A stretch of 64,000 nucleotides of DNA from Mactra quadrangularis (taxonomy: Eukaryota; Mollusca; Bivalvia; Venerida; Mactridae), in the NCBI GenBank assembly GCA_025267735.1, contig CM046304.1, positions 3,658,001-3,722,000 on the forward strand. Direction: 5' to 3'. Shown piece by piece: positions 1-64,000 of the stretch. Within the stretch, counting starts at the first letter, position 1. Each line of letters starts with the position of its first letter. Made by a program: the position numbers and the translations under genes. The notes under the pieces were generated by a model, which saw only the letters and a program-made list of their open reading frames with translations, ran no database searches and was not told the origin of the DNA.

Positions 1-3000
1 AATATTAAAACATTCTTTTACAATTAAGATTGTTTATACAGTCAGGGCAAAAAAATGCTAGTAATGTCAATTGACATATAATTATACCTTTTCAGAGGTT
101 TCTTTAAACGGATTCAATACCATCCTATATTTAAATACAATCATTTTCCAATTTCGTCATTCGTTTTGTTCTTGGCAATTTTTGTCAATGAGATTCTCAA
201 AACCGGAAAATATAATGCAGCTCGAATCGTCAATAAAGGATAACAAAAGGAACATGAGAAATTCTGCAGGAAAACGACAGAATTGCCAATACAATGGTAT
301 AACTTGAATGATGTTTTACGTGTGTTTCAATAATTAAACAAATAGCTAGTTTACTTTTCGATCATGATAATCTTTGTCATTATCATTTTGTTGCCGAAAG
401 AATGATTACTAGACGAAAAGTTAGTGAAATGAACAAGGACCTCATTCAGAGTTCTTTTGATAATTCAAAATTAACTGTCAGTGTTTGTATTACTGGAAAG
501 AAAATGAATTATGAATAATTTAAGGCAAAGTGACATAACAAAGTTTGAGAAACATGCGTTAAAATCATCTAATGGGTTGAATTTTCATGCATAAAAATAT
601 ATTTTGCATGAACTATTGTACTTCAATAAGCGATAAAACTGCTATCTTTAGAACAATGTCTTATTGATCTAAAATTGATTGACAGTTCCTCTTCTTATTT
701 ATTTAACGTGTCTTTCTTTAATAAGGTGATAGAAAATGTGATACTGATAAGTTAAAATCAGTGAACGAGTAGTTTTGGCTATTTTATCCTGGGTTGAATT
801 CTACAAGGATAACTAAAAAAGAAATAAATCTGAAGAAATCAAGAGTTACAAGTGCAAATAATTGGAATTAGAAAATCATTATGTCAAATGTCTGAGACAT
901 TTCATCCATGTTTAATGGCTTTCATTTACGAGATAATTCATACTAGGATGAATATTGCACAATAAACTATTTTATAACGAAATGAAGATAGCCTACGAAG
1001 GTTGTGATATTTTCAGTTACCAGTTGGGTTGAGTCATCAAATGAGATAAGATTTTCCTTCATTAGTTCCATTCCTATTTCATTTTACCTACCAGTTTATT
1101 AAATACTGAATACGATTCGCGATTTTACTATTTAATAATTTGTCAGGCATATAATATCAAGTCAAGTGACCTTCCATTATTCATAAGCAATTTAGATGCC
1201 AACACCCACTTAAAAAGTTTAATGTCAAAAATGTACTATTAATGTTTCATATATCAAGGTCTCTTTCCGATCAATGCTAAAAGCTTTCCTTTTCAATGGC
1301 AATATCACGAAATAACATTATTTGTCATGAATAATACACCGTTCATTGTTGATCGTTCATTCATATGATGGATTATAATGTATTTAAGATCTAACCTTCG
1401 TGATATTTATAGCCTTCGTACGATGTTAATCTTTACAATGATATTTAAAATAGAGATACACATCCAGACATATTGCTTGCCTGCTACACTCATCGAAGTA
1501 TACATTGATATACCATATGTGTTTATCGCTCTTTCAATATTGAAAACATGTTCAAAAGGCCTTCACAATTATATATCAGGAAAGATAACAGTAACAGTAA
1601 GAAATCGTAAATTAAATATAATCGTAAAACGTAAAGGGGTTTAAGTTACTACTTGTAATATTGAATCAGTTTTGTAAAGTAAAGTCCTATTATTATTTTT
1701 CAAAAATAACTGACCATGATGTACCATGTGTAATTTGTCTTACTCTTTTTCATTTTCTGTATTCTATTAATATGATTATTATGACGTTTTGTAAATAATC
1801 TCATGCTGTATATAACCTGGGTTAGATAATGTATACATTCTGTTCTGTTTAAAAAAATTGAGTCTAAAAACGTCAAACCATACATAACTTGAACTGTTTC
1901 AATTGTGCTACATCCAATTCTAAGTGAAAAATGTTTATCTGAAGTTCCCAAGTTCACATTAATTACAATCAGTTTGTGTTTTTTTTATTTCATTAATCAT
2001 TCAAGAACATGTTTAAAAAGTCTTAAAGAAGATTATCTATAATACATCTCATCAATGTAGTTTAGAAACATCAGTTTAATTTTTTATATCTGCAAAGTTG
2101 ACAATTTTAACAGAATTAATTTCCTTAAATGTCACCTTATGTGTGACTCAAATGTCTTGATGAATTTATCTGAAGTGCAATTAGTGCTCATAGCAATAAC
2201 TACAATTGCGTCTAATATATTTATTTTATTGTACTGCATATATTTAGCATGATAGCTTTCAGATTCATTAGTCTTTAAATAGCTTAAGACATTCGAAGCT
2301 AAATCTTCAAACATATGAGCAAAACCAAAGATTTAACATATTCATTTACCATTACTACAAAGAATGGCAATTAATTTGGTTTCGCAGTTTTTGGGAAGAT
2401 TCAATCGCAATATTGCCAAATAACATTATTTAATGCTGAAATAGAAGCAATATACTTAGCTTTAATTTAAATGTCAAAAAAGGCACCACGTTTATATTTT
2501 TTGTCTTATTCATTTTCTGTATGACTGACCTTTAAGAATTACAACTCGACTTTTAATTACTTTGTAAAAATATAACTTATAACTAAGATATTTCGTCAAT
2601 ATATTCCTTAGTATTATTCGTCAACCACAATGAAGTCCTGTACTATTTAGTTTGTAAACATTTTTTTTGTAGAACTACACTGTGATAGTCTAATTGAAAA
2701 GTTATTACAAATAGAATTTAATCTTCATAAATAAACGGTTACACCAAACATAGCATTGTTTCAATATTAATTCGTAGACATAATCTGTCGAATCAAACAG
2801 ACAATACAAATATGTTATGTAACGATGAAACAATATGTCTAATATTTATAATGTATTGTTAAATTTTATTCTCGTTTACAGTGACATTGTATTGTAATAT
2901 ATTCTTCTACAAATCAACATCATCAATTGTTTTGGGGAATCAATCAAATAAATGGGTTTCATTTAATGCTATTATGTAAGCTACTCGAATGAATTCTGTC

Positions 3001-4480
3001 TCAGTTGTGTTTATGCAAAAAATATTTTGACTTGATATGAAAACCAAATAAGTAGTAAGAGTAAATCCCTTGAAGTATGTCATTTTGTGACTTTATTTGC
3101 TAATCATGTTTAAATAGGGATTGAAAGCAACAACGAAATTGAGTATAAAGACAAAGACAATTATGCAGTAAGAAATTGTACCAAGCCTATTGAAAATAAG
3201 CATTATTGCTCACTCGTTTACCTGTATATTGGACTTCATGATACTTAGTGTATTAATATATTGTATACTCTGTTACTCTGAAAACAAGATAAATATATAA
3301 GATAATTGATAACCGATATATTTCATGTTACAAACTTTAGACAAAATTATTTAAAGCCTTATTGATTTGTTACAGGAACTTTTATAATTTGCCCCAAAAC
3401 TACATAAATGCTATTTATACCTGAATTGATATTTTGATATCAACTTCATAGACGTGATATCATCAATTGCTTTAGGAAAAATGTAACCTTTGTGCGTTGT
3501 GCGTCGTTAAACTAAATATATATTTCAACTAAACTTATTTTATTATTTAGACGAATGGATTTACTTCATGTACTCTACGTAAAATATTATTGGTATAAAT
3601 GTATTTGGAGTTATGAACCGTATCACATGAGATGTGATAGATAATAAGGAACATACATTTAAAGTTTGAAGTTGATATCTTAAAAAATAAAAAATATAGT
3701 AAAAAATATTTACTGCACAAAACCTTTAATCAGAAGTATGGTTGTACGGACGCCGACGCTAGGGCGAGTAGGATAGCTCTCCATTTACTTCGTAAAGTCG
3801 AGCTAAAAATAAAGCACTACCCAGTGCAAATATTCCTCATATTCATCAAACGATATATCTTAACAACACGACATGAAGTTGATAGTTTCTGAGTGTCATA
3901 TACTGGTTTCAAAGTCAAAACAATGCTTGTATACACTGACTGTACTCTGATATATCTCTCCAATACAAACTATAAATATTGTATTCTGATAATCCGTAGG
4001 TGGTGTCTGTTAACTGCTGGTAATGTTTTATGTATTCTTGAAATATACTGTCTATTAAATATCAAGAAAGATATCTTTGTAGTCGATGCATGTATGCCCG
4101 TAGAACATGACTATAGGGAGTCCCAATATTTTGTTTATTAATTCACATAGACTGATTGATCGTGTAGGATTGCTTGGTGCTATTTGATTCATTTTATATT
4201 TGAAATTCCTCTACTATATTTGCCAACATTTTATTGTGATAGTTTCATATATTTTATCCCAAACAAAGTCAAAGTTTGTTTCAATATGTTCAAGATAACG
4301 CCTGTATAAACTGTGCATTGTCAATAATACTTTCATCGCTTTTGAAACAAATTTTTATTACTGACATTTTACTACCACTCTAGTCCTCCAGGACTCTGTA
4401 TTAGTACATGTACATATAGGTAACTTTTGTATGTAAGAAATTATTTTACTTTACATTTGGATTCAGTCAAATCCAAAATA
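1..4480. other. No gene recognised
   Basis: AT-rich DNA with only short chance open frames (for example 1378-1644) that have no recognisable domain or splice context. The only structured item is a repeat remnant near 3745-3806. Confidence 0.6.
3745..3806 (+). repeat. Remnant of a dispersed repeat ending in tcgagctaaaa
   Basis: GC-rich gacgccgacgctagggcgag followed by an imperfect hairpin and gtcgagctaaaaa. The same ending occurs at 48110-48197, at the end of a longer repeat. Such ends are common in bivalve repeats as I recall, which is one of the hints for the host. Confidence 0.45.
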
Positions 4481-4481
4481 C

Positions 4482-4545
4482 CTGGTTAGCCTCGTCGGTA
4501 GAGTGACACATTATCGACAATTTGTGGGTTTAATTCCCGAATAAA
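4482..4545 (+). repeat. Degenerate tRNA-like sequence
   Basis: GGTTAGCCTCGTCGGTAGAG resembles a Pol III box A and GTGGGTTTAATTCCC a box B, spaced as in a tRNA. There is no tRNA-like acceptor stem closure, so this is likely a SINE head remnant or tRNA pseudogene. Confidence 0.4.
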
Positions 4546-4876
4546 CTAAATATATATCTTGGTGGCATTTGACATAAACATAAATAATAGTAATTATTTT
4601 GTTTTTGTATCAAGCTAGCTAGCATTATGTGATTATTATTGGTTAAAAGCTTAGCTTCAGAGAACTGAGCTTTCCTAGGGACAGATACTTGTTATCTAAA
4701 ATGAATAATTTGAACGTAGAAGCGAGTTGGGAAAATTTATAAATGTTTCTAGGTTTTATTACCCTTTTTGTTTATTTCAATTTTATTATTCACATTATTT
4801 ATCAGTATCAATTCGTACTGTGCATAAGCATATACCTTGAGATATATATAATTTGTCAAGATAAACATAAAAAGCT

Positions 4877-5178
4877 GCCCGGCCAGCTCAGTTGGTAGCA
4901 CGCAAGTCTACTGATCGAGGGGTCGTGGGTTCGATTCCCGGGCAGGGTATACTTTCGTGGAGATTGGTCATGAAATTATTTCTACGGCCATTCATCCTTC
5001 TGCCAATGATTTTTAATTCTGTAGGACAGTTGTCAGTCACTGACGAAATTATGCGCTTAATAGTTGGTTAACAGCTAAATCCAGAGATTTAGCCTTTCCA
5101 GGAGGAGTGAGTATGTTGACTGATCGCCGTTATATGACCTATACAATGTGTTGCTAACCCAACAAACAAACAAACAAA
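4877..5178 (+). mobile_element. tRNA-derived SINE, family 1, full length
   Basis: A tRNA-like head has box A (TAGCTCAGTTGGTAG-type, here CAGCTCAGTTGGTAGCACG) and box B GGGTTCGATTCCC. A conserved body follows (tcatgaaattatttctacgg, gttgtcagtcactgac, gatttagcctttcc) and then a (CAAA)n tail. It is flanked by a perfect 13-bp duplication, caagataaacata, at 4857-4869 and 5179-5191, showing insertion by target-primed reverse transcription. It is the most intact of nine copies. Possibly the molluscan RUDI/V-SINE type; not verified. Confidence 0.88.
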
Positions 5179-5687
5179 CAAGATAAACATATGCAAAATG
5201 ATAAGATATTAATGTAAATAAAGTTCTGGTAAGTTATTTTAGCCATTTACAAGGTTGAAATACGGAATTGTATGATCCCATGTTTGGAGTTTTGTCACCG
5301 ATGTATGCTGCTATTGTTTGTTCATATATAAACCTGTTTAGTCAAGTGTGACGTAAGTGCACTCTAGAACCTGGTTTAAAAACCAAGTAGCAATTATTTT
5401 GTCCGTATTAGGTAGGAATCCCATTTGGTTCTTGTTATAATTATTTGTTCGACAAGATGTTATTAAATCATGCTTTATGAAAGAAACAATTCAATGTTGT
5501 TTTTTTTACAATTCTATTTAAAATGAAATTGTGGTAAATATGAATTAACTATCACATTTTTTCTTTAAGAAGCTTTTATCGCTTTTGTAAATTATAAGAT
5601 TGTACGTAATTCAACTATCAAATCGTCTTTTAGTCTCTGGTGTTCTCGTTTGTCAAAGGTGTCATCTAGGCTTCGGGTAATTTGTAT

Positions 5688-5815
5688 CTATCGTCCATGT
5701 CTCATCATCAACTTCATCAATCTACTGTTTGGCGATGGCCTATTGTAAGTTTCTGCCTTGTTGCCTCGTTCTTTATCATCCAAAACACTGGTAATTAAAT
5801 CTACATTGGCTAAAC
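5688..5815 (-). CDS. Gene B coding exon 3 (peptide, amidation signal, stop)
   Basis: Acceptor ttataaacttacag ends at 5816. The exon completes Gly64 and encodes residues 65-105 with TAG at 5690-5688. It carries both family blocks and the GR-stop amidation end, the strongest single piece of evidence for homology with gene A. Confidence 0.74.
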
Positions 5816-8800
5816 CTGTAAGTTTATAAAATAATAAATGAAGAACATAATCGTCACACCGTACTACAAATAAAAAAAATTAAGTTTAAATGAATCTTAG
5901 AACAGCAACAGTAAAAACACTTAGTTTCCATACAGCCATACAGCATGAGATGTTTTTAAAGCTTTTATAACAAAAGGACACCATCAACAAATAAAAAAAC
6001 ATGAACTTAGGGGTAGTCAGGCTTAGAAAAAAGCCAATGACTACAATATTGCCACTAACGGGTTTGAAGACATAATTGAAGTATATGACAAAGGTCTGCA
6101 CCATGCACTAGTACAAGCCAGACAAATTGTTTCAAAACCGATAGAATTTAGAATGACATTTGTATCTTTATCGTGTTTTGTGAGTAAAAGTTAACAATTA
6201 AAGTAATAATATGATCAAAATATGAAAGACCTTGATTTAAATTCATATTTACCAGTTTATCTGCGTACTAACAAATAAACCCGTTGTTCGAGCGTATGTT
6301 TTCACATACAAAAAGTAACGCTATAAATTTTCTATATTGTTACAAATAAGCTGTTGTTTCAAAGGAAAAACTAATAGATTAACTCAATTTATACAATGAA
6401 AATAAATAACTAAGAAATTTAATTGTTTTTCCGTGTGCTTTTAATAATTTACTGAAATTGATAAGTAACTTACCTAAAATTCCAAATTTAAATTGGTTGT
6501 CTGAAAATGAATAAATATAAAAAACATTTAATAAGTTTAGATACTGTTTTAAGATGCTCATATAATTCATTAAAAATTTATAGAGCGTGGAGGCATTTCT
6601 ACATCGGTATTCTCGACTTATTCATCTATATACGTCTGAATGCCCAGACGTAAAACATTGAAAATAATTTGGCTACAAATTTGCTGAAGAAAAGAAGAGA
6701 AATTAATTTAACTTGCATAATTTTCTTGTTTTCTTGTGCATACTTTTACTATATAAATTGTCCTGAGATAATAAATAAAGTACATTGTAAGAAGAATGAA
6801 ATGACACAAGTAGTTTGATCATATTCAAGGCATGACTTAATGATTTCTTTGAAATAGTCGAGTGCAACGACTGCAAACAACATCTAGCTTAGGCCTTTCG
6901 TTTGGTGTTATTAACTTGTATTAAAATTTGCATGAGCCTTATGACCAGTGAGTATATATTCTTAATAGGTGCTCAAGTGTGTGTCATATCAATGTATTTT
7001 GTAAACACTATCATAAAACAACCTACAACATGTACTCACATATTTAATATTATGATAATATTTATCAAACATTTATTATAATCAAAGCACAAAAGGCGCT
7101 GAATTAATTTGGGTATCGGAATATCAGAAAGGTGATCACAATAACAAAATATTCATTCTAATTTCCTGTTTCTTGCTCATTGTTCTCGTTGTTGCGTCTG
7201 TTGTTTACAAAACATTTGTACACACGAGTTGATGACGTCATACTCAATTTCGTAGCAAAGTAAACAACATTTTTATGAAATGTTCGAGAACAGGCGTTAA
7301 TACGGTACAAACCTCCTTTCTTTCTTCTCCGTGGGTTGTTCTGTAGACTCTTCAGCGTGGTTTGATCACGTGACAAATTGTTATATAAACTAACCCATAG
7401 ACGAACGCCTTTTAATTGAAGAGTTCAATATTGACGTGCGTTTAATCAAAATTATTTCAATATATTACCAGTAATTTGCGGAAATGTTACAGAATTGCAC
7501 AATATTAGAAATCTTCGACCAATCGGGAACTATATTTTCTTCCCTGAGCAGGTTCGAAAATTAATGCGCCTGTTATTTGACAATTACTTTGGTTCCCTGT
7601 CCTATTATGGTTCGCAGGGGACCAGTCCATTTGACAATCTTCACGCAGTGATCTCCCCTGAATTTTTCGGCGTTTTTGTCCATGTAAAGGGAAGTAATCG
7701 CTACAAAAAAGCGGACTACTTTGGGCTTTTGCAATTAACAGCATTCGGGTCTAAAATTTCGCTACCATTATTTGTTTGGTCTGACGACCCAAACAAATGA
7801 AAAACCATGCGCTGTGTAAATATTAATATTTATCATGAAAGTTCTGTATTTCTATAAATAACTTACTAACCTATCGTACTTCGTTTGTGCCTTAGTAAAT
7901 TATTTTCGGATTCTTTTGGTCCCATCAAAACTAAAAATGAAAATATAAATAACAAAGCACCTATATTGAATTTATAACATGGGATATTACTATCAGAATA
8001 AGTTACCCTCAGATAAGAATTCTAATAACTGTATTTCCTTACAAATTCATTTATTTCTAAATATTAGTTATGGATTGTGTATATAAGCGTTAGAAAAGCA
8101 AAAGCCAGAACTTAGTTCAATACTGATATACATAATGTAATCATATTAAGTAAATTAAAAATACATGTTTCTGAGATTATCATTAGTATCTGTTTGAATA
8201 ATCAAGGTAAAATCAGACTTTTTGTCTTTTCTATCAAACCCACATGTAGTATGCTGTGTGGAGTACTAAGCATATCAATGTATTCCGTAGCAGTTTTCAA
8301 TATCATGTCTTTTTATATCTTATTTTAGCCGTCCTGTTAGCTCAGTTGGTAGCACGTAAGTCTACTGATCAAGGGGTCGTGGGTTCGATTCCCGGGCGGG
8401 GCATACTTACGTGGAGCTTGGTCATGAAATTATTTCTACGGCCATTCTCCCTCCTACCAATGATTTTTAATTACGTAGGGCAGTTGTCAGTCACTGACAA
8501 GTATGCACTTAGTAGTTGGTTTACAGCTAAATTTAAAGCTTTAGCTTTTCCAGGAACAGTGAGTAGGTTGACTGACCGCTATTATATGACATATACAATG
8601 TGTTGATACAGCGTTAACCCAAACAAAATCAAACAAACAAATATCTGATTTAGAAATTAAGGAATCTGACAACTCATCGAAAACAGCGACAAATAGAAAT
8701 TAAAGCGCTCATTAATTTGACATGTATTGAGTTTAAACTAGAATGGATTTTAAACATACCACATTTAACATTTGTTGGATGAACTTCGAAATCTTTCAAC

Positions 8801-8922
8801 TCTAATATATCTTGTGCCTCTGTTAGGTCAACCACTGATTCACTAATATGATTGGAAGATACCTTTATAATAACCATCGACATTACGATCACTAACATAT
8901 CTAATAATATTTTGTTTTCCAT
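5688..8922 (-). CDS. Gene B: CRF/DH44-like amidated peptide precursor, 105 aa, three coding exons, paralogue of gene A
   Basis: Minus-strand exons 8922-8760, 6500-6474 and 5815-5688 join in frame through phase-1 introns, as in gene A. Residues 1-23 form a signal peptide (MENKILLDMLVIVMSMVIIK, cleavage near VSS/N). A short spacer follows, then GLANVDLITSVL (64-75), aligning with GLENIDMMQRIL of gene A, and a C-terminal SRLMKLMMRH followed by G104-R105-stop, an amidation signal. Distances between the two conserved blocks differ by one residue between the genes. Unlike gene A there is no dibasic site before the peptide; QFK/F is the nearest basic residue, so processing may be monobasic or the gene may be degenerating. 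The middle exon is only 27 nt, half the length of its counterpart. No good AATAAA is close by; CATAAA sits at 5479-5474. Role inferred: secreted peptide hormone. Confidence 0.72.
6474..6500 (-). CDS. Gene B coding exon 2 (27-nt microexon)
   Basis: Minus strand: acceptor atttattcattttcag, then 27 nt, then a perfect donor G|GTAAGT. Phase 1 in and out with no stop; residues DNQFKFGIL. DNQF matches DEQF of gene A exon 2. The RLKR segment of gene A has no counterpart. Being so short, this exon is the least certain part of the model. Confidence 0.6.
   Translation of the reverse strand, partial: TTNLNLEF
7158..7800. other. Unexplained coding-like, GC-richer island inside gene B intron 1
   Basis: Overlapping open frames exist on both strands: 7495-7800 plus (about 100 codons, no good start) and 7376-7158 minus (72 codons, with RRRKKGG and two Cys). 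A TATATAAAC at 7382-7390 preceded by CACGTG looks like a promoter on the plus strand. No family was recognised in any frame. It may be a decayed gene or mobile-element fragment. Confidence 0.2.
8328..8640 (+). mobile_element. tRNA-derived SINE, family 1, in gene B intron 1
   Basis: Full copy with tRNA-like head (boxes A and B intact), the same body as the copy at 4877, and a tail with CAAA units. Flanks share an imperfect atatctNattt, a weak target duplication. It lies antisense to gene B, inside its first intron. Confidence 0.85.
8760..8922 (-). CDS. Gene B coding exon 1 (signal peptide)
   Basis: On the minus strand the acceptor tttttcttatcatttcag ends at 8937, then 14 bases of 5' UTR lead to the ATG at 8922. 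The exon encodes 54 residues plus one base and ends at 8760 with donor G|GTATGT. The same 'intron just before the ATG, phase-1 exit' layout is seen in gene A. A further noncoding exon should lie above 8937. Confidence 0.74.
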
Positions 8923-8936
8923 TCTTGAAATTTAGT

Positions 8937-10164
8937 CTGAAATGATAAGAAAAATTCAACTGCGTTACTAGTATTAAATAAAGAGCTTAAGATAATGTTT
9001 GCTATATATAATAACTTATTCTTTTTAGGCATAATATTTACAATTAAAAGCCAACGGAAACATAAAACGTAATGATAAAATGAAACTTTCAACATTTCTA
9101 TTGTACCATTTAATACTTTAGTGAAGATACATGCAAAAATACTAAAAAAAGGCTAAACGGAAACTTTGTTTTAATTTGGTAAACATCTATTCTTTTATTT
9201 ATGACGTTTTTTTCAACAAATTGTAGTCAAGACAAATTATTATGTACCAGTTTAAGAAAATAATTTACTAATGTACGAACAGCTTTTGTTTATTTAAACA
9301 AAGAACTAAGTTGTATATATAATCAATATCATAAAGATATAAAAATGAAAGAAAGTAAAAATACTTCAATATATAAACTTACATTTTATTATGTAATCAA
9401 CAAACAACCCACGATGATCTCTAACGTTGCTCGGCAAACAAACAACGATCTCTTTGCCTTTATATGTATCATCTGCAAATGAACTGAGCATTGCTGTCGT
9501 TGTACAAGTCATACAGACAGACAGGAAACAGGACAGCATGAAAGGAAATCATGGCCTGTCCCATTGTTAAAATAGGTAATGAAACACTTTATTAAGACTT
9601 CATTTTATATTTGGCTGCATTCATTAGAATTTCTTTGTTTTTGTATTCAACTAGCTGATGTAATTTTATTAATTAATTTGGGATAGTACACTTTTTCCTA
9701 TATTTGTCCATTCTCATTTTCATGTATGCTTGATCTAATTATGCTCCTATGTTGCATTCGTTATATTCATTGACCAACATTTTATTTCTACTTTTCAGAG
9801 TTTGAGTAAACCAAACCTGGTTTTCTTTCAAACCGCAGATAAATAGACTTTTTTAGCTCTAAAATGTGAGGATATACATGCCAATGATATAAAAAAAAAT
9901 GCATAATATTATATTATTGTATTAGAACAAAGGATTCTGTGTAGATAATTAAATTGGTATCAACTATTTTGACATTCTGAACAACTCGAACTTTCATGAA
10001 TGAATAATCTCGGAAGGATTCGTGGGGGGGGTCTTCCCTGGATTCTTGTGATTTTACTTCCTACGCGAGGCGAAGCACGTAACGGTTACACAAAATAGTC
10101 CTTGATGTATACAAACAGATCTTTGTCTAAACATGATAATTTGTTTTAAGTTGAACCAAATATT
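8937..10164. other. No coding feature seen; expected to hold gene B 5' noncoding exon
   Basis: Gene B has an acceptor at 8937 on the minus strand, so its transcription start must lie at higher coordinates. No clear TATA or initiator on the minus strand could be chosen. Confidence 0.4.
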
Positions 10165-10345
10165 GTTCATCGGTATCATTGAAATGTGTTACTTCAAATT
10201 TACGGGCACAAAACGAAACTTCAGTCATCGCCTTAACGGTCGTGTATTTGTTTACTTCAACATCGGTTTATCCGAAATGGCGTCTAAATATGTCCGAGGT
10301 TATTCGTAGCGATTGACCAAGGAGTTCCGAATGCTATTTTGAAGA
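10165..10345 (+). repeat. Dispersed repeat, copy 1 of 2
   Basis: Shares gtatttgtttacttcaacaN, atatgtccgag and aaggagttccgaat in the same order with 38490-38640. Confidence 0.65.
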
Positions 10346-11084
10346 TATCCAGACAAGTATTTTATACTAGTAGTACATTGCCAATGAACAAGAGTTCCCA
10401 TTTGCAAAAATAATCTTGCAATAGAAATTCCAGAAAACATAAAATTGCCTAATGTAATAATAATGCAAAATAAAAATAATAAAAATATCAGTGATATGTT
10501 GCAGGCAATCTTAAAGAGTACTCTGAAACCAAATGTCGTCTTCATGTGTCCATTGAAATTTTCTACAAATGACTATCATCCTATGATAACTGGACAATAT
10601 GTGTCATTATTGTGTCCAAGACAAAGTCCTGATTACAGTTAAAATGATATTAAAGTGATACCTGTCTGGATCTGTGAATAGTCAAAACGATAATTGAAAA
10701 GCAAAACGGATATGATAAATAAAAAAAAAATTACTCGTGCAAAAATTAAGTTTAAAACGTTTGTTAAATCTTTTTGGACACCACGAGCAAGTTTAATGAT
10801 AAGCCTGTTCGATTCTATTTTACGACGATGAATATTACGTAATAATACAACTGATAGATGCTTCAAATGCATAATGCAAACTTCTTGATAATTTTTTTTC
10901 AAAAACAGCAAATGTCTAAATATGAAACACACAAAGTATGTGACTTGACTTAAACAAGACTTGTCCCAAAAAGATGAATAGATTGGTTTTTTAATTGATA
11001 ACTGTGATAAAATATCTAACTGTAAAAAAGCATGAGAAACTATGAAGTATTTAATCATTAACCCCGATTTAGTTCAATATCATC

Positions 11085-11640
11085 AAATGTTTGCATATAA
11101 ATACTTAAACGGATGTACAGGCAAATGACTGTAACAAAAGTATAGAACCAAGGTCAGTCTTTAAACAGTATAAAGAACGTAAGAAATCACTTACTAATAA
11201 TATTTGTCACTCATAACATTCTACTGAACGAATTAAATCATGTGGCATATACATTGTTAAAAACGAAAGTAGGATACTGAGGGAATCACCAAGCTATTTA
11301 TAGATTTTTTATATGTCGTACTTGCTGAAATTAGACATTTTCACTGGTCGCTTCTTGTCTTTAACATTCTTAGGCGGTTATGATATCTTTTTAATAGAAT
11401 TATTCTAATGTTGCAATATGACAACCTTCTCATCAATAAATGCATATTTTAACACTAACATATTTTTTAGCTAACCTGACCCACGTGGGTCTAGTTAGGA
11501 AACACCCCAAATATTACGAGAAAATAAAGAAATAGTTTGCCAAGTGATATAACATTGAGTCTGTTACATTCACAGTTATGAGAAATATAATTCAAAATCA
11601 GAAATTATGAAGTTGAACTTTTGCCTGTATATCCCTTCAA
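11085..11640 (+). repeat. Dispersed 550-bp repeat, copy 1, with CACGTG palindrome
   Basis: Aligns over its length with 44940-45512 at roughly 80-85% by eye. Contains the 14-bp palindrome GACCCACGTGGGTC at about 11477-11490. No ORF is kept in both copies, so it is probably a non-coding mobile element. Confidence 0.8.
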
Positions 11641-13224
11641 ACAATGCCTGTGTAATTAAAAGGTTTCAGATTTGGTTTATATTTAATACTGCTAACGCTG
11701 TTATTTATATTTCTACTGTTTTACCATTATACTGCGCATTGGTGGTTCACATATTTAGTTTAATTAAATGCTGTTTACCTCACAACTTTTATTTCTACTA
11801 TTTCTATAATCATATTTCGCATTGATGACATTTTACATGATCGTATTGTATTAAATAATTTATGCACTCAATTGCACAACAAAAAATGTAACAAAAAACA
11901 TATTGATATACAAATAGTACAGAAAAAGCTGATACGTACAACAATAATCGTCATCAAACAATGGTTGGATAACATGATCTTTATTTATGATAATCAAATA
12001 AGGGATATTAAATTACCTTTTGTAATAATAAAAGGAGAAGTTTATAGTTTGTAATATCACACCAAAACTATTATTGGTCGCATCTAAGGATACTTATTTG
12101 TCTTTAGTAAACATGTTGCATTTGAAATGAAGTTTTAGGAATTAATCCGTAGTATAAATTTGATACTGTAACACATTAATGACAAAATGCTGCATAAATA
12201 TTTAAAAAAGTAATTGTTATAATATATGGATGTCGCCTAGATAGGATAATATTGGGCTATACCAATGCAATGTCATCGTTCACACATTGCCAAACCCAGT
12301 AAGCTTTTTTATACTGACAAACAAAGAAATCGTAACGAAGATAATGATAATGCATTACATTACATATCGAATGTGTTAAACATAATAACAGCTGCATCAG
12401 CTTTCACACATGACCACACCCAATATTGATAAGAACACCTCTCATGTACAGGTATGTGACGATTTATGTTGTTCCCGACATTGTGTCAAGATGAGTTTTA
12501 TATGTCAAGGATTGTCACTGTATTTGTTATGAATATTGAATATCATGGTAAGTTTCAGAATGAAACATAACACTCATGTATACATGTACAACCAGCTGAC
12601 ACTGTAAATTTATAAAGTTATTGAAAATTGACAAAACTATATTCCGTTTTTGTCTTCCTTACAAAATGTACTTGTATAAGTCATAGCAATGAGCATAATT
12701 TACCAAGTTGTACTCATAGATGTATATGAAATACCAAGTATTTCTTACTGAATATCAATCTAACGAATAAAACCTTGTCTCATCGCATTTGTAAAGCTTG
12801 ATGAAATGGTCATTGTCCGTTTTTTATCCTACGAAATTCCTGGTAATACGATTGGATATAAAAATGACATTTCCGATGTATCGCATTTATGTTAAACAAA
12901 CATTAAACCCATTTTATGTCCATTACCAGTAGATAAAACTGATACTGCTGTATCACATATCATAGACATCGCATTTAATTTGCAAGATATCAGAACTCAA
13001 TCATTAATTGATAAATATGAATATGGAATTATATCAAGACATATTTAATAGGTTATGGTAGAAATATATCAATATTTTTAATAATGGTGTTTCTTGTTTG
13101 TATGCTCTTGTTACTGTCATAAATAAATTACATTTATTCTGAATATTGAACTTATTAGGAAAATTCTGTACATGTGAGTGTATTTCTTAGAGGTTCATTT
13201 AAAAATGAATCTGAAGACTCATCA
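11641..13224. other. No gene recognised
   Basis: AT-rich DNA with short chance frames only; no repeat partner or splice-like exon noticed. Confidence 0.5.
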
Positions 13225-13300
13225 TCAACAGCAACAGTCGTCAAAAGACACAGACCTTTCACACAACCAAAAAGCGAAGAAGGTAATGTTTTTAGGTTTT
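13225..13300 (+). repeat. Old dispersed repeat 'AACAGCAACAGT...ACAGACCTTTCACACAGCC'
   Basis: One of about 11 short copies. Others: 5899-5950, 14760-14840, 15665-15730, 18555-18640, 23470-23540, 24357-24415 and 48215-48285 on the plus strand; 30095-30300, 33371-33470 and 50030-50130 on the minus strand. Consensus continues AAAAAGCGAAGAGGGAGAT and TTTTAGATTTTA. Most are heavily diverged, so the family is old. Confidence 0.65.
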
Positions 13301-16300
13301 ATCCACAAAAATGACCCGGGACCCACAAACGAATAAGGAAATTAAAATTCTATGGTTTACGCCTAGAAACGGAAAAGAGCAAAGTAATTGTAACTGGTGG
13401 ATTAAAAGTATGTATAAATGTAATATCTCCGAATTAATATACAAAATCTCGCGTACCATAAAACTAGACTTAGAAGGTGGTACCGACCTATTGTGTATGA
13501 TAATACTAATAAATAATACCAGTGACACGAAAATGAAAAAACTCAACATATTACGAGTGGTAAACTTTTTGTTATTAATATCATAATGTTGAATATTCAA
13601 GAGAATTCCTATGTCAGCTTGTCACATGTTACTTTTTCCTCGTATAATTGACTTATAACAGAATGCTCTCGTTCATCTTACATGTACGAACAAAACCAAA
13701 AGTCACAGTACAGAAACATTGATATAATTAGAACAAGATTAATGGACCTTCTTATAATATTAAAAATGTTTTTATCATTATAGGGTGAATGTTCGTACTG
13801 TTTTCTAATTATGATTCCAGTAGTAAATATTATATATTCCATGGTTCTATGATTCCTAGGTTCATATTTGATAATAGAATTACACTTTTTATGAAGTCAG
13901 CAAACAAAATCAGATTTTAATTGGCTATATATATAATATAGTCGTGTCAAAATAATTACTTTTTAGCTAAGACTTGATGAATATTTGCGAGCTTTAAACA
14001 AACTTATAACTAAAATATCATCTTCAGGTGTATAATCAAATATGATACTTAAATTTGTGATATCACTTAAACTGTGGGTATGATTGATTGCAGATAATAT
14101 TTTAATGTGTAATTTAATTAATCGTTTTGCCACAATCCACATTTTAGTCTGCAAAATCTGTAAAATTTATACAGTTACTTGAATGATGTTCAAAATGATT
14201 AACTTCACTGAATCGATTATCGAGGATTTACTAAATACAGACCAGTCAATGACATTATAACAACTCGAACTAAGATTTTAGTAATGTCAGCTTTACAAAA
14301 CACACATGTTAATATTACAAACATGCTGACTAGTTGGTGTAGAGGATTTTAACTACACAAAACTGTAGTTATTTAAGACATTTGAACGACGTCACATAGT
14401 TTTACGAGGGAATGAGAAGAATATAACTGACATGCTTGAACTAGAAGATTAGTCTCATCGGGGTGATTAATTAAAATTAACTTTTTTGCAAGCTGCAAGA
14501 CAAAGGAAGCTGTACAAATCAAATGATATCGGTAGAATTAACTTTGAAAGAAAAGCTTTTGAAAACAACTAAAATATAACAGGGGTATGTTGAATATGAT
14601 GTTTAAAACAGATTACATCGTTTGAAAAATCATTTTCAAGTGATAATTAAACTAAAAGGGTTAACTTGAAGTTGTTGTAAAGGTTTGTGTTTTTAAGATG
14701 ATTAGGAGTAGCACTTTTGTGAGAAATGAAATAACAAATAAAGAGTCAGAAAGCATATCAGGAACAGCAAGAGTCGAAAATACAGACATTTCCTTCCACA
14801 CAGCCAAAAAAGCGAAGAGATGGATACTTTAGATGTTTACCTATTGTTATAAATAAGGACTTCACGAGCAAATTACAGAAAAAACGATAACCTAACAACC
14901 GTTATCATCGATTTCAGAAAAAAAATTGCAATTAGAGGTATGATTTGTATTATCCGTACGGTGAATCATGTGTGACAGATGTCAGCCATTGACAATGATA
15001 CGAGCAAAGACCTTAAAATATTTGGTTTTTTTTACGTTTCAGACTCCTTAATTATGCCTTCCAAAAGGAATGTCAGAATAACGAATTAACTCTACGAAAA
15101 GATACTACAAAATATTACAATTCAACGTGAAGCAACATTAATTTTATGTTCTATAATATGTTACCATGAATTACATTATCTACATACTCAACAACGTCAT
15201 TGACGGAACGAGTTGTGTCGGTATATACATTTTCCTCACGTTACCTTATTCATTCAGCTAGTGATGTCTATCTCAATGTCTTATGTCATTCTGATAGCAA
15301 ATGTATACTTAAAGATCGCAACTCACATTATATTACAACATCCTACCTACATATTTTAATACCAGAGTTAGTCTAATTTTTCAGATTACTGTATCTATTT
15401 TGTCACACGTGATGTTTTTAAAATATATGATATTCAGCATATTTCTAGAACTTGTTGAGGTTTAGGGTGATCTTAACACAAACAATATTTATATCACTGC
15501 GAATGAAGCTGCGAAAATTTATCCCTTAGTAGAACATGTTTAAATTCAAGGTTTACTAGTATATATGTTCAGATGTGCGAGTTTTTTTTATCAATTTTCG
15601 CGTATTAAAATTAGTCGTAACATTTATTTGTTCACAAAATGTTCACAAAAGGCGTTTGAAAACACCTAGAACAGCAGTAAAATCATAGACCTTCCACAAA
15701 TCATAAAATATAAAACGAAGACTTTTATATATTTATTTTTTATAAAAAGTGCCACAAATAAATAACGAAAAAATCTAAAGGTGATTCTACCTTAAAAAGG
15801 TCAGTGGCAAAATGATTGTCGATTACCAGTGGCTGGATCCAAAGTCAATGACCCTGTTATTGCCCGGGGCGGGGGGTAATGGAAGCTGGTTACAAAAAAC
15901 TAGTATATTACATTCAGTTTTATTAATAATGGAAGTCTATTTTATCTTATTCATGGCTAAGGACACAATTTATTCTACAATTTATTCTATAAACAAGCTG
16001 TTTGATTGTATCTCAATCTATATCCTTGTACTCATTTTAAATTAGATGCATGCTGGTAGGATATAAACCAATCTAGCTTCAGATATGAACACAGCTTGAT
16101 CATAGTAAATAAGAAACAAGAACGAAACGCTCTTGATATAATAATAACAACATCAACTTGATAAATAACTGAAAACTAGATACCAGTACTCCCGCAAATA
16201 ATAATTCGACAAATTAGGCATAGAAAGTAAAAAAACCCAACAAAAACGTATATTACATTCGGTCATTGTCATAGAATTTTGCATGCGCTTGGATGATTTA

Positions 16301-18730
16301 TATTGCTTCGTAGTAAATAAAAAAATGACTAGTTTTCATCATTTAAAATGAGTAATATTCACCAGCCAAAATCAATTTTCAGTAATTCCAGGCATTAGGC
16401 TAGAAGGTTATGGCTACTATACATACTTAAATAGTATTTCATTTGAATTCCAAAGTTTGTACAATAAAGTTAACCTATTACTAAATTATGCAGATATTTA
16501 TACCACCTAGCAATTTGTGATAAAACAGAAAGTTAGTTTTTTAGCTAATAATAGCTTTTGTAAAACATTAATCGTCCTTGACATTTAACTATGTAATATC
16601 AAACACACCTTAAGGAAATGTCAGTAATGATAGCCATCAGGAAAACAATTTCGTTTGATCATATTTTTTATGTTTATTTCAATATTAATAAACATGTTTT
16701 GTCATATCTAATATTGCATCTAATATATCTGTTTGTCTACGACAGTATGTTTTTTGCCATGACTATAGTAAATGCCAAATGTATATGCAAAGGCTTTTTT
16801 GCCTTTCTTTATAAAGTTTGTCAAGAGTATTGTAAATGGTCAAAGGTATATGAAATGCATTTTTTGTCTTAGCTTATAAAATTTGTCATGGGATTTGTAA
16901 ATGGTCGAAGGTATATGTAATATCATATTTGCCTTAGCTTATAAAAATATATGTACAATTTAGTACATTCATTGATCTCTTCACAGTATCATATTTTCAG
17001 TGAATGAATGTTGTTCCAGTATTACCGAACATTGTCACAGATAATCAGTCTGATGATACCTTAAACTATAGAGATACTGTAAGAGCCACTGGATTGTTTG
17101 TGAAGTCACCAACAAGTCTTGACTTAGCAACACCTTACTGATGTGTTATTTTTTCTCGTAGCTTGTTGTTGTTGAAGAGTATGCAAGTACTAATTAAGAA
17201 AATTGACAAGTGAAAATAGTTAGGCGAGCGACGCAAAATCTAATTTTAAAATTTTCATGGCTCTTTTTGCACATTTTTCTTTACTTCTTTGTCTAGTTGA
17301 AGGTTTGTCTAGGATAAATGCTCAGGTGAGAAGCCGCCGTACATAACCTAATAGAAAAGTTGCTAAACGGCGGAAAATCCAATTATTACAATTATCGTGG
17401 CTCTTTTTGCACCCCCCCCCCCATCTTGTTATGTAGTATTGTTTAAGGTTTTATAGGTAACATTTTTCTCCAACTGCAGTCAAGTTATTCACTGTTATTT
17501 TCTTCTTATCTCCAGTTTTAGATAAAAAGTATCAAGAGATATGCTAGAATTGAAACTTTCTTGATTAATGTAAGAGCTTCCTGCATTCCTCTGAACAAAT
17601 ATTCAGCTAAACCAATTACTCCATTTTCCATAAGATATTGGTTTGTTCCTTTGGGTTTAAAGACACGCCAACATATAAATGGTATGTTATCAATATTAAA
17701 AGATATATAATCATCAAATGATGCATTAATGCCATTTAATACTTAGTTTTACTGCTGATTTTTTAAAATAAATGACGGTGTAAGTGTCTCTTTTATCAAA
17801 ATACTGATATGACTAACATTGATTATAAGTTCTCAATTCTTTTAAAAACTACGAGAAAAACTATGTAACGTTTTTTTAGATTTAGAATTCAAAATTAATT
17901 ATATAGAGTTGCATTTTTTCATGTTTTTTTGCAACTTATCATTTTTATCGTTAAATTATGAAAGATTGGCAATACATGTATTACATAATACAAAATTAAA
18001 ATATTCAATTGCATCGTCATCAAATATCAACTATGTTGCCAAAAAACATTACAAACATGTCGACAGTAATCATCAAATATCAAAGAAACATCCATTAATA
18101 AATTATAACAGTTTATTCAGAATATACCATTCTTCATGTTTTAATTCCTACTTATTATTGTCTTTAGTTATATTTTGTGTAAATATTCTTCCTAATCCAT
18201 AAACAGAAATACACAATTTTGCACTAGGTGCTTTACGTGCTCGTATTTCTGGCTTATTCAATGTGGAATTGAATAGTCGACCTGTCACCATGAACAAATC
18301 CTTAATGAATTGAAATAGTCCAATATTTGCTATAACCAACTGAAACTGAAACATCGATATTTAATTGGAAGCAAATTTTGTTTAAAATTAGATTTCAAAC
18401 AAAGGAAATCTAATGTAACTACTCAGATGTCAATATCAATTATATCATTAGTTTGATACTCCTTATTGTGTGTAAGTGTGCGTTGGAGTAAATTCCTCAT
18501 AAAATGGTTGTATGGCTGTATATATTCTCTGATTATTATACAACAAACAGGAGCATAAAAACATATCAGGATCAGCAAAAAAGACCTTTCCCACATCCAG
18601 AAAGCAAAAAGGGAGATGTTTTAGATTTTAAGTTTTTGTTTAAAAAGGACAACACTAACAAAACAAGAACCTAACGACTTTCCACTTTGAAACAAACAGT
18701 GGCAAAATATTTACTAATATTCGTTCAAAC
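13301..18730. other. No gene recognised; scattered old repeat copies
   Basis: Contains three of the 'AACAGCAACAGT' repeat copies and the duplicated segment near 17222. A strong acceptor-like sequence at 15015-15034 and another on the minus strand at 14487-14505 lead into frames of under 40 codons without recognisable products. Confidence 0.5.
17222..17415 (+). repeat. Duplicated segment with atNNtggctctttttgcac
   Basis: gcgacgcaaaatctaatttt ... ctctttttgcac (17226-17271) recurs as ggcggaaaatccaattatt ... ctctttttgcac (17368-17411), the second followed by a C-run. Confidence 0.6.
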
Positions 18731-18733
18731 CAG

Positions 18734-18944
18734 AGGGGCGTTCCACAATGCGAGCGCTGGCTGCGACAACGAGCGCTCTCGTTCTGAACGCGGGCGCCCA
18801 CGCGAGTGCTCGCGAATCAGCTCGAGAGGTGTTTCGCTTAGATATTAAATATGGCGGCTGAAAAAATATAAATTTTTATCTCAAAGAATTATCCCTGAAA
18901 AGTGGGACGCAAACATTGGGACGCTCGCATTGTTGAACGCACCT
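18734..18944 (+). mobile_element. MITE with GC-rich 24-bp inverted ends
   Basis: AGGGGCGTTCCACAATGCGA at the left matches the reverse complement of the right end with few changes. Possible 3-bp duplication cag on both sides (18731-18733, 18945-18947). The interior is rich in GCGCTCG-type sequence and holds no ORF. Superfamily unassigned. Confidence 0.7.
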
Positions 18945-19433
18945 CAGATGATAGAATGCACCAACCTCACATGTGCTCTAACAGGTTTATAGATTGAATT
19001 CATAATCGATAAAACATATATATTTCCATCGCTTTCGGGCACTTCATTAATACAATAAGTACAAGCATCCAAAATAATATATCTAATCTGACTTATATTT
19101 GTTTGGTTTGATATAACCACAATATTTCAACACTTCCGCATTCTAGATGAAAAGGTGCAACAATTGTCCTTAGTAGATCTGTCTTGCTTGCAGATTTAGT
19201 AATATTGATTTTAGTAATGAGTTCTGGTACGTAAACTATAGGAATTTGAATCGAACTATGAAGTAATAATTGAATACAAAAAAACCCCACATTTTACTAA
19301 ATATTTCAATGTGTTATTAAAAATGCATACTTCTTAGACAGGGCTATTTGTAATTCTCTTTTGAAAATAAATTGTCATGGTTTTCTTGTTTTATCTGAAC
19401 CACCGGAAATGATGAACGCCTGTCTGAAAAAAG

Positions 19434-19710
19434 TTTTCATCCACACAAACCCTGTTGAAATCCTTAAGTATATTGGTCATTAATTTCTGTTTAGTTTTGT
19501 TGACAATTACCGCGTCCTGGTGAGGAAATTTAATTTCGAAATGCAAATTAACTACTGGTTGTGTTACTTAATGTCTTCATCCACACAAAACCTGTTCAAA
19601 TGCTTAAACACATCGGTCAATTATTGTTTGTTTAGTGTTTGTTAAAATTACTGCGTCCTAGTGTTGAAATTTAATTCTGAAATGCAAATTCATTACTGGT
19701 TACGTAAATA
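19434..19710 (+). repeat. Two tandem units of about 139 bp
   Basis: Units at 19434-19572 and 19573-19710 both start ttcatccacacaaaNcctgt and contain cgcgtcctNgtg-type and aaatgcaaatt segments. They are distant relatives of the 3' part of the duplication at 21295-23252. Confidence 0.75.
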
Positions 19711-21294
19711 TCGGTGTTACACTAGTTTTCATGAATTAAATAGCTTTATATAATGGTGTTTATTTATGCTATGATTTGCAATATGTGCAAAATGCGCCAC
19801 AAACAAAGAACAAAAACAATAGTACAATGTACAAGAGGTATCCGTTTTGAAACAGATAGTGGCAAAAATTTGCTAATGGGGATTTAAACCAGGATATAGA
19901 GTGCACCAATCTTACATTCAAGGAATTATGAGTATGTTTTATAAATGATTTTGTAATTAAAATGTCTGATATTACACAACATGTAATGGAAAATTAACCT
20001 AATTCTTTATATCAACACACGTAGATAAAGTATGTGTCGTTTGGTGCAATATTTCTATCTATAATTAATTAATTAACCAAATACTTTGTTAAATCATCGA
20101 CATATCTTAAATTACTATTGATTAAAAATAAATAAAGTGTATTTTCTCATATTGCAAAGGAAAAAACTGAATCGTAAATATTAGATCTGGTTGTTCTAAG
20201 GCGTACTATTAAATTATAAAAATATAAAGCCTGTGTAATTGCTTTAAATACAACAATGTAAACAACTAAGCTTTCAATACCACTTATATCATTAATTTGT
20301 CATCTCTTAATTTAGTTGTCTAAGAAAAGTGCGAGGTAAACATTTATATAGTCTGCAGATACATTCAACTACGAGGAGATCGGGGAGAAATGTCTATTGA
20401 AATTTGTAGGAAAATGTAGTCAGAAATCATGAAATACTAATTTTGTTAGCTCAGTCAATGATAAAAGTAGTTCCGTCAATCAAATGACGCGTCTTTGTTT
20501 CAGTGTCAGAGACATGTATTTACTTATATTGATAAGCGTGTGGATGGGCTGAGTCAAATCTCGTTAATACACTAAGCAGTAGTATTTGCCATTAATACAG
20601 GATAGAATAAACACTTTGCTCATATTTTTTGCCCTGCTTGATTCGTACTTGTATCTAATGTATAAGGAGTAATCACTAGTATGGATTTGTTAGGTTTCAA
20701 TGTGCACGAAAGTCTTTCACTGTTTCCATACTTTGATTACTGTTCTTTACCATTAATATTTCTGTATCAATTCGTGGCAGCCACTGACGAGGATATTTGT
20801 TGAGTACTGGATTTTTAATTCTATTTGACTGTTGAAAATTACCAAAAACCTAAAATGCATTTCTTGGACAAACACCAACTATTTCAATACAATTCCATCT
20901 GCAAGAAATAAGCTAAAACTCTATGGCAAAAAGTTACAATTTTATGCATTGGTCATAAAGTATCTCACTTTGTTTATTGACAAATACACCCTCGTCAGGA
21001 AATCTAATTACGAAATCAAATATCAATTTCTGGCCATGTTTGTATTGATGTTACAACTACAAGTTCATGAATGAAACAAGATAGCAAGATAATTGTTTTA
21101 ATTCATTATAATCACTAAGACCTTATCAAAGTGTCGATAATGGACACTCAAATAGTAAGCATTTAACTGAAGCAAACGATACAGGTTTATTAGACAACAG
21201 AATAGTTAATAGTATAATACCTTGTATAAATGGGTAATTCTTTGACGTATTAGCAATTTATATACTGCTAAAATTTGAGTATCAGACCAAAAAG

Positions 21295-22342
21295 ACAATT
21301 TACCAAAAAATTTGATTAAAGGTGGAAAAGTTACAATACCAAATTTATTCTAAGACAAATTGAATGACTTTAAAAATAACCCCGGAACATTAACATACTG
21401 TTGTCTTAAATCAAACTTTGTTGTCGACCTTTCCAAATGATTACATAATTATTATTTTGAATCCTACAGAGGTGTATGGTTGACAGTAACTCCATTTGAT
21501 TCGTCTGCTGTCATTAGATTTTCATCTTTATGTTCCCGTTGTTTCAAGTTTTTGAATTGTTATATCACAGAAACTATTCACACTATCGACTTAGTTTAAT
21601 GTCAAAACAGGAATTAACATTAATGCGCGGGTGTTTTGTCTCAAACAAACACAATTGTAAATGACCATTTAATTTAGTTGTCAGCAACTAGTTTCAATCA
21701 AATTACAATAATAAACAAGAGTGCAAGTTTAAAAAAACACAATTAATAATGTATCAGCGAATTTTGCAAGAATTTTGTAAATGTCCATTTAATTTAAGTT
21801 GTCAGCAACTAGTCCAAATTAAACTATAACAAAAACTAAGAGTGCAAGTTTCAAAAATATCACCAACGATCTTTTAGTTAAATTATTCATTATCAGCGAA
21901 TTTCGAAAGAAGTTTGTCACATTAATTGTGATCATGTGTGTGAAATAGTGGCTCATGCAACAGAACGTCAAAAATACCATGTTGTATTTGTTGTTTTTGA
22001 ATTACCAGTAATGTTGATGGCATTTTTTAAAATAAACTTTAACATTAATGTTTTCATGCGCACGAAATGTATTGAGTTCCTGATACAAAAACAGCGCTAT
22101 CGTCTTGTACATTGGTCATTACACTTTTTTGACTTTATTGACAGTACGTTATTGGCAATTTAGCCTCGTGAAGAAATTCAATTACGAAAATACAAATCAT
22201 TTGTAGGAAGTGTTTGTATTGATGTTATATCAATGTGCTCATGAATTAAACAAGATTGCAAGATAGTTATACTTTTAATTTGGTTTTTTTGTATAACAAT
22301 CACTACCGTTTATCATGTACAATCAGAAGTACTGACAAAAAT
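21295..22342 (+). repeat. Tandem duplication, copy 1
   Basis: Aligns with 22343-23252 from ggtggaaaagttacaat to tttgtataaca and atgtacaatcaNaagtactg. It is longer because a segment with gtcagcaactagt and gagtgcaagttt is itself repeated (about 21640-21770 and 21775-21900). Confidence 0.85.
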
Positions 22343-23252
22343 ACATTGTACCCAAAAGTTTGACTGAACGGTGGAAAAGTTACAATAAGACAAATTAAAT
22401 GACTTTTGAAATAACCACAGAACCTTAGCATAGTGTTGTCTTAAATCAAACTCTGTTGTTGACCTCTCAAAATGGTTACAAATCCTAGAGAGGTGTATGG
22501 TTGACAATAACTACATTCGTCAGCTTTTATTTGATGTCCATCCTTGTGATCCTGCTTGCTTCAAGTTTTGGATTGTTATATCACATAACCTATTCACAAT
22601 ATCGACTAAGTTTACTTCCGAAACAGGAATTACCATTACTGCTTGCCTGTTTTGTCTCAAACAGATACAATTGTAAATTGCCATTCAATTTAAATTGTCA
22701 GCAACTTGTTCAAATTAAACTAAGACAAAAACTAAGAGTGCAAGTTTCAAAAATATCATCCCAGATCTTTCATTTAAATTATTCATTATCAGCGAATTTC
22801 GAAAGAAGTTTGTCACATTAAGTTGTGACCATGTGTGTGAAATAGTGGCTCATGCAACAGAACGTAAAAAGATACCATGTTGTATTTGTTGATTTTGAAT
22901 TACCAGCAACGTTGAAAGCATTTTTTAAAATAAACTTAAACACTAATGTGTTCAACTGCACGAAATGTATTGAGTTCCTGATACAAAAACAGTGCCATCG
23001 TCTTGTGCATTGGTCATTACACTTTTTAGAGTTTATTGACAATAGTTTATTGGCAATTTAGCATCGTGAAGAAATTCAATTACGAAAATACAAATCATTT
23101 GTAGGACGTGTTTGTATTGATGTTACATCAATGTGCTCATGAATAAAACAAGATTGCAAGATATAAATACTTTTAATGTGTTGTTGTTTTGTATAACAGA
23201 ACATAACAATCACTGTTTTTAATCGTGTACAATCAAAAGTATTGACAAACAC
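22343..23252 (+). repeat. Tandem duplication, copy 2
   Basis: Directly follows copy 1. Both copies keep a similar open frame (YHVVFV, FELPA, TKCIEFLIQKQ, HRLVHWSLHF) of about 70 codons at 21936-22163 and 22852-23061. Related shorter pieces occur at 19434-19710 and 20830-21080. Confidence 0.85.
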
Positions 23253-24759
23253 GTTTTTTTGTTTTAATGTTGGACAATACCATCCTTCTTAGATCCATTA
23301 CTTGTCTTTTTTCATGAGACAATTTTTTACTAGCTTAAAATACAAAGTACTGTCAAACAATATGATTAATCATTAGTTGTCATTTGCAGAACAGTACAGA
23401 AGTTCATATAACCCAGGTTAAATACATCAATATATGAGTATACAGAGCGGAAAAAATAAAAATTAGATTAAACAACAACATATAAAATCACAGACTTTCC
23501 TTACACCCCAAAAGCAAAGAGGGTGATATTTTAGATTTCAACATATTAATTACATATTTATGTGGAATGTTAAATTGTTAAATCTAACTCTAATTTGTGT
23601 AATCAGCTCAATATTCACATAGTTCAGCTAGTCATGCCTTTTGCTTCGTTTCAATCATATAACCACAACCTAGGCGATATGGTAAATGCAGGAGTTTGAA
23701 TCCGGAGGAGCTGAAACATGTAATTGGATAACAACTCCGAATATCTAACAATTTCAGCGCATAAAATATGAAATAAATATCAATAAAAATACACATGTTA
23801 CTTCCTACAAATAATAAATAAATACAATATGTTGTCTTAAAGGTTAAAAGACATGTGACTGCGCAAAATAAAGGTATTGTCTTAACTGAAACTGAACAAG
23901 CCAAATATGGGATTTGGATATTCAAAACAATTACATCGATACACAAAGGACATAACGTTAATAAATACACTTTTGAATATTAACATTCAAATTTCAAGGA
24001 TATTTTTCGAAATTGATATTTCAATCATACTGAGAAACATATAGAAACAAATAGCGTTCTTACTCGTTCTTATTACTTTTGATGCTTTAAATCTCCTTGT
24101 GAATGAACAAATATCAGTGTAAAATGCATTTAGTACTGAACTAATTATAAAGTCAGATCTCATAAAAAAGAAAATCATGCAGTATTTCACAATTATTGTC
24201 AGTGTAAAATACTTTATATATTCTCAATGCGACGTCTGTTATAAATGAGTCATTACTATTGGAAATCAGTTTAAGTTTTAGATTAATTTAACTAGTGTCG
24301 GTAGTTAAAATTCAGATTTAAAATAAAATAATACAAGGGAGTCTATAAACATTAGGAACAGAAACAGTAACAACACAGACATTTCGAAAATGTTTTAGAT
24401 CATAACATACAAACTTGTAATGACAAAACAAACATACATTGATACTGCTAATATATTGAACATTCATGATAAAACTACTCGCTCACAGATTTTAAAATTA
24501 CTTGCCAGAGTCTGAAATTCTACTTACAATAGGAATTTTTTTTTGAAAAACTAGTCTACATACATGTATTGTAAAAATATGAAATAAAGTTACATAAAAC
24601 GAATTAAAATAATTTAAATCGTAATTAACGGGGTTGTTTAAACACATGAAAACGCCATATTTTACTATCGTATTTCAATTTGCACTTAAGCTGTCATCAT
24701 TAGCCCACTTCATCGCTGCTTCAAACATGTTTATTTACATGATAATTAGTTAAAAAAAG

Positions 24760-25023
24760 TTAAAATAAATGTTGAAATTGTGAACAAGAAGCTTTAAGCA
24801 TGAAGGAAGCCAAATCATGTAAACATTGCTGTATGACAATACGTTGACTGCACAATTGGAAATATATATTTGACAGTTCAAAACCTCTCTCGTCATGTCG
24901 ATCTTTTACAATAGGTAACATTATATCTTCTCTTATACATATGTCATCTCGTTTAGTATTTAAATTGATTGTTCCCCAGAGGTACTCTTGGTGATCATTC
25001 AAAATTGTCATAAACGATGACAT
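24760..25023 (-). CDS. ORF of unknown function with a decayed copy at 27560
   Basis: 87 codons from the ATG at 25023 (MSSFMTILNDHQEYLWGTIN...). A diverged, stop-containing copy of most of it is seen at 27560-27745 on the same strand. The ORF has no recognisable motif. It may be part of a repeat that chances to be open in one copy. Confidence 0.25.
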   Translation of the reverse strand: MSSFMTILNDHQEYLWGTINLNTKRDDICIREDIMLPIVKDRHDERGFELSNIYFQLCSQRIVIQQCLHDLASFMLKASCSQFQHLF

Positions 25024-25803
25024 TCAATTATTTATAACAGCATGCTTGCATGGAAAAAGCAAGAGTTAGCGTTGGCTGTATTTAAACTATCAACCTTGAA
25101 CACGAAATAAGGTATCAACACGTAAACATTTCTGTATAAAGTGATACAACTGCAATTCAAAATTTCAATTCAGTTTAAATTGTATTTAAAGTCATAAAAG
25201 TGACGAGAAATAAGAACCATCATGATATCAAATAAAGCCAAAAAAGTTGCATAATAGTGATCTTTGGTCATTAAAATTACTAACTATGAATTAAAAATGC
25301 AGCAATTACCATCCATCACACAGATGACGACGGATGAAATAACCCAATTTTCCTTTCAGAGGCCATTTCACGGAAATAGCCGATAAGACTCGTACGTCAT
25401 CGGAAAATTACGACAGTTGCTAATTTGCATATTAAATGGTGTTCCGGTAAAAAAACGTAATCATGATAAATGTCAAAGCTTGAAATATGCGGCACATACT
25501 TTGGTTTACCTCATTAAAGACACAACTTATCGCAAATTTTGACATCTGTGTTGCACGCTTTTTTCGGGCTAGATATAACGGTAGTATTTCAGTATGTTAC
25601 GATTAATGAACATACTTTCTGAGGCCCTGCAATGACTACATGAACCTAGTTCAAATGCAGTGTTGATAATGATCGTTTCATCACACACTTGAAAAATATT
25701 CATAATTGACAATGATATTTGCTGTTTTGGGTTTGAGTTAAAATCTTTGATGCAACTGAAGTGATTTAAATCTGTCAATACAAACGGCGAGCAATCGGGT
25801 ACA

Positions 25804-26110
25804 GCCGCCCGATTAGCTAAGTTGGTAGCTCGCAAGTCTACTGATTGAGGGGTCGTAGGTTTCATTTTAGAGCGGGGCATACTCTCGTGGAGCTTGGTTA
25901 TGAAATTATTTCTACGGCCATTCTCCCTACTACCAATTATTTTTAATAATGTAGCGCAGTTGTCAGTCCCTGACGAAAGTATGCGCTTAGTAGTTGGTTA
26001 AAAGCTAAATCTAGAGATTTAGCCTTTCCTGGAGTAGTGAGCCGGTTGACTGACCGCCGTGATATATAACTTATATAATGTGTGCAACGGCGTTAAATCC
26101 CAAAAAACAA
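25804..26110 (+). mobile_element. tRNA-derived SINE, family 1, full length, decayed box B
   Basis: Head, body and A-rich tail align with the copy at 4877, but box B has mutated (TAGGTTTCATTTTAG). Flanking agcaatcgggt (25790-25800) and agcaatcgagt (26110-26120) form an 11-bp target duplication with one mismatch. Confidence 0.85.
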
Positions 26111-26164
26111 GCAATCGAGTGCTGATACCACAGTGGATAAACAATTATGTTTTCCCGACTTGTT

Positions 26165-26628
26165 TTATCGCCATTTGTGACCCATATATGGACGGTTTAG
26201 AGGGTTTGGTAGCCAAGTTTTGCACTGTGCAAGTACGCACTCAGGTATCAGCTCACGCTGATGAAATCTGGGGTTGCCTCGTGCCAGTCTCGCAAATGCC
26301 CTCCTGTCTATGTATCTTGGATCCCTCCAAACTCCCCGATTGCATAACATAGCCAAGAAACACACTTAGAGGCATTTTCTTTATCTTGAATTCAAGATAT
26401 GTCTATCTTTATTCCCTTTAGGCCACCAGTCCTAAGTGCTCATTTGTTATACATGGTGAACAGAATCATTCAGGACAATCAATAAACCCCTGAAAATGCT
26501 GTGTTCTAAGGTGGTGGAGGAAGTTTTACAACTTCAATAACAACATCCCAATTACTGTCACGAATGAAAGACCTTAGTACTTCATGTTGATCATTTGTGA
26601 CAAACATAACTATCCTTCTTCTAGCCAT
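26165..26628 (-). pseudogene. Possible P2X7-C-like domain gene fragment
   Basis: The minus ORF ending near 26165 reads CNRGVWRDPRYIDRRAFARL, then RELIPECVLAQCKTWLPNP and RPYMGHKW. The spacing R-x-(I/L)-P-x-C-V ... P-x-P ... Y-x-G-x-K resembles the cytosolic domain of P2X7 (P2RX7_C), a domain common as stand-alone copies in molluscs. The AYR segment of that domain is absent. A 40-codon ORF upstream (ATG at 26628, MARRRIVMFVTNDQHEVLRS) may be part of the same decayed gene. Similarity is from memory and weak. Confidence 0.3.
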
Positions 26629-27559
26629 TTTACTTGACTGTATTTTGTTTTATAGTAGGATAAAATGAGTTTATACAAGAGCAATGATTATTTCATAAAA
26701 AATGTATAGTTTGCATAAACATGTATAATTTATATTTACCAAACAACCAAATTCAAAATTTACCTTTGAACGGGCCTTAATTTATTTCACCTGCCAGCAA
26801 ACACGAGAAAGTTATGAAACATGTAATACTTGAAATTTTCACGACTATTATGATATAACCACTATACTACAATTTTCCTTTGATGTCCAGGATTTATAAG
26901 TTGTGTCTTTAAATATGCGAGTCACGTGACTTACGAAAACGACTGGTAATTTTCGGCGAGGATTTTAAATCTTTTAGGACATGGCATGTCTTAAAATATT
27001 TATGAAATTTCATAATTGAATTAAATCAAGAGGCGGATACTTTTTTTTTTTTTTAACATGTCAAAATCTATTTAAATATAAATACAATATGTCAATAATG
27101 TTTTTTTGCAAAATTAATTTTCTTTAATTTCGTCACTTATATATCTTTAAGTTATTTAATATTATCCAAATCAGTATTTACAACAAACGTTCATTAGAAC
27201 TCGTCATTCGGTCCAGCACAGTGGAATGTTTTACTAGACCAAAAAAAAACATGTTATAAAAAATGATAAAATACGCAATCCAATATAATGATTTGGCATA
27301 TCATATCCTTATATTAATATACCTATAAATAATGATATTTATTGGATACGGAGAATGGTAGCTGTGGACCATCGGACCATTAACATCTGAAAGTCACTGG
27401 ACCGAGGGCCATTTCCAGTGGCTATATTCGAAAACTGCCAAATATTGTCATATAGTATCAACTATAAGCATAAACGAGTTTTGTCTAAATCAGTTTTTAC
27501 GATTTACGACGAAGTTACATTCCTTTTATGACAATTATTTGACTGCAAAATTATTTGAA

Positions 27560-27745
27560 ATTTTGAAACTCTCTAAGGTTTTTCACCGCCGTCATGACGA
27601 TTTATAACAATTTGTTATAACATATTATCTCTCATAAATATGTACTATTTCGGTATAGCAGTAAGTTTAATAGTTCCCAAATGTTTTATTTTTGGGTGAT
27701 CAGATAAAATTGTCATGAACGATGGTAGCAATTCAATTATCTATT
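27560..27745 (-). repeat. Decayed copy of the 24860-25040 sequence
   Basis: Blocks cgtcatgacgat, gggtgatcagataaaattgtcat and atgNcaattcaattatNtat align with the ORF region at 24860-25040; several stops break the frame. Confidence 0.5.
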
Positions 27746-27999
27746 TAAATTGTTAGCTAAGGAGCGACTATTTATATCAAGTATGTTTTTATCTACAGGG
27801 AATTTATAAAATTGCTTTTGATAGGAAAGCATGTGCGTGATTATTTATATATTGCTCATTAAACCTTTTTGATATAGCTTTTTGACGATATACCTTCGTA
27901 TGGAAAATTTAATTTCGGAGGGCAGATCAATTATGGTACATGTTTGGCTTGCCATTACACTAATGTGTTCATGAATTAAGCTAGATTTAGAGATAAATG

Positions 28000-29080
28000 G
28001 ATATCAAATTTTTTAATTTGTAACAATTTATCACTCAGAAAAATCAATTTAATGAAATACCAATACTATAACCTTTGGTAAATTGATCGCTTGTAAAGCT
28101 GGAAAAGAATGTAACGTTTATTCAATTTCTCAGAATAGTATTTGATTAGTATCGCCTACGTGTTAATTGCTCAGGAAGTCATAGTTTAGTAGTTATTATC
28201 ACGTTAGTATTGGCCATGGCAATACTTCTAATTCAAATAATAACATACATACATTTGAGCGCTATCTTCGAATATCTGACGCCACAAATTCACCAATTAG
28301 CGCATACGTTACTAATTAACTGTTGGATATGGACTTGATAATCTCATTAAAACGACTAATTAATAACTTTGGTACAACAAGTATTCGAATAGTACGATTA
28401 TAATCAGGTTTTTCAGTATACCGTGTGACGGTTGTAAGATTTTAGCAAAGCTAATTAGAAATTAATTCTTTCAAACGGGGATTGTTCACCGATAACTACA
28501 TGGTACGCCAGAACTGATTTTAACAAACCAGGAACTATTCATCATAACAAAATTGTTCCCCACTGTTAGTGATATATGTATATATTATCACTTCATGCTT
28601 TAGAAGTAATTCAACATAAATACGTTGTTTCACGTCACAATTTTTCATTATATATACGATAATATGTCAATTTGAGTAGAGGCTATTTGTTTTATGATTG
28701 TTTACATTTATAAAGGCTATGAAAAAACTGGTTTAGATCTACTTCCTCATTGAAACAATGTATGCAATCCGCTGGTAGTTTTTGCAAAGTATTTAGAAAA
28801 CAATTAAAGTTTATACATTCCTGGTTAAATATAGCGGTAGTGCTGTCCTTAACTTTTACTAAATTAGACGTAACATTCGTCTATATGATGCGCATATCAA
28901 ACTAATCACTTGACGCGATGATGACCTAACCCGTTCTTTTCATTTCAAATTACATAATTGGTAATTGTTAGTTATTTCATAAATAATCTGTGCAAGATGC
29001 TGGTAAGCCTTAACACCTATTTACTGACTGATTCTGGAAATATGTTATGTGCATTTGATTTCTGTAAAATTTATTATATA
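28000..29080. other. No gene recognised
   Basis: AT-rich, no long frames, no recognised repeat apart from a short piece at 27930-27990 related to the tandem duplication at 21295. Confidence 0.5.
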
Positions 29081-29085
29081 ATTTG

Positions 29086-29572
29086 CACAGGCGGATCCAA
29101 GGGGGAGGGGGCGCCGCTCCTAAAATTGCTCAAGCAAAGGTTTTATTCTATCACAAAAATATGATATTTATAGAAAAAAATATAAAAATACAAATGTCAA
29201 ATGTTTTTTCGCACGCTATGCGTGCAAAAAGTAACATGACTGGGAGTACAATAATACAATGACATAGCATGCAATAATTCAAATACAATTCCTTCAGATT
29301 ACTTATAAGAGTTTTACATGATCCAACGACTGTAAGAAAATTATATGCTTTATATCTAGATGCTTTTATTGTATACCCTTGGAAAGGATTATTTAGGTTC
29401 CGTAAATTGACCTAAATATCTTAAAAATGAGCTTAGGGCCGCAGCTTTTCCTAGGACCCATAAGTGGCTCATAAATAGAGCCCCTAGACCCCAGTCTGCT
29501 TGTTCATTTTTTGCCCCCGTCATTTGAACTTTCCGCCCCTCCCCGTAACTGAAAATCATTGATCCGCCTATG
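29086..29572 (+). mobile_element. MITE with GGCGGATCC-type ends, copy 3, different interior
   Basis: Ends CACAGGCGGATCCAAGG and TGATCCGCCTATG match the family of copies 1 and 2 but the 487-bp interior is unrelated. It is flanked by a perfect 5-bp duplication atttg (29081-29085, 29573-29577). Sharing only ends is expected for different non-autonomous derivatives moved by one transposase. Confidence 0.8.
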
Positions 29573-31854
29573 ATTTGTTCAGTCTGATGCAGATAAAAAA
29601 TTTGATGACTCAAAGTTGTTAACCCCTGACGATCTCATTGAACATGATGGATTGCAACCAATACTCTCTGATGAAAGTTACAAAATTGATAAACGAATTC
29701 ATAGAAATACCGTTGTATTACATTATAATATATTCCAACCGATTTTATGATCATCATAATTAAATTCCAATCATTCTGTGAAATTTATTCAACCAATTAA
29801 AATGATGTTCATAGGCAATTAGATATCATTGAAGTTCAACGAAATGCGCAGATAATATCAAGCTGATTTAAATCTGAACAATTCAAAGAATTTCAAGAAA
29901 TTTCAATACATTTAACATTGAGTAATTGACTGATGGTGGAATAAAGCAAATTGATGAAGTTATCGTTTGTGTATGAAAACTTGAATTTCAATATCGTCTT
30001 GAAAATACGTTAATGGTGAATAAGAGGTCTTTCATTGATTGTATTAGGTACATCGTTATTTGTTTGTGGCCTTTTGAACAAAAGTTTAAAATCTCTCAAT
30101 ATCCCTTCTTTGCCGTTTTGGACGCAAACGGTTTTACTGACGCTTTGTACAGAGACGCTGAGCATCGTGGGTAAACATGTTTATAAGCGATTAGGTGTGC
30201 GTCTAAGTATAGAGGTGATATCTTCACCGTCTATTTATGGAGTGACTCTTTGCTTATTGGCTGTGTGGAAGATATGAGTGTTTTAACTGCTGCTGTTCCT
30301 GATACGTTTTCAGAGTCCTATATAAAATCATATCGTAAAAGTTTTATCATCACATTTATCAATAAATAGTAAGAACACAAAATTGTTGAATAATAAAACA
30401 AATAATGGTAGATGTAGGTTGTCATTGTTTTCTATATTTGGAAAAAAATCAAATCTTCATTCTTTTTAAAAGTTAGGACTATAAATGCGAGATTCAAGAA
30501 AATGTGAAGGATGTAGATGCAATGACACATAATATCACTTGGGGAACATTAATGTTCACTGATATGTCAAAGTATCACATTCTTGTAAAATATACTAAAA
30601 TAGTAGATACTCTTATAGATCGACAAAATGATAAAGTATTCCATGGAGAATTTTCATGTTGAAAATTATTGTCAAAAAGATATCTTACGGATGCATTATT
30701 TTGTCAGAAAGTATCAGCATTGCGTTTTATAATCATTTCACTAGGTCTTGTTTTGACCTTTTTACTTTTGAAGTGTTTTTATTTGACATCGGTTTAGAAA
30801 AAGTTATCAATTTGTGTAACAGATTCCCACACGATGTCTGTCTTTGCAGCCTTGGTGTGCTTAGGGGATTTATCTAACATTGTTAGTCGTGAATAATCTC
30901 GGAATTGCACAAATGTCTCCAACTGTCGCATCGTTTTTTGTTCTCAATGGTATACTATTATTTTAAGCAACTCACCAAGTCTCCAACAATCATTGTTTTG
31001 CTACGATCAGCATCCGCTATCATCTGCACAGCATTATCTGAATCACAGTCAGAGAGAAATATCTATCTATTTTATAATTAATATACCTTTTAATATAAAT
31101 ATGGCGACAGTTTATGATCACGTTCGCAGCATACACACGTGACATGATGTGACATGTATCACAAATTCTTGAAACTAATTAGAAATTAATTACTTTAAAC
31201 CTGATGGAAGAGCGATACGGATGATGAGAAATTAGAACTAATTTGTTCTAGCACTGTGTGAGATACTATGAACCGAACCTTGAAAATAATGATTATATCA
31301 TTACTGCTTGTGGTTATATCACCTGGTGATGGAATATCGTAGCAGAAAAATACACAAAATCCCGTTTCTGAGATCAGATTAACATCAAGTTCGATGATAT
31401 GTTCCAGTGATAAATTGTGACAAATAAAAAAATATAGTTTTCTTATCATTTCTAAATCTAGTTCAATGAGTAAAGCAATAAGTGCAATTGCAAAGCAAAC
31501 ATGTACCATAATTGAAATGCTTCCGAAAGTTATTTTTTCATGCGAGATTGTGTGGTCAATAAACTGTACAAGAGGTTTTCATTTGTAACAAATTGTATAA
31601 CTGGCACATGTTTTTATGTCAGAAGACGGTCAACAAACAATGTTGTATAAAGCCATTGATTGACACTAGAACTGTTCAACAATGATTATTTCTGGTCATC
31701 CATCATCATAAGTGCCTTTATTAGAAGGTTAACAATCGACTAGGATTTCCGTAATACTCATTATTGCGTAAGACTGTTCAACATTTGTTAGGTTTTGTTG
31801 TTCTTTTATATTATCTGACCATACCATAGACAATTGCTGAAAACTGACATATTT

Positions 31855-32030
31855 GCATTTGTTTGTTGGGTTTAACGCCGTAGCAACATATTGTATAGGT
31901 CAAATAACGGCGGTCAGTCAACCTACTCACTCCTCCTGGAAAAGCTAAATCTCTGGATTTAGCTGTTAACCGACTACTAAGCGCATACTTTCCTCTATGA
32001 CTGACAACTGCCCTACGTAATAAAAAATCA
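31855..32030 (-). mobile_element. SINE family 1, 5'-truncated copy
   Basis: Minus-strand tail (gtttgttgggtttaacgccg on the plus strand) and body up to the gttgtcagtca segment; the tRNA-like head is absent. Confidence 0.8.
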
Positions 32031-32109
32031 TGACATATTTGAAACAGTGGTAGGCATGATAGTGATCGTAAAAAGTACGCATCAACCGGCTTATTAAAGT
32101 TACTTGGTA

Positions 32110-32500
32110 CTCACCTCAATCTGATAAAATCCCGATCTAAAATTTGCCTTTCACCTACTCACTAATCATAGATCTGGCTGATTCGTTATGAGGGTCACGT
32201 CCAGGTGACTTTTTCTCATTTTAATATATTCATGACACACTTATTATATTTAGTAACTTGTTTACATCGTCTACGTCACGCTATTCAAAAGAGCCGTCCA
32301 AATACAGCCTGTAAACAACACCACCGTTAGAATAGCTCACAAACATAGGTTTAAAAATAGAAATTACGAAATCAAGATGCTATTAATAGTATTTCGTCTA
32401 GATGAAAGCTGCGCGTTGATTTGTCGACACAAAGGTTATCTTGATGTGACCCTCGGAGCGATTTTTATAGATCTTATACGACCGCGGTCTATATATTTGT
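32110..32500 (-). repeat. Dispersed 400-bp repeat, copy 1 of 4
   Basis: Minus strand relative to the copies at 39930, 42389 and 61635. Shared blocks include tgacgtagacgatgtaaaca, tttcatctagacgaaa and the GATCGGGTTTTAATCAGATT end. Confidence 0.75.
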
Positions 32501-32764
32501 TTTCGAAGATTGTACTCGTCTAGGAATTGAACTGGCAAAGCCTTAATTGATTGACAGTGATACGCACTATCAACTGAACTAATCAGACAGTAACACAAAC
32601 AGTAAAACGTTACGATGACATATTTTGTTTCATAGTCATAGTGTAGTTTTAAGAATTGATGTTAAAATATGCACAATATTTAAACTTCTAGCTCGCTGAT
32701 TTTGGCTATTCTGTTTAATAGTACAGCCTCACTTGAACAACACCCACTTGGAAGGACTCAGTTG

Positions 32765-33213
32765 TAGGGGTGTAACAATACGATCAAAACCGTATTGCAA
32801 TATATTGCAATACTTATCGGTTTTGTTAGTAGACGTGCGAAGCATGAATTAATGCACTTGCATTGCATTCGCTACACTTACATGTGAACTTCAAATGACC
32901 TCCTATCGAAATATTTAATCGACTTGTACAAAATTGAATATGTGTAATAAATGCATATTCTAAAACAGATTTCCGAAGAGAGTTTTATTTGCTTAGTTGA
33001 CGAAATGTTTTACATTTTAAAGCAAAATAAGATTATTACTAGTTTTCAACACATTTTAACATTCATTCAAATATTTAAATTTTAGATTCTAATAAAATCA
33101 ATCAGTACGACACACAACTACAAAAACCGGTTCAGGGAAAACGAACCGGTTTAAAACCGTCTGAATTCGTATTACAATATAAATCGATACATCGGTTAAC
33201 CGTTACACCCCTA
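32765..33213 (+). mobile_element. hAT-type MITE
   Basis: Inverted ends TAGGGGTGTAAC and GTTACACCCCTA bound 449 bp with no transposase. Flanks ctcagttg (32757-32764) and ctcaattg (33214-33221) are an 8-bp duplication with one change. End sequence and duplication length both fit the hAT superfamily. Confidence 0.88.
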
Positions 33214-33221
33214 CTCAATTG

Positions 33222-35291
33222 TGTTGCTGTTCAGAAATGATTGCTCAGCAAAGGTTAAATTCAATTAAAATTACGCTTAAGGGAAATATCAAAAGATGTT
33301 GTTGTGCACATGATTTGGTCTGTAGTGGGCCGTTCTACAGAGATTATACTGTAATGTTACATCTACACGTCAGTGACTTCACTTGTTTTCAGACAATGAA
33401 CTTTGGCTGGGTGAAAGATCTGTGCATTTTTACTGTTACTGTTCCTGACATGTTTTGACTCATTTTTGAATATCTTAAGGCAAGCTGACAAATAGATTGC
33501 ATGAAATAAGTTACAACAAAAACTACTAAAGCAATCTAACTCGCTATTTTCGAGGTAGCTTTTATGCATAAAATTACAATATTTTAGAGTTTTATATCAA
33601 TCTGCACTAAGATGTCATTTGCAGAACATTTATTAACTGCTTTCAAAGTGTTTCTACATTGTGCACTACTCTTAGATCTCTAGAAAAGATGCTATTTAGG
33701 TTGAAATTTGTGTATTAGCAATTTGTAGGCATTGATTGTCTAAATGGATATAATAAATAACATTTATTATTATAGAATCGTAAGGTAAGTTGAATATACG
33801 CTCGTACATTCAACAAAGTATACCATATATCGGAATCCGAGGATGAGTTTAAAGCCTTCTTTTGTATTTTGTTAAATATGTAATTCTAAATCTCCAAATT
33901 ATCCAGAATTTAATTGTTGCCTTATTTGTCTTTAAGTATTGTCTAAAATTCCCTCTGGGTCATTGGTCGCACTGGTTGCGAATCTAAATAATACACGAAT
34001 TCCTTTGTGATGTCTTGTTTTGATATTTGGCAATGATTGAGTTCTCATTAAAGTTAATGAATGCATTTGCGCTAAGTTTGATAATATCTATATATTTTAT
34101 TGAAATGACCTCATTAGATTCTGATAAGTATTTTGAATGTAATGCAAGAATAAACTCAGACGATGCTAGTTGAACAACATTTATGCTATAAGCGTTATTT
34201 TTCTTTTGTTTGTTACGAATAAAGACTGCTAACTTAAGTTCACTATCCTACGTATGATAATTTTGTCAAATTCATGAGACAACTTAAATTTATTTATTAA
34301 ACAGTGCATTTGCAAATGAGATAAGATAGGATGTTTGGAACATAATTTACGATAAAATAATACTTTATGATTTTTTATCGAAGTAACTAGTTGCTTTAGA
34401 CTAAATTTTAGACGCTCGTGCAACGCACTTGTCATTTAATTCTTACGCATCAAATTTCGGTTTCTTTTATTCAACAACAGAAGCCAAGTGTAACTTTATT
34501 AATTTTACTTACATGATCTAAATATATTTTCTTTCCGTTTGCCTAGTTAAGAGTTTCTAATAATTTAAGGATGCAATGTCGTCAATGACGTCATGACTAT
34601 TCGCACTTTGTCAGAAAAAACAATAATCATTTTACGGTTTTCCATTCATTATTAGTCAACGAATATTACACCATCGATGTAATAAATGTCACGGTAACTT
34701 GATCAGACATCGCACCTTTGGTCTATTGACGTATAGAATATCAGCCTTTTTAGGAGCATTTTCTGTGAGTCTATAGCACGTATTACATGTAGACTAATGG
34801 TCAATTAGCAGCCTCATATTGACCGATACTGACCATCTGTTGGTCCCATCCCTGTCAAGGTTATTTGATGGTTGCTTCATTAATAACCGTATGTAGGTTA
34901 ATCATTTTTCGCACTGTTTGACAAAAGACTAATTTACGAATACAATGTATTTATGATATATACAACTACAAGTTTGTAATTAATTGTATATAAATAGAGC
35001 GTTCCTTGCATGGATAAGTACAAAAATATGGTCGTTTATATTAACTTACGGGAAGCAGTAAGTGGGTAAATCATAGGGGACTGGCACGGTTCCTAGCTAA
35101 AAATGTATACAGTATTTTCATCTCGGTACCGTGCCTGCCGCCTTGAGCTTAAATACAAAACAATGTACATAAAAGTCCGCTCATAAAACCATCATGGTTA
35201 TTGCAAAATAATGCAACTTTTGACTATTTTAGTCTCAAATGTTTATTTTTTCAAGCATAATGATTTTACATGTAATCCATTTTGAAATTGG
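33222..35291. other. No gene recognised
   Basis: Includes one minus-strand copy of the old dispersed repeat (33371-33470). The rest shows nothing beyond chance frames. Confidence 0.5.
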
Positions 35292-35296
35292 AACTA

Positions 35297-35587
35297 CAGG
35301 GGTCAATTCAGGATTTTTTCAAGGGGGTGGGGTCCGAACTGTTTCTAGGGGGGGGGGGGGTCAAAACTTTTGCACCACAACCACATTATACACATTTTAC
35401 AGAATAATGCAACATATTTATAATACAAACTACATAACCATTAAATCTACGTTAAGCACCGAGAAAATTGCTTCATGCTACTTAAAAATGACTTACAGTC
35501 GAGAAATACATTGATGGACAGGTACATTTTGGAAATTCTAGGGGGGGTCCGGACCTCCTGACACCCCCCCCCCTAGATCCGCCTACG
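35297..35587 (+). mobile_element. MITE with GGCGGATCC-type ends, copy 1
   Basis: Ends CAGGGGTCAATTCAGG and CTAGATCCGCCTACG are imperfect inverted repeats of the ends at 57969-58270. The interior shares taccattaaatct, gttaagcaccgagaaaa and aggacaggtacatttt segments with that copy. Flanks aacta and aacaa are a likely 5-bp duplication with one mismatch. Long G and C runs lie at both ends. Confidence 0.8.
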
Positions 35588-36429
35588 AACAATCGATTTA
35601 TATGGTCCTTATAGTGTCCTTTTTGCAGTAAAAGGTACGTGCGTACTCAATCTTTACATGTAGTTAATTTTCTAAGTTTCAACCTATATTGAAAGCAATA
35701 TATTAACTGTCAGTCTGACATGGTATCATTTCCTTCGTTTAACAATCACATTTCATATTACGGTATTATATTTGTATCAAAGGAGATTACCTGTCATCAT
35801 ATATTGTCATATCACGTCTAATTTACTACAAGATTTATGTCTTATACACATATAAGTTACATTATATTCAACAGCCAGTGCCGCATACATTAACCCCGCT
35901 GATTTAAATACTCGATGTTTGTTCGAGAATCCCCGTAAATACATCTTTACATTTTCATTAGCCCCTTCCCATTAGTACTATTAGGACTTTGATTTACAAT
36001 TTCAGTAGTACCGTCCCATAGGTACTATGAAGTACTTTGATTAAATAAGAACTGCAATAGTGGACACACTTGAATCAGAACTGCTTACAATTGTTACGTA
36101 CATTCACACCAAAAGTTCAATTTAGGAAACCAACCATTCAAAGTTTTGTCAAAGAGTTGTGATTGTATTTTTGATTTGTTTGAACACTCCTCGAAAAAAT
36201 GTCGCCTCACGATGATGCCTCTCGAAGGAGCTGTGATTAGTCTTCGCGCCTCACATGATAAAATTCCATCTTCAACTAAAGGTCACGCAAATTATTTAAC
36301 AATATTCTATAGACAACAAAATATCTGTTTTACAACTGATGTAATATACTACAAGTCATAATAAATATTATTTGCACGAGACTAATTAATTAGTTTTCAT
36401 TATTTAGTTAAGTATTACTTTCGTGTTGT

Positions 36430-36640
36430 CAATATGGCGTCTCGCGCATGCGCAGAACGTAAAATGTTATGGCAACATCAGTGATGCAATAGACATAGAA
36501 ATTCAGGCAGCACCAGAGTGTTATAGAGAGAAGTAAATAGAGTCGGATATCGGCATAACTAGAGAGGGCTCCAATACGAATACATGGATATCAGTTAGTC
36601 CGATAAATTTATTCAAAGGGGTCGCGAAAACTGGAAACAG
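36430..36640 (+). promoter_or_regulatory. Candidate promoter and noncoding first exon upstream of gene A
   Basis: A locally GC-richer stretch contains AATATGGCG (YY1-like) at 36430-36438 and the palindrome GCGCATGCGC at 36443-36452 (an NRF1-type site). After about 190 bases of non-repetitive sequence there is a donor-like ACA|GTACGT near 36640. Gene A needs a noncoding exon upstream of 37902, and this is the best-looking place within 2 kb. The link to gene A is inference; it could serve another transcript. Confidence 0.3.
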
Positions 36641-37636
36641 TACGTGCATATAGTAGTTTATATTGGAGATAAATTGAATTATGCTATTATGTATTAAATC
36701 TGTATTTTATTGAAATAGTGCTGTTAGATTAAAGTTTTATTAGAATATGCTGTGAATAAGTATAATTTATTGAATTAGATATTGGCTTAAAATGCAATTA
36801 TGTTGTATTTTTTATTTTGTTTTTGATTGAAAATATTAGAATGGACTTACTATTTGTGCCGATAAATGAATATAAAAATTAATGGAATTTTGGATAAGAA
36901 TTCAATAATAGAAAAAAAATTAACATTTTGGACTATAAATGAACTAAGATAAATTAATTAAACTTATATTTAGTTGATTGTATTTTGTGATTAGAGTCAT
37001 TTTTAGTTTAAATGTATAGACATACAAATATAGGATATAATAAAACTGCTGTTTAAAAAAATAAGAAAAAATATGCCAGAATATTTAAAGTTACTCTAAT
37101 GATTACAAATATACTTAGTTTTTCTGTCAGCTATTGAGTACACAATTTCATTATTAAATTTATAAAAAAAAACATTTATTGACAAATATCAGAAAATATA
37201 CATGTATTGGTTTACTTAGATAGTAAAATAATAAAACATACTAAGTTAATAAAATGCTATTGGATATTAACGGTTGTTGATAAGGATTCTCTTATACTTT
37301 GCGAAAGAAGATAGCACATGTAACTTGATCGTGGTACAAAGACGAACACTATTGTGCATAAACTTTTTTTTGACTGACTCGATACTTGTGTACGGCTTTT
37401 TACCATGCATATATATATATTAATCTTCAAAAAACAATTAATTAATAATTTTCATTTAATCTCTTGTCACATACGAGAACTTAATGAAGTGACAACTAAA
37501 TGTAAATTACACGGTGTGATTAAGAGCATTAAAATGAAAATGTATATTAGCTGTCAGAATTTAAATGTTTATTCTAGACAAAGTATCTTGACTGTTTATA
37601 ATTGTGACTACGCCTTTTAATGCCTGCATGTGACTA

Positions 37637-37885
37637 AATAACGTTGTCGCAATTTCTGACTACACGATATTGTCGCAATTCGTAACTAAACGAAATTGTC
37701 GCAACTTCTGACTGAATCGCGTTGTCGTAATTTCTGATAATCTGATAAATTGACTTAGTCGCAATTGTGAATCAATAACACTATCGCATTTTGTAACCTA
37801 ATTTTTTTTGGCGCAATTTTGTGACTAAATTGTATTGCCACTATATTTGACTTAAGTTCTTTGTCGCAATTTTAATAATCGCATT
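37637..37885 (+). repeat. Degenerate tandem array (TTGTCGCAATTTCTGACTAAA), next to gene A first coding exon
   Basis: About nine diverged copies with a period near 27-30 bases, each centred on TTGTCGCAATT. The array ends about 16 bases before the splice acceptor of coding exon 1 and overlaps the zone where a branch point should lie. Confidence 0.75.
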
Positions 37886-37909
37886 TTCATTTTTTTTTCA
37901 GGACAAAAG

Positions 37910-38186
37910 ATGGAAACTATTTACGGAGCCAAGATGTATTTTACTCAACGGGTATATTTATGTACATTTATCTTTTTATCATCTATATTGATGGTGTCAG
38001 GGGAAATAACTCCTGAATTTAAAACTGAAGCCGCTATGAACAATCGTTTTAAAACCCTGTGGGATTTGTATTTATTACCCCGTTTGGAACTTGATCTCAG
38101 TAACAAGGTTTCTGATTGGCTACAAGAAAACGGTGATCAGGACATTTCTTTATCGGACGATTTATCTCCGTATCAATTTGACAATG
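37910..38186 (+). CDS. Gene A coding exon 1 (signal peptide and spacer)
   Basis: A T-run acceptor ending in cag at 37899-37901 precedes only 8 bases of 5' UTR and the ATG at 37910, so at least one noncoding exon lies upstream. The exon gives 92 residues and one base; donor G|GTAAGA starts at 38187. The reading frame continues past the donor to 38269, but that extension is low-complexity FCCCYCCC and is read as intron. The intron directly before the ATG is a shared trait with gene B and with vertebrate CRF-family genes. Confidence 0.85.
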
Positions 38187-41100
38187 GTAAGACAAAACTT
38201 ATTTTCATCATATTTTGTTGTTGCTATTGTTGTTGTAATTTTGTCAAACATTTTATCCTATGTATCTGAAGCACTAAGACGACAGTTCAATCATCAACTA
38301 TGATACATTATCTATTTAAATAGTCGAAAACAGTTAAGTTAATATATCAAAGCCAATGGTCTTAATAGTAGAATGGTTTTTGTAAAGGGAATTTCCTTCT
38401 CAAATCGCTTTGAATAATCTAATCTAATATTTAAACAAATATACGATCGTTAAGGCAATGAGTGATGTTTCAAAATTTTTGTACTAAAGACGAAATATCA
38501 CGCATTGCCTAAACGATCGTATATTTGTTTACTTCAACACCGGTACTTTCAAATATCGTCAACATATGTCCGAGATTGTTCGCAGCGAATGGCCGAGGAG
38601 TTCCGAATTTATCGTTACGGAACGTTTTGGAACGTTTATGGTAATTGAACAGGCTACTGTATCAATAAAACACCGGTTGTAATTTTCGATTACTTTTATA
38701 CTGTGGAAAATTTAACTTAATTATATTAAAAACAAAGGTAGAATTCCCACTATGTCATTTTACACCCGTTGATATACAGTGCCACCCATAGTTACCTTTA
38801 CACTTTTGTAATTGTATGATTTGTATTTAAATTTTTAACAATACTTGATACTTGATAGATTAAAAACACATAATCTGATACATGTGCATGTATAACAATT
38901 ACATTTGTATGAGGCATCATTACTCTTCTTTCAAATGTTACAATATATTATAACTAAACCAATGCATAGATACATCTAAAATAAGATTTAAATGGGTTAA
39001 TGAAAAACCAGCTTTTTAAAAGTGTAAAGGTAATTTTGGATGGCACTGTATTTGTAAACCATGATAAATATTTTAAATTATTTTGTTTTCCCATCACGAC
39101 TTAATGTTTAATGTTACATTTTGCATGAAATATGTTTACAATACAGCATTCAAATATAAAATCATTTGATATGAAAAATTGTGAATTTTTCATTTCGTCC
39201 ATACACAAATGTATACAACATACATTGGATTCATAAACAAGTCTATATAAACATGAAATATGATATTTTACAAAAATTATTAAGCGTACGTGTTAACATT
39301 GTGCCACAAAATAAAATACACTGTTCTTGCGATCAGTAGCCACTTGGCTAGCTCAGATGGAAGCACACACGGCTACTGATCGATGGTTCGTGGGATATAA
39401 TTTTGTAGAGCTTGGCCATGAAATGATTTCTACGACTATTCTCCCTCCTACCACTGATTCTAATCATGTAGAACAGTTGTCAGTCACCGACGGAAGACTA
39501 TGTCTAGTAACAATTAAACAGGTAAATTCAGAGATTTAGCCTTTCCAGAAACGATGAGGTGGCTGACAGTTCGTGATCGCATTACCCAAAACTATAACAT
39601 TGAATTCCATCTTTACCATGATTCAGGGTAATTTGAACAAGTTATGTACGCAATATACATCTGCAAGTAATAGCAAAATTTGAGCTCGTAAGGCGTCTGC
39701 TCTAGATATCTGACACAGGTTCCAATTACAGAAGCATAAAAATGAACAATTTAATTCAGCTAACGTATCATTTTTTCTGCATGAATATTATAGTAAAAGC
39801 TGTTAGTGTCAATTATTGCGAAACAATTATTGTTGATCTGAAAACAGCAGTTTCCATAAACTTCCAGCAGGGCATGTTGTTATCAATGTGCCCTTTGTTT
39901 AGGTCTTCAGATTATCGTATAGGATCTTTTGACATCGTGCTGGGGGTCACGTCAAGATGACCTTTGAGTCGACCAACCAATGCGTAGCTTTCATCAAGAC
40001 GAAACACTATTAATAGCAATTATGATTTCCTAATTTTTATTTTTAGACCGAATTTTGTGAGCTAGTTTACAGTCGTGTTGTTCACCATCTTTGATTGGAC
40101 AGTTCTAAATGCAAATTACGTCACAAAGTCGATCTAAACAAGTCACTGAGCGCACTGATTTCGTTATGAATATTATTAAAACAAGGGCTAGCTGTACGTG
40201 ACTTTTAACATGAAGTACCCTGATTAAAATAAGTAATTGCGCGAGCGGACAATTCTAGACCGGGTTTTAATCCGATTATTATTATATAAGAACTGATTCA
40301 AACCATAGTTTGATATTTTCTCCGATAAAAACTGTAAGATCACTGACAAATGACATATATGTGCAATATATTGACTCTCCCTTTTTTCCTATGTTCGTGA
40401 CTGTTAATCAAAAACTAATTAAACCAAAGGATTTGAATTCTCCTTACAGACTAAACAACATTTATAGGTCAATTAAGTTAGTTATCATTTGTTAGATAAC
40501 TAGGTTTCTTCGGCAATATACAACTGAACATTATTCATGATGCGGGCGTGACCGAGTAGTTACGACTCGTGAGCAGTAACCATTAGGTAGCCAGCTCTAC
40601 GTTGGCTTGAGTCCCAACAAAACATAAACGGCTTTTTTAATAAGAAACTTTAATCTACTAGCTGAGTTCTGAGAGACTAGGACGTGGTCTTTGAAGTGTC
40701 TATTCCAAGTTGTAAGAACTAGTTACAAAATCGAGCTAAATAAATTTGTATTAAGCTGGGTTCCCACTGCCGATCAGATCAACTCGATCATCCCGATCAC
40801 CCAAATTCCCCGATCAGGCCCGACCAAGCTCGACTAAAGGCGTATACACGACTTCTTCTCGACCTCTTGTCGATCACACACGATTCCCACACGATTATTC
40901 ACGACTCCTTCACGACGTCAACCCGACCACCTTTCCGATTTCCGCTCGATCATCCCGACCTTTACACGATCCCTACACGATCTCAACTCGACCTACTGGA
41001 TCTCTGCTCGATCGGTGTCAGATCTTTCCCCGACCAGATCGTCATGGTCGTACTCGAGTCGTAGAAGGTCGTAAACAGTCGTTCTTCTACTTGCTCTTTC

Positions 41101-44100
41101 CTGGTTTGCTCGGCAGAAGAGTCAGTAGGGGGTATAGGCGACTCATTACTCTCTTCCTGGGTGGGTTCCACGATTTCAGGCTGAGGCGCAGCAACTGCAC
41201 ATTTACTCGCATTTGTACTGCCTATCGGCCTTTTGCCTTTTCTCGGCATCTTTAGTTTGTAGTAGAAATGGCTTGGCTGAAGATGTTTTAACAGATATTG
41301 GTTTGCTAAAGATGTTATATCTTCAGCGTCCAAACAACTTATGAGACACTGGTCAGCACGCTTTTCTTGCTTTAGTCACGTGAGCTCGTGTATGGTCGAA
41401 CAGTGATCGGGGTTTGATCGTGTGCGGTCGTGTGTGGTCGTGGAGTAGTCGGGTAGCAGTCTAGATAATCTGGACAAGAGATCGAACAGAGATCTACTTA
41501 ATCGGGATGCGATCGTATATTACTCGAGTAGAAGTCGAGATGATCGGGTACAGATCGGGTTAAAGATGCCAATCCGACCAAACAAGATCGCTACACGATT
41601 GTTTCTCGATCAACTCGATCTTCAACTCGATCAATACACGATCGCTTCCCGAGCTCTTCTCGACCGCTTGGCTACACGATCGCTACACGAATTTTTTTGA
41701 CATGTCAAAAAAAATCGGGTAGAAAGCCCGAGCGATGCCGACCAAGGTAGACCTCCCCGACCACTCCCGATCAATCATGCCGACCGACCCAGACCAGTAC
41801 CCGATCGCTTGATCGGGCTTGATCGAGTTGATCTGATCGGCAGTGGGAGCCCAGCTTAAAGTTCATTCTGGGGTTAATTCTGAAACAAATAGCTGTTTAT
41901 ATAGATGCTCGCTTATTGAAATGTAGAAACCTATCGATCCCAAAGCGTGTGTGCTACTATACTGGGTTACTGCTCTGATAAGGGGAGACCCAACTTTTTT
42001 GGAGAACAGATTTGTCTGTTGGGAATGAAAACATTACTTTACGAAGCCTTTTTTAAGTTCATTTTATTTGTGAGTGCATGATAAATGTGCTACTGTCGTA
42101 TTTACTTTCATCGTTTTAATCTTTATTTTAAGGAAGCTGACATGGTCGTTGCGTAACGAAACCTTATATCGTATTTAATATATTTTATAATAAGACGATT
42201 GATAGAAACAGAGTGCAAGTAGCGCAAAAACGTAGTTGAGACATTGTGGAAACGGAAAACGGCATTGTACAGTCGATATGTTGAAGTTTGTATGAAAACT
42301 GAAATTCTTTAAAACACTTTTACCAGTCGACCTTTTACTATGAACTATGTAGCTAAATATTATGTAGCTATATATTATATATAACGTCAATCTCCGTAAA
42401 CAGAGATCCTGTTCTACTCGCGTTGTCGTACTGGATCTCTACTTAGTCAATGCAAGGTCACGTCGAGATGAACTTTGTGTCGACCAATCAATGCGTAGCT
42501 TTCATCTAGACGAAAACACTATTAATCACATTTTGATTTCGTAATTTCTCTTTTTAGACCTAGGTTTGCCTGCAAATTTAACAGCGGTATTATTCACAGT
42601 CTGCGATTGGGTGGCTCATTTCAAATTGCGTGACGTAGACGATGTAAACAAGTTACGTATCATAACAATTTCGTCATGAATATTATGATGAGAAAAGGTC
42701 ACCTGAACGTGACCTTCGTTTGGAAAAGGCCAGATCTAAATTAGCGAGTATGCGAGCTGTAAAATTTTAGATCGGGTTTTAATCAGATTGATACAACGTA
42801 TACACAACGGAGCACAAGTTCCGTAATTTAAACGGGCATACGCCAGTTTTGCAGAGCAAGTCTCACCTAGATGTTTTGGCAAGTGACTGACCTTAGTCCT
42901 CATACGTGTATGGTTCCATAAAAGTCCTTATAGCGATTATGTCACGCATTGCAACTTGTTTAATAAAGGGAAATAACCACAGCAGTAAGTTCGAAGTCCT
43001 CAACTACATAATTGATGTTCATGCAATTATCTCCCTTTATAATGAAAACAATTTTTTAATAGATTTTTCCAAAATCTTTAAATATATATATATAGTTTTA
43101 TCAAAAGTATTAGCTCTTTTATTAAATACACAATAAGAAATGAATAAAAATCATACATTATTTAAATGCATATATTTATTTTTACAATAAACTCAAGTAT
43201 ATGAAATCGATAATTTCGCCATCATTGAAAATACATATTGGAGAGAAACCTTATATATGTGATTGTTTTTGGACCAAGCATCATGTCATGGTGCTTGGTA
43301 AAAAAATTAAATAATTAGGAATATACCTTCGCCAGTCCAATGATGACACACCTAGGCACAAACATGTCATAACTTGTGAATTACGTCACAACTAGTCAAT
43401 GACGTCACAATTTACCAGGCAACGGTGTTTTAACTAACCAGTCAATTACGTCATAGTTGCTCTTGAGCTAATCGTTCTTGCAACTGATCTTTCATGTTGA
43501 TTTAGAGCAGGTTTCAGAAGGCCCCTCAATGTAAAAGTTTGTGAAAGTTTGAAAAATGTCTGATTCTGTTGAAACAGGATTCTGTTTGCGTTTTTTTTAG
43601 TCTTGAGAAATGCACATTGTATATGCCATTATATAATTGTTTCATATAGAATGATATACACGTCAGTTTAATAGTGCTTGCTTCAAAATTTAATTTTCAG
43701 AAGAAATTTAGCACAACTACAAGAATTAATTCTATTTGACAAAAGAGCCTGCGAATTTATCAAGCAACCCTCGTATGTCCGGTTTGGAACAGTCAGGACA
43801 AAGAATGTTTGCTCACTGAACGTTTTCTTGTTTTTAACTGTTGATGGATTCGCCGCACGATGTGTGAGGTTAAAATATGGCCTGTATTTTAGAGAACGTT
43901 TAGCCTTGGAAGAAAATTAAATTCTGCTGGAATTGCAAAAACCTTTCAATCCATAGAAACAATAGCATTTACTAGATAAAAGATTTAGTGATAAAGAATG
44001 ATAAATGATAAACTTGTCTGCTATATATGATATACTTGTAAGATGCTTTATTTACATTAATCAAGATTATCTCATGCAAAATACAGCGACAGTTCACTAT

Positions 44101-47100
44101 TAAGACCATTAAGTGTCTATTCATATTCTTTCTTAAGGCACATTATTTTTTTATTGGAGGGAAGGGGGGGGGGTGGTTTAACGTCGTAGCTAAACATTGT
44201 ATAGGTCATATAACTGCGGACAGTAAACCTAATTACCATTAATGGAAAGTCTAAATCTCTGGATTTTGCTGTTAACAAGTAGCTTCCGCTTGTACATTTA
44301 GTAAGTCTTAATTTGAAGACTATCAAAATTGGTGGTTTTATTATCAAGATAGTCGTAAAAGTAAAGTAAAAAGTAAAGTAATTGCATTTTATAGTCTAAG
44401 TTTCATGCTTACGCACGTTCACCGACTTAACAGCTACCACCTCTGGTCACTGGGCTACTGGTATATATCTATCAATCTCCCTGGGGAGTCTTTTTACGCC
44501 GCTTATTAGTGCAGCCGACAAATTGGCGCAACGGAATTATACCACCCTCGCAGGTACCCATTTACACCTGGGTGGAGTGAAGCAATAGCAGGTAAATTTC
44601 TTGCTCAAGGAAATTAGCAGTGCCCCTAGTGGGATTTGAACCCAGGACCTCTCGATCCCTAAACGCGCGTCCTACCACTGGACTACTGCTCCTACTAAAA
44701 CATGTACATTTTCTTCTCAAATTAAGCAATTATGCTACAAATCGACAAAATATACATATTTCTTGATTCAAACATTGGTTTGGCATGTGCCGATTAAATG
44801 ACAAGATTGTAACAAAACTCTTTGCCAAAGGGTAGTGAGATAACTTGGCATGCCTCCCTCCCCCTTCCAAAGAGCCCCACCCCACACAGTGCGTATTATC
44901 AAAATAAGCTAACAGAAGTCCTCCTGCTGACCAGAACAGCCAATAAATATGCCTTCAAACTTTTAAGGGATATACAGGCAAATGACTGTGCAAAAAGTAT
45001 AGAACCAAGTTTAGTCTTTAAAACAGTATTAAGAACGTAAGAAATCACTTAATAATAACATTTGTCACTTAAAACATTCAACTGAACGAATTAAAATATG
45101 TGACATACACATTGTTGAAAACGAATATAGGATACCGAGGGAATCACCAAGCTATTTACAGATTTGTTATATGTCGTACTTGCTGAAATTAAACATTTTC
45201 ATTGGTCGCTTCTTGTTTTTTCGACTTTCTTCAGCGGTTAGAATATCTTTTTAAAAGAATTATACTAATGTTGCACAATAACAAGCTCTAGTATCTTATC
45301 ATCAGTAAATGCATATTTTAACACTAATCTATTTTTAGCTACCCTGACCCACGTGGGTCTACTTAGGAAACACCCCAAATATTACGAGAAAATAAAGAAA
45401 TGTTTGCCAAGTAATATGACAGAGTGTCTGTTGCGTTCACAGTTATAAAAAAATATAATTCCAAAATCAGGAAATATGAAGTTGAACTGCTGCCTTGAAA
45501 TTCCTTTAACTCTCTTACCCTACTGCATAACATAGGTTTCAATTGTAAATTAATTTAAAATATTGAACAATTTAAAGTAGAGACTGCGAAACATATTGAA
45601 GCAATGAATGACATTAACAGTTTAAATTTGAAAGGATTTTGCATTAAAATAAAGCATGCATCTAAGAACATGGAAATATCTGTCTACAAAACATAACTAA
45701 AGTTTCATCACATTTCAACTTCCAAGATCATAGAACTCTCGTTAATATTCTTGTGATTAATGTACCAGTATGGTTTCACTCGTTGCATCTGCTTAAGACG
45801 ACAAGAATTGATTTGATAAAAGAGACTGCATTATTAGACAGTTCAGTCAGTTAAAGGTTTATTACAACAGTGTATTGCCGAGGACGCGCTTTTGTGCAAT
45901 TTGCTCATGCAAAATCGAAATGGTGCTTGTGAAGCCATGTTAGTGCAGAAAGTCGGACATCATTGTCTTCTTAGATTCCAAAGCGATATTGGTATAAGCG
46001 AGGTTTTTGTCATAACATTAGATAACTTGTTTGCATTAAATAAAAAGTTATGAATTCATAGCAACATTGTACCTAAAGTTTGACCCCGATCTGACCTTTC
46101 ACATTTGTATTTCATAATTACCTACACATATCCCGACGAAAATCAGAACTATGCCTATTCTACACGGTGTAATAGACACTCACTGTACGCTTTAATATAT
46201 TTAAAAATTAATGGCCAGAAATGGATAGACATTTTATTCATTAGATTAGTTTTCTGCTTAAGCGCATCATCATAATACATAATATACATTACATGAATTA
46301 CAAAACATTTATTTCTAATATTTACATTCGAGCTTTGACGATATACACCGATATCGGTATCGAGCATTAATACTACATCCGTATTCAATGTGATTAATAT
46401 TCTTGTATAAAGGTCCGATAGGGTTTTTCAAACTTTAGGCACTATACATTCATAATTTGATATCATCGAAGACTTATTTCGATATTCCTAACTTAAGCTT
46501 GTAGAGTTTTCTAAAGACATAATTTTGCTGAAGAACGTTTGGAGGGAACTACATGTATGCATATACAGTGCCCTCCAAAAGTTCTTGGACAAAATCTTGG
46601 GTTTTAAGATAAACTGATTCATCTTTATTCATGAATATAAGGAAGAAAGACAATCTCTCATACAGAGTTGTCGATCCTTACAGTGATCTATATCTCTGTA
46701 AACGTCTCGGGTTTTACAAGATTCTTGTAAAATAGTAATATAGTTTAGATTTTGTATCGAAGACGTAATTCGTCGTTTATATATATAATCATAGAGTTTT
46801 ACGTGAAAAAGAATTTTATCATAGTCGAAATCCAATTTTTAAAGAGTAATATTTACAAGCACTATTTTCTTGTGAAACGTCTTCCTATTCTGAGTAATTC
46901 GGCTTATTTACTCATCCGCTAAAATGTCAACAATAGATGATATTGCTAAAAGTTATGACAAAATATCGTGCTTAGGGCCTGTCAATGACAAGCCTTTGAA
47001 CATCGACAAGACAAGAAATGTGATATGTAGGTTAGTTTGCCTGTTGTGTTTGTAAAAAATTCAAAAATTGTCACATGATCGTTTTAAACGATCACGTGTT

Positions 47101-50100
47101 TGGGACTACTTACGAGACGTTAACAGAGATAGAGATCACTGTAAGGATCGACAACTCTGTATGAGAGATTGGAAGAAAGAGTCATCTGAGCAAATTCTGA
47201 AGTCAGCATTAATTAGTTTATTAACATATGATTTAAACAATGTTACATGAAAAAGGTCTAACGATAGTTAATTTACTTGTATCATGCATGATCATTTTTT
47301 CTCAAAATTTCATCTGTCCAAAAACTTTTGGAGGGCACTGTATTGTTTTCTCCTTAGCTGATCATGCTGTCTTGTTTATTACTCAAATGTCCTAAGAGAC
47401 TGGTGCCGTAAAAAGTGTGGGAGTGTTACAAGAATATAGGTCTTACAAAAACATTACGTATTTATTTGAATCATGATATAGTCGATAAGGGACAACCTGG
47501 TTCTCGAAGAATAATCGGAAATTCACTAAGATATAATTTTTCCACTAAACAACGTTCTCTTCGTTAATTGTGTTCTGTAAACATTAATGTTTGCAACAAA
47601 TACCTTGGTCATTTCATATAAGCGACGAGTATAAACGAACTTGGTACGATTTAAAATGGAAAATGATTATGTTTCCGTTTAATAATATTTAAAGAACGAA
47701 TAACATCATACATGTATATTAACAAAATAGCCGTCCACGGACAGCGCGCTCAACTATTCGGGGTGTATGAGTTAAGAAAATGTGATAATTGATAATCAAG
47801 TCAAAAATCATGATAGAGTTTAATGCAACTTTGTGTTGGACCAATGGTATTATGGTAACCCCGTAGACATGTATAACGTTTCAAGTGAATCCCTTCAGTA
47901 GTTTCAAAGATAAAATGTTCCACCAAAAACTTAACCAATATTTTTTTAAGTATAAAAGGAGCATAATCTAGACAAAATTCATGCTAGAGTTATGCAACTT
48001 GGAATTTGACCCCCAATGGTAACCCCGTAGACATGTGTGAAGTTTCAAATGAATCCCTGTAGTAGTTTCAAAGATATAGAAATGTTGCACCTAAAACATA
48101 AACCAAAAGTTGTTAAGCCGACGACACCGCCGATGCCGCCGCCGTCGCCCAACTTAATAGAATAGCCCCACTATTCGTCAAATAGTCGAGCTAAAAAGTG
48201 TAGCAAACATATAAGAAACACGACAATAAAATCACAGACCTTTCACACAGATTAAGAACAAAAACGGACACTTGAGTTTTACAATCACGCCACGACTGCT
48301 ACAATTAAATGGCTAATTAATTATAATTTGACGCCTCGATAATAAATTATTGCGAAGTATTACCAAACAGTACTTTATTTAACGACGTAAAGGCAATGCA
48401 AAAGTCAATAAGTATTATTAATCACAAAGACTCGGTTCAATAACAGTTCATAGTTTTATTAATTATTGCAAAAACAGTTTGAATTAACAGTTGTCATAGA
48501 CAAATATAGATTTTTATATAGGAGTGTTCATTCAATATATCGCAATTTTCATCCAATTGAAATTAAGGATTACGCATCAGAGTTCCCTTTCTGGTTTTAC
48601 ATAAAAATGTCTTGTTATTAAGTTAAATATATCCAAAGTGAGAAACAAATAATTATTTAGTCACAATTTTGCGCCAACTAACCCTGTGACAAAACGCTGG
48701 AAGCGCGAAAAACTTTAATATTTGTCAACATTTATGATGCTATTCGGTATAAATTAATTTAATGTGATAGAAATTTAATTATGTAGACAAAACGACGACA
48801 AAAAGCTCAAAGTAACATCAATGTGAGACTTTGATAAATAAATGAAACATGATATATGTGAAGTAAGACGTCATACTGTTTTTAATCTCTAAAAATGACC
48901 CCTGATTCCAAGCTAAAAGAATATGTCCTTTTAAAGTTCTTTTACAGTGCAATAAACTGTTCTGATATTATTTCCATGTCCAGTTTTAAAACAGGAGATG
49001 ATAGAATGGAACCATGTTGATCTATGTATAGAATCCACTATCAGGATGGACATAAAAAATACACTCTGTACTTTCTCTCAATTAATTATCTAAATGGAAA
49101 AAGTACAGAGAACAATAAGGGACCTAAATCAGTTATTTCCCCTTGTATACTTTTCAAATAGGTAGGCCCAATAAGTTGGATTAATCGGAATTTACCCTTA
49201 CTTTTCAATGTCAATTTGCCAAAATTAATCTTAAATAAAAATTTTGTAAATCATTTAATTTGTTTGAAATTCAAACTAAGTCTTTTTAGGGTAAATAACT
49301 ATTTAAATTTCACTACTTCTGTTAATATCTTCATTAACAAGAAATATATTAGATAAAATATTTTGTTATCCTTACATAGGACTTCAATGTTAAAATCCGA
49401 GGATTCTAACTGTAAGGACCTTCTTATCAATTGGATTGCTTCAGATTTTATCAGGGAAAGATAACTGACTAATGACCTAATTAATGTCATAATTTACGAT
49501 TGAAAGCTTCATTTCAAAGATACATGTACTTTTCACTTGTAAGGTGCAGCTAGTGCTGAATTCTATCAATTAAGATAAAAACACAACGTTTCCAAAACAA
49601 CTGTGAACATTTTTGTGCATGGTGTTTCGCTTGTATTTTATCCATGAAGGGATAGTAATTATAACCACTGTTCTATTTTTACTCTTTGTTATAAGACGTT
49701 TCGGCCATAGGCCTTCTTCAGTTAATAAATTTTGCTACCGCAAGTTTACATCTTTTAATTATGCTGCACATTTACGAACACTGATATATTAATTTAATAA
49801 AAGATGTAAACTTGCGGTAGCAAAATTTATTAACTGAAGAAGGCCTATGGCCGAAACGTCTTATAATAAAGAGTAAAAATAGAACATGGTTTTTCGATAA
49901 AACATGACTACGAGTATTTCCTTTAGTGACAATGTATTAATGAAATTGAAAGTCACTTAAAGTACCACTGTCTGTTCCAAGGTGGAAGCCCTAAAGTTCA
50001 TGTTTTCATTATTTGTTTGTGGTATCTTTTTATAACTAAAGTTTAAAAGTTTTGTAACATCTCCTTCTTTGCTTTTTGTCCGTGTGGGAGTTCTGTGTCT

Positions 50101-52352
50101 TTTACCGTTACTGATGGATATGCCAGAAGTTTTCAAATTCCGTCCTTAAATTCAGGAAACAGAGTGTACATAGCCAAAAAGCATATTCAGAATTCTAAAT
50201 TAAGGTTTATCTGACAAAATAAATTGATTTTGTTTTATTTTTTTTCAGAAGAAGATGAACAATTTCAAAAGGTACCTACACAATCCAGATTGAAAAGAAT
50301 AGGTAATTATTTTATACTCTTCCATTGCAATTTGCCATACCTTACAGCCAAACAAGTATCACCTGCTAATTGGCTTGAAAATTAAAGCATCGCATTGAGT
50401 TATTAATGTTTTCAAATACTCAAAGCAACTATCATTTCAGAATAGGTAGCACAAATTTACGAGAATTCATTATTACAAAAATGAAAGTATAAAAGATAAA
50501 GTAAAACTCATTAGTAACATGGTATTACGGCGTACTGTACATTAAACAAAAACGTCATATCCATATTAGACACAAGGGTATATGACGATTTACGCATTTA
50601 ACCCCTACGTCATAATACTATTTGACACGAGGATATATGACGATTTACACATTTACCCCCTGCGTCATATCACTATTTGACACGAGGATATATGACGATT
50701 TACACATTTACCCACTACGTCATAATACTATTTGACAGGAGGATATATGGTGATTTACACATTAAACCAAAACGTCATAATACTATTTGGCACGAGGATG
50801 TATGACGATTTACACATTAAACAAAAACGTCAGATCACTATTTGACACGAGGATATATGACGTTTTACGCATTAAACCAATACGTCATAATACTATTTGA
50901 CACGAGGGTATATGACGATTTTCGCATTAAACCAATACGTCATAATACTATTTGACAAGAGGATATATGGCGTTTGCACATTAAACTAATATTTTTATAG
51001 TGTGTTTATGTTAACAAATCTATCCCGGTAGAAACATTTAGATGAATTGGTCCCTTTTGTTACTTTAACCATATTTCTTACATTACTTTGGACAGTTTCC
51101 CTTTAAATATAAGGAGTTTTAACACAATTACGAACACTAATATGTTAATTTAAATGCCAAACGTAACCAAAATAGTAAGCGAGTAGCTATAAAAATAGGA
51201 CATGGAATGTCAAGCTAACTATGTATTTATTTCCTCATTTCTAAAAATCAACAGATCATCAGATCTCCCCAAATCTTTCCCCAGTTAACAGAAACAAAAC
51301 CCGTTTAGAGATCTATGTACGTATAAAAGTGACATGTAGACCCAATGATAATGTATGATCTATGTCGCAATAATGTTCAGTTGAAACAATAACAGTGTTA
51401 CCCTGTCATTTCTCGACGCTAATCTCGTAAAATGTCGCATTAGGGTCATACTATTCCAACACAAATGTTCACGGGAGACATCTAACTTAATCTCGTGGCG
51501 AAATGTTGTGACATTAGGCCAGGGAAATGTGATAGCAAATATCAATTTCAACTTATCACTTTTATTCATGCAATAAGATCAACTTCAGGGCGGTAGTCTT
51601 GTTAGTATCTTTTATCTTGTCAATATTTGTGTCAATATATGACTTGATAAAAGTCTGGTATGGGAGAGGAGTGCCAAATTGTGTAATGTCTGAAGAATGT
51701 GAGAACTTTAAGATATGACCGCTTCGTGAGGATACGTTTGGCTTGACATAGCTGGAAATATAGCGAGATCACCTATAAAAAAACGTCTATACAAATGAGT
51801 GGTAAAATATCTGACTTCTTTTTTCAAAGTTGTATTATAACGCTGTAGCAACATATTGTATTTGACTATTTGTCATATCATGGCTGTCAGTCAACCTACT
51901 CACCGTACCAGGAAAGGCTAAAAATATAAATTAAGCTGTTAACCAGTTCCTAGGCGCATGCTTCCGTCAGGCGCTGACAACTGCCCTACATTATTTAAAA
52001 TGAGTTGTAGGAGGGAGAATGTCCGTAGAATTTATTTATTCTATTATAAGAACAAAGCATAAATTTGAATTGTCAGACTCATAATGTAACACTCTGAACT
52101 GAAATGAACGTAAAACTCAGTAAACGCACTCCAGGGACAGGCGGTGTAAATCTACAATCAAGGGGAATCACTCTACCTTGAATTTAACAAAATGTCTCTC
52201 TAATTTCAGGACTCGCTGGATTAGAAAATATTGATATGATGCAACGTATTCTACATCAACAAAGTAGCGGTAGAGCAAGATTACCAATGTCAGTAAGCAA
52301 CATGAATCACAACAGATTACAACAACTAATGCTAAACAATGGAAGGAAATAA
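37910..52352 (+). CDS. Gene A: CRF/DH44-like amidated neuropeptide precursor, 157 aa, three coding exons
   Basis: Exons 37910-38186, 50249-50302 and 52210-52352 join in one frame through two phase-1 introns, each with GT donor and pyrimidine-AG acceptor. Residues 1-31 are a signal peptide (hydrophobic VYLCTFIFLSSILMV, cleavage near SG/EI); Met9 is an alternative start. Residues 32-105 are an acidic spacer. RLKR at 106-109 is a convertase site. Residues 110-154 are the likely mature peptide; G155-R156-K157-stop is an amidation signal. The core GLENIDMMQRIL (114-125) and the end NRLQQLMLNN-amide resemble CRF/DH44 peptides (LDL-type N-terminal helix, NRxLM-type C-terminus, peptide at the extreme C-terminus). 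Known CRF peptides are amidated ligands of class B receptors; activity here is inference. Alternatives are molluscan egg-laying hormone or another class B ligand. Gene B is a paralogue. Gene reality is well supported by splice frames; family assignment about 0.6. Confidence 0.82.
38434..38530. repeat. Hairpin of about 36-bp arms in gene A intron 1
   Basis: caaatatacgatcgttaagg and its counterpart ending in acgatcgtatatttg pair with a few mismatches around a 27-base loop. The right arm leads into the dispersed repeat at 38490. Confidence 0.8.
38490..38640 (+). repeat. Dispersed repeat, copy 2 of 2
   Basis: Partner of the copy at 10165, overlapping the right arm of the hairpin at 38434. Likely the end of a DNA transposon whose other end is not seen. 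Confidence 0.65.
39327..39590 (+). mobile_element. SINE family 1, diverged copy in gene A intron 1
   Basis: Box A region (GGCTAGCTCAGATGGAAGCA) is recognisable; box B has been lost by a short deletion. The body segments catgaaatgatttctacg, gaacagttgtcagtcac and gatttagcctttcc are present. Confidence 0.8.
39930..40290 (+). repeat. Dispersed 400-bp repeat, copy 2 of 4
   Basis: Blocks ggggtcacgtcaagatgacc, gcgtagctttcatcaagacg and accgggttttaatccgatta are in order; the middle is more diverged. In gene A intron 1. Confidence 0.75.
40542..40750 (+). mobile_element. tRNA-derived SINE, family 2
   Basis: Head resembles a class II (Leu/Ser-type) tRNA: GGGCGTGACCGAGTAGTTA as box A with a diverged box B, then a body ending in ttgtaagaactagttacaaa and tcgagctaaataaa. 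A second copy starts at 63768. The TTAA-flanked element at 40751 sits exactly at its end. Confidence 0.72.
40751..41859 (+). mobile_element. TTAA-flanked DNA transposon derivative with 40-48 bp inverted ends
   Basis: TTAAGCTGGGTTCCCACTGC opens the element and GCAGTGGGAGCCCAGCTTAA closes it; the inverted match continues for about 40 bp with one mismatch. TTAA at both edges fits piggyBac- or Kolobok-type insertion. Both subterminal regions (about 40770-41075 and 41385-41850) are packed with CGATC, TCGTG and CGACC motifs, as in subterminal transposase-binding arrays. One minus-strand ORF lies inside. It sits in gene A intron 1. Confidence 0.83.
40983..41333 (-). CDS. ORF carried by the TTAA-flanked element, unknown function
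   Basis: 116 codons from the ATG at 41333; an internal Met30 starts MPRKGKRPIGSTNASK, a basic, possibly nuclear N-terminus, followed by an acidic, Pro/Glu/Ser-rich stretch. The last about 30 residues run into the element's subterminal motif array, so the true product may be spliced (a possible donor Q|GTAGAA lies after TRKEQ). No transposase motif is visible. It may be a first exon of an element-encoded or captured gene. Confidence 0.4.
   Translation of the reverse strand: MDAEDITSLANQYLLKHLQPSHFYYKLKMPRKGKRPIGSTNASKCAVAAPQPEIVEPTQEESNESPIPPTDSSAEQTRKEQVEERLFTTFYDSSTTMTIWSGKDLTPIEQRSSRSS
42389..42795 (+). repeat. Dispersed 400-bp repeat, copy 3 of 4
   Basis: Begins near aatctccgtaaacagagatc and ends gatcgggttttaatcagatt. 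It carries internal inverted ggtcacgtc and gaacgtgacc segments. In gene A intron 1. Confidence 0.78.
43701..43920 (+). CDS. Exon-like ORF of unknown function in gene A intron 1
   Basis: Acceptor aaaatttaattttcag ends at 43700; about 73 codons follow in the phase-2 frame (RNLAQLQELILFDKRACEFI ... RERLALEEN) to the TAA at 43918-43920. The stretch is GC-richer than its surroundings. No family was recognised and no upstream partner exon was found. In phase 1 after gene A exon 1 it would stop after three codons. Confidence 0.25.
44172..44300 (-). mobile_element. SINE family 1, partial copy in gene A intron 1
   Basis: Only the 3' part remains: ggtttaacgtcgtagc, attgtataggtcatat and taaatctctggatttt on the plus strand. 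It follows a G-run. Confidence 0.7.
44353..44695 (-). mobile_element. tRNA-derived SINE, family 3, in gene A intron 1
   Basis: Read on the minus strand, the head has TAGTCCAGTGGTAGGACGCG (box A) and GGGTTCAAATCCC (box B). A conserved body follows with acctgcgagggtgg and ctccccagggagattgat, then a tail of TTTAC/TTTTAC units (44353-44382). Only one copy is seen in the window. Confidence 0.75.
44940..45512 (+). repeat. Dispersed 550-bp repeat, copy 2, in gene A intron 1
   Basis: Same order of blocks as the copy at 11085 (acaggcaaatgactg, gagggaatcaccaagctatt, ggaaacaccccaaatattac). The GACCCACGTGGGTC palindrome is kept. Confidence 0.8.
46564..47342 (+). mobile_element. Tc1/mariner-like element, non-autonomous
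   Basis: TA-flanked inverted ends TACAGTGCCCTCCAAAAGTT and its counterpart ending in CTTTTGGAGGGCACTGTA are typical Tc1 ends. The 779-bp body has no transposase. It holds a second inverted pair around 46645-46715 and 47100-47175, each reading HCKDRQLCMRD on opposite strands. Located in gene A intron 1. A decayed copy of its right end lies at 59231-59333. Confidence 0.82.
46923..47030 (+). CDS. Exon-like ORF inside the Tc1-like element
   Basis: ATG at 46923-46925 opens 35 codons (MSTIDDIAKSYDKISC...) ending at a donor-like TGTAG|GTTAGT near 47029. Not recognised. It could be a captured host exon or chance; there is no transposase similarity. Confidence 0.2.
47805..48197 (+). repeat. Dispersed repeat with internal duplication, ending tagtcgagctaaaa
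   Basis: Two units (47805-47940, 47965-48105) each have gttatgcaactt, ggtaaccccgtagacatgt and tttcaaagata. They are followed by a CG-rich gccgatgccgccgccgtcgc and a closing attcgtcaaatagtcgagc. The ending recurs at 3745-3806. Likely a LINE or SINE 3' piece of bivalve type. In gene A intron 1. Confidence 0.65.
49112..49487 (+). mobile_element. 370-bp MITE family, copy 1 of 3
   Basis: Inverted ends AAGGGACCTAAATCAGTTATTTCC and GGAAAGATAACTGACTAATG. The interior has acccttacttttcaatgtca, atcttcattaacaagaaat and ttggattgcttcagatttta. In gene A intron 1. Confidence 0.78.
49669..49886. repeat. Near-perfect 89-bp inverted repeat with hammerhead-like cores, gene A intron 1
   Basis: Arms 49669-49757 and 49798-49886 are complementary with one mismatch, around a 40-base centre. 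Each arm contains CTGAAGA, a GGCC/GGCC stem and GAAACGTC in the order of a hammerhead ribozyme. The few changes between arms mean it is young or maintained. Probably derived from a Penelope-like or retrozyme repeat; inference. Confidence 0.9.
49826..49870 (+). ncRNA. Hammerhead-ribozyme-like motif (right arm)
   Basis: Stem I TTTATTAA pairs with TTATAATAAA (49861-49870) leaving a 2-nt bulge. Core CTGAAGA is 49834-49840, stem II GGCC-TAT-GGCC is 49842-49852, then GAAAC (49853-49857) and the cleavage-type triplet GTC (49858-49860). Departures from canon: one extra A (49841) between the core and stem II, and no room for a closed stem III, so activity would need dimer pairing through ACGT. The left arm carries the same motif on the minus strand, with one stem I mismatch. 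Confidence 0.4.
50249..50302 (+). CDS. Gene A coding exon 2 (54 nt, carries the convertase site)
   Basis: A strong polypyrimidine tract and cag end at 50248; donor G|GTAATT follows 50302. The 54-nt exon keeps phase 1 on both sides and encodes EEDEQFQKVPTQSRLKRI plus one base. RLKR is a classic prohormone convertase site placed just before the mature peptide. The segment DEQFQK matches DNQFKF in the middle exon of gene B. Confidence 0.82.
50538..50990 (+). repeat. 55-bp minisatellite in gene A intron 2, about 8 copies
   Basis: Unit near TATGACGATTTACACATT-AAACCAAAACGTCATAATACTATTTGACACGAGGA, most copies within a few changes of each other. Each unit carries ACGTCATA and TATGACG, CRE-like half sites in opposite orientation. 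Confidence 0.88.
51836..52028 (-). mobile_element. SINE family 1, 5'-truncated copy in gene A intron 2
   Basis: Minus-strand 3' half with ataacgctgtagcaacatat, gtcagtcaacctactcacc and ctgacaactgccctac on the plus strand. It ends about 180 bases before the gene A last exon. Confidence 0.78.
52210..52352 (+). CDS. Gene A coding exon 3 (mature peptide, amidation signal, stop)
   Basis: Acceptor ctaatttcag ends at 52209. The exon completes Gly111 and encodes residues 112-157 with TAA at 52350-52352. It holds most of the mature peptide and the GRK amidation and trimming signal. An internal GRAR (131-134) could be a monobasic secondary cleavage site. A long A/T-rich 3' UTR follows with AATAAA signals about 1 kb downstream. 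Confidence 0.84.
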
Positions 52353-53305
52353 GAACAAACAACAACCTGTACAGACGGACAAACGTCCAGCATTCGATGT
52401 CAATTCGCAAATTGTTTAAAAAAAGAAACATCGATTTATTTGGTTTATTGCGTTTTTGTTAATAATCAAATCTGTAACACCAAATTTGTACAAGTAAAGC
52501 CATTTTATGACAGTTTTAGTAATTGTCCTGTTTTATTTTGACTTTGTCAAAGCATTGAACATTACCTAAGTTTGCCTAATATTCAACAATATGTTAAACC
52601 TACACATTTTGGTTCTTCCACATGTAACAAGTTTTTTCTTTTAAATTTGCTTTTATATGTTTTTGGCAACTCCAGCTGTGCTACCCAGAAAAGGTCTTTG
52701 ACACATTAAGCATCTCTTTTTCTCTCCCATACTTTCTTTTTTTTAACATAATGTTCAAAGATTCTAAGCATACAACATTCTTATTCATGTCTTTTACACC
52801 TCTGCTCTCTTCACAGAAATATTTGTTTAAGTGTAGGAGGAAATCTATGGAACACTTCTAATACATTTGCATAATTCATTTCTAACTCAAAAGGAGTTTG
52901 TCACATTTTGAAATTTCTATAAGCAATGTGTTAAATTGAACAACTTCTATCTTCTATGAAATAAGTAAAAGTAATTTATTTTCCCTGAGACAAAAAACTA
53001 TATAGGTGTCAGTCAGCAAACTCTTTCTTCCTTAATGGTATATTTCTGCTCCTCAAACTTGCATGAACTTTAATTCAGCTTTGTAAACCCATACCGTATC
53101 CTTCAACACGAGCGTTTTGTTTAAAAGGAGGAATACAGCAGAGCATTTCCTTTTTCCAAAATAAGTTTGTGACATTAGACAAATTTTCGAACATATCATG
53201 CTTGATGGGATCGTTTGTCAAATCTAAATGTTTTATTTGATTAGTTGCATTACCATGTAATTTCTTCCAGAGTTTCAGAGAAAAGTCCGTCTGTAAATGA
53301 ACTGA

Positions 53306-53311
53306 AATAAA
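53306..53311 (+). terminator. Candidate polyadenylation signal of gene A (proximal)
   Basis: AATAAA followed by a TGTGTCTG element of the GU-rich type. It could give a shorter 3' UTR than the signal at 53472. Confidence 0.4.
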
Positions 53312-53471
53312 ATGTGTCTGCCTTTTCTCAATGTAATTGACATTTCCTCATGATGGGAAGAAACTGTGAAACTGTCATAAAACATGATAAAGACTTGTAA
53401 CATTAAAAGACCGAATCTGACTTCATTTGTATTTTAACAAACCATTTGTAACATCATTGTAATACCGCAGA

Positions 53472-53477
53472 AATAAA
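53472..53477 (+). terminator. Candidate polyadenylation signal of gene A (distal)
   Basis: Canonical AATAAA, followed within 25 bases by a T-rich tract. A proximal AATAAA lies at 53306-53311 inside a possible shorter 3' UTR. Confidence 0.5.
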
Positions 53478-53865
53478 CAGAAATAAGTTCTATAAATTGT
53501 TTTATTTTAATAATTATTTCGTATGATTTTCTATATGACAATCGACTGGTAATACAGGTAGGTCACAATAAGGGTCTATAGCCACGTGATATACAACAAC
53601 AACTTTTAAGGTACGATATTTGTTTTTGCCGATTTTGTCTTTCTGGACAAGTGATTAAATGACATAAAATATCCTCGAAAAATTACGACTAAAATTCCGT
53701 GTAAACCAGTGAGTTCTGATCGTCAGCTCTAACATCTTTGCACAAAGGTTATATGGGCCAGTTAACTAGAATATGGGCAAGATAAATTGTGCACAGGGTA
53801 CAGTGAAAGATCACGTGATTATACACCTTGAAAATGGCCATAGTGGAAGGTTTTGCTATTGCTTC

Positions 53866-54095
53866 GTCAACCTACTCACTCTTCCTGGAAAGGATAAATC
53901 TCTGGATTTAGCTGTTAACCAACTACTAAGCGCATACTTTCGTCAGTGACTGACAACAGCCTTACATAATTAAGAATCATTGGTAGGAGAGAGAATAGCG
54001 GTAGAAATAATTTCATGACCAAGCTCCACGAAAGTATGCCCCGCCCGGGAATCGAACCCATGACCCCTCGACCTGCGTGCTACCACAAACTTGTT
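53866..54095 (-). mobile_element. SINE family 1, copy with head but no tail
   Basis: Minus-strand box B (GGGTTCGATTCCC complement, cgggaatcgaacccatg) and a shortened box A region are present, as is the body. The 3' tail is missing, so this is a 3'-truncated or disrupted copy. Confidence 0.82.
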
Positions 54096-54542
54096 CGGTG
54101 ATATTTAGATCCTGCTTGGAAAAAGAACTTACGACCAAAAGATTCTGTAATTAAAGTCAAAGACGCTCTAGAAACACTGAGTTAAAACTAATGACCAAAT
54201 ACCAGTGAGAGATATAAGGAGTTTCATCGGTAAGTGATCATCCAATCAGAATGAAAAATAGACAACAAAAGGTTAATACACGACGCAAGTTGGCAAGATG
54301 GAATGGGGCTGGTCGTCCGGCTATAATAAATATTATTATACCTCACTGAAATTTCCCTACGCTTAAGTCCTATACCGGAGCGGGGTGTTATTTTGTTCGA
54401 TCACAATGTTATATTACCCGCTATCTAAGGGAGATCACTTACGTAATATAAGAAGATAAATGACGTCATCTTTGAGTAAAAATGACGTCACGTTTTAACT
54501 TGTGTAAAATACATACAATAAAACACAAAACTAAGCACGAAA

Positions 54543-54712
54543 GAAACAGAATATTCGTCAATTTTGGTGTAGATCTTTTTTATTTCAACTCGTGAACTCA
54601 GAAAATGACATTTTCACTCGTGGCTTTGCCACTCGTGAAAATGTGTTTTCTGAGCTCACTCGATGAAATAAAAATCGATCTTGCACCTAAGTTGACGAAT
54701 ATCCTTTGTCTT
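54543..54712. repeat. Long imperfect hairpin (about 78-bp arms)
   Basis: Left arm from atattcgtcaattttggtgt to cattttcactcgtggc pairs with ccactcgtgaaaatgt to gttgacgaatat, with a 3-4 base loop at gctttgcc. Cruciform-capable; possibly a MITE remnant. Confidence 0.85.
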
Positions 54713-54780
54713 TACTGTGTTGTTATTTGTTGTTCATTAAATATTTACATTTGACAGTTTTGTTCTGTATAATAAAACAA

Positions 54781-54922
54781 ATAACACATGGCAGTGAGGG
54801 TGACAGTACATATTATCAACCCTTGGAAAATAATATCAACCTCGGCTACGGCTAGTGACTCGGTTGATATTATTTTCCTCGGGTTGATAATCTGTACTCT
54901 CACCCTCACTGCCATGTGTTAT
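54781..54922. repeat. Long imperfect hairpin (about 61-bp arms)
   Basis: ataacacatggcagtgaggg at the left pairs with ccctcactgccatgtgttat at the right, and the inner part (ataatatcaacc with ggttgatattat) also pairs, around a 20-base centre. It lies only 70 bases from the hairpin at 54543. Confidence 0.88.
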
Positions 54923-55070
54923 TTATATAATACCAAATGAGCATAAAGCTTAAACTTTGATTAACTTTTTCTTGTGCAACAGCGAGGTATTGACTGGAGT
55001 AGCAAGATGATCATATTACATCATAATATTATGCCTATGTATCTAGCTGACATAATAAAAGTGTACCTTC

Positions 55071-55550
55071 GTAGCTAGCTGACGTCATAATAATATGTCT
55101 AAGAAGCTAGCTGACGTCATAATAATATGTCTAAGAAGCTAGCTGACGTCATAATAATATGTCTAAGAAGCTAGCTGACGTCATAATACTATGTCTAAGA
55201 AGCTAGCTGACGTCATAATAATATGTCTAAGAAGCTAGCTGACGTAATAATAATATGTCTAAGAAGCTAGCTGACGTCATAATACTATGTCTTAGAAGCT
55301 ACCTGGCGTTATAATACTATGTCTTAGAAGCTACCTGGCGTTATAATACTATGTCTTAGAAGCTACCTGGCGTCATAATACTATGTCTTAGAAGCTACCT
55401 GGCGTCATAATACTATGTCTTAGAAGCTACCTGGCGTTATAATACTATGTCTTAGAAGCTACCTGGCGTCATAATACTATGTCTTAGAAGCTACCTGGCG
55501 TTATAATACTATGTCTTAGAAGCTACGTGACGTCATAATATTATGTCTAC
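55071..55550 (+). repeat. 32-bp minisatellite, 15 copies, with TGACGTCA
   Basis: Exactly fifteen 32-base units (480 bp). Units 1-7 read AGCTAGCTGACGTCATAATA; units 8-14 read AGCTACCTGGCGTYATAATA; unit 15 returns to GTGACGTCA. Seven units hold the perfect CRE palindrome TGACGTCA. The two-block order shows separate local expansions. Degenerate units flank it at 55000-55070. Confidence 0.92.
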
Positions 55551-55575
55551 GTATATAGCTGAGAGAATGTTTATG

Positions 55576-55980
55576 TACCTACGTGGCATTCGGAACGACC
55601 TCGGCGATCATCTACGAAGATATACCTCAGGTATCAAACGTAGTAGGAATACAACCAAGTTATGAGGTCAGGCAATTAACCTCATAGGTTAAGTAGATCT
55701 AGTGCCGATGTAAACAACCAACATATCATTTTGCAGAAAGTATCGAGTACACAAAAAATGTTTAAGGATCAACTTTGATTTAAGTGAATATCAGTTACAG
55801 GCATTGAAGAGCTTTAACTGCCCATAATCGTCTGTCATTTTTGGTGTGTGCCAACGTTCTATTGAGTAAACGTCGGGAACGAGGCTAGATTCTATGTTGG
55901 AACTACTTTCGCTCCTCGTGATATCCGAGGTGTATTTGCGTGGAAAATCGCCGAAGTAGTTCCGAATGCCTACGTGGGTA
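55576..55980. mobile_element. Inverted-repeat element between minisatellite blocks
   Basis: Left end TACCTACGTGGCATTCGGAA and right end TTCCGAATGCCTACGTGGGT are imperfect inverted repeats of about 55 bp around a 300-bp centre. No ORF or clear duplication. GTTCCGAAT also occurs in the dispersed repeats at 10165 and 38490. Confidence 0.6.
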
Positions 55981-55999
55981 GGTGATCTCTTTATAATTC

Positions 56000-56135
56000 A
56001 ACAACGTAGCTATCTGACATCATAAGGATATGCCTGCATAGCTAGCTGACATCATTAATGTACATACCTACCTAGCTGACGTCATACTATTATACCTATG
56101 TAGCTAGCTGACGTCATTATATTACGTGTCTACTG
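56000..56135 (+). repeat. Outlying degenerate units of the 32-bp CRE minisatellite
   Basis: Four or so diverged units (tagctagctgacatcat, cctagctgacgtcatac, tagctagctgacgtcatta); two retain TGACGTCA. They are separated from the main array by an inverted-repeat element. Confidence 0.7.
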
Positions 56136-57400
56136 TCAAGCATAACTAACCTTGATAAATCTGATTCAAGATCATAATCACAATCACATGGCATAAAAAA
56201 TCGCTACAGTACCGTTATTGTTTTCCATTTGCGATCGTAAAGATCAATTTATAGAATTTAAGAGCATTTATGAATTTATTCTGATGCAAGTGCTGATTTC
56301 ATTTTCCCCGATTTTATGATGATACTTGAGTTAGTTAAGAGTTAATAATATCTTGCAATCAGAAGTCATACAGACGCAATCATTTAATCTCTGCACCAGA
56401 ATATAATATACGGATATTTAGGCTTTTACATCAAGAAACACTACTTCGGAATATTTATTGACCTATTTTTTACAGTTTATCATTTGATAAATCTTTTTTA
56501 AACTCGATCTAAAAATCCCGCAAACACACTTGTTTATTTTATATCTGACATGCACGCGATACAGGTCAAGTTCAGTTGACTTTTGTTATTATAATAAAAT
56601 ATTCATGACGCAAGTATTACGTTTGTTTAAATGTTGAACGTGACTTGAATAAATAAAATACATTAAATTACATTTTTTTTTTGTAAAGTGATTTGCCCTT
56701 GTCAAGCAACCAATTCCATTTAGTCGATGGGATACAAAAGTACAATCAAAAATACATTAAAGCCAGATTTTTAGAAATTTCATAAAAACCAAACAACATG
56801 ACAGTACTCTTGTAAAGTATTATCCCGGTTATATAAACAGTGTTCTACGAATCCACCAGCCTCATCTCTAAGAAAAAAATCACATTAAAACTGATTGTTC
56901 GCTCTGATCCCAGTTGAGAACTAAAATGACTATATCGCCCTCTAAAGCTTATATTTAACATCAATTATCAAGTCTGTCTTTAACAGAGAAAGTCAATTAA
57001 TCAGATTTACGAACACTAACATGGTACTTAAATTTGTCGCCATACGTCAAAGCGATTTTGTGTCAGTTTTGTTCTCTTCCGCGCATTGAAGACGAATAAC
57101 ACTTTTTATCAATTAAATGCGCTGGTAATGGCAGAAATGTGCAACACCTTATTTCATTCGAAGAGACACTAAACAGCATCCGTATGTGTGAAAATATCGC
57201 TGAGATTTGAAAAACGACTGACGCAGGCATAGCGGTAATAAATTTCCATTTCAAGGTTGGTATTCCTTTATTCGTAGGCGCAAAGCGCAAACATTTAATG
57301 CATCGAAATTCATGTGTGTTAAGTACGAAGTAACTGTTTTCTAGAGTGCTTATTATAAACGCTCAACTTGACATGCTCAGCGATGTCCATTTGTTAGGGA
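56136..57400. other. No gene recognised; one GC-richer open stretch
   Basis: A minus frame at 57290-57063 (75 codons, MRFAPTNKGIPTLKWKFI...) is more GC-rich than its neighbourhood and could be a gene fragment, but no family is recognised. Confidence 0.3.
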
Positions 57401-57773
57401 ATTAGGGACTTCAGTCAGTTATCTTTCCCTGATAATATATGAAGCAATCCAATTGGTAAGTAGGTTTTTACACTTGGACTCCTTGGATTTTATCATTGAT
57501 TTCCTATGTAAGGATAACAAAATATTTCATTTCATCTAATATCTTTCTTGTTAATGAAGATATTTACAGAAGTGGTGAAATTTAGATATTTCTTTACCCT
57601 AAAAATACTTAGCTTAAATTTCAGACGAATTAAATGTTTAACAATTTTTTTTAAGATTAATTTTAGCAAATTGACATTAAGAAGTAAGGGTAAATTCCGA
57701 GTAATCCGACTCATTGGACCTACCTTTTTGAAAAGTATACAAGGGGAAATAACTGACTAAGGTCCCTTATTGT
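57401..57773 (-). mobile_element. 370-bp MITE family, copy 2 of 3, interrupting a secreted-peptide ORF
   Basis: Same ends and interior as the copy at 49112, inverted. Its edge at about 57773 falls in the frame of the ORF that starts at 57903. Confidence 0.78.
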
Positions 57774-57903
57774 TCACTTCATCATTTCTGTATCTATCAC
57801 GCGACCTAGAAGACCAAAAACTAAATGCGCCCCCATCCAGTGAATACGCTTTTACATGATCTACAACAATTAGTAATAATATAATCAAGTACATGCTTTT
57901 CAT
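57774..57903 (-). pseudogene. Signal-peptide ORF (secreted peptide?) cut by a MITE
   Basis: From the ATG at 57903, MKSMYLIILLLIVVDHVKA is a very good signal peptide with V-K-A cleavage, followed by YSLDGGAFSFWSSRSRDRYR and NDEV. The frame then enters the MITE at 57773 and stops. An acceptor-like gtaaag lies 12 bases before the ATG, like genes A and B. Whether it was a peptide hormone exon cannot be told; no family recognised. Either truncated by the insertion or a chance ORF. Confidence 0.35.
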
Positions 57904-57968
57904 CGACTCATAGTCTTTACAATCGACACAAAAATATGTACATTTAAATGAAATGCCACATTCCCTCA

Positions 57969-58270
57969 CAGGGCGGATCCAGGATTTTTTTCTAGGGGGG
58001 GGGGGGGGGGTGGGGGTCCGAACTTTTCTAGGGGGGGGTCCGAACGTCGAACCACTACCACATTATACACATTTTGCAGAAAAATGCAACATATTGATAA
58101 TAAAAACTACATAACCATTAAATCTATGTTAAGCACCGAGAAAAATTGCTTCATACCACTTAAAATGACTTGCATACATGAAATACACTAAAGGACAGGT
58201 ACATTTTCCAAATTCTAGGGAGGGGGATCGGGACCCCTGAACACCCCCCCCCCCGCTGGATCCGCCTATG
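57969..58270 (+). mobile_element. MITE with GGCGGATCC-type ends, copy 2
   Basis: Inverted ends CAGGGCGGATCCAGG and GCTGGATCCGCCTATG, with runs of 10 or more G at the left and C at the right. It is flanked by a perfect 5-bp duplication cctca (57964-57968, 58271-58275). The interior matches copy 1. Confidence 0.85.
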
Positions 58271-58890
58271 CCTCATTGCCACAGTGACTGTGTTCCACAT
58301 TGCAGAAAGAAGGAATTACAATAAATACATTCAACAAAGAAAATATCTTTACTTTGTCTTCAGCTGTCACGATCACTTATTGGTAATAGTGTTAAGTTAA
58401 TTCTAACATTAAAGAAGGGATGACCCAATTAAAAGAAACATGAAACCTACTGGCTGGAACATCCTCCGCAATAAATTATTTAAACATTTTTCATCCATTT
58501 ATATATTAAAACCGTCTAGGGAAAGAGTCAATGTTCACATTAGGAAATATAGACAAAACATACTTGGAACATGAAACAGTACCATTTTCTGTTTGAAAAA
58601 AATTAACCAATTTACTTGCGGTAATTTATCATTTGTTTTTACTCGAAGTCTTTCCGGAAAAGTAGACGTGACGTCATACTGTGTATGTCTTCTTTTGTTG
58701 GGCGTTTCTCTTTTCCAGGGTCCGTCTGCTCCTATAGGATGAATTATGTGCAGACCCTAGAATCTTACAAAAAAGCCAATGGAAAAAACTGTCATCAGGA
58801 TAGACAGAGTAATATTTACCCATGAAAGAAAACCACAACTGAGGGAATTTCAAAATCAGCATAAATAAAGTATATTAACATAAGACTCAA

Positions 58891-59214
58891 TGGTGGCATA
58901 TTTCTGCCATCAGATAACCACATAACTAACTAGTTAATTAAGAGGTTATCTAGTTACGGTAACTATGTAACCTCTTGAGTTAATTTAGTTAAGTGGTTGA
59001 CTAGTTACCGTAACTAGTTAACCTCTTAATCAACTAGTTAACCACTTAACTAACTAGTTAACCACTTATTAACTAACTAGTCAATTAAAAGGTTAACTAG
59101 TTACGATAACTAGTTAACCACTTAACTTAAGACGTTAACTAGTTACCGTAACAAGGTAACCACTTAACTAACTAGTTAGTTATGTGGTTATCTAATGGCA
59201 GAAATATGCCACCA
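58891..59214 (+). mobile_element. Foldback MITE, 46-bp inverted ends, internal AACTAGTTA repeats
   Basis: TGGTGGCATATTTCTGCCAT at the left pairs with the right end over 46 bp with one mismatch. The whole interior is built of degenerate AACTAGTTA and GGTTAACC palindromic units, so nearly all 324 bp can fold. Flanks taagactcaa (58881-58890) and tatgactcaa (59215-59224) give a 10-bp duplication with one change, which fits a Mutator-like transposase. Confidence 0.85.
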
Positions 59215-59230
59215 TATGACTCAAACACAA

Positions 59231-59333
59231 ACACAAATAAACTTTAAATGTAAATTGCCGTAAAATTACTCGCAATATGCATGATAATTTTTTCTCAAAA
59301 TTGCATTCGTCCAAGATCTTTTTTGGGGTGGGA
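59231..59333 (+). repeat. Decayed right end of a Tc1-like element
   Basis: Shares aatatgcatgataatttttt, tctcaaaattNcat and gtccaaNNNcttttttgg with 47255-47340. It directly follows the foldback element. Confidence 0.55.
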
Positions 59334-59659
59334 ATGTTTCTGCAAGAAGTGCAGATCACATAAGGAAAATAATAGACTATTAGCAAACCAAATCTACAAA
59401 ATAATCAAATTACGCATTCTGATGCATAGAGCTTGCAAATAAAATGTTATATTTTAGGAAAACTCTCAACGTAATGATGTTATACATTAGAAATACAATT
59501 GGATATTTGCATGTTATGTTACATTTAATTATCCAACGAGAGACATCATCAATTCTTGACCACCGTCATTAAATTGCAATTAGTAAGGTAATAGTACATG
59601 TAATTGGTCATGATTGCACTTTGTACAACAGACTCTAGACTCAGTATGTTAAAAAGAAC

Positions 59660-60171
59660 TACAGTAGGACCTGCATCACCTGCTATCAGGGGTCACCTGC
59701 TGTAAGTGGTCAATCTGGCTTCCTCCCAATGAAAATCACTTTATTTTGCACCTGTTATAAGAAGCAACCACTGTCTGAAGTCAGTGATCACCTATTTCCT
59801 TACAAAATCACCAATTACCTGTATTAAGTGGTCATCGTCAATTAAATTTTAGAATTAACTAAGTGTCTCCATCATTGCCTTATGGCACAGACGTGTGAAA
59901 ACCCACCCAGTTGAGTATTTAAACAGTCCAAATTTAATAATTATGTGTCATTACAATTAGTTAGACTTCCAAAACACAACTGACATTGTCACTTGTGCCC
60001 TTTTTGAAGATCATTTAATGAAAAACTGCATGAGTAATTAACTATTCAGATTGAACTAACCAAAGCATTTTTATTTGAACCTGGTTTAAGTGGTCACCTG
60101 CTATAAGCAGCCACTTTTAGCCACATTTAGTCACTTCTCCTCACTGGCAGCTTAATCTAGGTTATACTGTA
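59660..60171 (+). mobile_element. Tc1/mariner- or pogo-type MITE
   Basis: TA-bounded ends TACAGTAGGACCTGCATC and GGTTATACTGTA are short inverted repeats (TACAGTA..ACCT). The interior repeats the motif GGTCACCTGCT near both ends (59690, 60092), on opposite sides of a 400-bp centre. No ORF. Confidence 0.65.
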
Positions 60172-60373
60172 TTCATCTTACCAGTCAGTATTTCGAAGAG
60201 CATTATATTAGAATATTGTTGCACTTACGTGTTGGAGGAAATAATTTTCACACAGATGAGGGACTTTGTTGAAAGAGTTGATAATGACAAAAATAACCTT
60301 GCAGTTCTGACAGTATAGCAAATGGCTTAAAACAAACGTTTTGACACGAGTTGCTCGGCAAGTCAGATCTTAA

Positions 60374-61144
60374 AAACCACAACTTGTTAAACATTACCAA
60401 AATGTCGCGGAGAAATACATTGGTGTAAAAACGCGAACACCAAATTGTATCGTCTATGGTGAGGTCGGTAGATTTCCATTTTTAGTACTTCGTAAAATAA
60501 ATATTATTAAATATTGGGGTAAAATAGTAAATAATAAAGAATCGTTAATACATAAAATATACAAAAATCAAATAAATGAAAATGGAGATATTCCTAACAA
60601 AACTTCTTGGACTTATAAGTTAAAAACTTTGCTTTGCGAATTGGGATTTAACTATGTATGGGATAAACAGATAATAGATAATTATGAAATTAAAATAATA
60701 TGCGAAAGAATTAAGGATCAATACTTACAAAATTGGCACTCTATCAAAAATAATTCAAACAAGTTATCGTGTTACAATGTTTTTAAAAAAGATTTTGCAT
60801 TTGAAAAATATCTTGATTCTATTATTAATGATAAACATAGAATAGCTTTGACACAATTAAGATGTACATCCCATAAATTGAATATTGAGAAATTTAGATA
60901 TGATAATAGTAATGATCAAACTTTGTTATTATGTAAAAAATGCAATTTAAATCAAATTGAAAATGAATACCATTTAGTACTTGTATGCCCAAAATATCGG
61001 GAATTACGATTTAAACATTTACCAAAATATTTCCACAGTTGGCCAACAATAAATAAGTTTAATATTTTAATGCAGTCTAATAAAGAAAGTACTTATAAAA
61101 AGTTAGCTTATTTTATCCATGCAGCATTTAAAGAACGAAATTAG
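60374..61144 (+). pseudogene. LINE ORF2 C-terminal fragment
   Basis: About 256 codons stay open with no frameshift, so the insertion is fairly young. The 5' end is lost, so it cannot encode a working reverse transcriptase. The C-terminal Cys/His cluster probably bound nucleic acid in the parent protein. Confidence 0.75.
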
Positions 61145-61340
61145 GTATTTAGTATTATTTTTGATTTCATTTAATTCCATTCATTTTCTTATTGCATGTT
61201 GTTTTTTTTCCTTCCTTTTTTGTGATTGTTTTATTTATTGTATTTATTTGTGTGTTTCATGTATTGTCATGTTCTTCTCTGATATTCATGTTCGCCTTGT
61301 TTAAGGCAATGATCTGTATAGATTATGCTAAATAAAGAAA

Positions 61341-61365
61341 TATTGTATTGTATTGTATTGTATTG
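61341..61365 (+). repeat. (TATTG)5 microsatellite at LINE 3' end
   Basis: Five perfect copies of TATTG directly after an A-rich LINE end, consistent with a slippage-made tail. Confidence 0.9.
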
Positions 61366-61634
61366 GTTATGCGCAGACAGCTTTAGCGCAGCGATATTAA
61401 GATAGGTTATGAGTCAGCGTGGTTTTAAGTATTTTTTTCCGCCTCGGAAACTATGAATCATTCAAATGAGTCAGATTTCAGTCGCTTACTCGTAACGATA
61501 AGTTGTTTGATAAAAATATATCATTGTGCGAATTGAAAAGTTCAATAATTGACAGAAACATTCTAATTTTTTTTTGAAAAGTGTGTTAAGATTTAACTTT
61601 GGTGAAGAAAATAAAACACCATGTTGAACGATGG

Positions 61635-62050
61635 AGAGTCAATCTCCGTATTCAGATATTCTGTAGAGCGCAGTCGCACAGGATCTTTAAAGTTCGCTAA
61701 AAGGGTCATATCGAGATGACCTTTGTGCCGACCAATCAATGCGTGTTTTTCATCTTGACGAAACACTATTTATAGCATTTTGATTTCGTAATTTCTATTT
61801 TTGGACCGAGGTTTGCGAGCTAATATGACGGTGGTGTTATTCACAGACATTGTACGGCTCATTTCAAATTCCATGACGTAGACGATGTAAACAAGTTACT
61901 AAAGGAAACATAATGATTGCGTTATGAATATTATAATGAGAAAAGTTTACCTGAACGTGACCCTTATAACGAAACAGCCAGATCTACATAAGCGAGTAGG
62001 CAAGCGGAAATTTTAGATCGGGTTTTGATCAAATTGGAGAGAGATTGTAA
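61635..62050 (+). repeat. Dispersed 400-bp repeat, copy 4 of 4
   Basis: Begins aatctccgtattcagatatt and ends gatcgggttttgatcaaatt. Closest to the copy at 42389. Confidence 0.78.
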
Positions 62051-62519
62051 AGTGAGTACCCTGAATTCCATGTTGTACGACACATTCCATATTCAAATTA
62101 TACGATGTTATAAGGAATAATTGAAGCTTGCTGTCCTTAAATAAAATGACGGAACTCATATTCAATGCATACATTGTATTTTAATTTTGACATTTTAATA
62201 GAAACCATGGGTAAATATTATAGGTTGGCACTGACGCCGTCAAATATAGAACCCGGCAATGCAAACTCAATATGAAATACACCAATATTCGCATCCACAG
62301 ATATAAAGGAACTGGAAGAAAAATAAAAAAAAAGTAAGTTTGCAAGATTTCCAGATTCGGAAACATATTCTTGATTGTGTTTCATAAAATTTATATAAGA
62401 CCCAGTTTAGCTTGGTCACAAAGAAATCAAGAAACGAACATACGTGTGTAGAAAACTGGTTAAAAAGGAACACAAACCCGTCTAACTCAGTCGAAAGCAG
62501 AAAGGTCTGATAGACTCGA

Positions 62520-62762
62520 TCTAGAAGGGACATACTTTCGTGAAGTTTGTTCATTAAAAAATTCTATGGCCTATATCCCTCTTACCACTGGTTCTAAATC
62601 ATGTAGAACAGTTGTCAGTCATTAACGGAACTATTTGTTAAGTAACTGGTTTAAAGTTTATTCCAGAACTTTTAGCCTTTCGAGTAACGAATAACAGATT
62701 GACTTACGGCGATGGTATGATCTATACAATGTGTTGCTTTGGCTTTAAACTCATCAAAAACA
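62520..62762 (+). mobile_element. SINE family 1, head-less diverged copy
   Basis: The body begins at gacatactttcgtgaagtt and runs through gaacagttgtcagtca and cttttagcctttcg to an A-rich end. The tRNA head is absent. Confidence 0.72.
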
Positions 62763-63026
62763 AATAGAAAGATAAACTTCTCTGGGCGATGTTGTATAAA
62801 CAAATTGTTAAGAATTCTGACCACGTTGAATAGATAATTGGAACAAATGAGAAAAATATCACAACATGAAGTGTTATGTTAACAAGACGTAATTAGATTA
62901 ATGATTTCATGATAGGAAAATACTAGAAGGGTTGTCAGGGGTCTAAAGTCACGTGATCTACAACATCAAATAATGGGGTCAACAAAAAATGTTTTCCACC
63001 GATGAAACATTTTAACTAAATATAAT

Positions 63027-63357
63027 AAGGGGCCTTAGTCAGTCCAATTAGTTGCATTACTCGGATTTTACTCTTACTTTTCAATGTCAATTTGCCAAAA
63101 TTAATCTGAAATAACTTTTTTGTAAATCATTTAATTTGTTTGAAAATTCAAGCTAAGTATTTCTAGGATAAAGAACTGTCTAAGTTTTAACACTTCTATA
63201 AATATCTTCATTAACAAGAAAGATATTAAATGAAATATTTTGTTATCCTTACAAAGGAATTCAATGATAAAAACCGAGGATTCCAACTGTAAGGACATAC
63301 TTACCAATTGGATTGCTTCAGATTTTATCAAGGAAAGATAACTGACTAAAGTCCTAA
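63027..63357 (+). mobile_element. 370-bp MITE family, copy 3 of 3
   Basis: Ends aaggggccttagtcag and aaggaaagataactgactaa; the interior matches copy 1 closely over acttttcaatgtcaatttgc and atatcttcattaacaagaaa. Confidence 0.78.
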
Positions 63358-63767
63358 TTGAGTGGCACCAAATAACGCATAGAATAACTACGACCTTTCT
63401 TTCCCCTAATATTGGCATTTCGCGGGCTTTGCGAAAAATGCTCGTAACTTACTCTTTTTTATATTGAGTAATAATCCGTTTTGCACTACGCCCGCGATTT
63501 GATCTCGTTTTACAGTTTCGTCCAACTCAGATTAATAAAAGTTTGTATATTTCCCAGGTCAACATTTTAGATCTGCTTGAAACTTTCAACATATATTTTT
63601 GTAAATGCAAATTATAGACCAAACTAAAATAATCAGTTTGTCAGCCTATTTTCAGTACTTTTCAGTAATAGTTTCATCTATTTCAGAGCAAAAAAAACGT
63701 TTATACCTTTGTGAGTCGTCAGAACAACGTGACGGACATTAATAGTCCCAACAACAAGTAACTAGGT

Positions 63768-63991
63768 CAGGAGAGGGAGTGGCCGAGCGGTTACGACGTT
63801 TGACTGGTGATCATTGGAAAGCCAGCTCCGCGTTGATTAGGATCCCATCTAAAACATATCCCGTTGTTTCCTTGAGCAAAAACTTTATCCTACTAACTCA
63901 GCACTGGGGGACCAGTAAGCGGACTCGAAAGTGATAAATCTAAGTTGTAAGAATTTGTTTCACAGTCGAGCTTAAATAAATTAGTTTGAAC
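63768..63991 (+). mobile_element. tRNA-derived SINE, family 2, with target duplication at window end
   Basis: Head GGGAGTGGCCGAGCGGTTACG (box A of a Leu/Ser-type tRNA), body and end (agttgtaagaatttg, gtcgagcttaaataaa) parallel the copy at 40542. Flanking taactaggt at 63759-63767 and 63992-64000 is a duplication of at least 9 bp, cut by the window edge. Confidence 0.8.
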
Positions 63992-64000
63992 TAACTAGGT

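Follow-up and report, generated by a model that had tools for sequence, protein, structure and literature searches.

CRF-family peptides form one helix and carry an S-L/I-D-L motif towards the N-terminus and an N-R-x-L-M/I motif towards the C-terminus. Bivalve ELH precursors, according to excerpts of two reports, carry two ELH-like peptides (PMC4200219, PMC5996578). In the QSamide/PXXXamide (iPTH) family, as far as an excerpt of its description goes, precursors have a signal peptide, a Lys-Arg (KR) site and an amidated mature peptide, the signature being Ser-Asp at mature positions 7-8 together with a mildly conserved Pro at -4 from the amide (PMC7224569). The oyster is described, again in an excerpt, as having two QSamide genes plus a differentially spliced QSamide3/PXXXamide gene, the latter on the same chromosome (PMC8398477). 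Excerpts of further work state that an insect member of the iPTH family activates PTH-type receptors (PMC7224569, PMC8557429) and that no ligand has so far been proven for the PTH-type class B receptors of lophotrochozoans (PMC8557429).

Here we describe a gene family at one locus of Mactra quadrangularis, starting from a window of 64,000 nucleotides (the whole stretch of DNA, to which positions below refer). Our best reading of the sequences is that its three types, A, B and C, are amidated peptide hormones, probably with two helices, of a bivalve family that has no name, and that they are likely ligands of G-protein-coupled receptors (GPCRs). We consider it probable that the locus is a cluster of five complete and two truncated copies of predicted secreted precursors, each complete one yielding a KR-freed amidated peptide that is likely a GPCR hormone. 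Six 7-residue pieces of the peptides had no match in the literature, and, judged by their titles, publications on Mactra, neuropeptides and genomes included none on these peptides.

Structures of genes A and B

The initial annotation had proposed a divergent, multi-exon pair of peptide-precursor genes, head to head and about 29 kb apart, and this was confirmed: the ATGs of genes A and B are 28,988 bases apart in window coordinates. In gene A (+ strand), the predicted acceptor AG of a 5'UTR intron (37900..37901) lies 8 bases before the ATG, with TTTTTTTTCAG directly upstream. Exon 1 (37910..38186) encodes a hydrophobic, signal-like start and the propeptide and exits in phase 1. Exon 2 (50249..50302; 54 nt, phase 1-1) contains the predicted KR cleavage site (50293..50298, codons AAA AGA), and exon 3 (52210..52352) encodes the larger part of the predicted mature peptide (45 residues), the Gly amide donor, R-K and the stop. 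The precursor has 157 aa, intron phases 1/1 and the end G-R-K-stop, and its predicted mature peptide starts IGLAGLENID and ends MLNN before the amide Gly. Exons, phases, acceptor distance and C-terminal end were all as first described.

Gene B (here copy B1, - strand) turned out to have one exon more than had been recognised. Its predicted acceptor AG (8937..8938) lies 14 bases before the ATG, and the arrangement is similar in B2, B3 and C1, TTTCAG being found 14-18 bases before the ATG in all four copies. Exon 1 (8760..8922) encodes a hydrophobic, signal-like start and a spacer and exits in phase 1; exon 3 is a microexon of 27 nt (6474..6500) encoding DNQFKFGIL, which lies within the N-terminal region of the mature peptide as predicted; and exon 4 (5688..5815) encodes the rest of that peptide, the Gly amide donor, Arg and the stop. 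These three exons, the phase 1 introns, the acceptor distance and the G-R-stop end stand, and to them a splice scan added the missed exon 2 (7871..7930; 60 nt, phase 1-1), also present in B2, B3 and C1. The only KR of the gene (7881..7886, codons AAA CGA; predicted cleavage site) sits in this exon, so that the mature peptide, first proposed to begin at residue 64 of 105 aa, is now predicted to begin at S72 in a precursor of 125 aa and to be an amidated peptide of 52 residues.

Relatives and the B/C array

Two proteins of Mactra antiquata, themselves gene predictions as far as can be told, fit these splice-defined exons. P0001 is a full-length relative of A (82%, E=6.7e-82): its residues 1-92 match exon 1 at 82% with the same end (E=2.2e-46 with P0001 as the genome query), residues 88-111 match exon 2 (E=1e-6), and exon 3 matches at 83%. 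P0002 is a full-length relative of B, with 64% to an incomplete B model (E=2.9e-38) and 69-70% to C1; its residues 1-54 match B exon 1 at 69% and exon 4 matches at 65%, and the two small exons are matched weakly (tblastn E=0.001 for exon 2 and E=0.39 for the microexon, read as NSQFKFGIL in P0002). The incomplete model (B_alt), which omits the 27-nt exon and was the query behind the 64% figure and behind one Pfam and one PDB search, was dropped, P0002 (125 aa) containing both small exons. P0001 and P0002 carry consecutive locus tags (ACF0H5_015241 and ACF0H5_015242), and both are named 'hypothetical protein'. This pair resembles A plus B/C in its KR site, C-terminal Gly signal and adjacency, but only one B/C-type protein was found, in contrast to the B and C types here. 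In the tree, P0002 forms a supported pair within B/C with C1 (96/99) and does not group with B1-B3, so the B type may be lost, unannotated or divergent in M. antiquata.

The family profile (E=1.1e-6) also picked out P0003, a protein of 146 aa that is a more distant relative of the A type and is encoded on a contig of 955 bases; since the whole reading frame fits this length, the contig suggests a spliced mRNA. P0003 matches A exon 3 at 57% over 42 residues and retains the KR site together with GLEN-x-D, RLPMSVSNM, L-x-x-LM and the GRR signal, its mature part starting LGISGLENFD. Its branch is long and its tree position is therefore not firm. Beyond the M. quadrangularis genome, M. antiquata and this contig, no relatives were found. 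A genome match to P0001 at genome coordinate C1:4929230 (E=0.55) was set aside as chance, having neither the GL-x-N-x-D motif nor an amidation signal.

The initial annotation had also called the locus duplicated, which is right but understated, A and B being two of seven copies and lying at the edge of a larger array. Seven final exons, all with E<1e-16 in the 264 kb examined, lie within 105 kb on one chromosome: A, three B (B1-B3), one C (C1) and two 5'-truncated C copies (C2 and C3). With C1 as query, 14 of 14 genome matches at E<=10 fell inside C12:3605841-3710346, and three genome-wide protein searches found no family members elsewhere in the genome. The five complete copies (A, B1, B2, B3, C1) each have a hydrophobic N-terminal segment, a dibasic site and a C-terminal Gly-basic amidation signal. 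The mature peptides of A and B were proposed to be related, and a shuffle test bears this out: shuffled sequences average 21.7 (sd 4.2), whereas the real pair has a local score of 62, which 0 of 5000 shuffles reach. Judged by sequence, genes A and B are homologous, and the motif common to both, N-I/V-D-M/L ... R-L-x-x-L-M-x-x-x-G, is the hallmark of the new family itself.

Most of the array is a repeat of about 24 kb of convergent C/B pairs. Two copying events appear to have multiplied a unit of this size, comprising the 3' end of a C gene and a complete B gene. The outcome would be three B genes that share a single predicted peptide, identical in all three, which would raise its dose, and two C remnants lacking exons 1-2. 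C2 and C3 are damaged as well as 5'-truncated and lie downstream of C1 on the same strand; DNQFKFGILG can still be read at C3, as at C1, whose mature peptide starts SAIDNQFKF (STIDNQFKF in B). B1-B3 encode an identical mature peptide: the microexon shows 0/27 differences in every pair, the amino acids of exon 4 are identical, and the mature exons show 1-2 differences in 155 bases, each of them silent, while introns 1 and 3 differ by 10-15% (133/1362 to 209/1460; intron 2 aligns badly, with many gaps, so divergence is quoted for these two only). The contrast between mature exons and introns is significant (Fisher p 4.7e-6 to 3.5e-9), and the mature peptide is more conserved than the remainder of the precursor, with 0 replacement changes in exons 3 and 4 versus 4 to 7.5 in exons 1 and 2. 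That the peptide is unchanged while the introns have diverged points to constraint and argues for function. The identity could partly reflect gene conversion; this would have to be local, because exon 1 differs at 6-12 of 163 bases and the introns by more.

That the A and B models are spurious or decayed, assembled from chance splice sites, a suspicion to which the two damaged C copies lend something, is extremely unlikely given constraint across B1-B3 and two relatives that are full-length and agree in their exon borders. We also regard it as quite unlikely that A, B and C are amidated peptides secreted outside the nervous system, for defence, gametes or mucus, instead of hormones. Such peptides commonly combine a lineage-limited range with tandem amplification, and both apparently apply here; however, the invariance of the B mature peptide among copies with changing leaders fits a receptor ligand better than a diversifying defence peptide, and the mature peptides have no cysteines and a net charge of about +2 by our own count.

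Comparison with described peptide families

A and B had been assigned to the CRF/DH44 family, and they resemble it in outline: a long, predicted amidated peptide follows KR at the precursor end, and N-x-D-(L/M) near the peptide start and R-L-x-x-L-M near its end give a superficially similar spacing. The actual segments (N-I-D-M/N-V-D-L, then N-R-L-Q-Q-L-M/N-S-R-L-M-K-L-M) are CRF-like in type but out of register with the CRF motif. Single comparisons with reference sequences gave z 2.4 for CRF, 2.2 for DH41 and 2.1 for UCN2, and few shuffles scored as well or better than these against the family profile (UCN2 1/200, DH41 4/200, CRF 8/200), at only 2.6-3.9 bits. By contrast, the peptides that ought to be closest, molluscan ELH and CDCH among them, score at the level of their shuffles, with 103/200 (ELH), 60/200 (CDCH) and 114/200 (DH44) as good. 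Pfam gave no match above cut-off, to CRF or any other family, for the family sequences including B_alt, PDB gave chance-level matches or none, and profile-profile probabilities against the CRF/DH44/ELH sets were 0.3-1.2%. Each gene here encodes one peptide, versus the two ELH-like peptides described in the excerpts for bivalve ELH precursors, and a central Pro/Gly linker replaces the single helix of CRF. Sub-threshold hits of the wrong kind were judged spurious, both in Pfam (Glyco_transf_7C, E=0.038 and 0.22; C2c1_RuvC-like, E=0.057; DUF1505, E=0.24) and in PDB (DPH3, E=0.1; ETV6 fusions, E=0.56-0.77). The CRF HMM PF00473 matched nothing in the M. quadrangularis genome, where its controls matched nowhere either, and an Aplysia ELH query also had no match, so both of these negatives are uninformative. 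With no significant match of either peptide to CRF, DH44 or ELH profiles, CRF/DH44 membership is unsupported, and we consider it very unlikely that A and B belong to CRF/DH44/ELH.

It is possible, though doubtful, that A, B and C belong to the QSamide/PXXXamide (iPTH) family of oyster, cuttlefish and insects, as divergent clam representatives, and are ligands of PTHR-like class B receptors. Going by the excerpts available, that family has several oyster genes, including QSamide3/PXXXamide on the same chromosome, and one main amidated mature peptide (PMC8398477), and it shares the signal peptide and KR; the P0003 end R-Q-A-G-R-R-K-K differs from a QS-amide by one residue. The signature, however, is absent from all four: Ser-Asp at 7-8 from A (IGLAGLENID), B (STIDNQFKF), C1 (SAIDNQFKF) and P0003 (LGISGLENFD), and Pro at -4 from MLNN, MMRH, MIKN and MRQA, respectively. 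The predicted amide ends are NN (A), RH (B) and KN (C) in this genome and QA in P0003, not QS, a separation that follows published descriptions of the family. PXXXamide/iPTH precursors carry a G-basic-basic signal at the C-terminus; the corresponding ends are GRK in A, GKRRK in P0001 and GRRKK in P0003, but only GR-stop in B1-B3, C1 and P0002. PTH-type peptides share with ours a low-confidence predicted helix-linker-helix, a likeness in possible mode of action only; there is no significant similarity to them, with shuffles as good in 83/200 (PTH), 7/200 (PTHrP) and 40/200 (TIP39) and hhalign probabilities of 0.1-0.2%.

Proposed maturation and receptor

On the preferred reading of an unnamed hormone family, precursors would enter secretion via the predicted signal peptide, which would be cleaved; a prohormone convertase would cut at KR to release a single peptide from the C-terminal end, 45 residues long in A and 52 in B; the C-terminal Gly would be converted to an amide; and neurons or endocrine cells would secrete the product. 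The peptide would likely act as a hormone on a GPCR. Its predicted layout is a helix, a Pro/Gly linker, a second helix with R-L-x-x-L-M, and the amide; the AlphaFold model of P0001 places helices at 112-129, 136-139 and 143-154 of the mature part, weakly (mean pLDDT 55, 3-row alignment). This predicted shape suggests, as the least certain step of the reading, a two-domain class B-type ligand whose N-terminal helix would activate the receptor and whose C-terminal helix would bind its outer domain. The genome has 7tm_2 receptors: scoring 150 out of 253 candidates gave at least 128 matches, with each exon counted separately, and these are not assigned to ligands.

A bolder combination, which we think unlikely as a whole, is a new family in which the microexon rewrites the N-terminus, the array raises dose, the receptor is one of the class B orphans of molluscs and the C copies serve as 3' exons. 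If true, inclusion of the symmetrical 27-nt microexon would give a 52-residue hormone beginning S-T-I-D-N-Q-F-K-F-G-I-L-G-L-A-N-V-D, and skipping it a 43-residue hormone beginning S-T-I-G-L-A-N-V-D from the same gene, altering the receptor-activating end of the B peptide; three B genes for one peptide would raise its dose, and the truncated C copies could act as alternative 3' exons of C1.

The locus thus defines a family of long, predicted amidated peptides whose exact predicted ends make them directly testable candidate ligands. The array would illustrate in nature how genes for a ligand can multiply while their product stays the same, and the family exemplifies how peptide genes rich in introns can go without a name in the annotation of a bivalve.

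Structure and relatives of genes A and B

Coordinates throughout are those of the window (C12:3658001-3722000 in the 979-Mb, 447-contig genome); values of 0 or below lie to its left, and position x corresponds to 3658000 + x on contig G000:C12. Gene A (plus strand) has the three exons described in the initial annotation, 37910-38186, 50249-50302 and 52210-52352, all joined in phase 1. Read from the sequence, its 157-residue precursor has a hydrophobic start (METIYGAK...FLSSILMVSG), followed by a propeptide, SRLKR, IGLAGLENIDMMQRILHQQSSGRARLPMSVSNMNHNRLQQLMLNN and G-R-K-stop. For gene B (minus strand), the exons 8922-8760, 6500-6474 and 5815-5688 proposed initially hold, but the set was incomplete: a 60-nt exon 2 (7930-7871) is newly recognised, and B lacks its KR when this exon is omitted. 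Every junction is in phase 1, and the 125-residue precursor contains LLRHKR, then from S72 STIDNQFKFGILGLANVDLITSVLDDKERGNKAETYNRPSPNSRLMKLMMRH, then G-R-stop. The internal exons of these genes are all symmetrical (phase 1-1), so that skipping of the 27-nt exon of B would keep the frame and yield a 43-residue peptide.

Relatives were sought in approximately 5.8 billion proteins, where 1/37 candidates passed at E<=1, 1/4 at E<=10 and 3/1788 at E<=10, giving three relatives altogether. P0001 (Mactra antiquata ACF0H5_015241, 158 aa) matches A at 82% over 100%; with M. antiquata as the closest species, the genome is probably that of a mactrid-like clam. P0002 (ACF0H5_015242, 125 aa) matches an incomplete B model, without the 27-nt exon, at 64% over 100%, and C1, a further gene of the array described below, at 69%. 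In tblastn on the window, P0001 and P0002 match all predicted exons of A and B in their proper order, although the two small B exons score less well (E=0.001 for the one of 60 nt and a weak E=0.39 for the one of 27 nt); the residues of both are present in P0002. The third relative, P0003 (146 aa, on a 955-base contig with source marked 'lgn'; E=1.1e-6 with a five-sequence profile), is A-like, with a propeptide LW--Y-LPRLEL-LS-K followed by KRLGISGLENFDLMTKTLDQSRLPMSVSNMSFNKLRSLMRQAGRRKK, and against the clam's own genome it matches two A exons only (2/2 candidates scored).

The A propeptide contains a stretch, LWDLYLLPRLELDLSNK (residues 50-66, exon 1, 37910-38186), that is identical in P0001 and largely kept in P0003, as LWEHYILPRLELELSRK. 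Dibasic sites do not bound it. B and C lack it and have in its place DFEVHP(T/S)NVKC, with a single cysteine.

Several other elements lie in the window. Intron 1 of B contains, at about 8340-8590, a dispersed element, tRNA-like at one end (GGGAATCGAACCC...), that recurs in the window, with similar frames also within 31811-32110 and 44117-44395; ARAGORN calls no tRNA, and we take the element to be probably a SINE. A minisatellite in intron 2 of A (50539-50991, 55-bp unit x 8.3) and another at 55073-55548 (32-bp unit x 14.9, 96% matches) have the piece GTCATAATACTAT in common. At 60374-61144 (plus strand) lies an open frame of 256 residues whose best Pfam match, FYVE_2 (E=0.073), falls short of the cut-off; presumably, it resembles the C-terminus of a LINE reverse transcriptase.

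An array of related genes

Scanning the window plus 100 kb on either side (264 kb) with a profile from four mature peptides yielded seven final exons at E<1e-16; after these came five microexons, with E between 0.014 and 0.13, and a single frame with E=2.3. The initial annotation was thus right about a duplication but not about its extent, having described two genes. The five further copies are all found in the left flank (G000:C12, about 3605841-3658000), and two are 5'-truncated. From left to right, the array comprises C1 (-52159 to -49841, plus), B3 (-39675 to -42540, minus), C2 (-32112 to -31982, plus), B2 (-15224 to -17680, minus), C3 (-5498 to -5037, plus), B itself (B1, 8922 to 5688, minus) and A (37910 to 52352, plus). 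C1, B3, B2, B1 and A are complete and open. Exons 1 and 2 are missing from C2 and C3; C2 has also lost the GT donor of the microexon, and C3 the amide-donor Gly. A TTTCAG acceptor lies upstream of the ATG by 8 bases in A, 14 in B1 and 17-18 in B2, B3 and C1, making a 5'UTR intron likely in all five complete genes.

Self-comparison (blocks >=600 bases) revealed a unit present three times, with 82-99% identity per block, and we judge the three too divergent to be haplotypes of one locus. Its matches begin at -50609, -32738 and -5791. In C1 the unit begins within intron 2, which explains why neither C2 nor C3 has the first two exons. The B starts are spaced by 24.1 and 24.5 kb, and the C final exons by 17.9 and 26.9 kb. 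Exon 4 of C2 and C3 differs by 3 replacement and 2 silent changes, too few for proof but in line with relaxed constraint. Genome-wide, C1 as query gave at least 14 matches at E<=10 (14/14 candidates scored), all in C12:3605841-3710346, and P0001 gave at least 4, namely the three A exons and one chance match.

Pairwise comparison of the B copies shows 1 (B1-B2), 1 (B1-B3) and 2 (B2-B3) differences in the 155 bases of exons 3+4, all silent, versus 133/1362, 209/1460 and 205/1382 in introns 1+3 (Fisher p = 4.7e-6, 3.5e-9 and 2.0e-8, respectively). Replacement changes in exons 1+2 number 4, 7.5 and 7 for the same pairs. By these counts the peptide appears to be held fixed and the leader not. Alternatively, the identity of the B peptides could stem from gene conversion, which would have to be restricted to the last two exons.

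Family identity

The A and B peptides are homologous (0/5000 shuffles as good). The initial annotation had read them as CRF/DH44-like, and for this reading we found no support. The comparison covered 20 hormones in single-sequence alignments and 18 with a profile. Single-sequence alignments gave z of -1.4 to 2.5 with no family prominent (orexin-B 2.5, CRF 2.4 with M. antiquata B only, PDF 2.3, DH41 2.2, UCN2 2.1). A seven-sequence family profile scored <=3.9 bits for each hormone. Shuffles as good, per 200, numbered 1 for UCN2, 4 for DH41, 7 each for PTHrP and PACAP, 8 for CRF, 13 for orexin-B, 40 for TIP39, 57 for PDF, 58 for UCN3, 60 for CDCH, 76 for glucagon, 83 for PTH, 84 for UCN1, 97 for NPY, 103 for ELH and 114 for DH44; cerebrin and DH31 gave no score. 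Probabilities from hhalign were 0.3-1.2% for CRF+ELH, 0.6% for CRF without ELH, 0.3% for ELH, and 0.1-0.2% both for PTH and for glucagon and PDF types. No Pfam family reached its cut-off with A, the incomplete B, any of P0001-P0003 or the mature peptides as query, and PDB matches were absent or at chance level. None of these comparisons shows significant similarity, so the CRF reading is not supported.

The rival we take most seriously is a distant tie to QSamide, compared by description only, because P0003 would end in Q-A-amide. Oyster QSamide/PXXXamide genes have been described, one with complex splicing (PMC8398477), and iPTH, the beetle relative, is reported to activate PTH-type receptors (PMC7224569, PMC8557429). 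QSamide ends in QS-amide, a signature absent from A, B and C, as are the PXXXamide/iPTH signatures, SD at 7-8 and Pro at -4, given in PMC7224569. A literature text search with six 7-residue pieces of the peptides found no occurrence.

Proposed mode of action

We observe open frames, splice signals, relatives, constraint and clustering, and the A/B gene family is very likely real and functional. The precursors are predicted to be secreted and cut at KR, and the peptide to be amidated; it would then be a hormone whose receptor is a GPCR, probably one of class B. In the AlphaFold model of P0001 (mean pLDDT 55, three-row alignment), the mature part forms helices at 112-129, 136-139 and 143-154, and on shape alone a class B type of action is possible. 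Contigs C14 and C17 have many 7tm_2 receptor matches and are a place to look for candidate receptors; those on C17 form clusters in which a single frame holds the entire domain, and those on C14 are split over exons. The gene family is larger than first described, and we regard its members as predicted precursors of amidated peptide hormones that form a family, as yet without a name, in mactrid-like clams.
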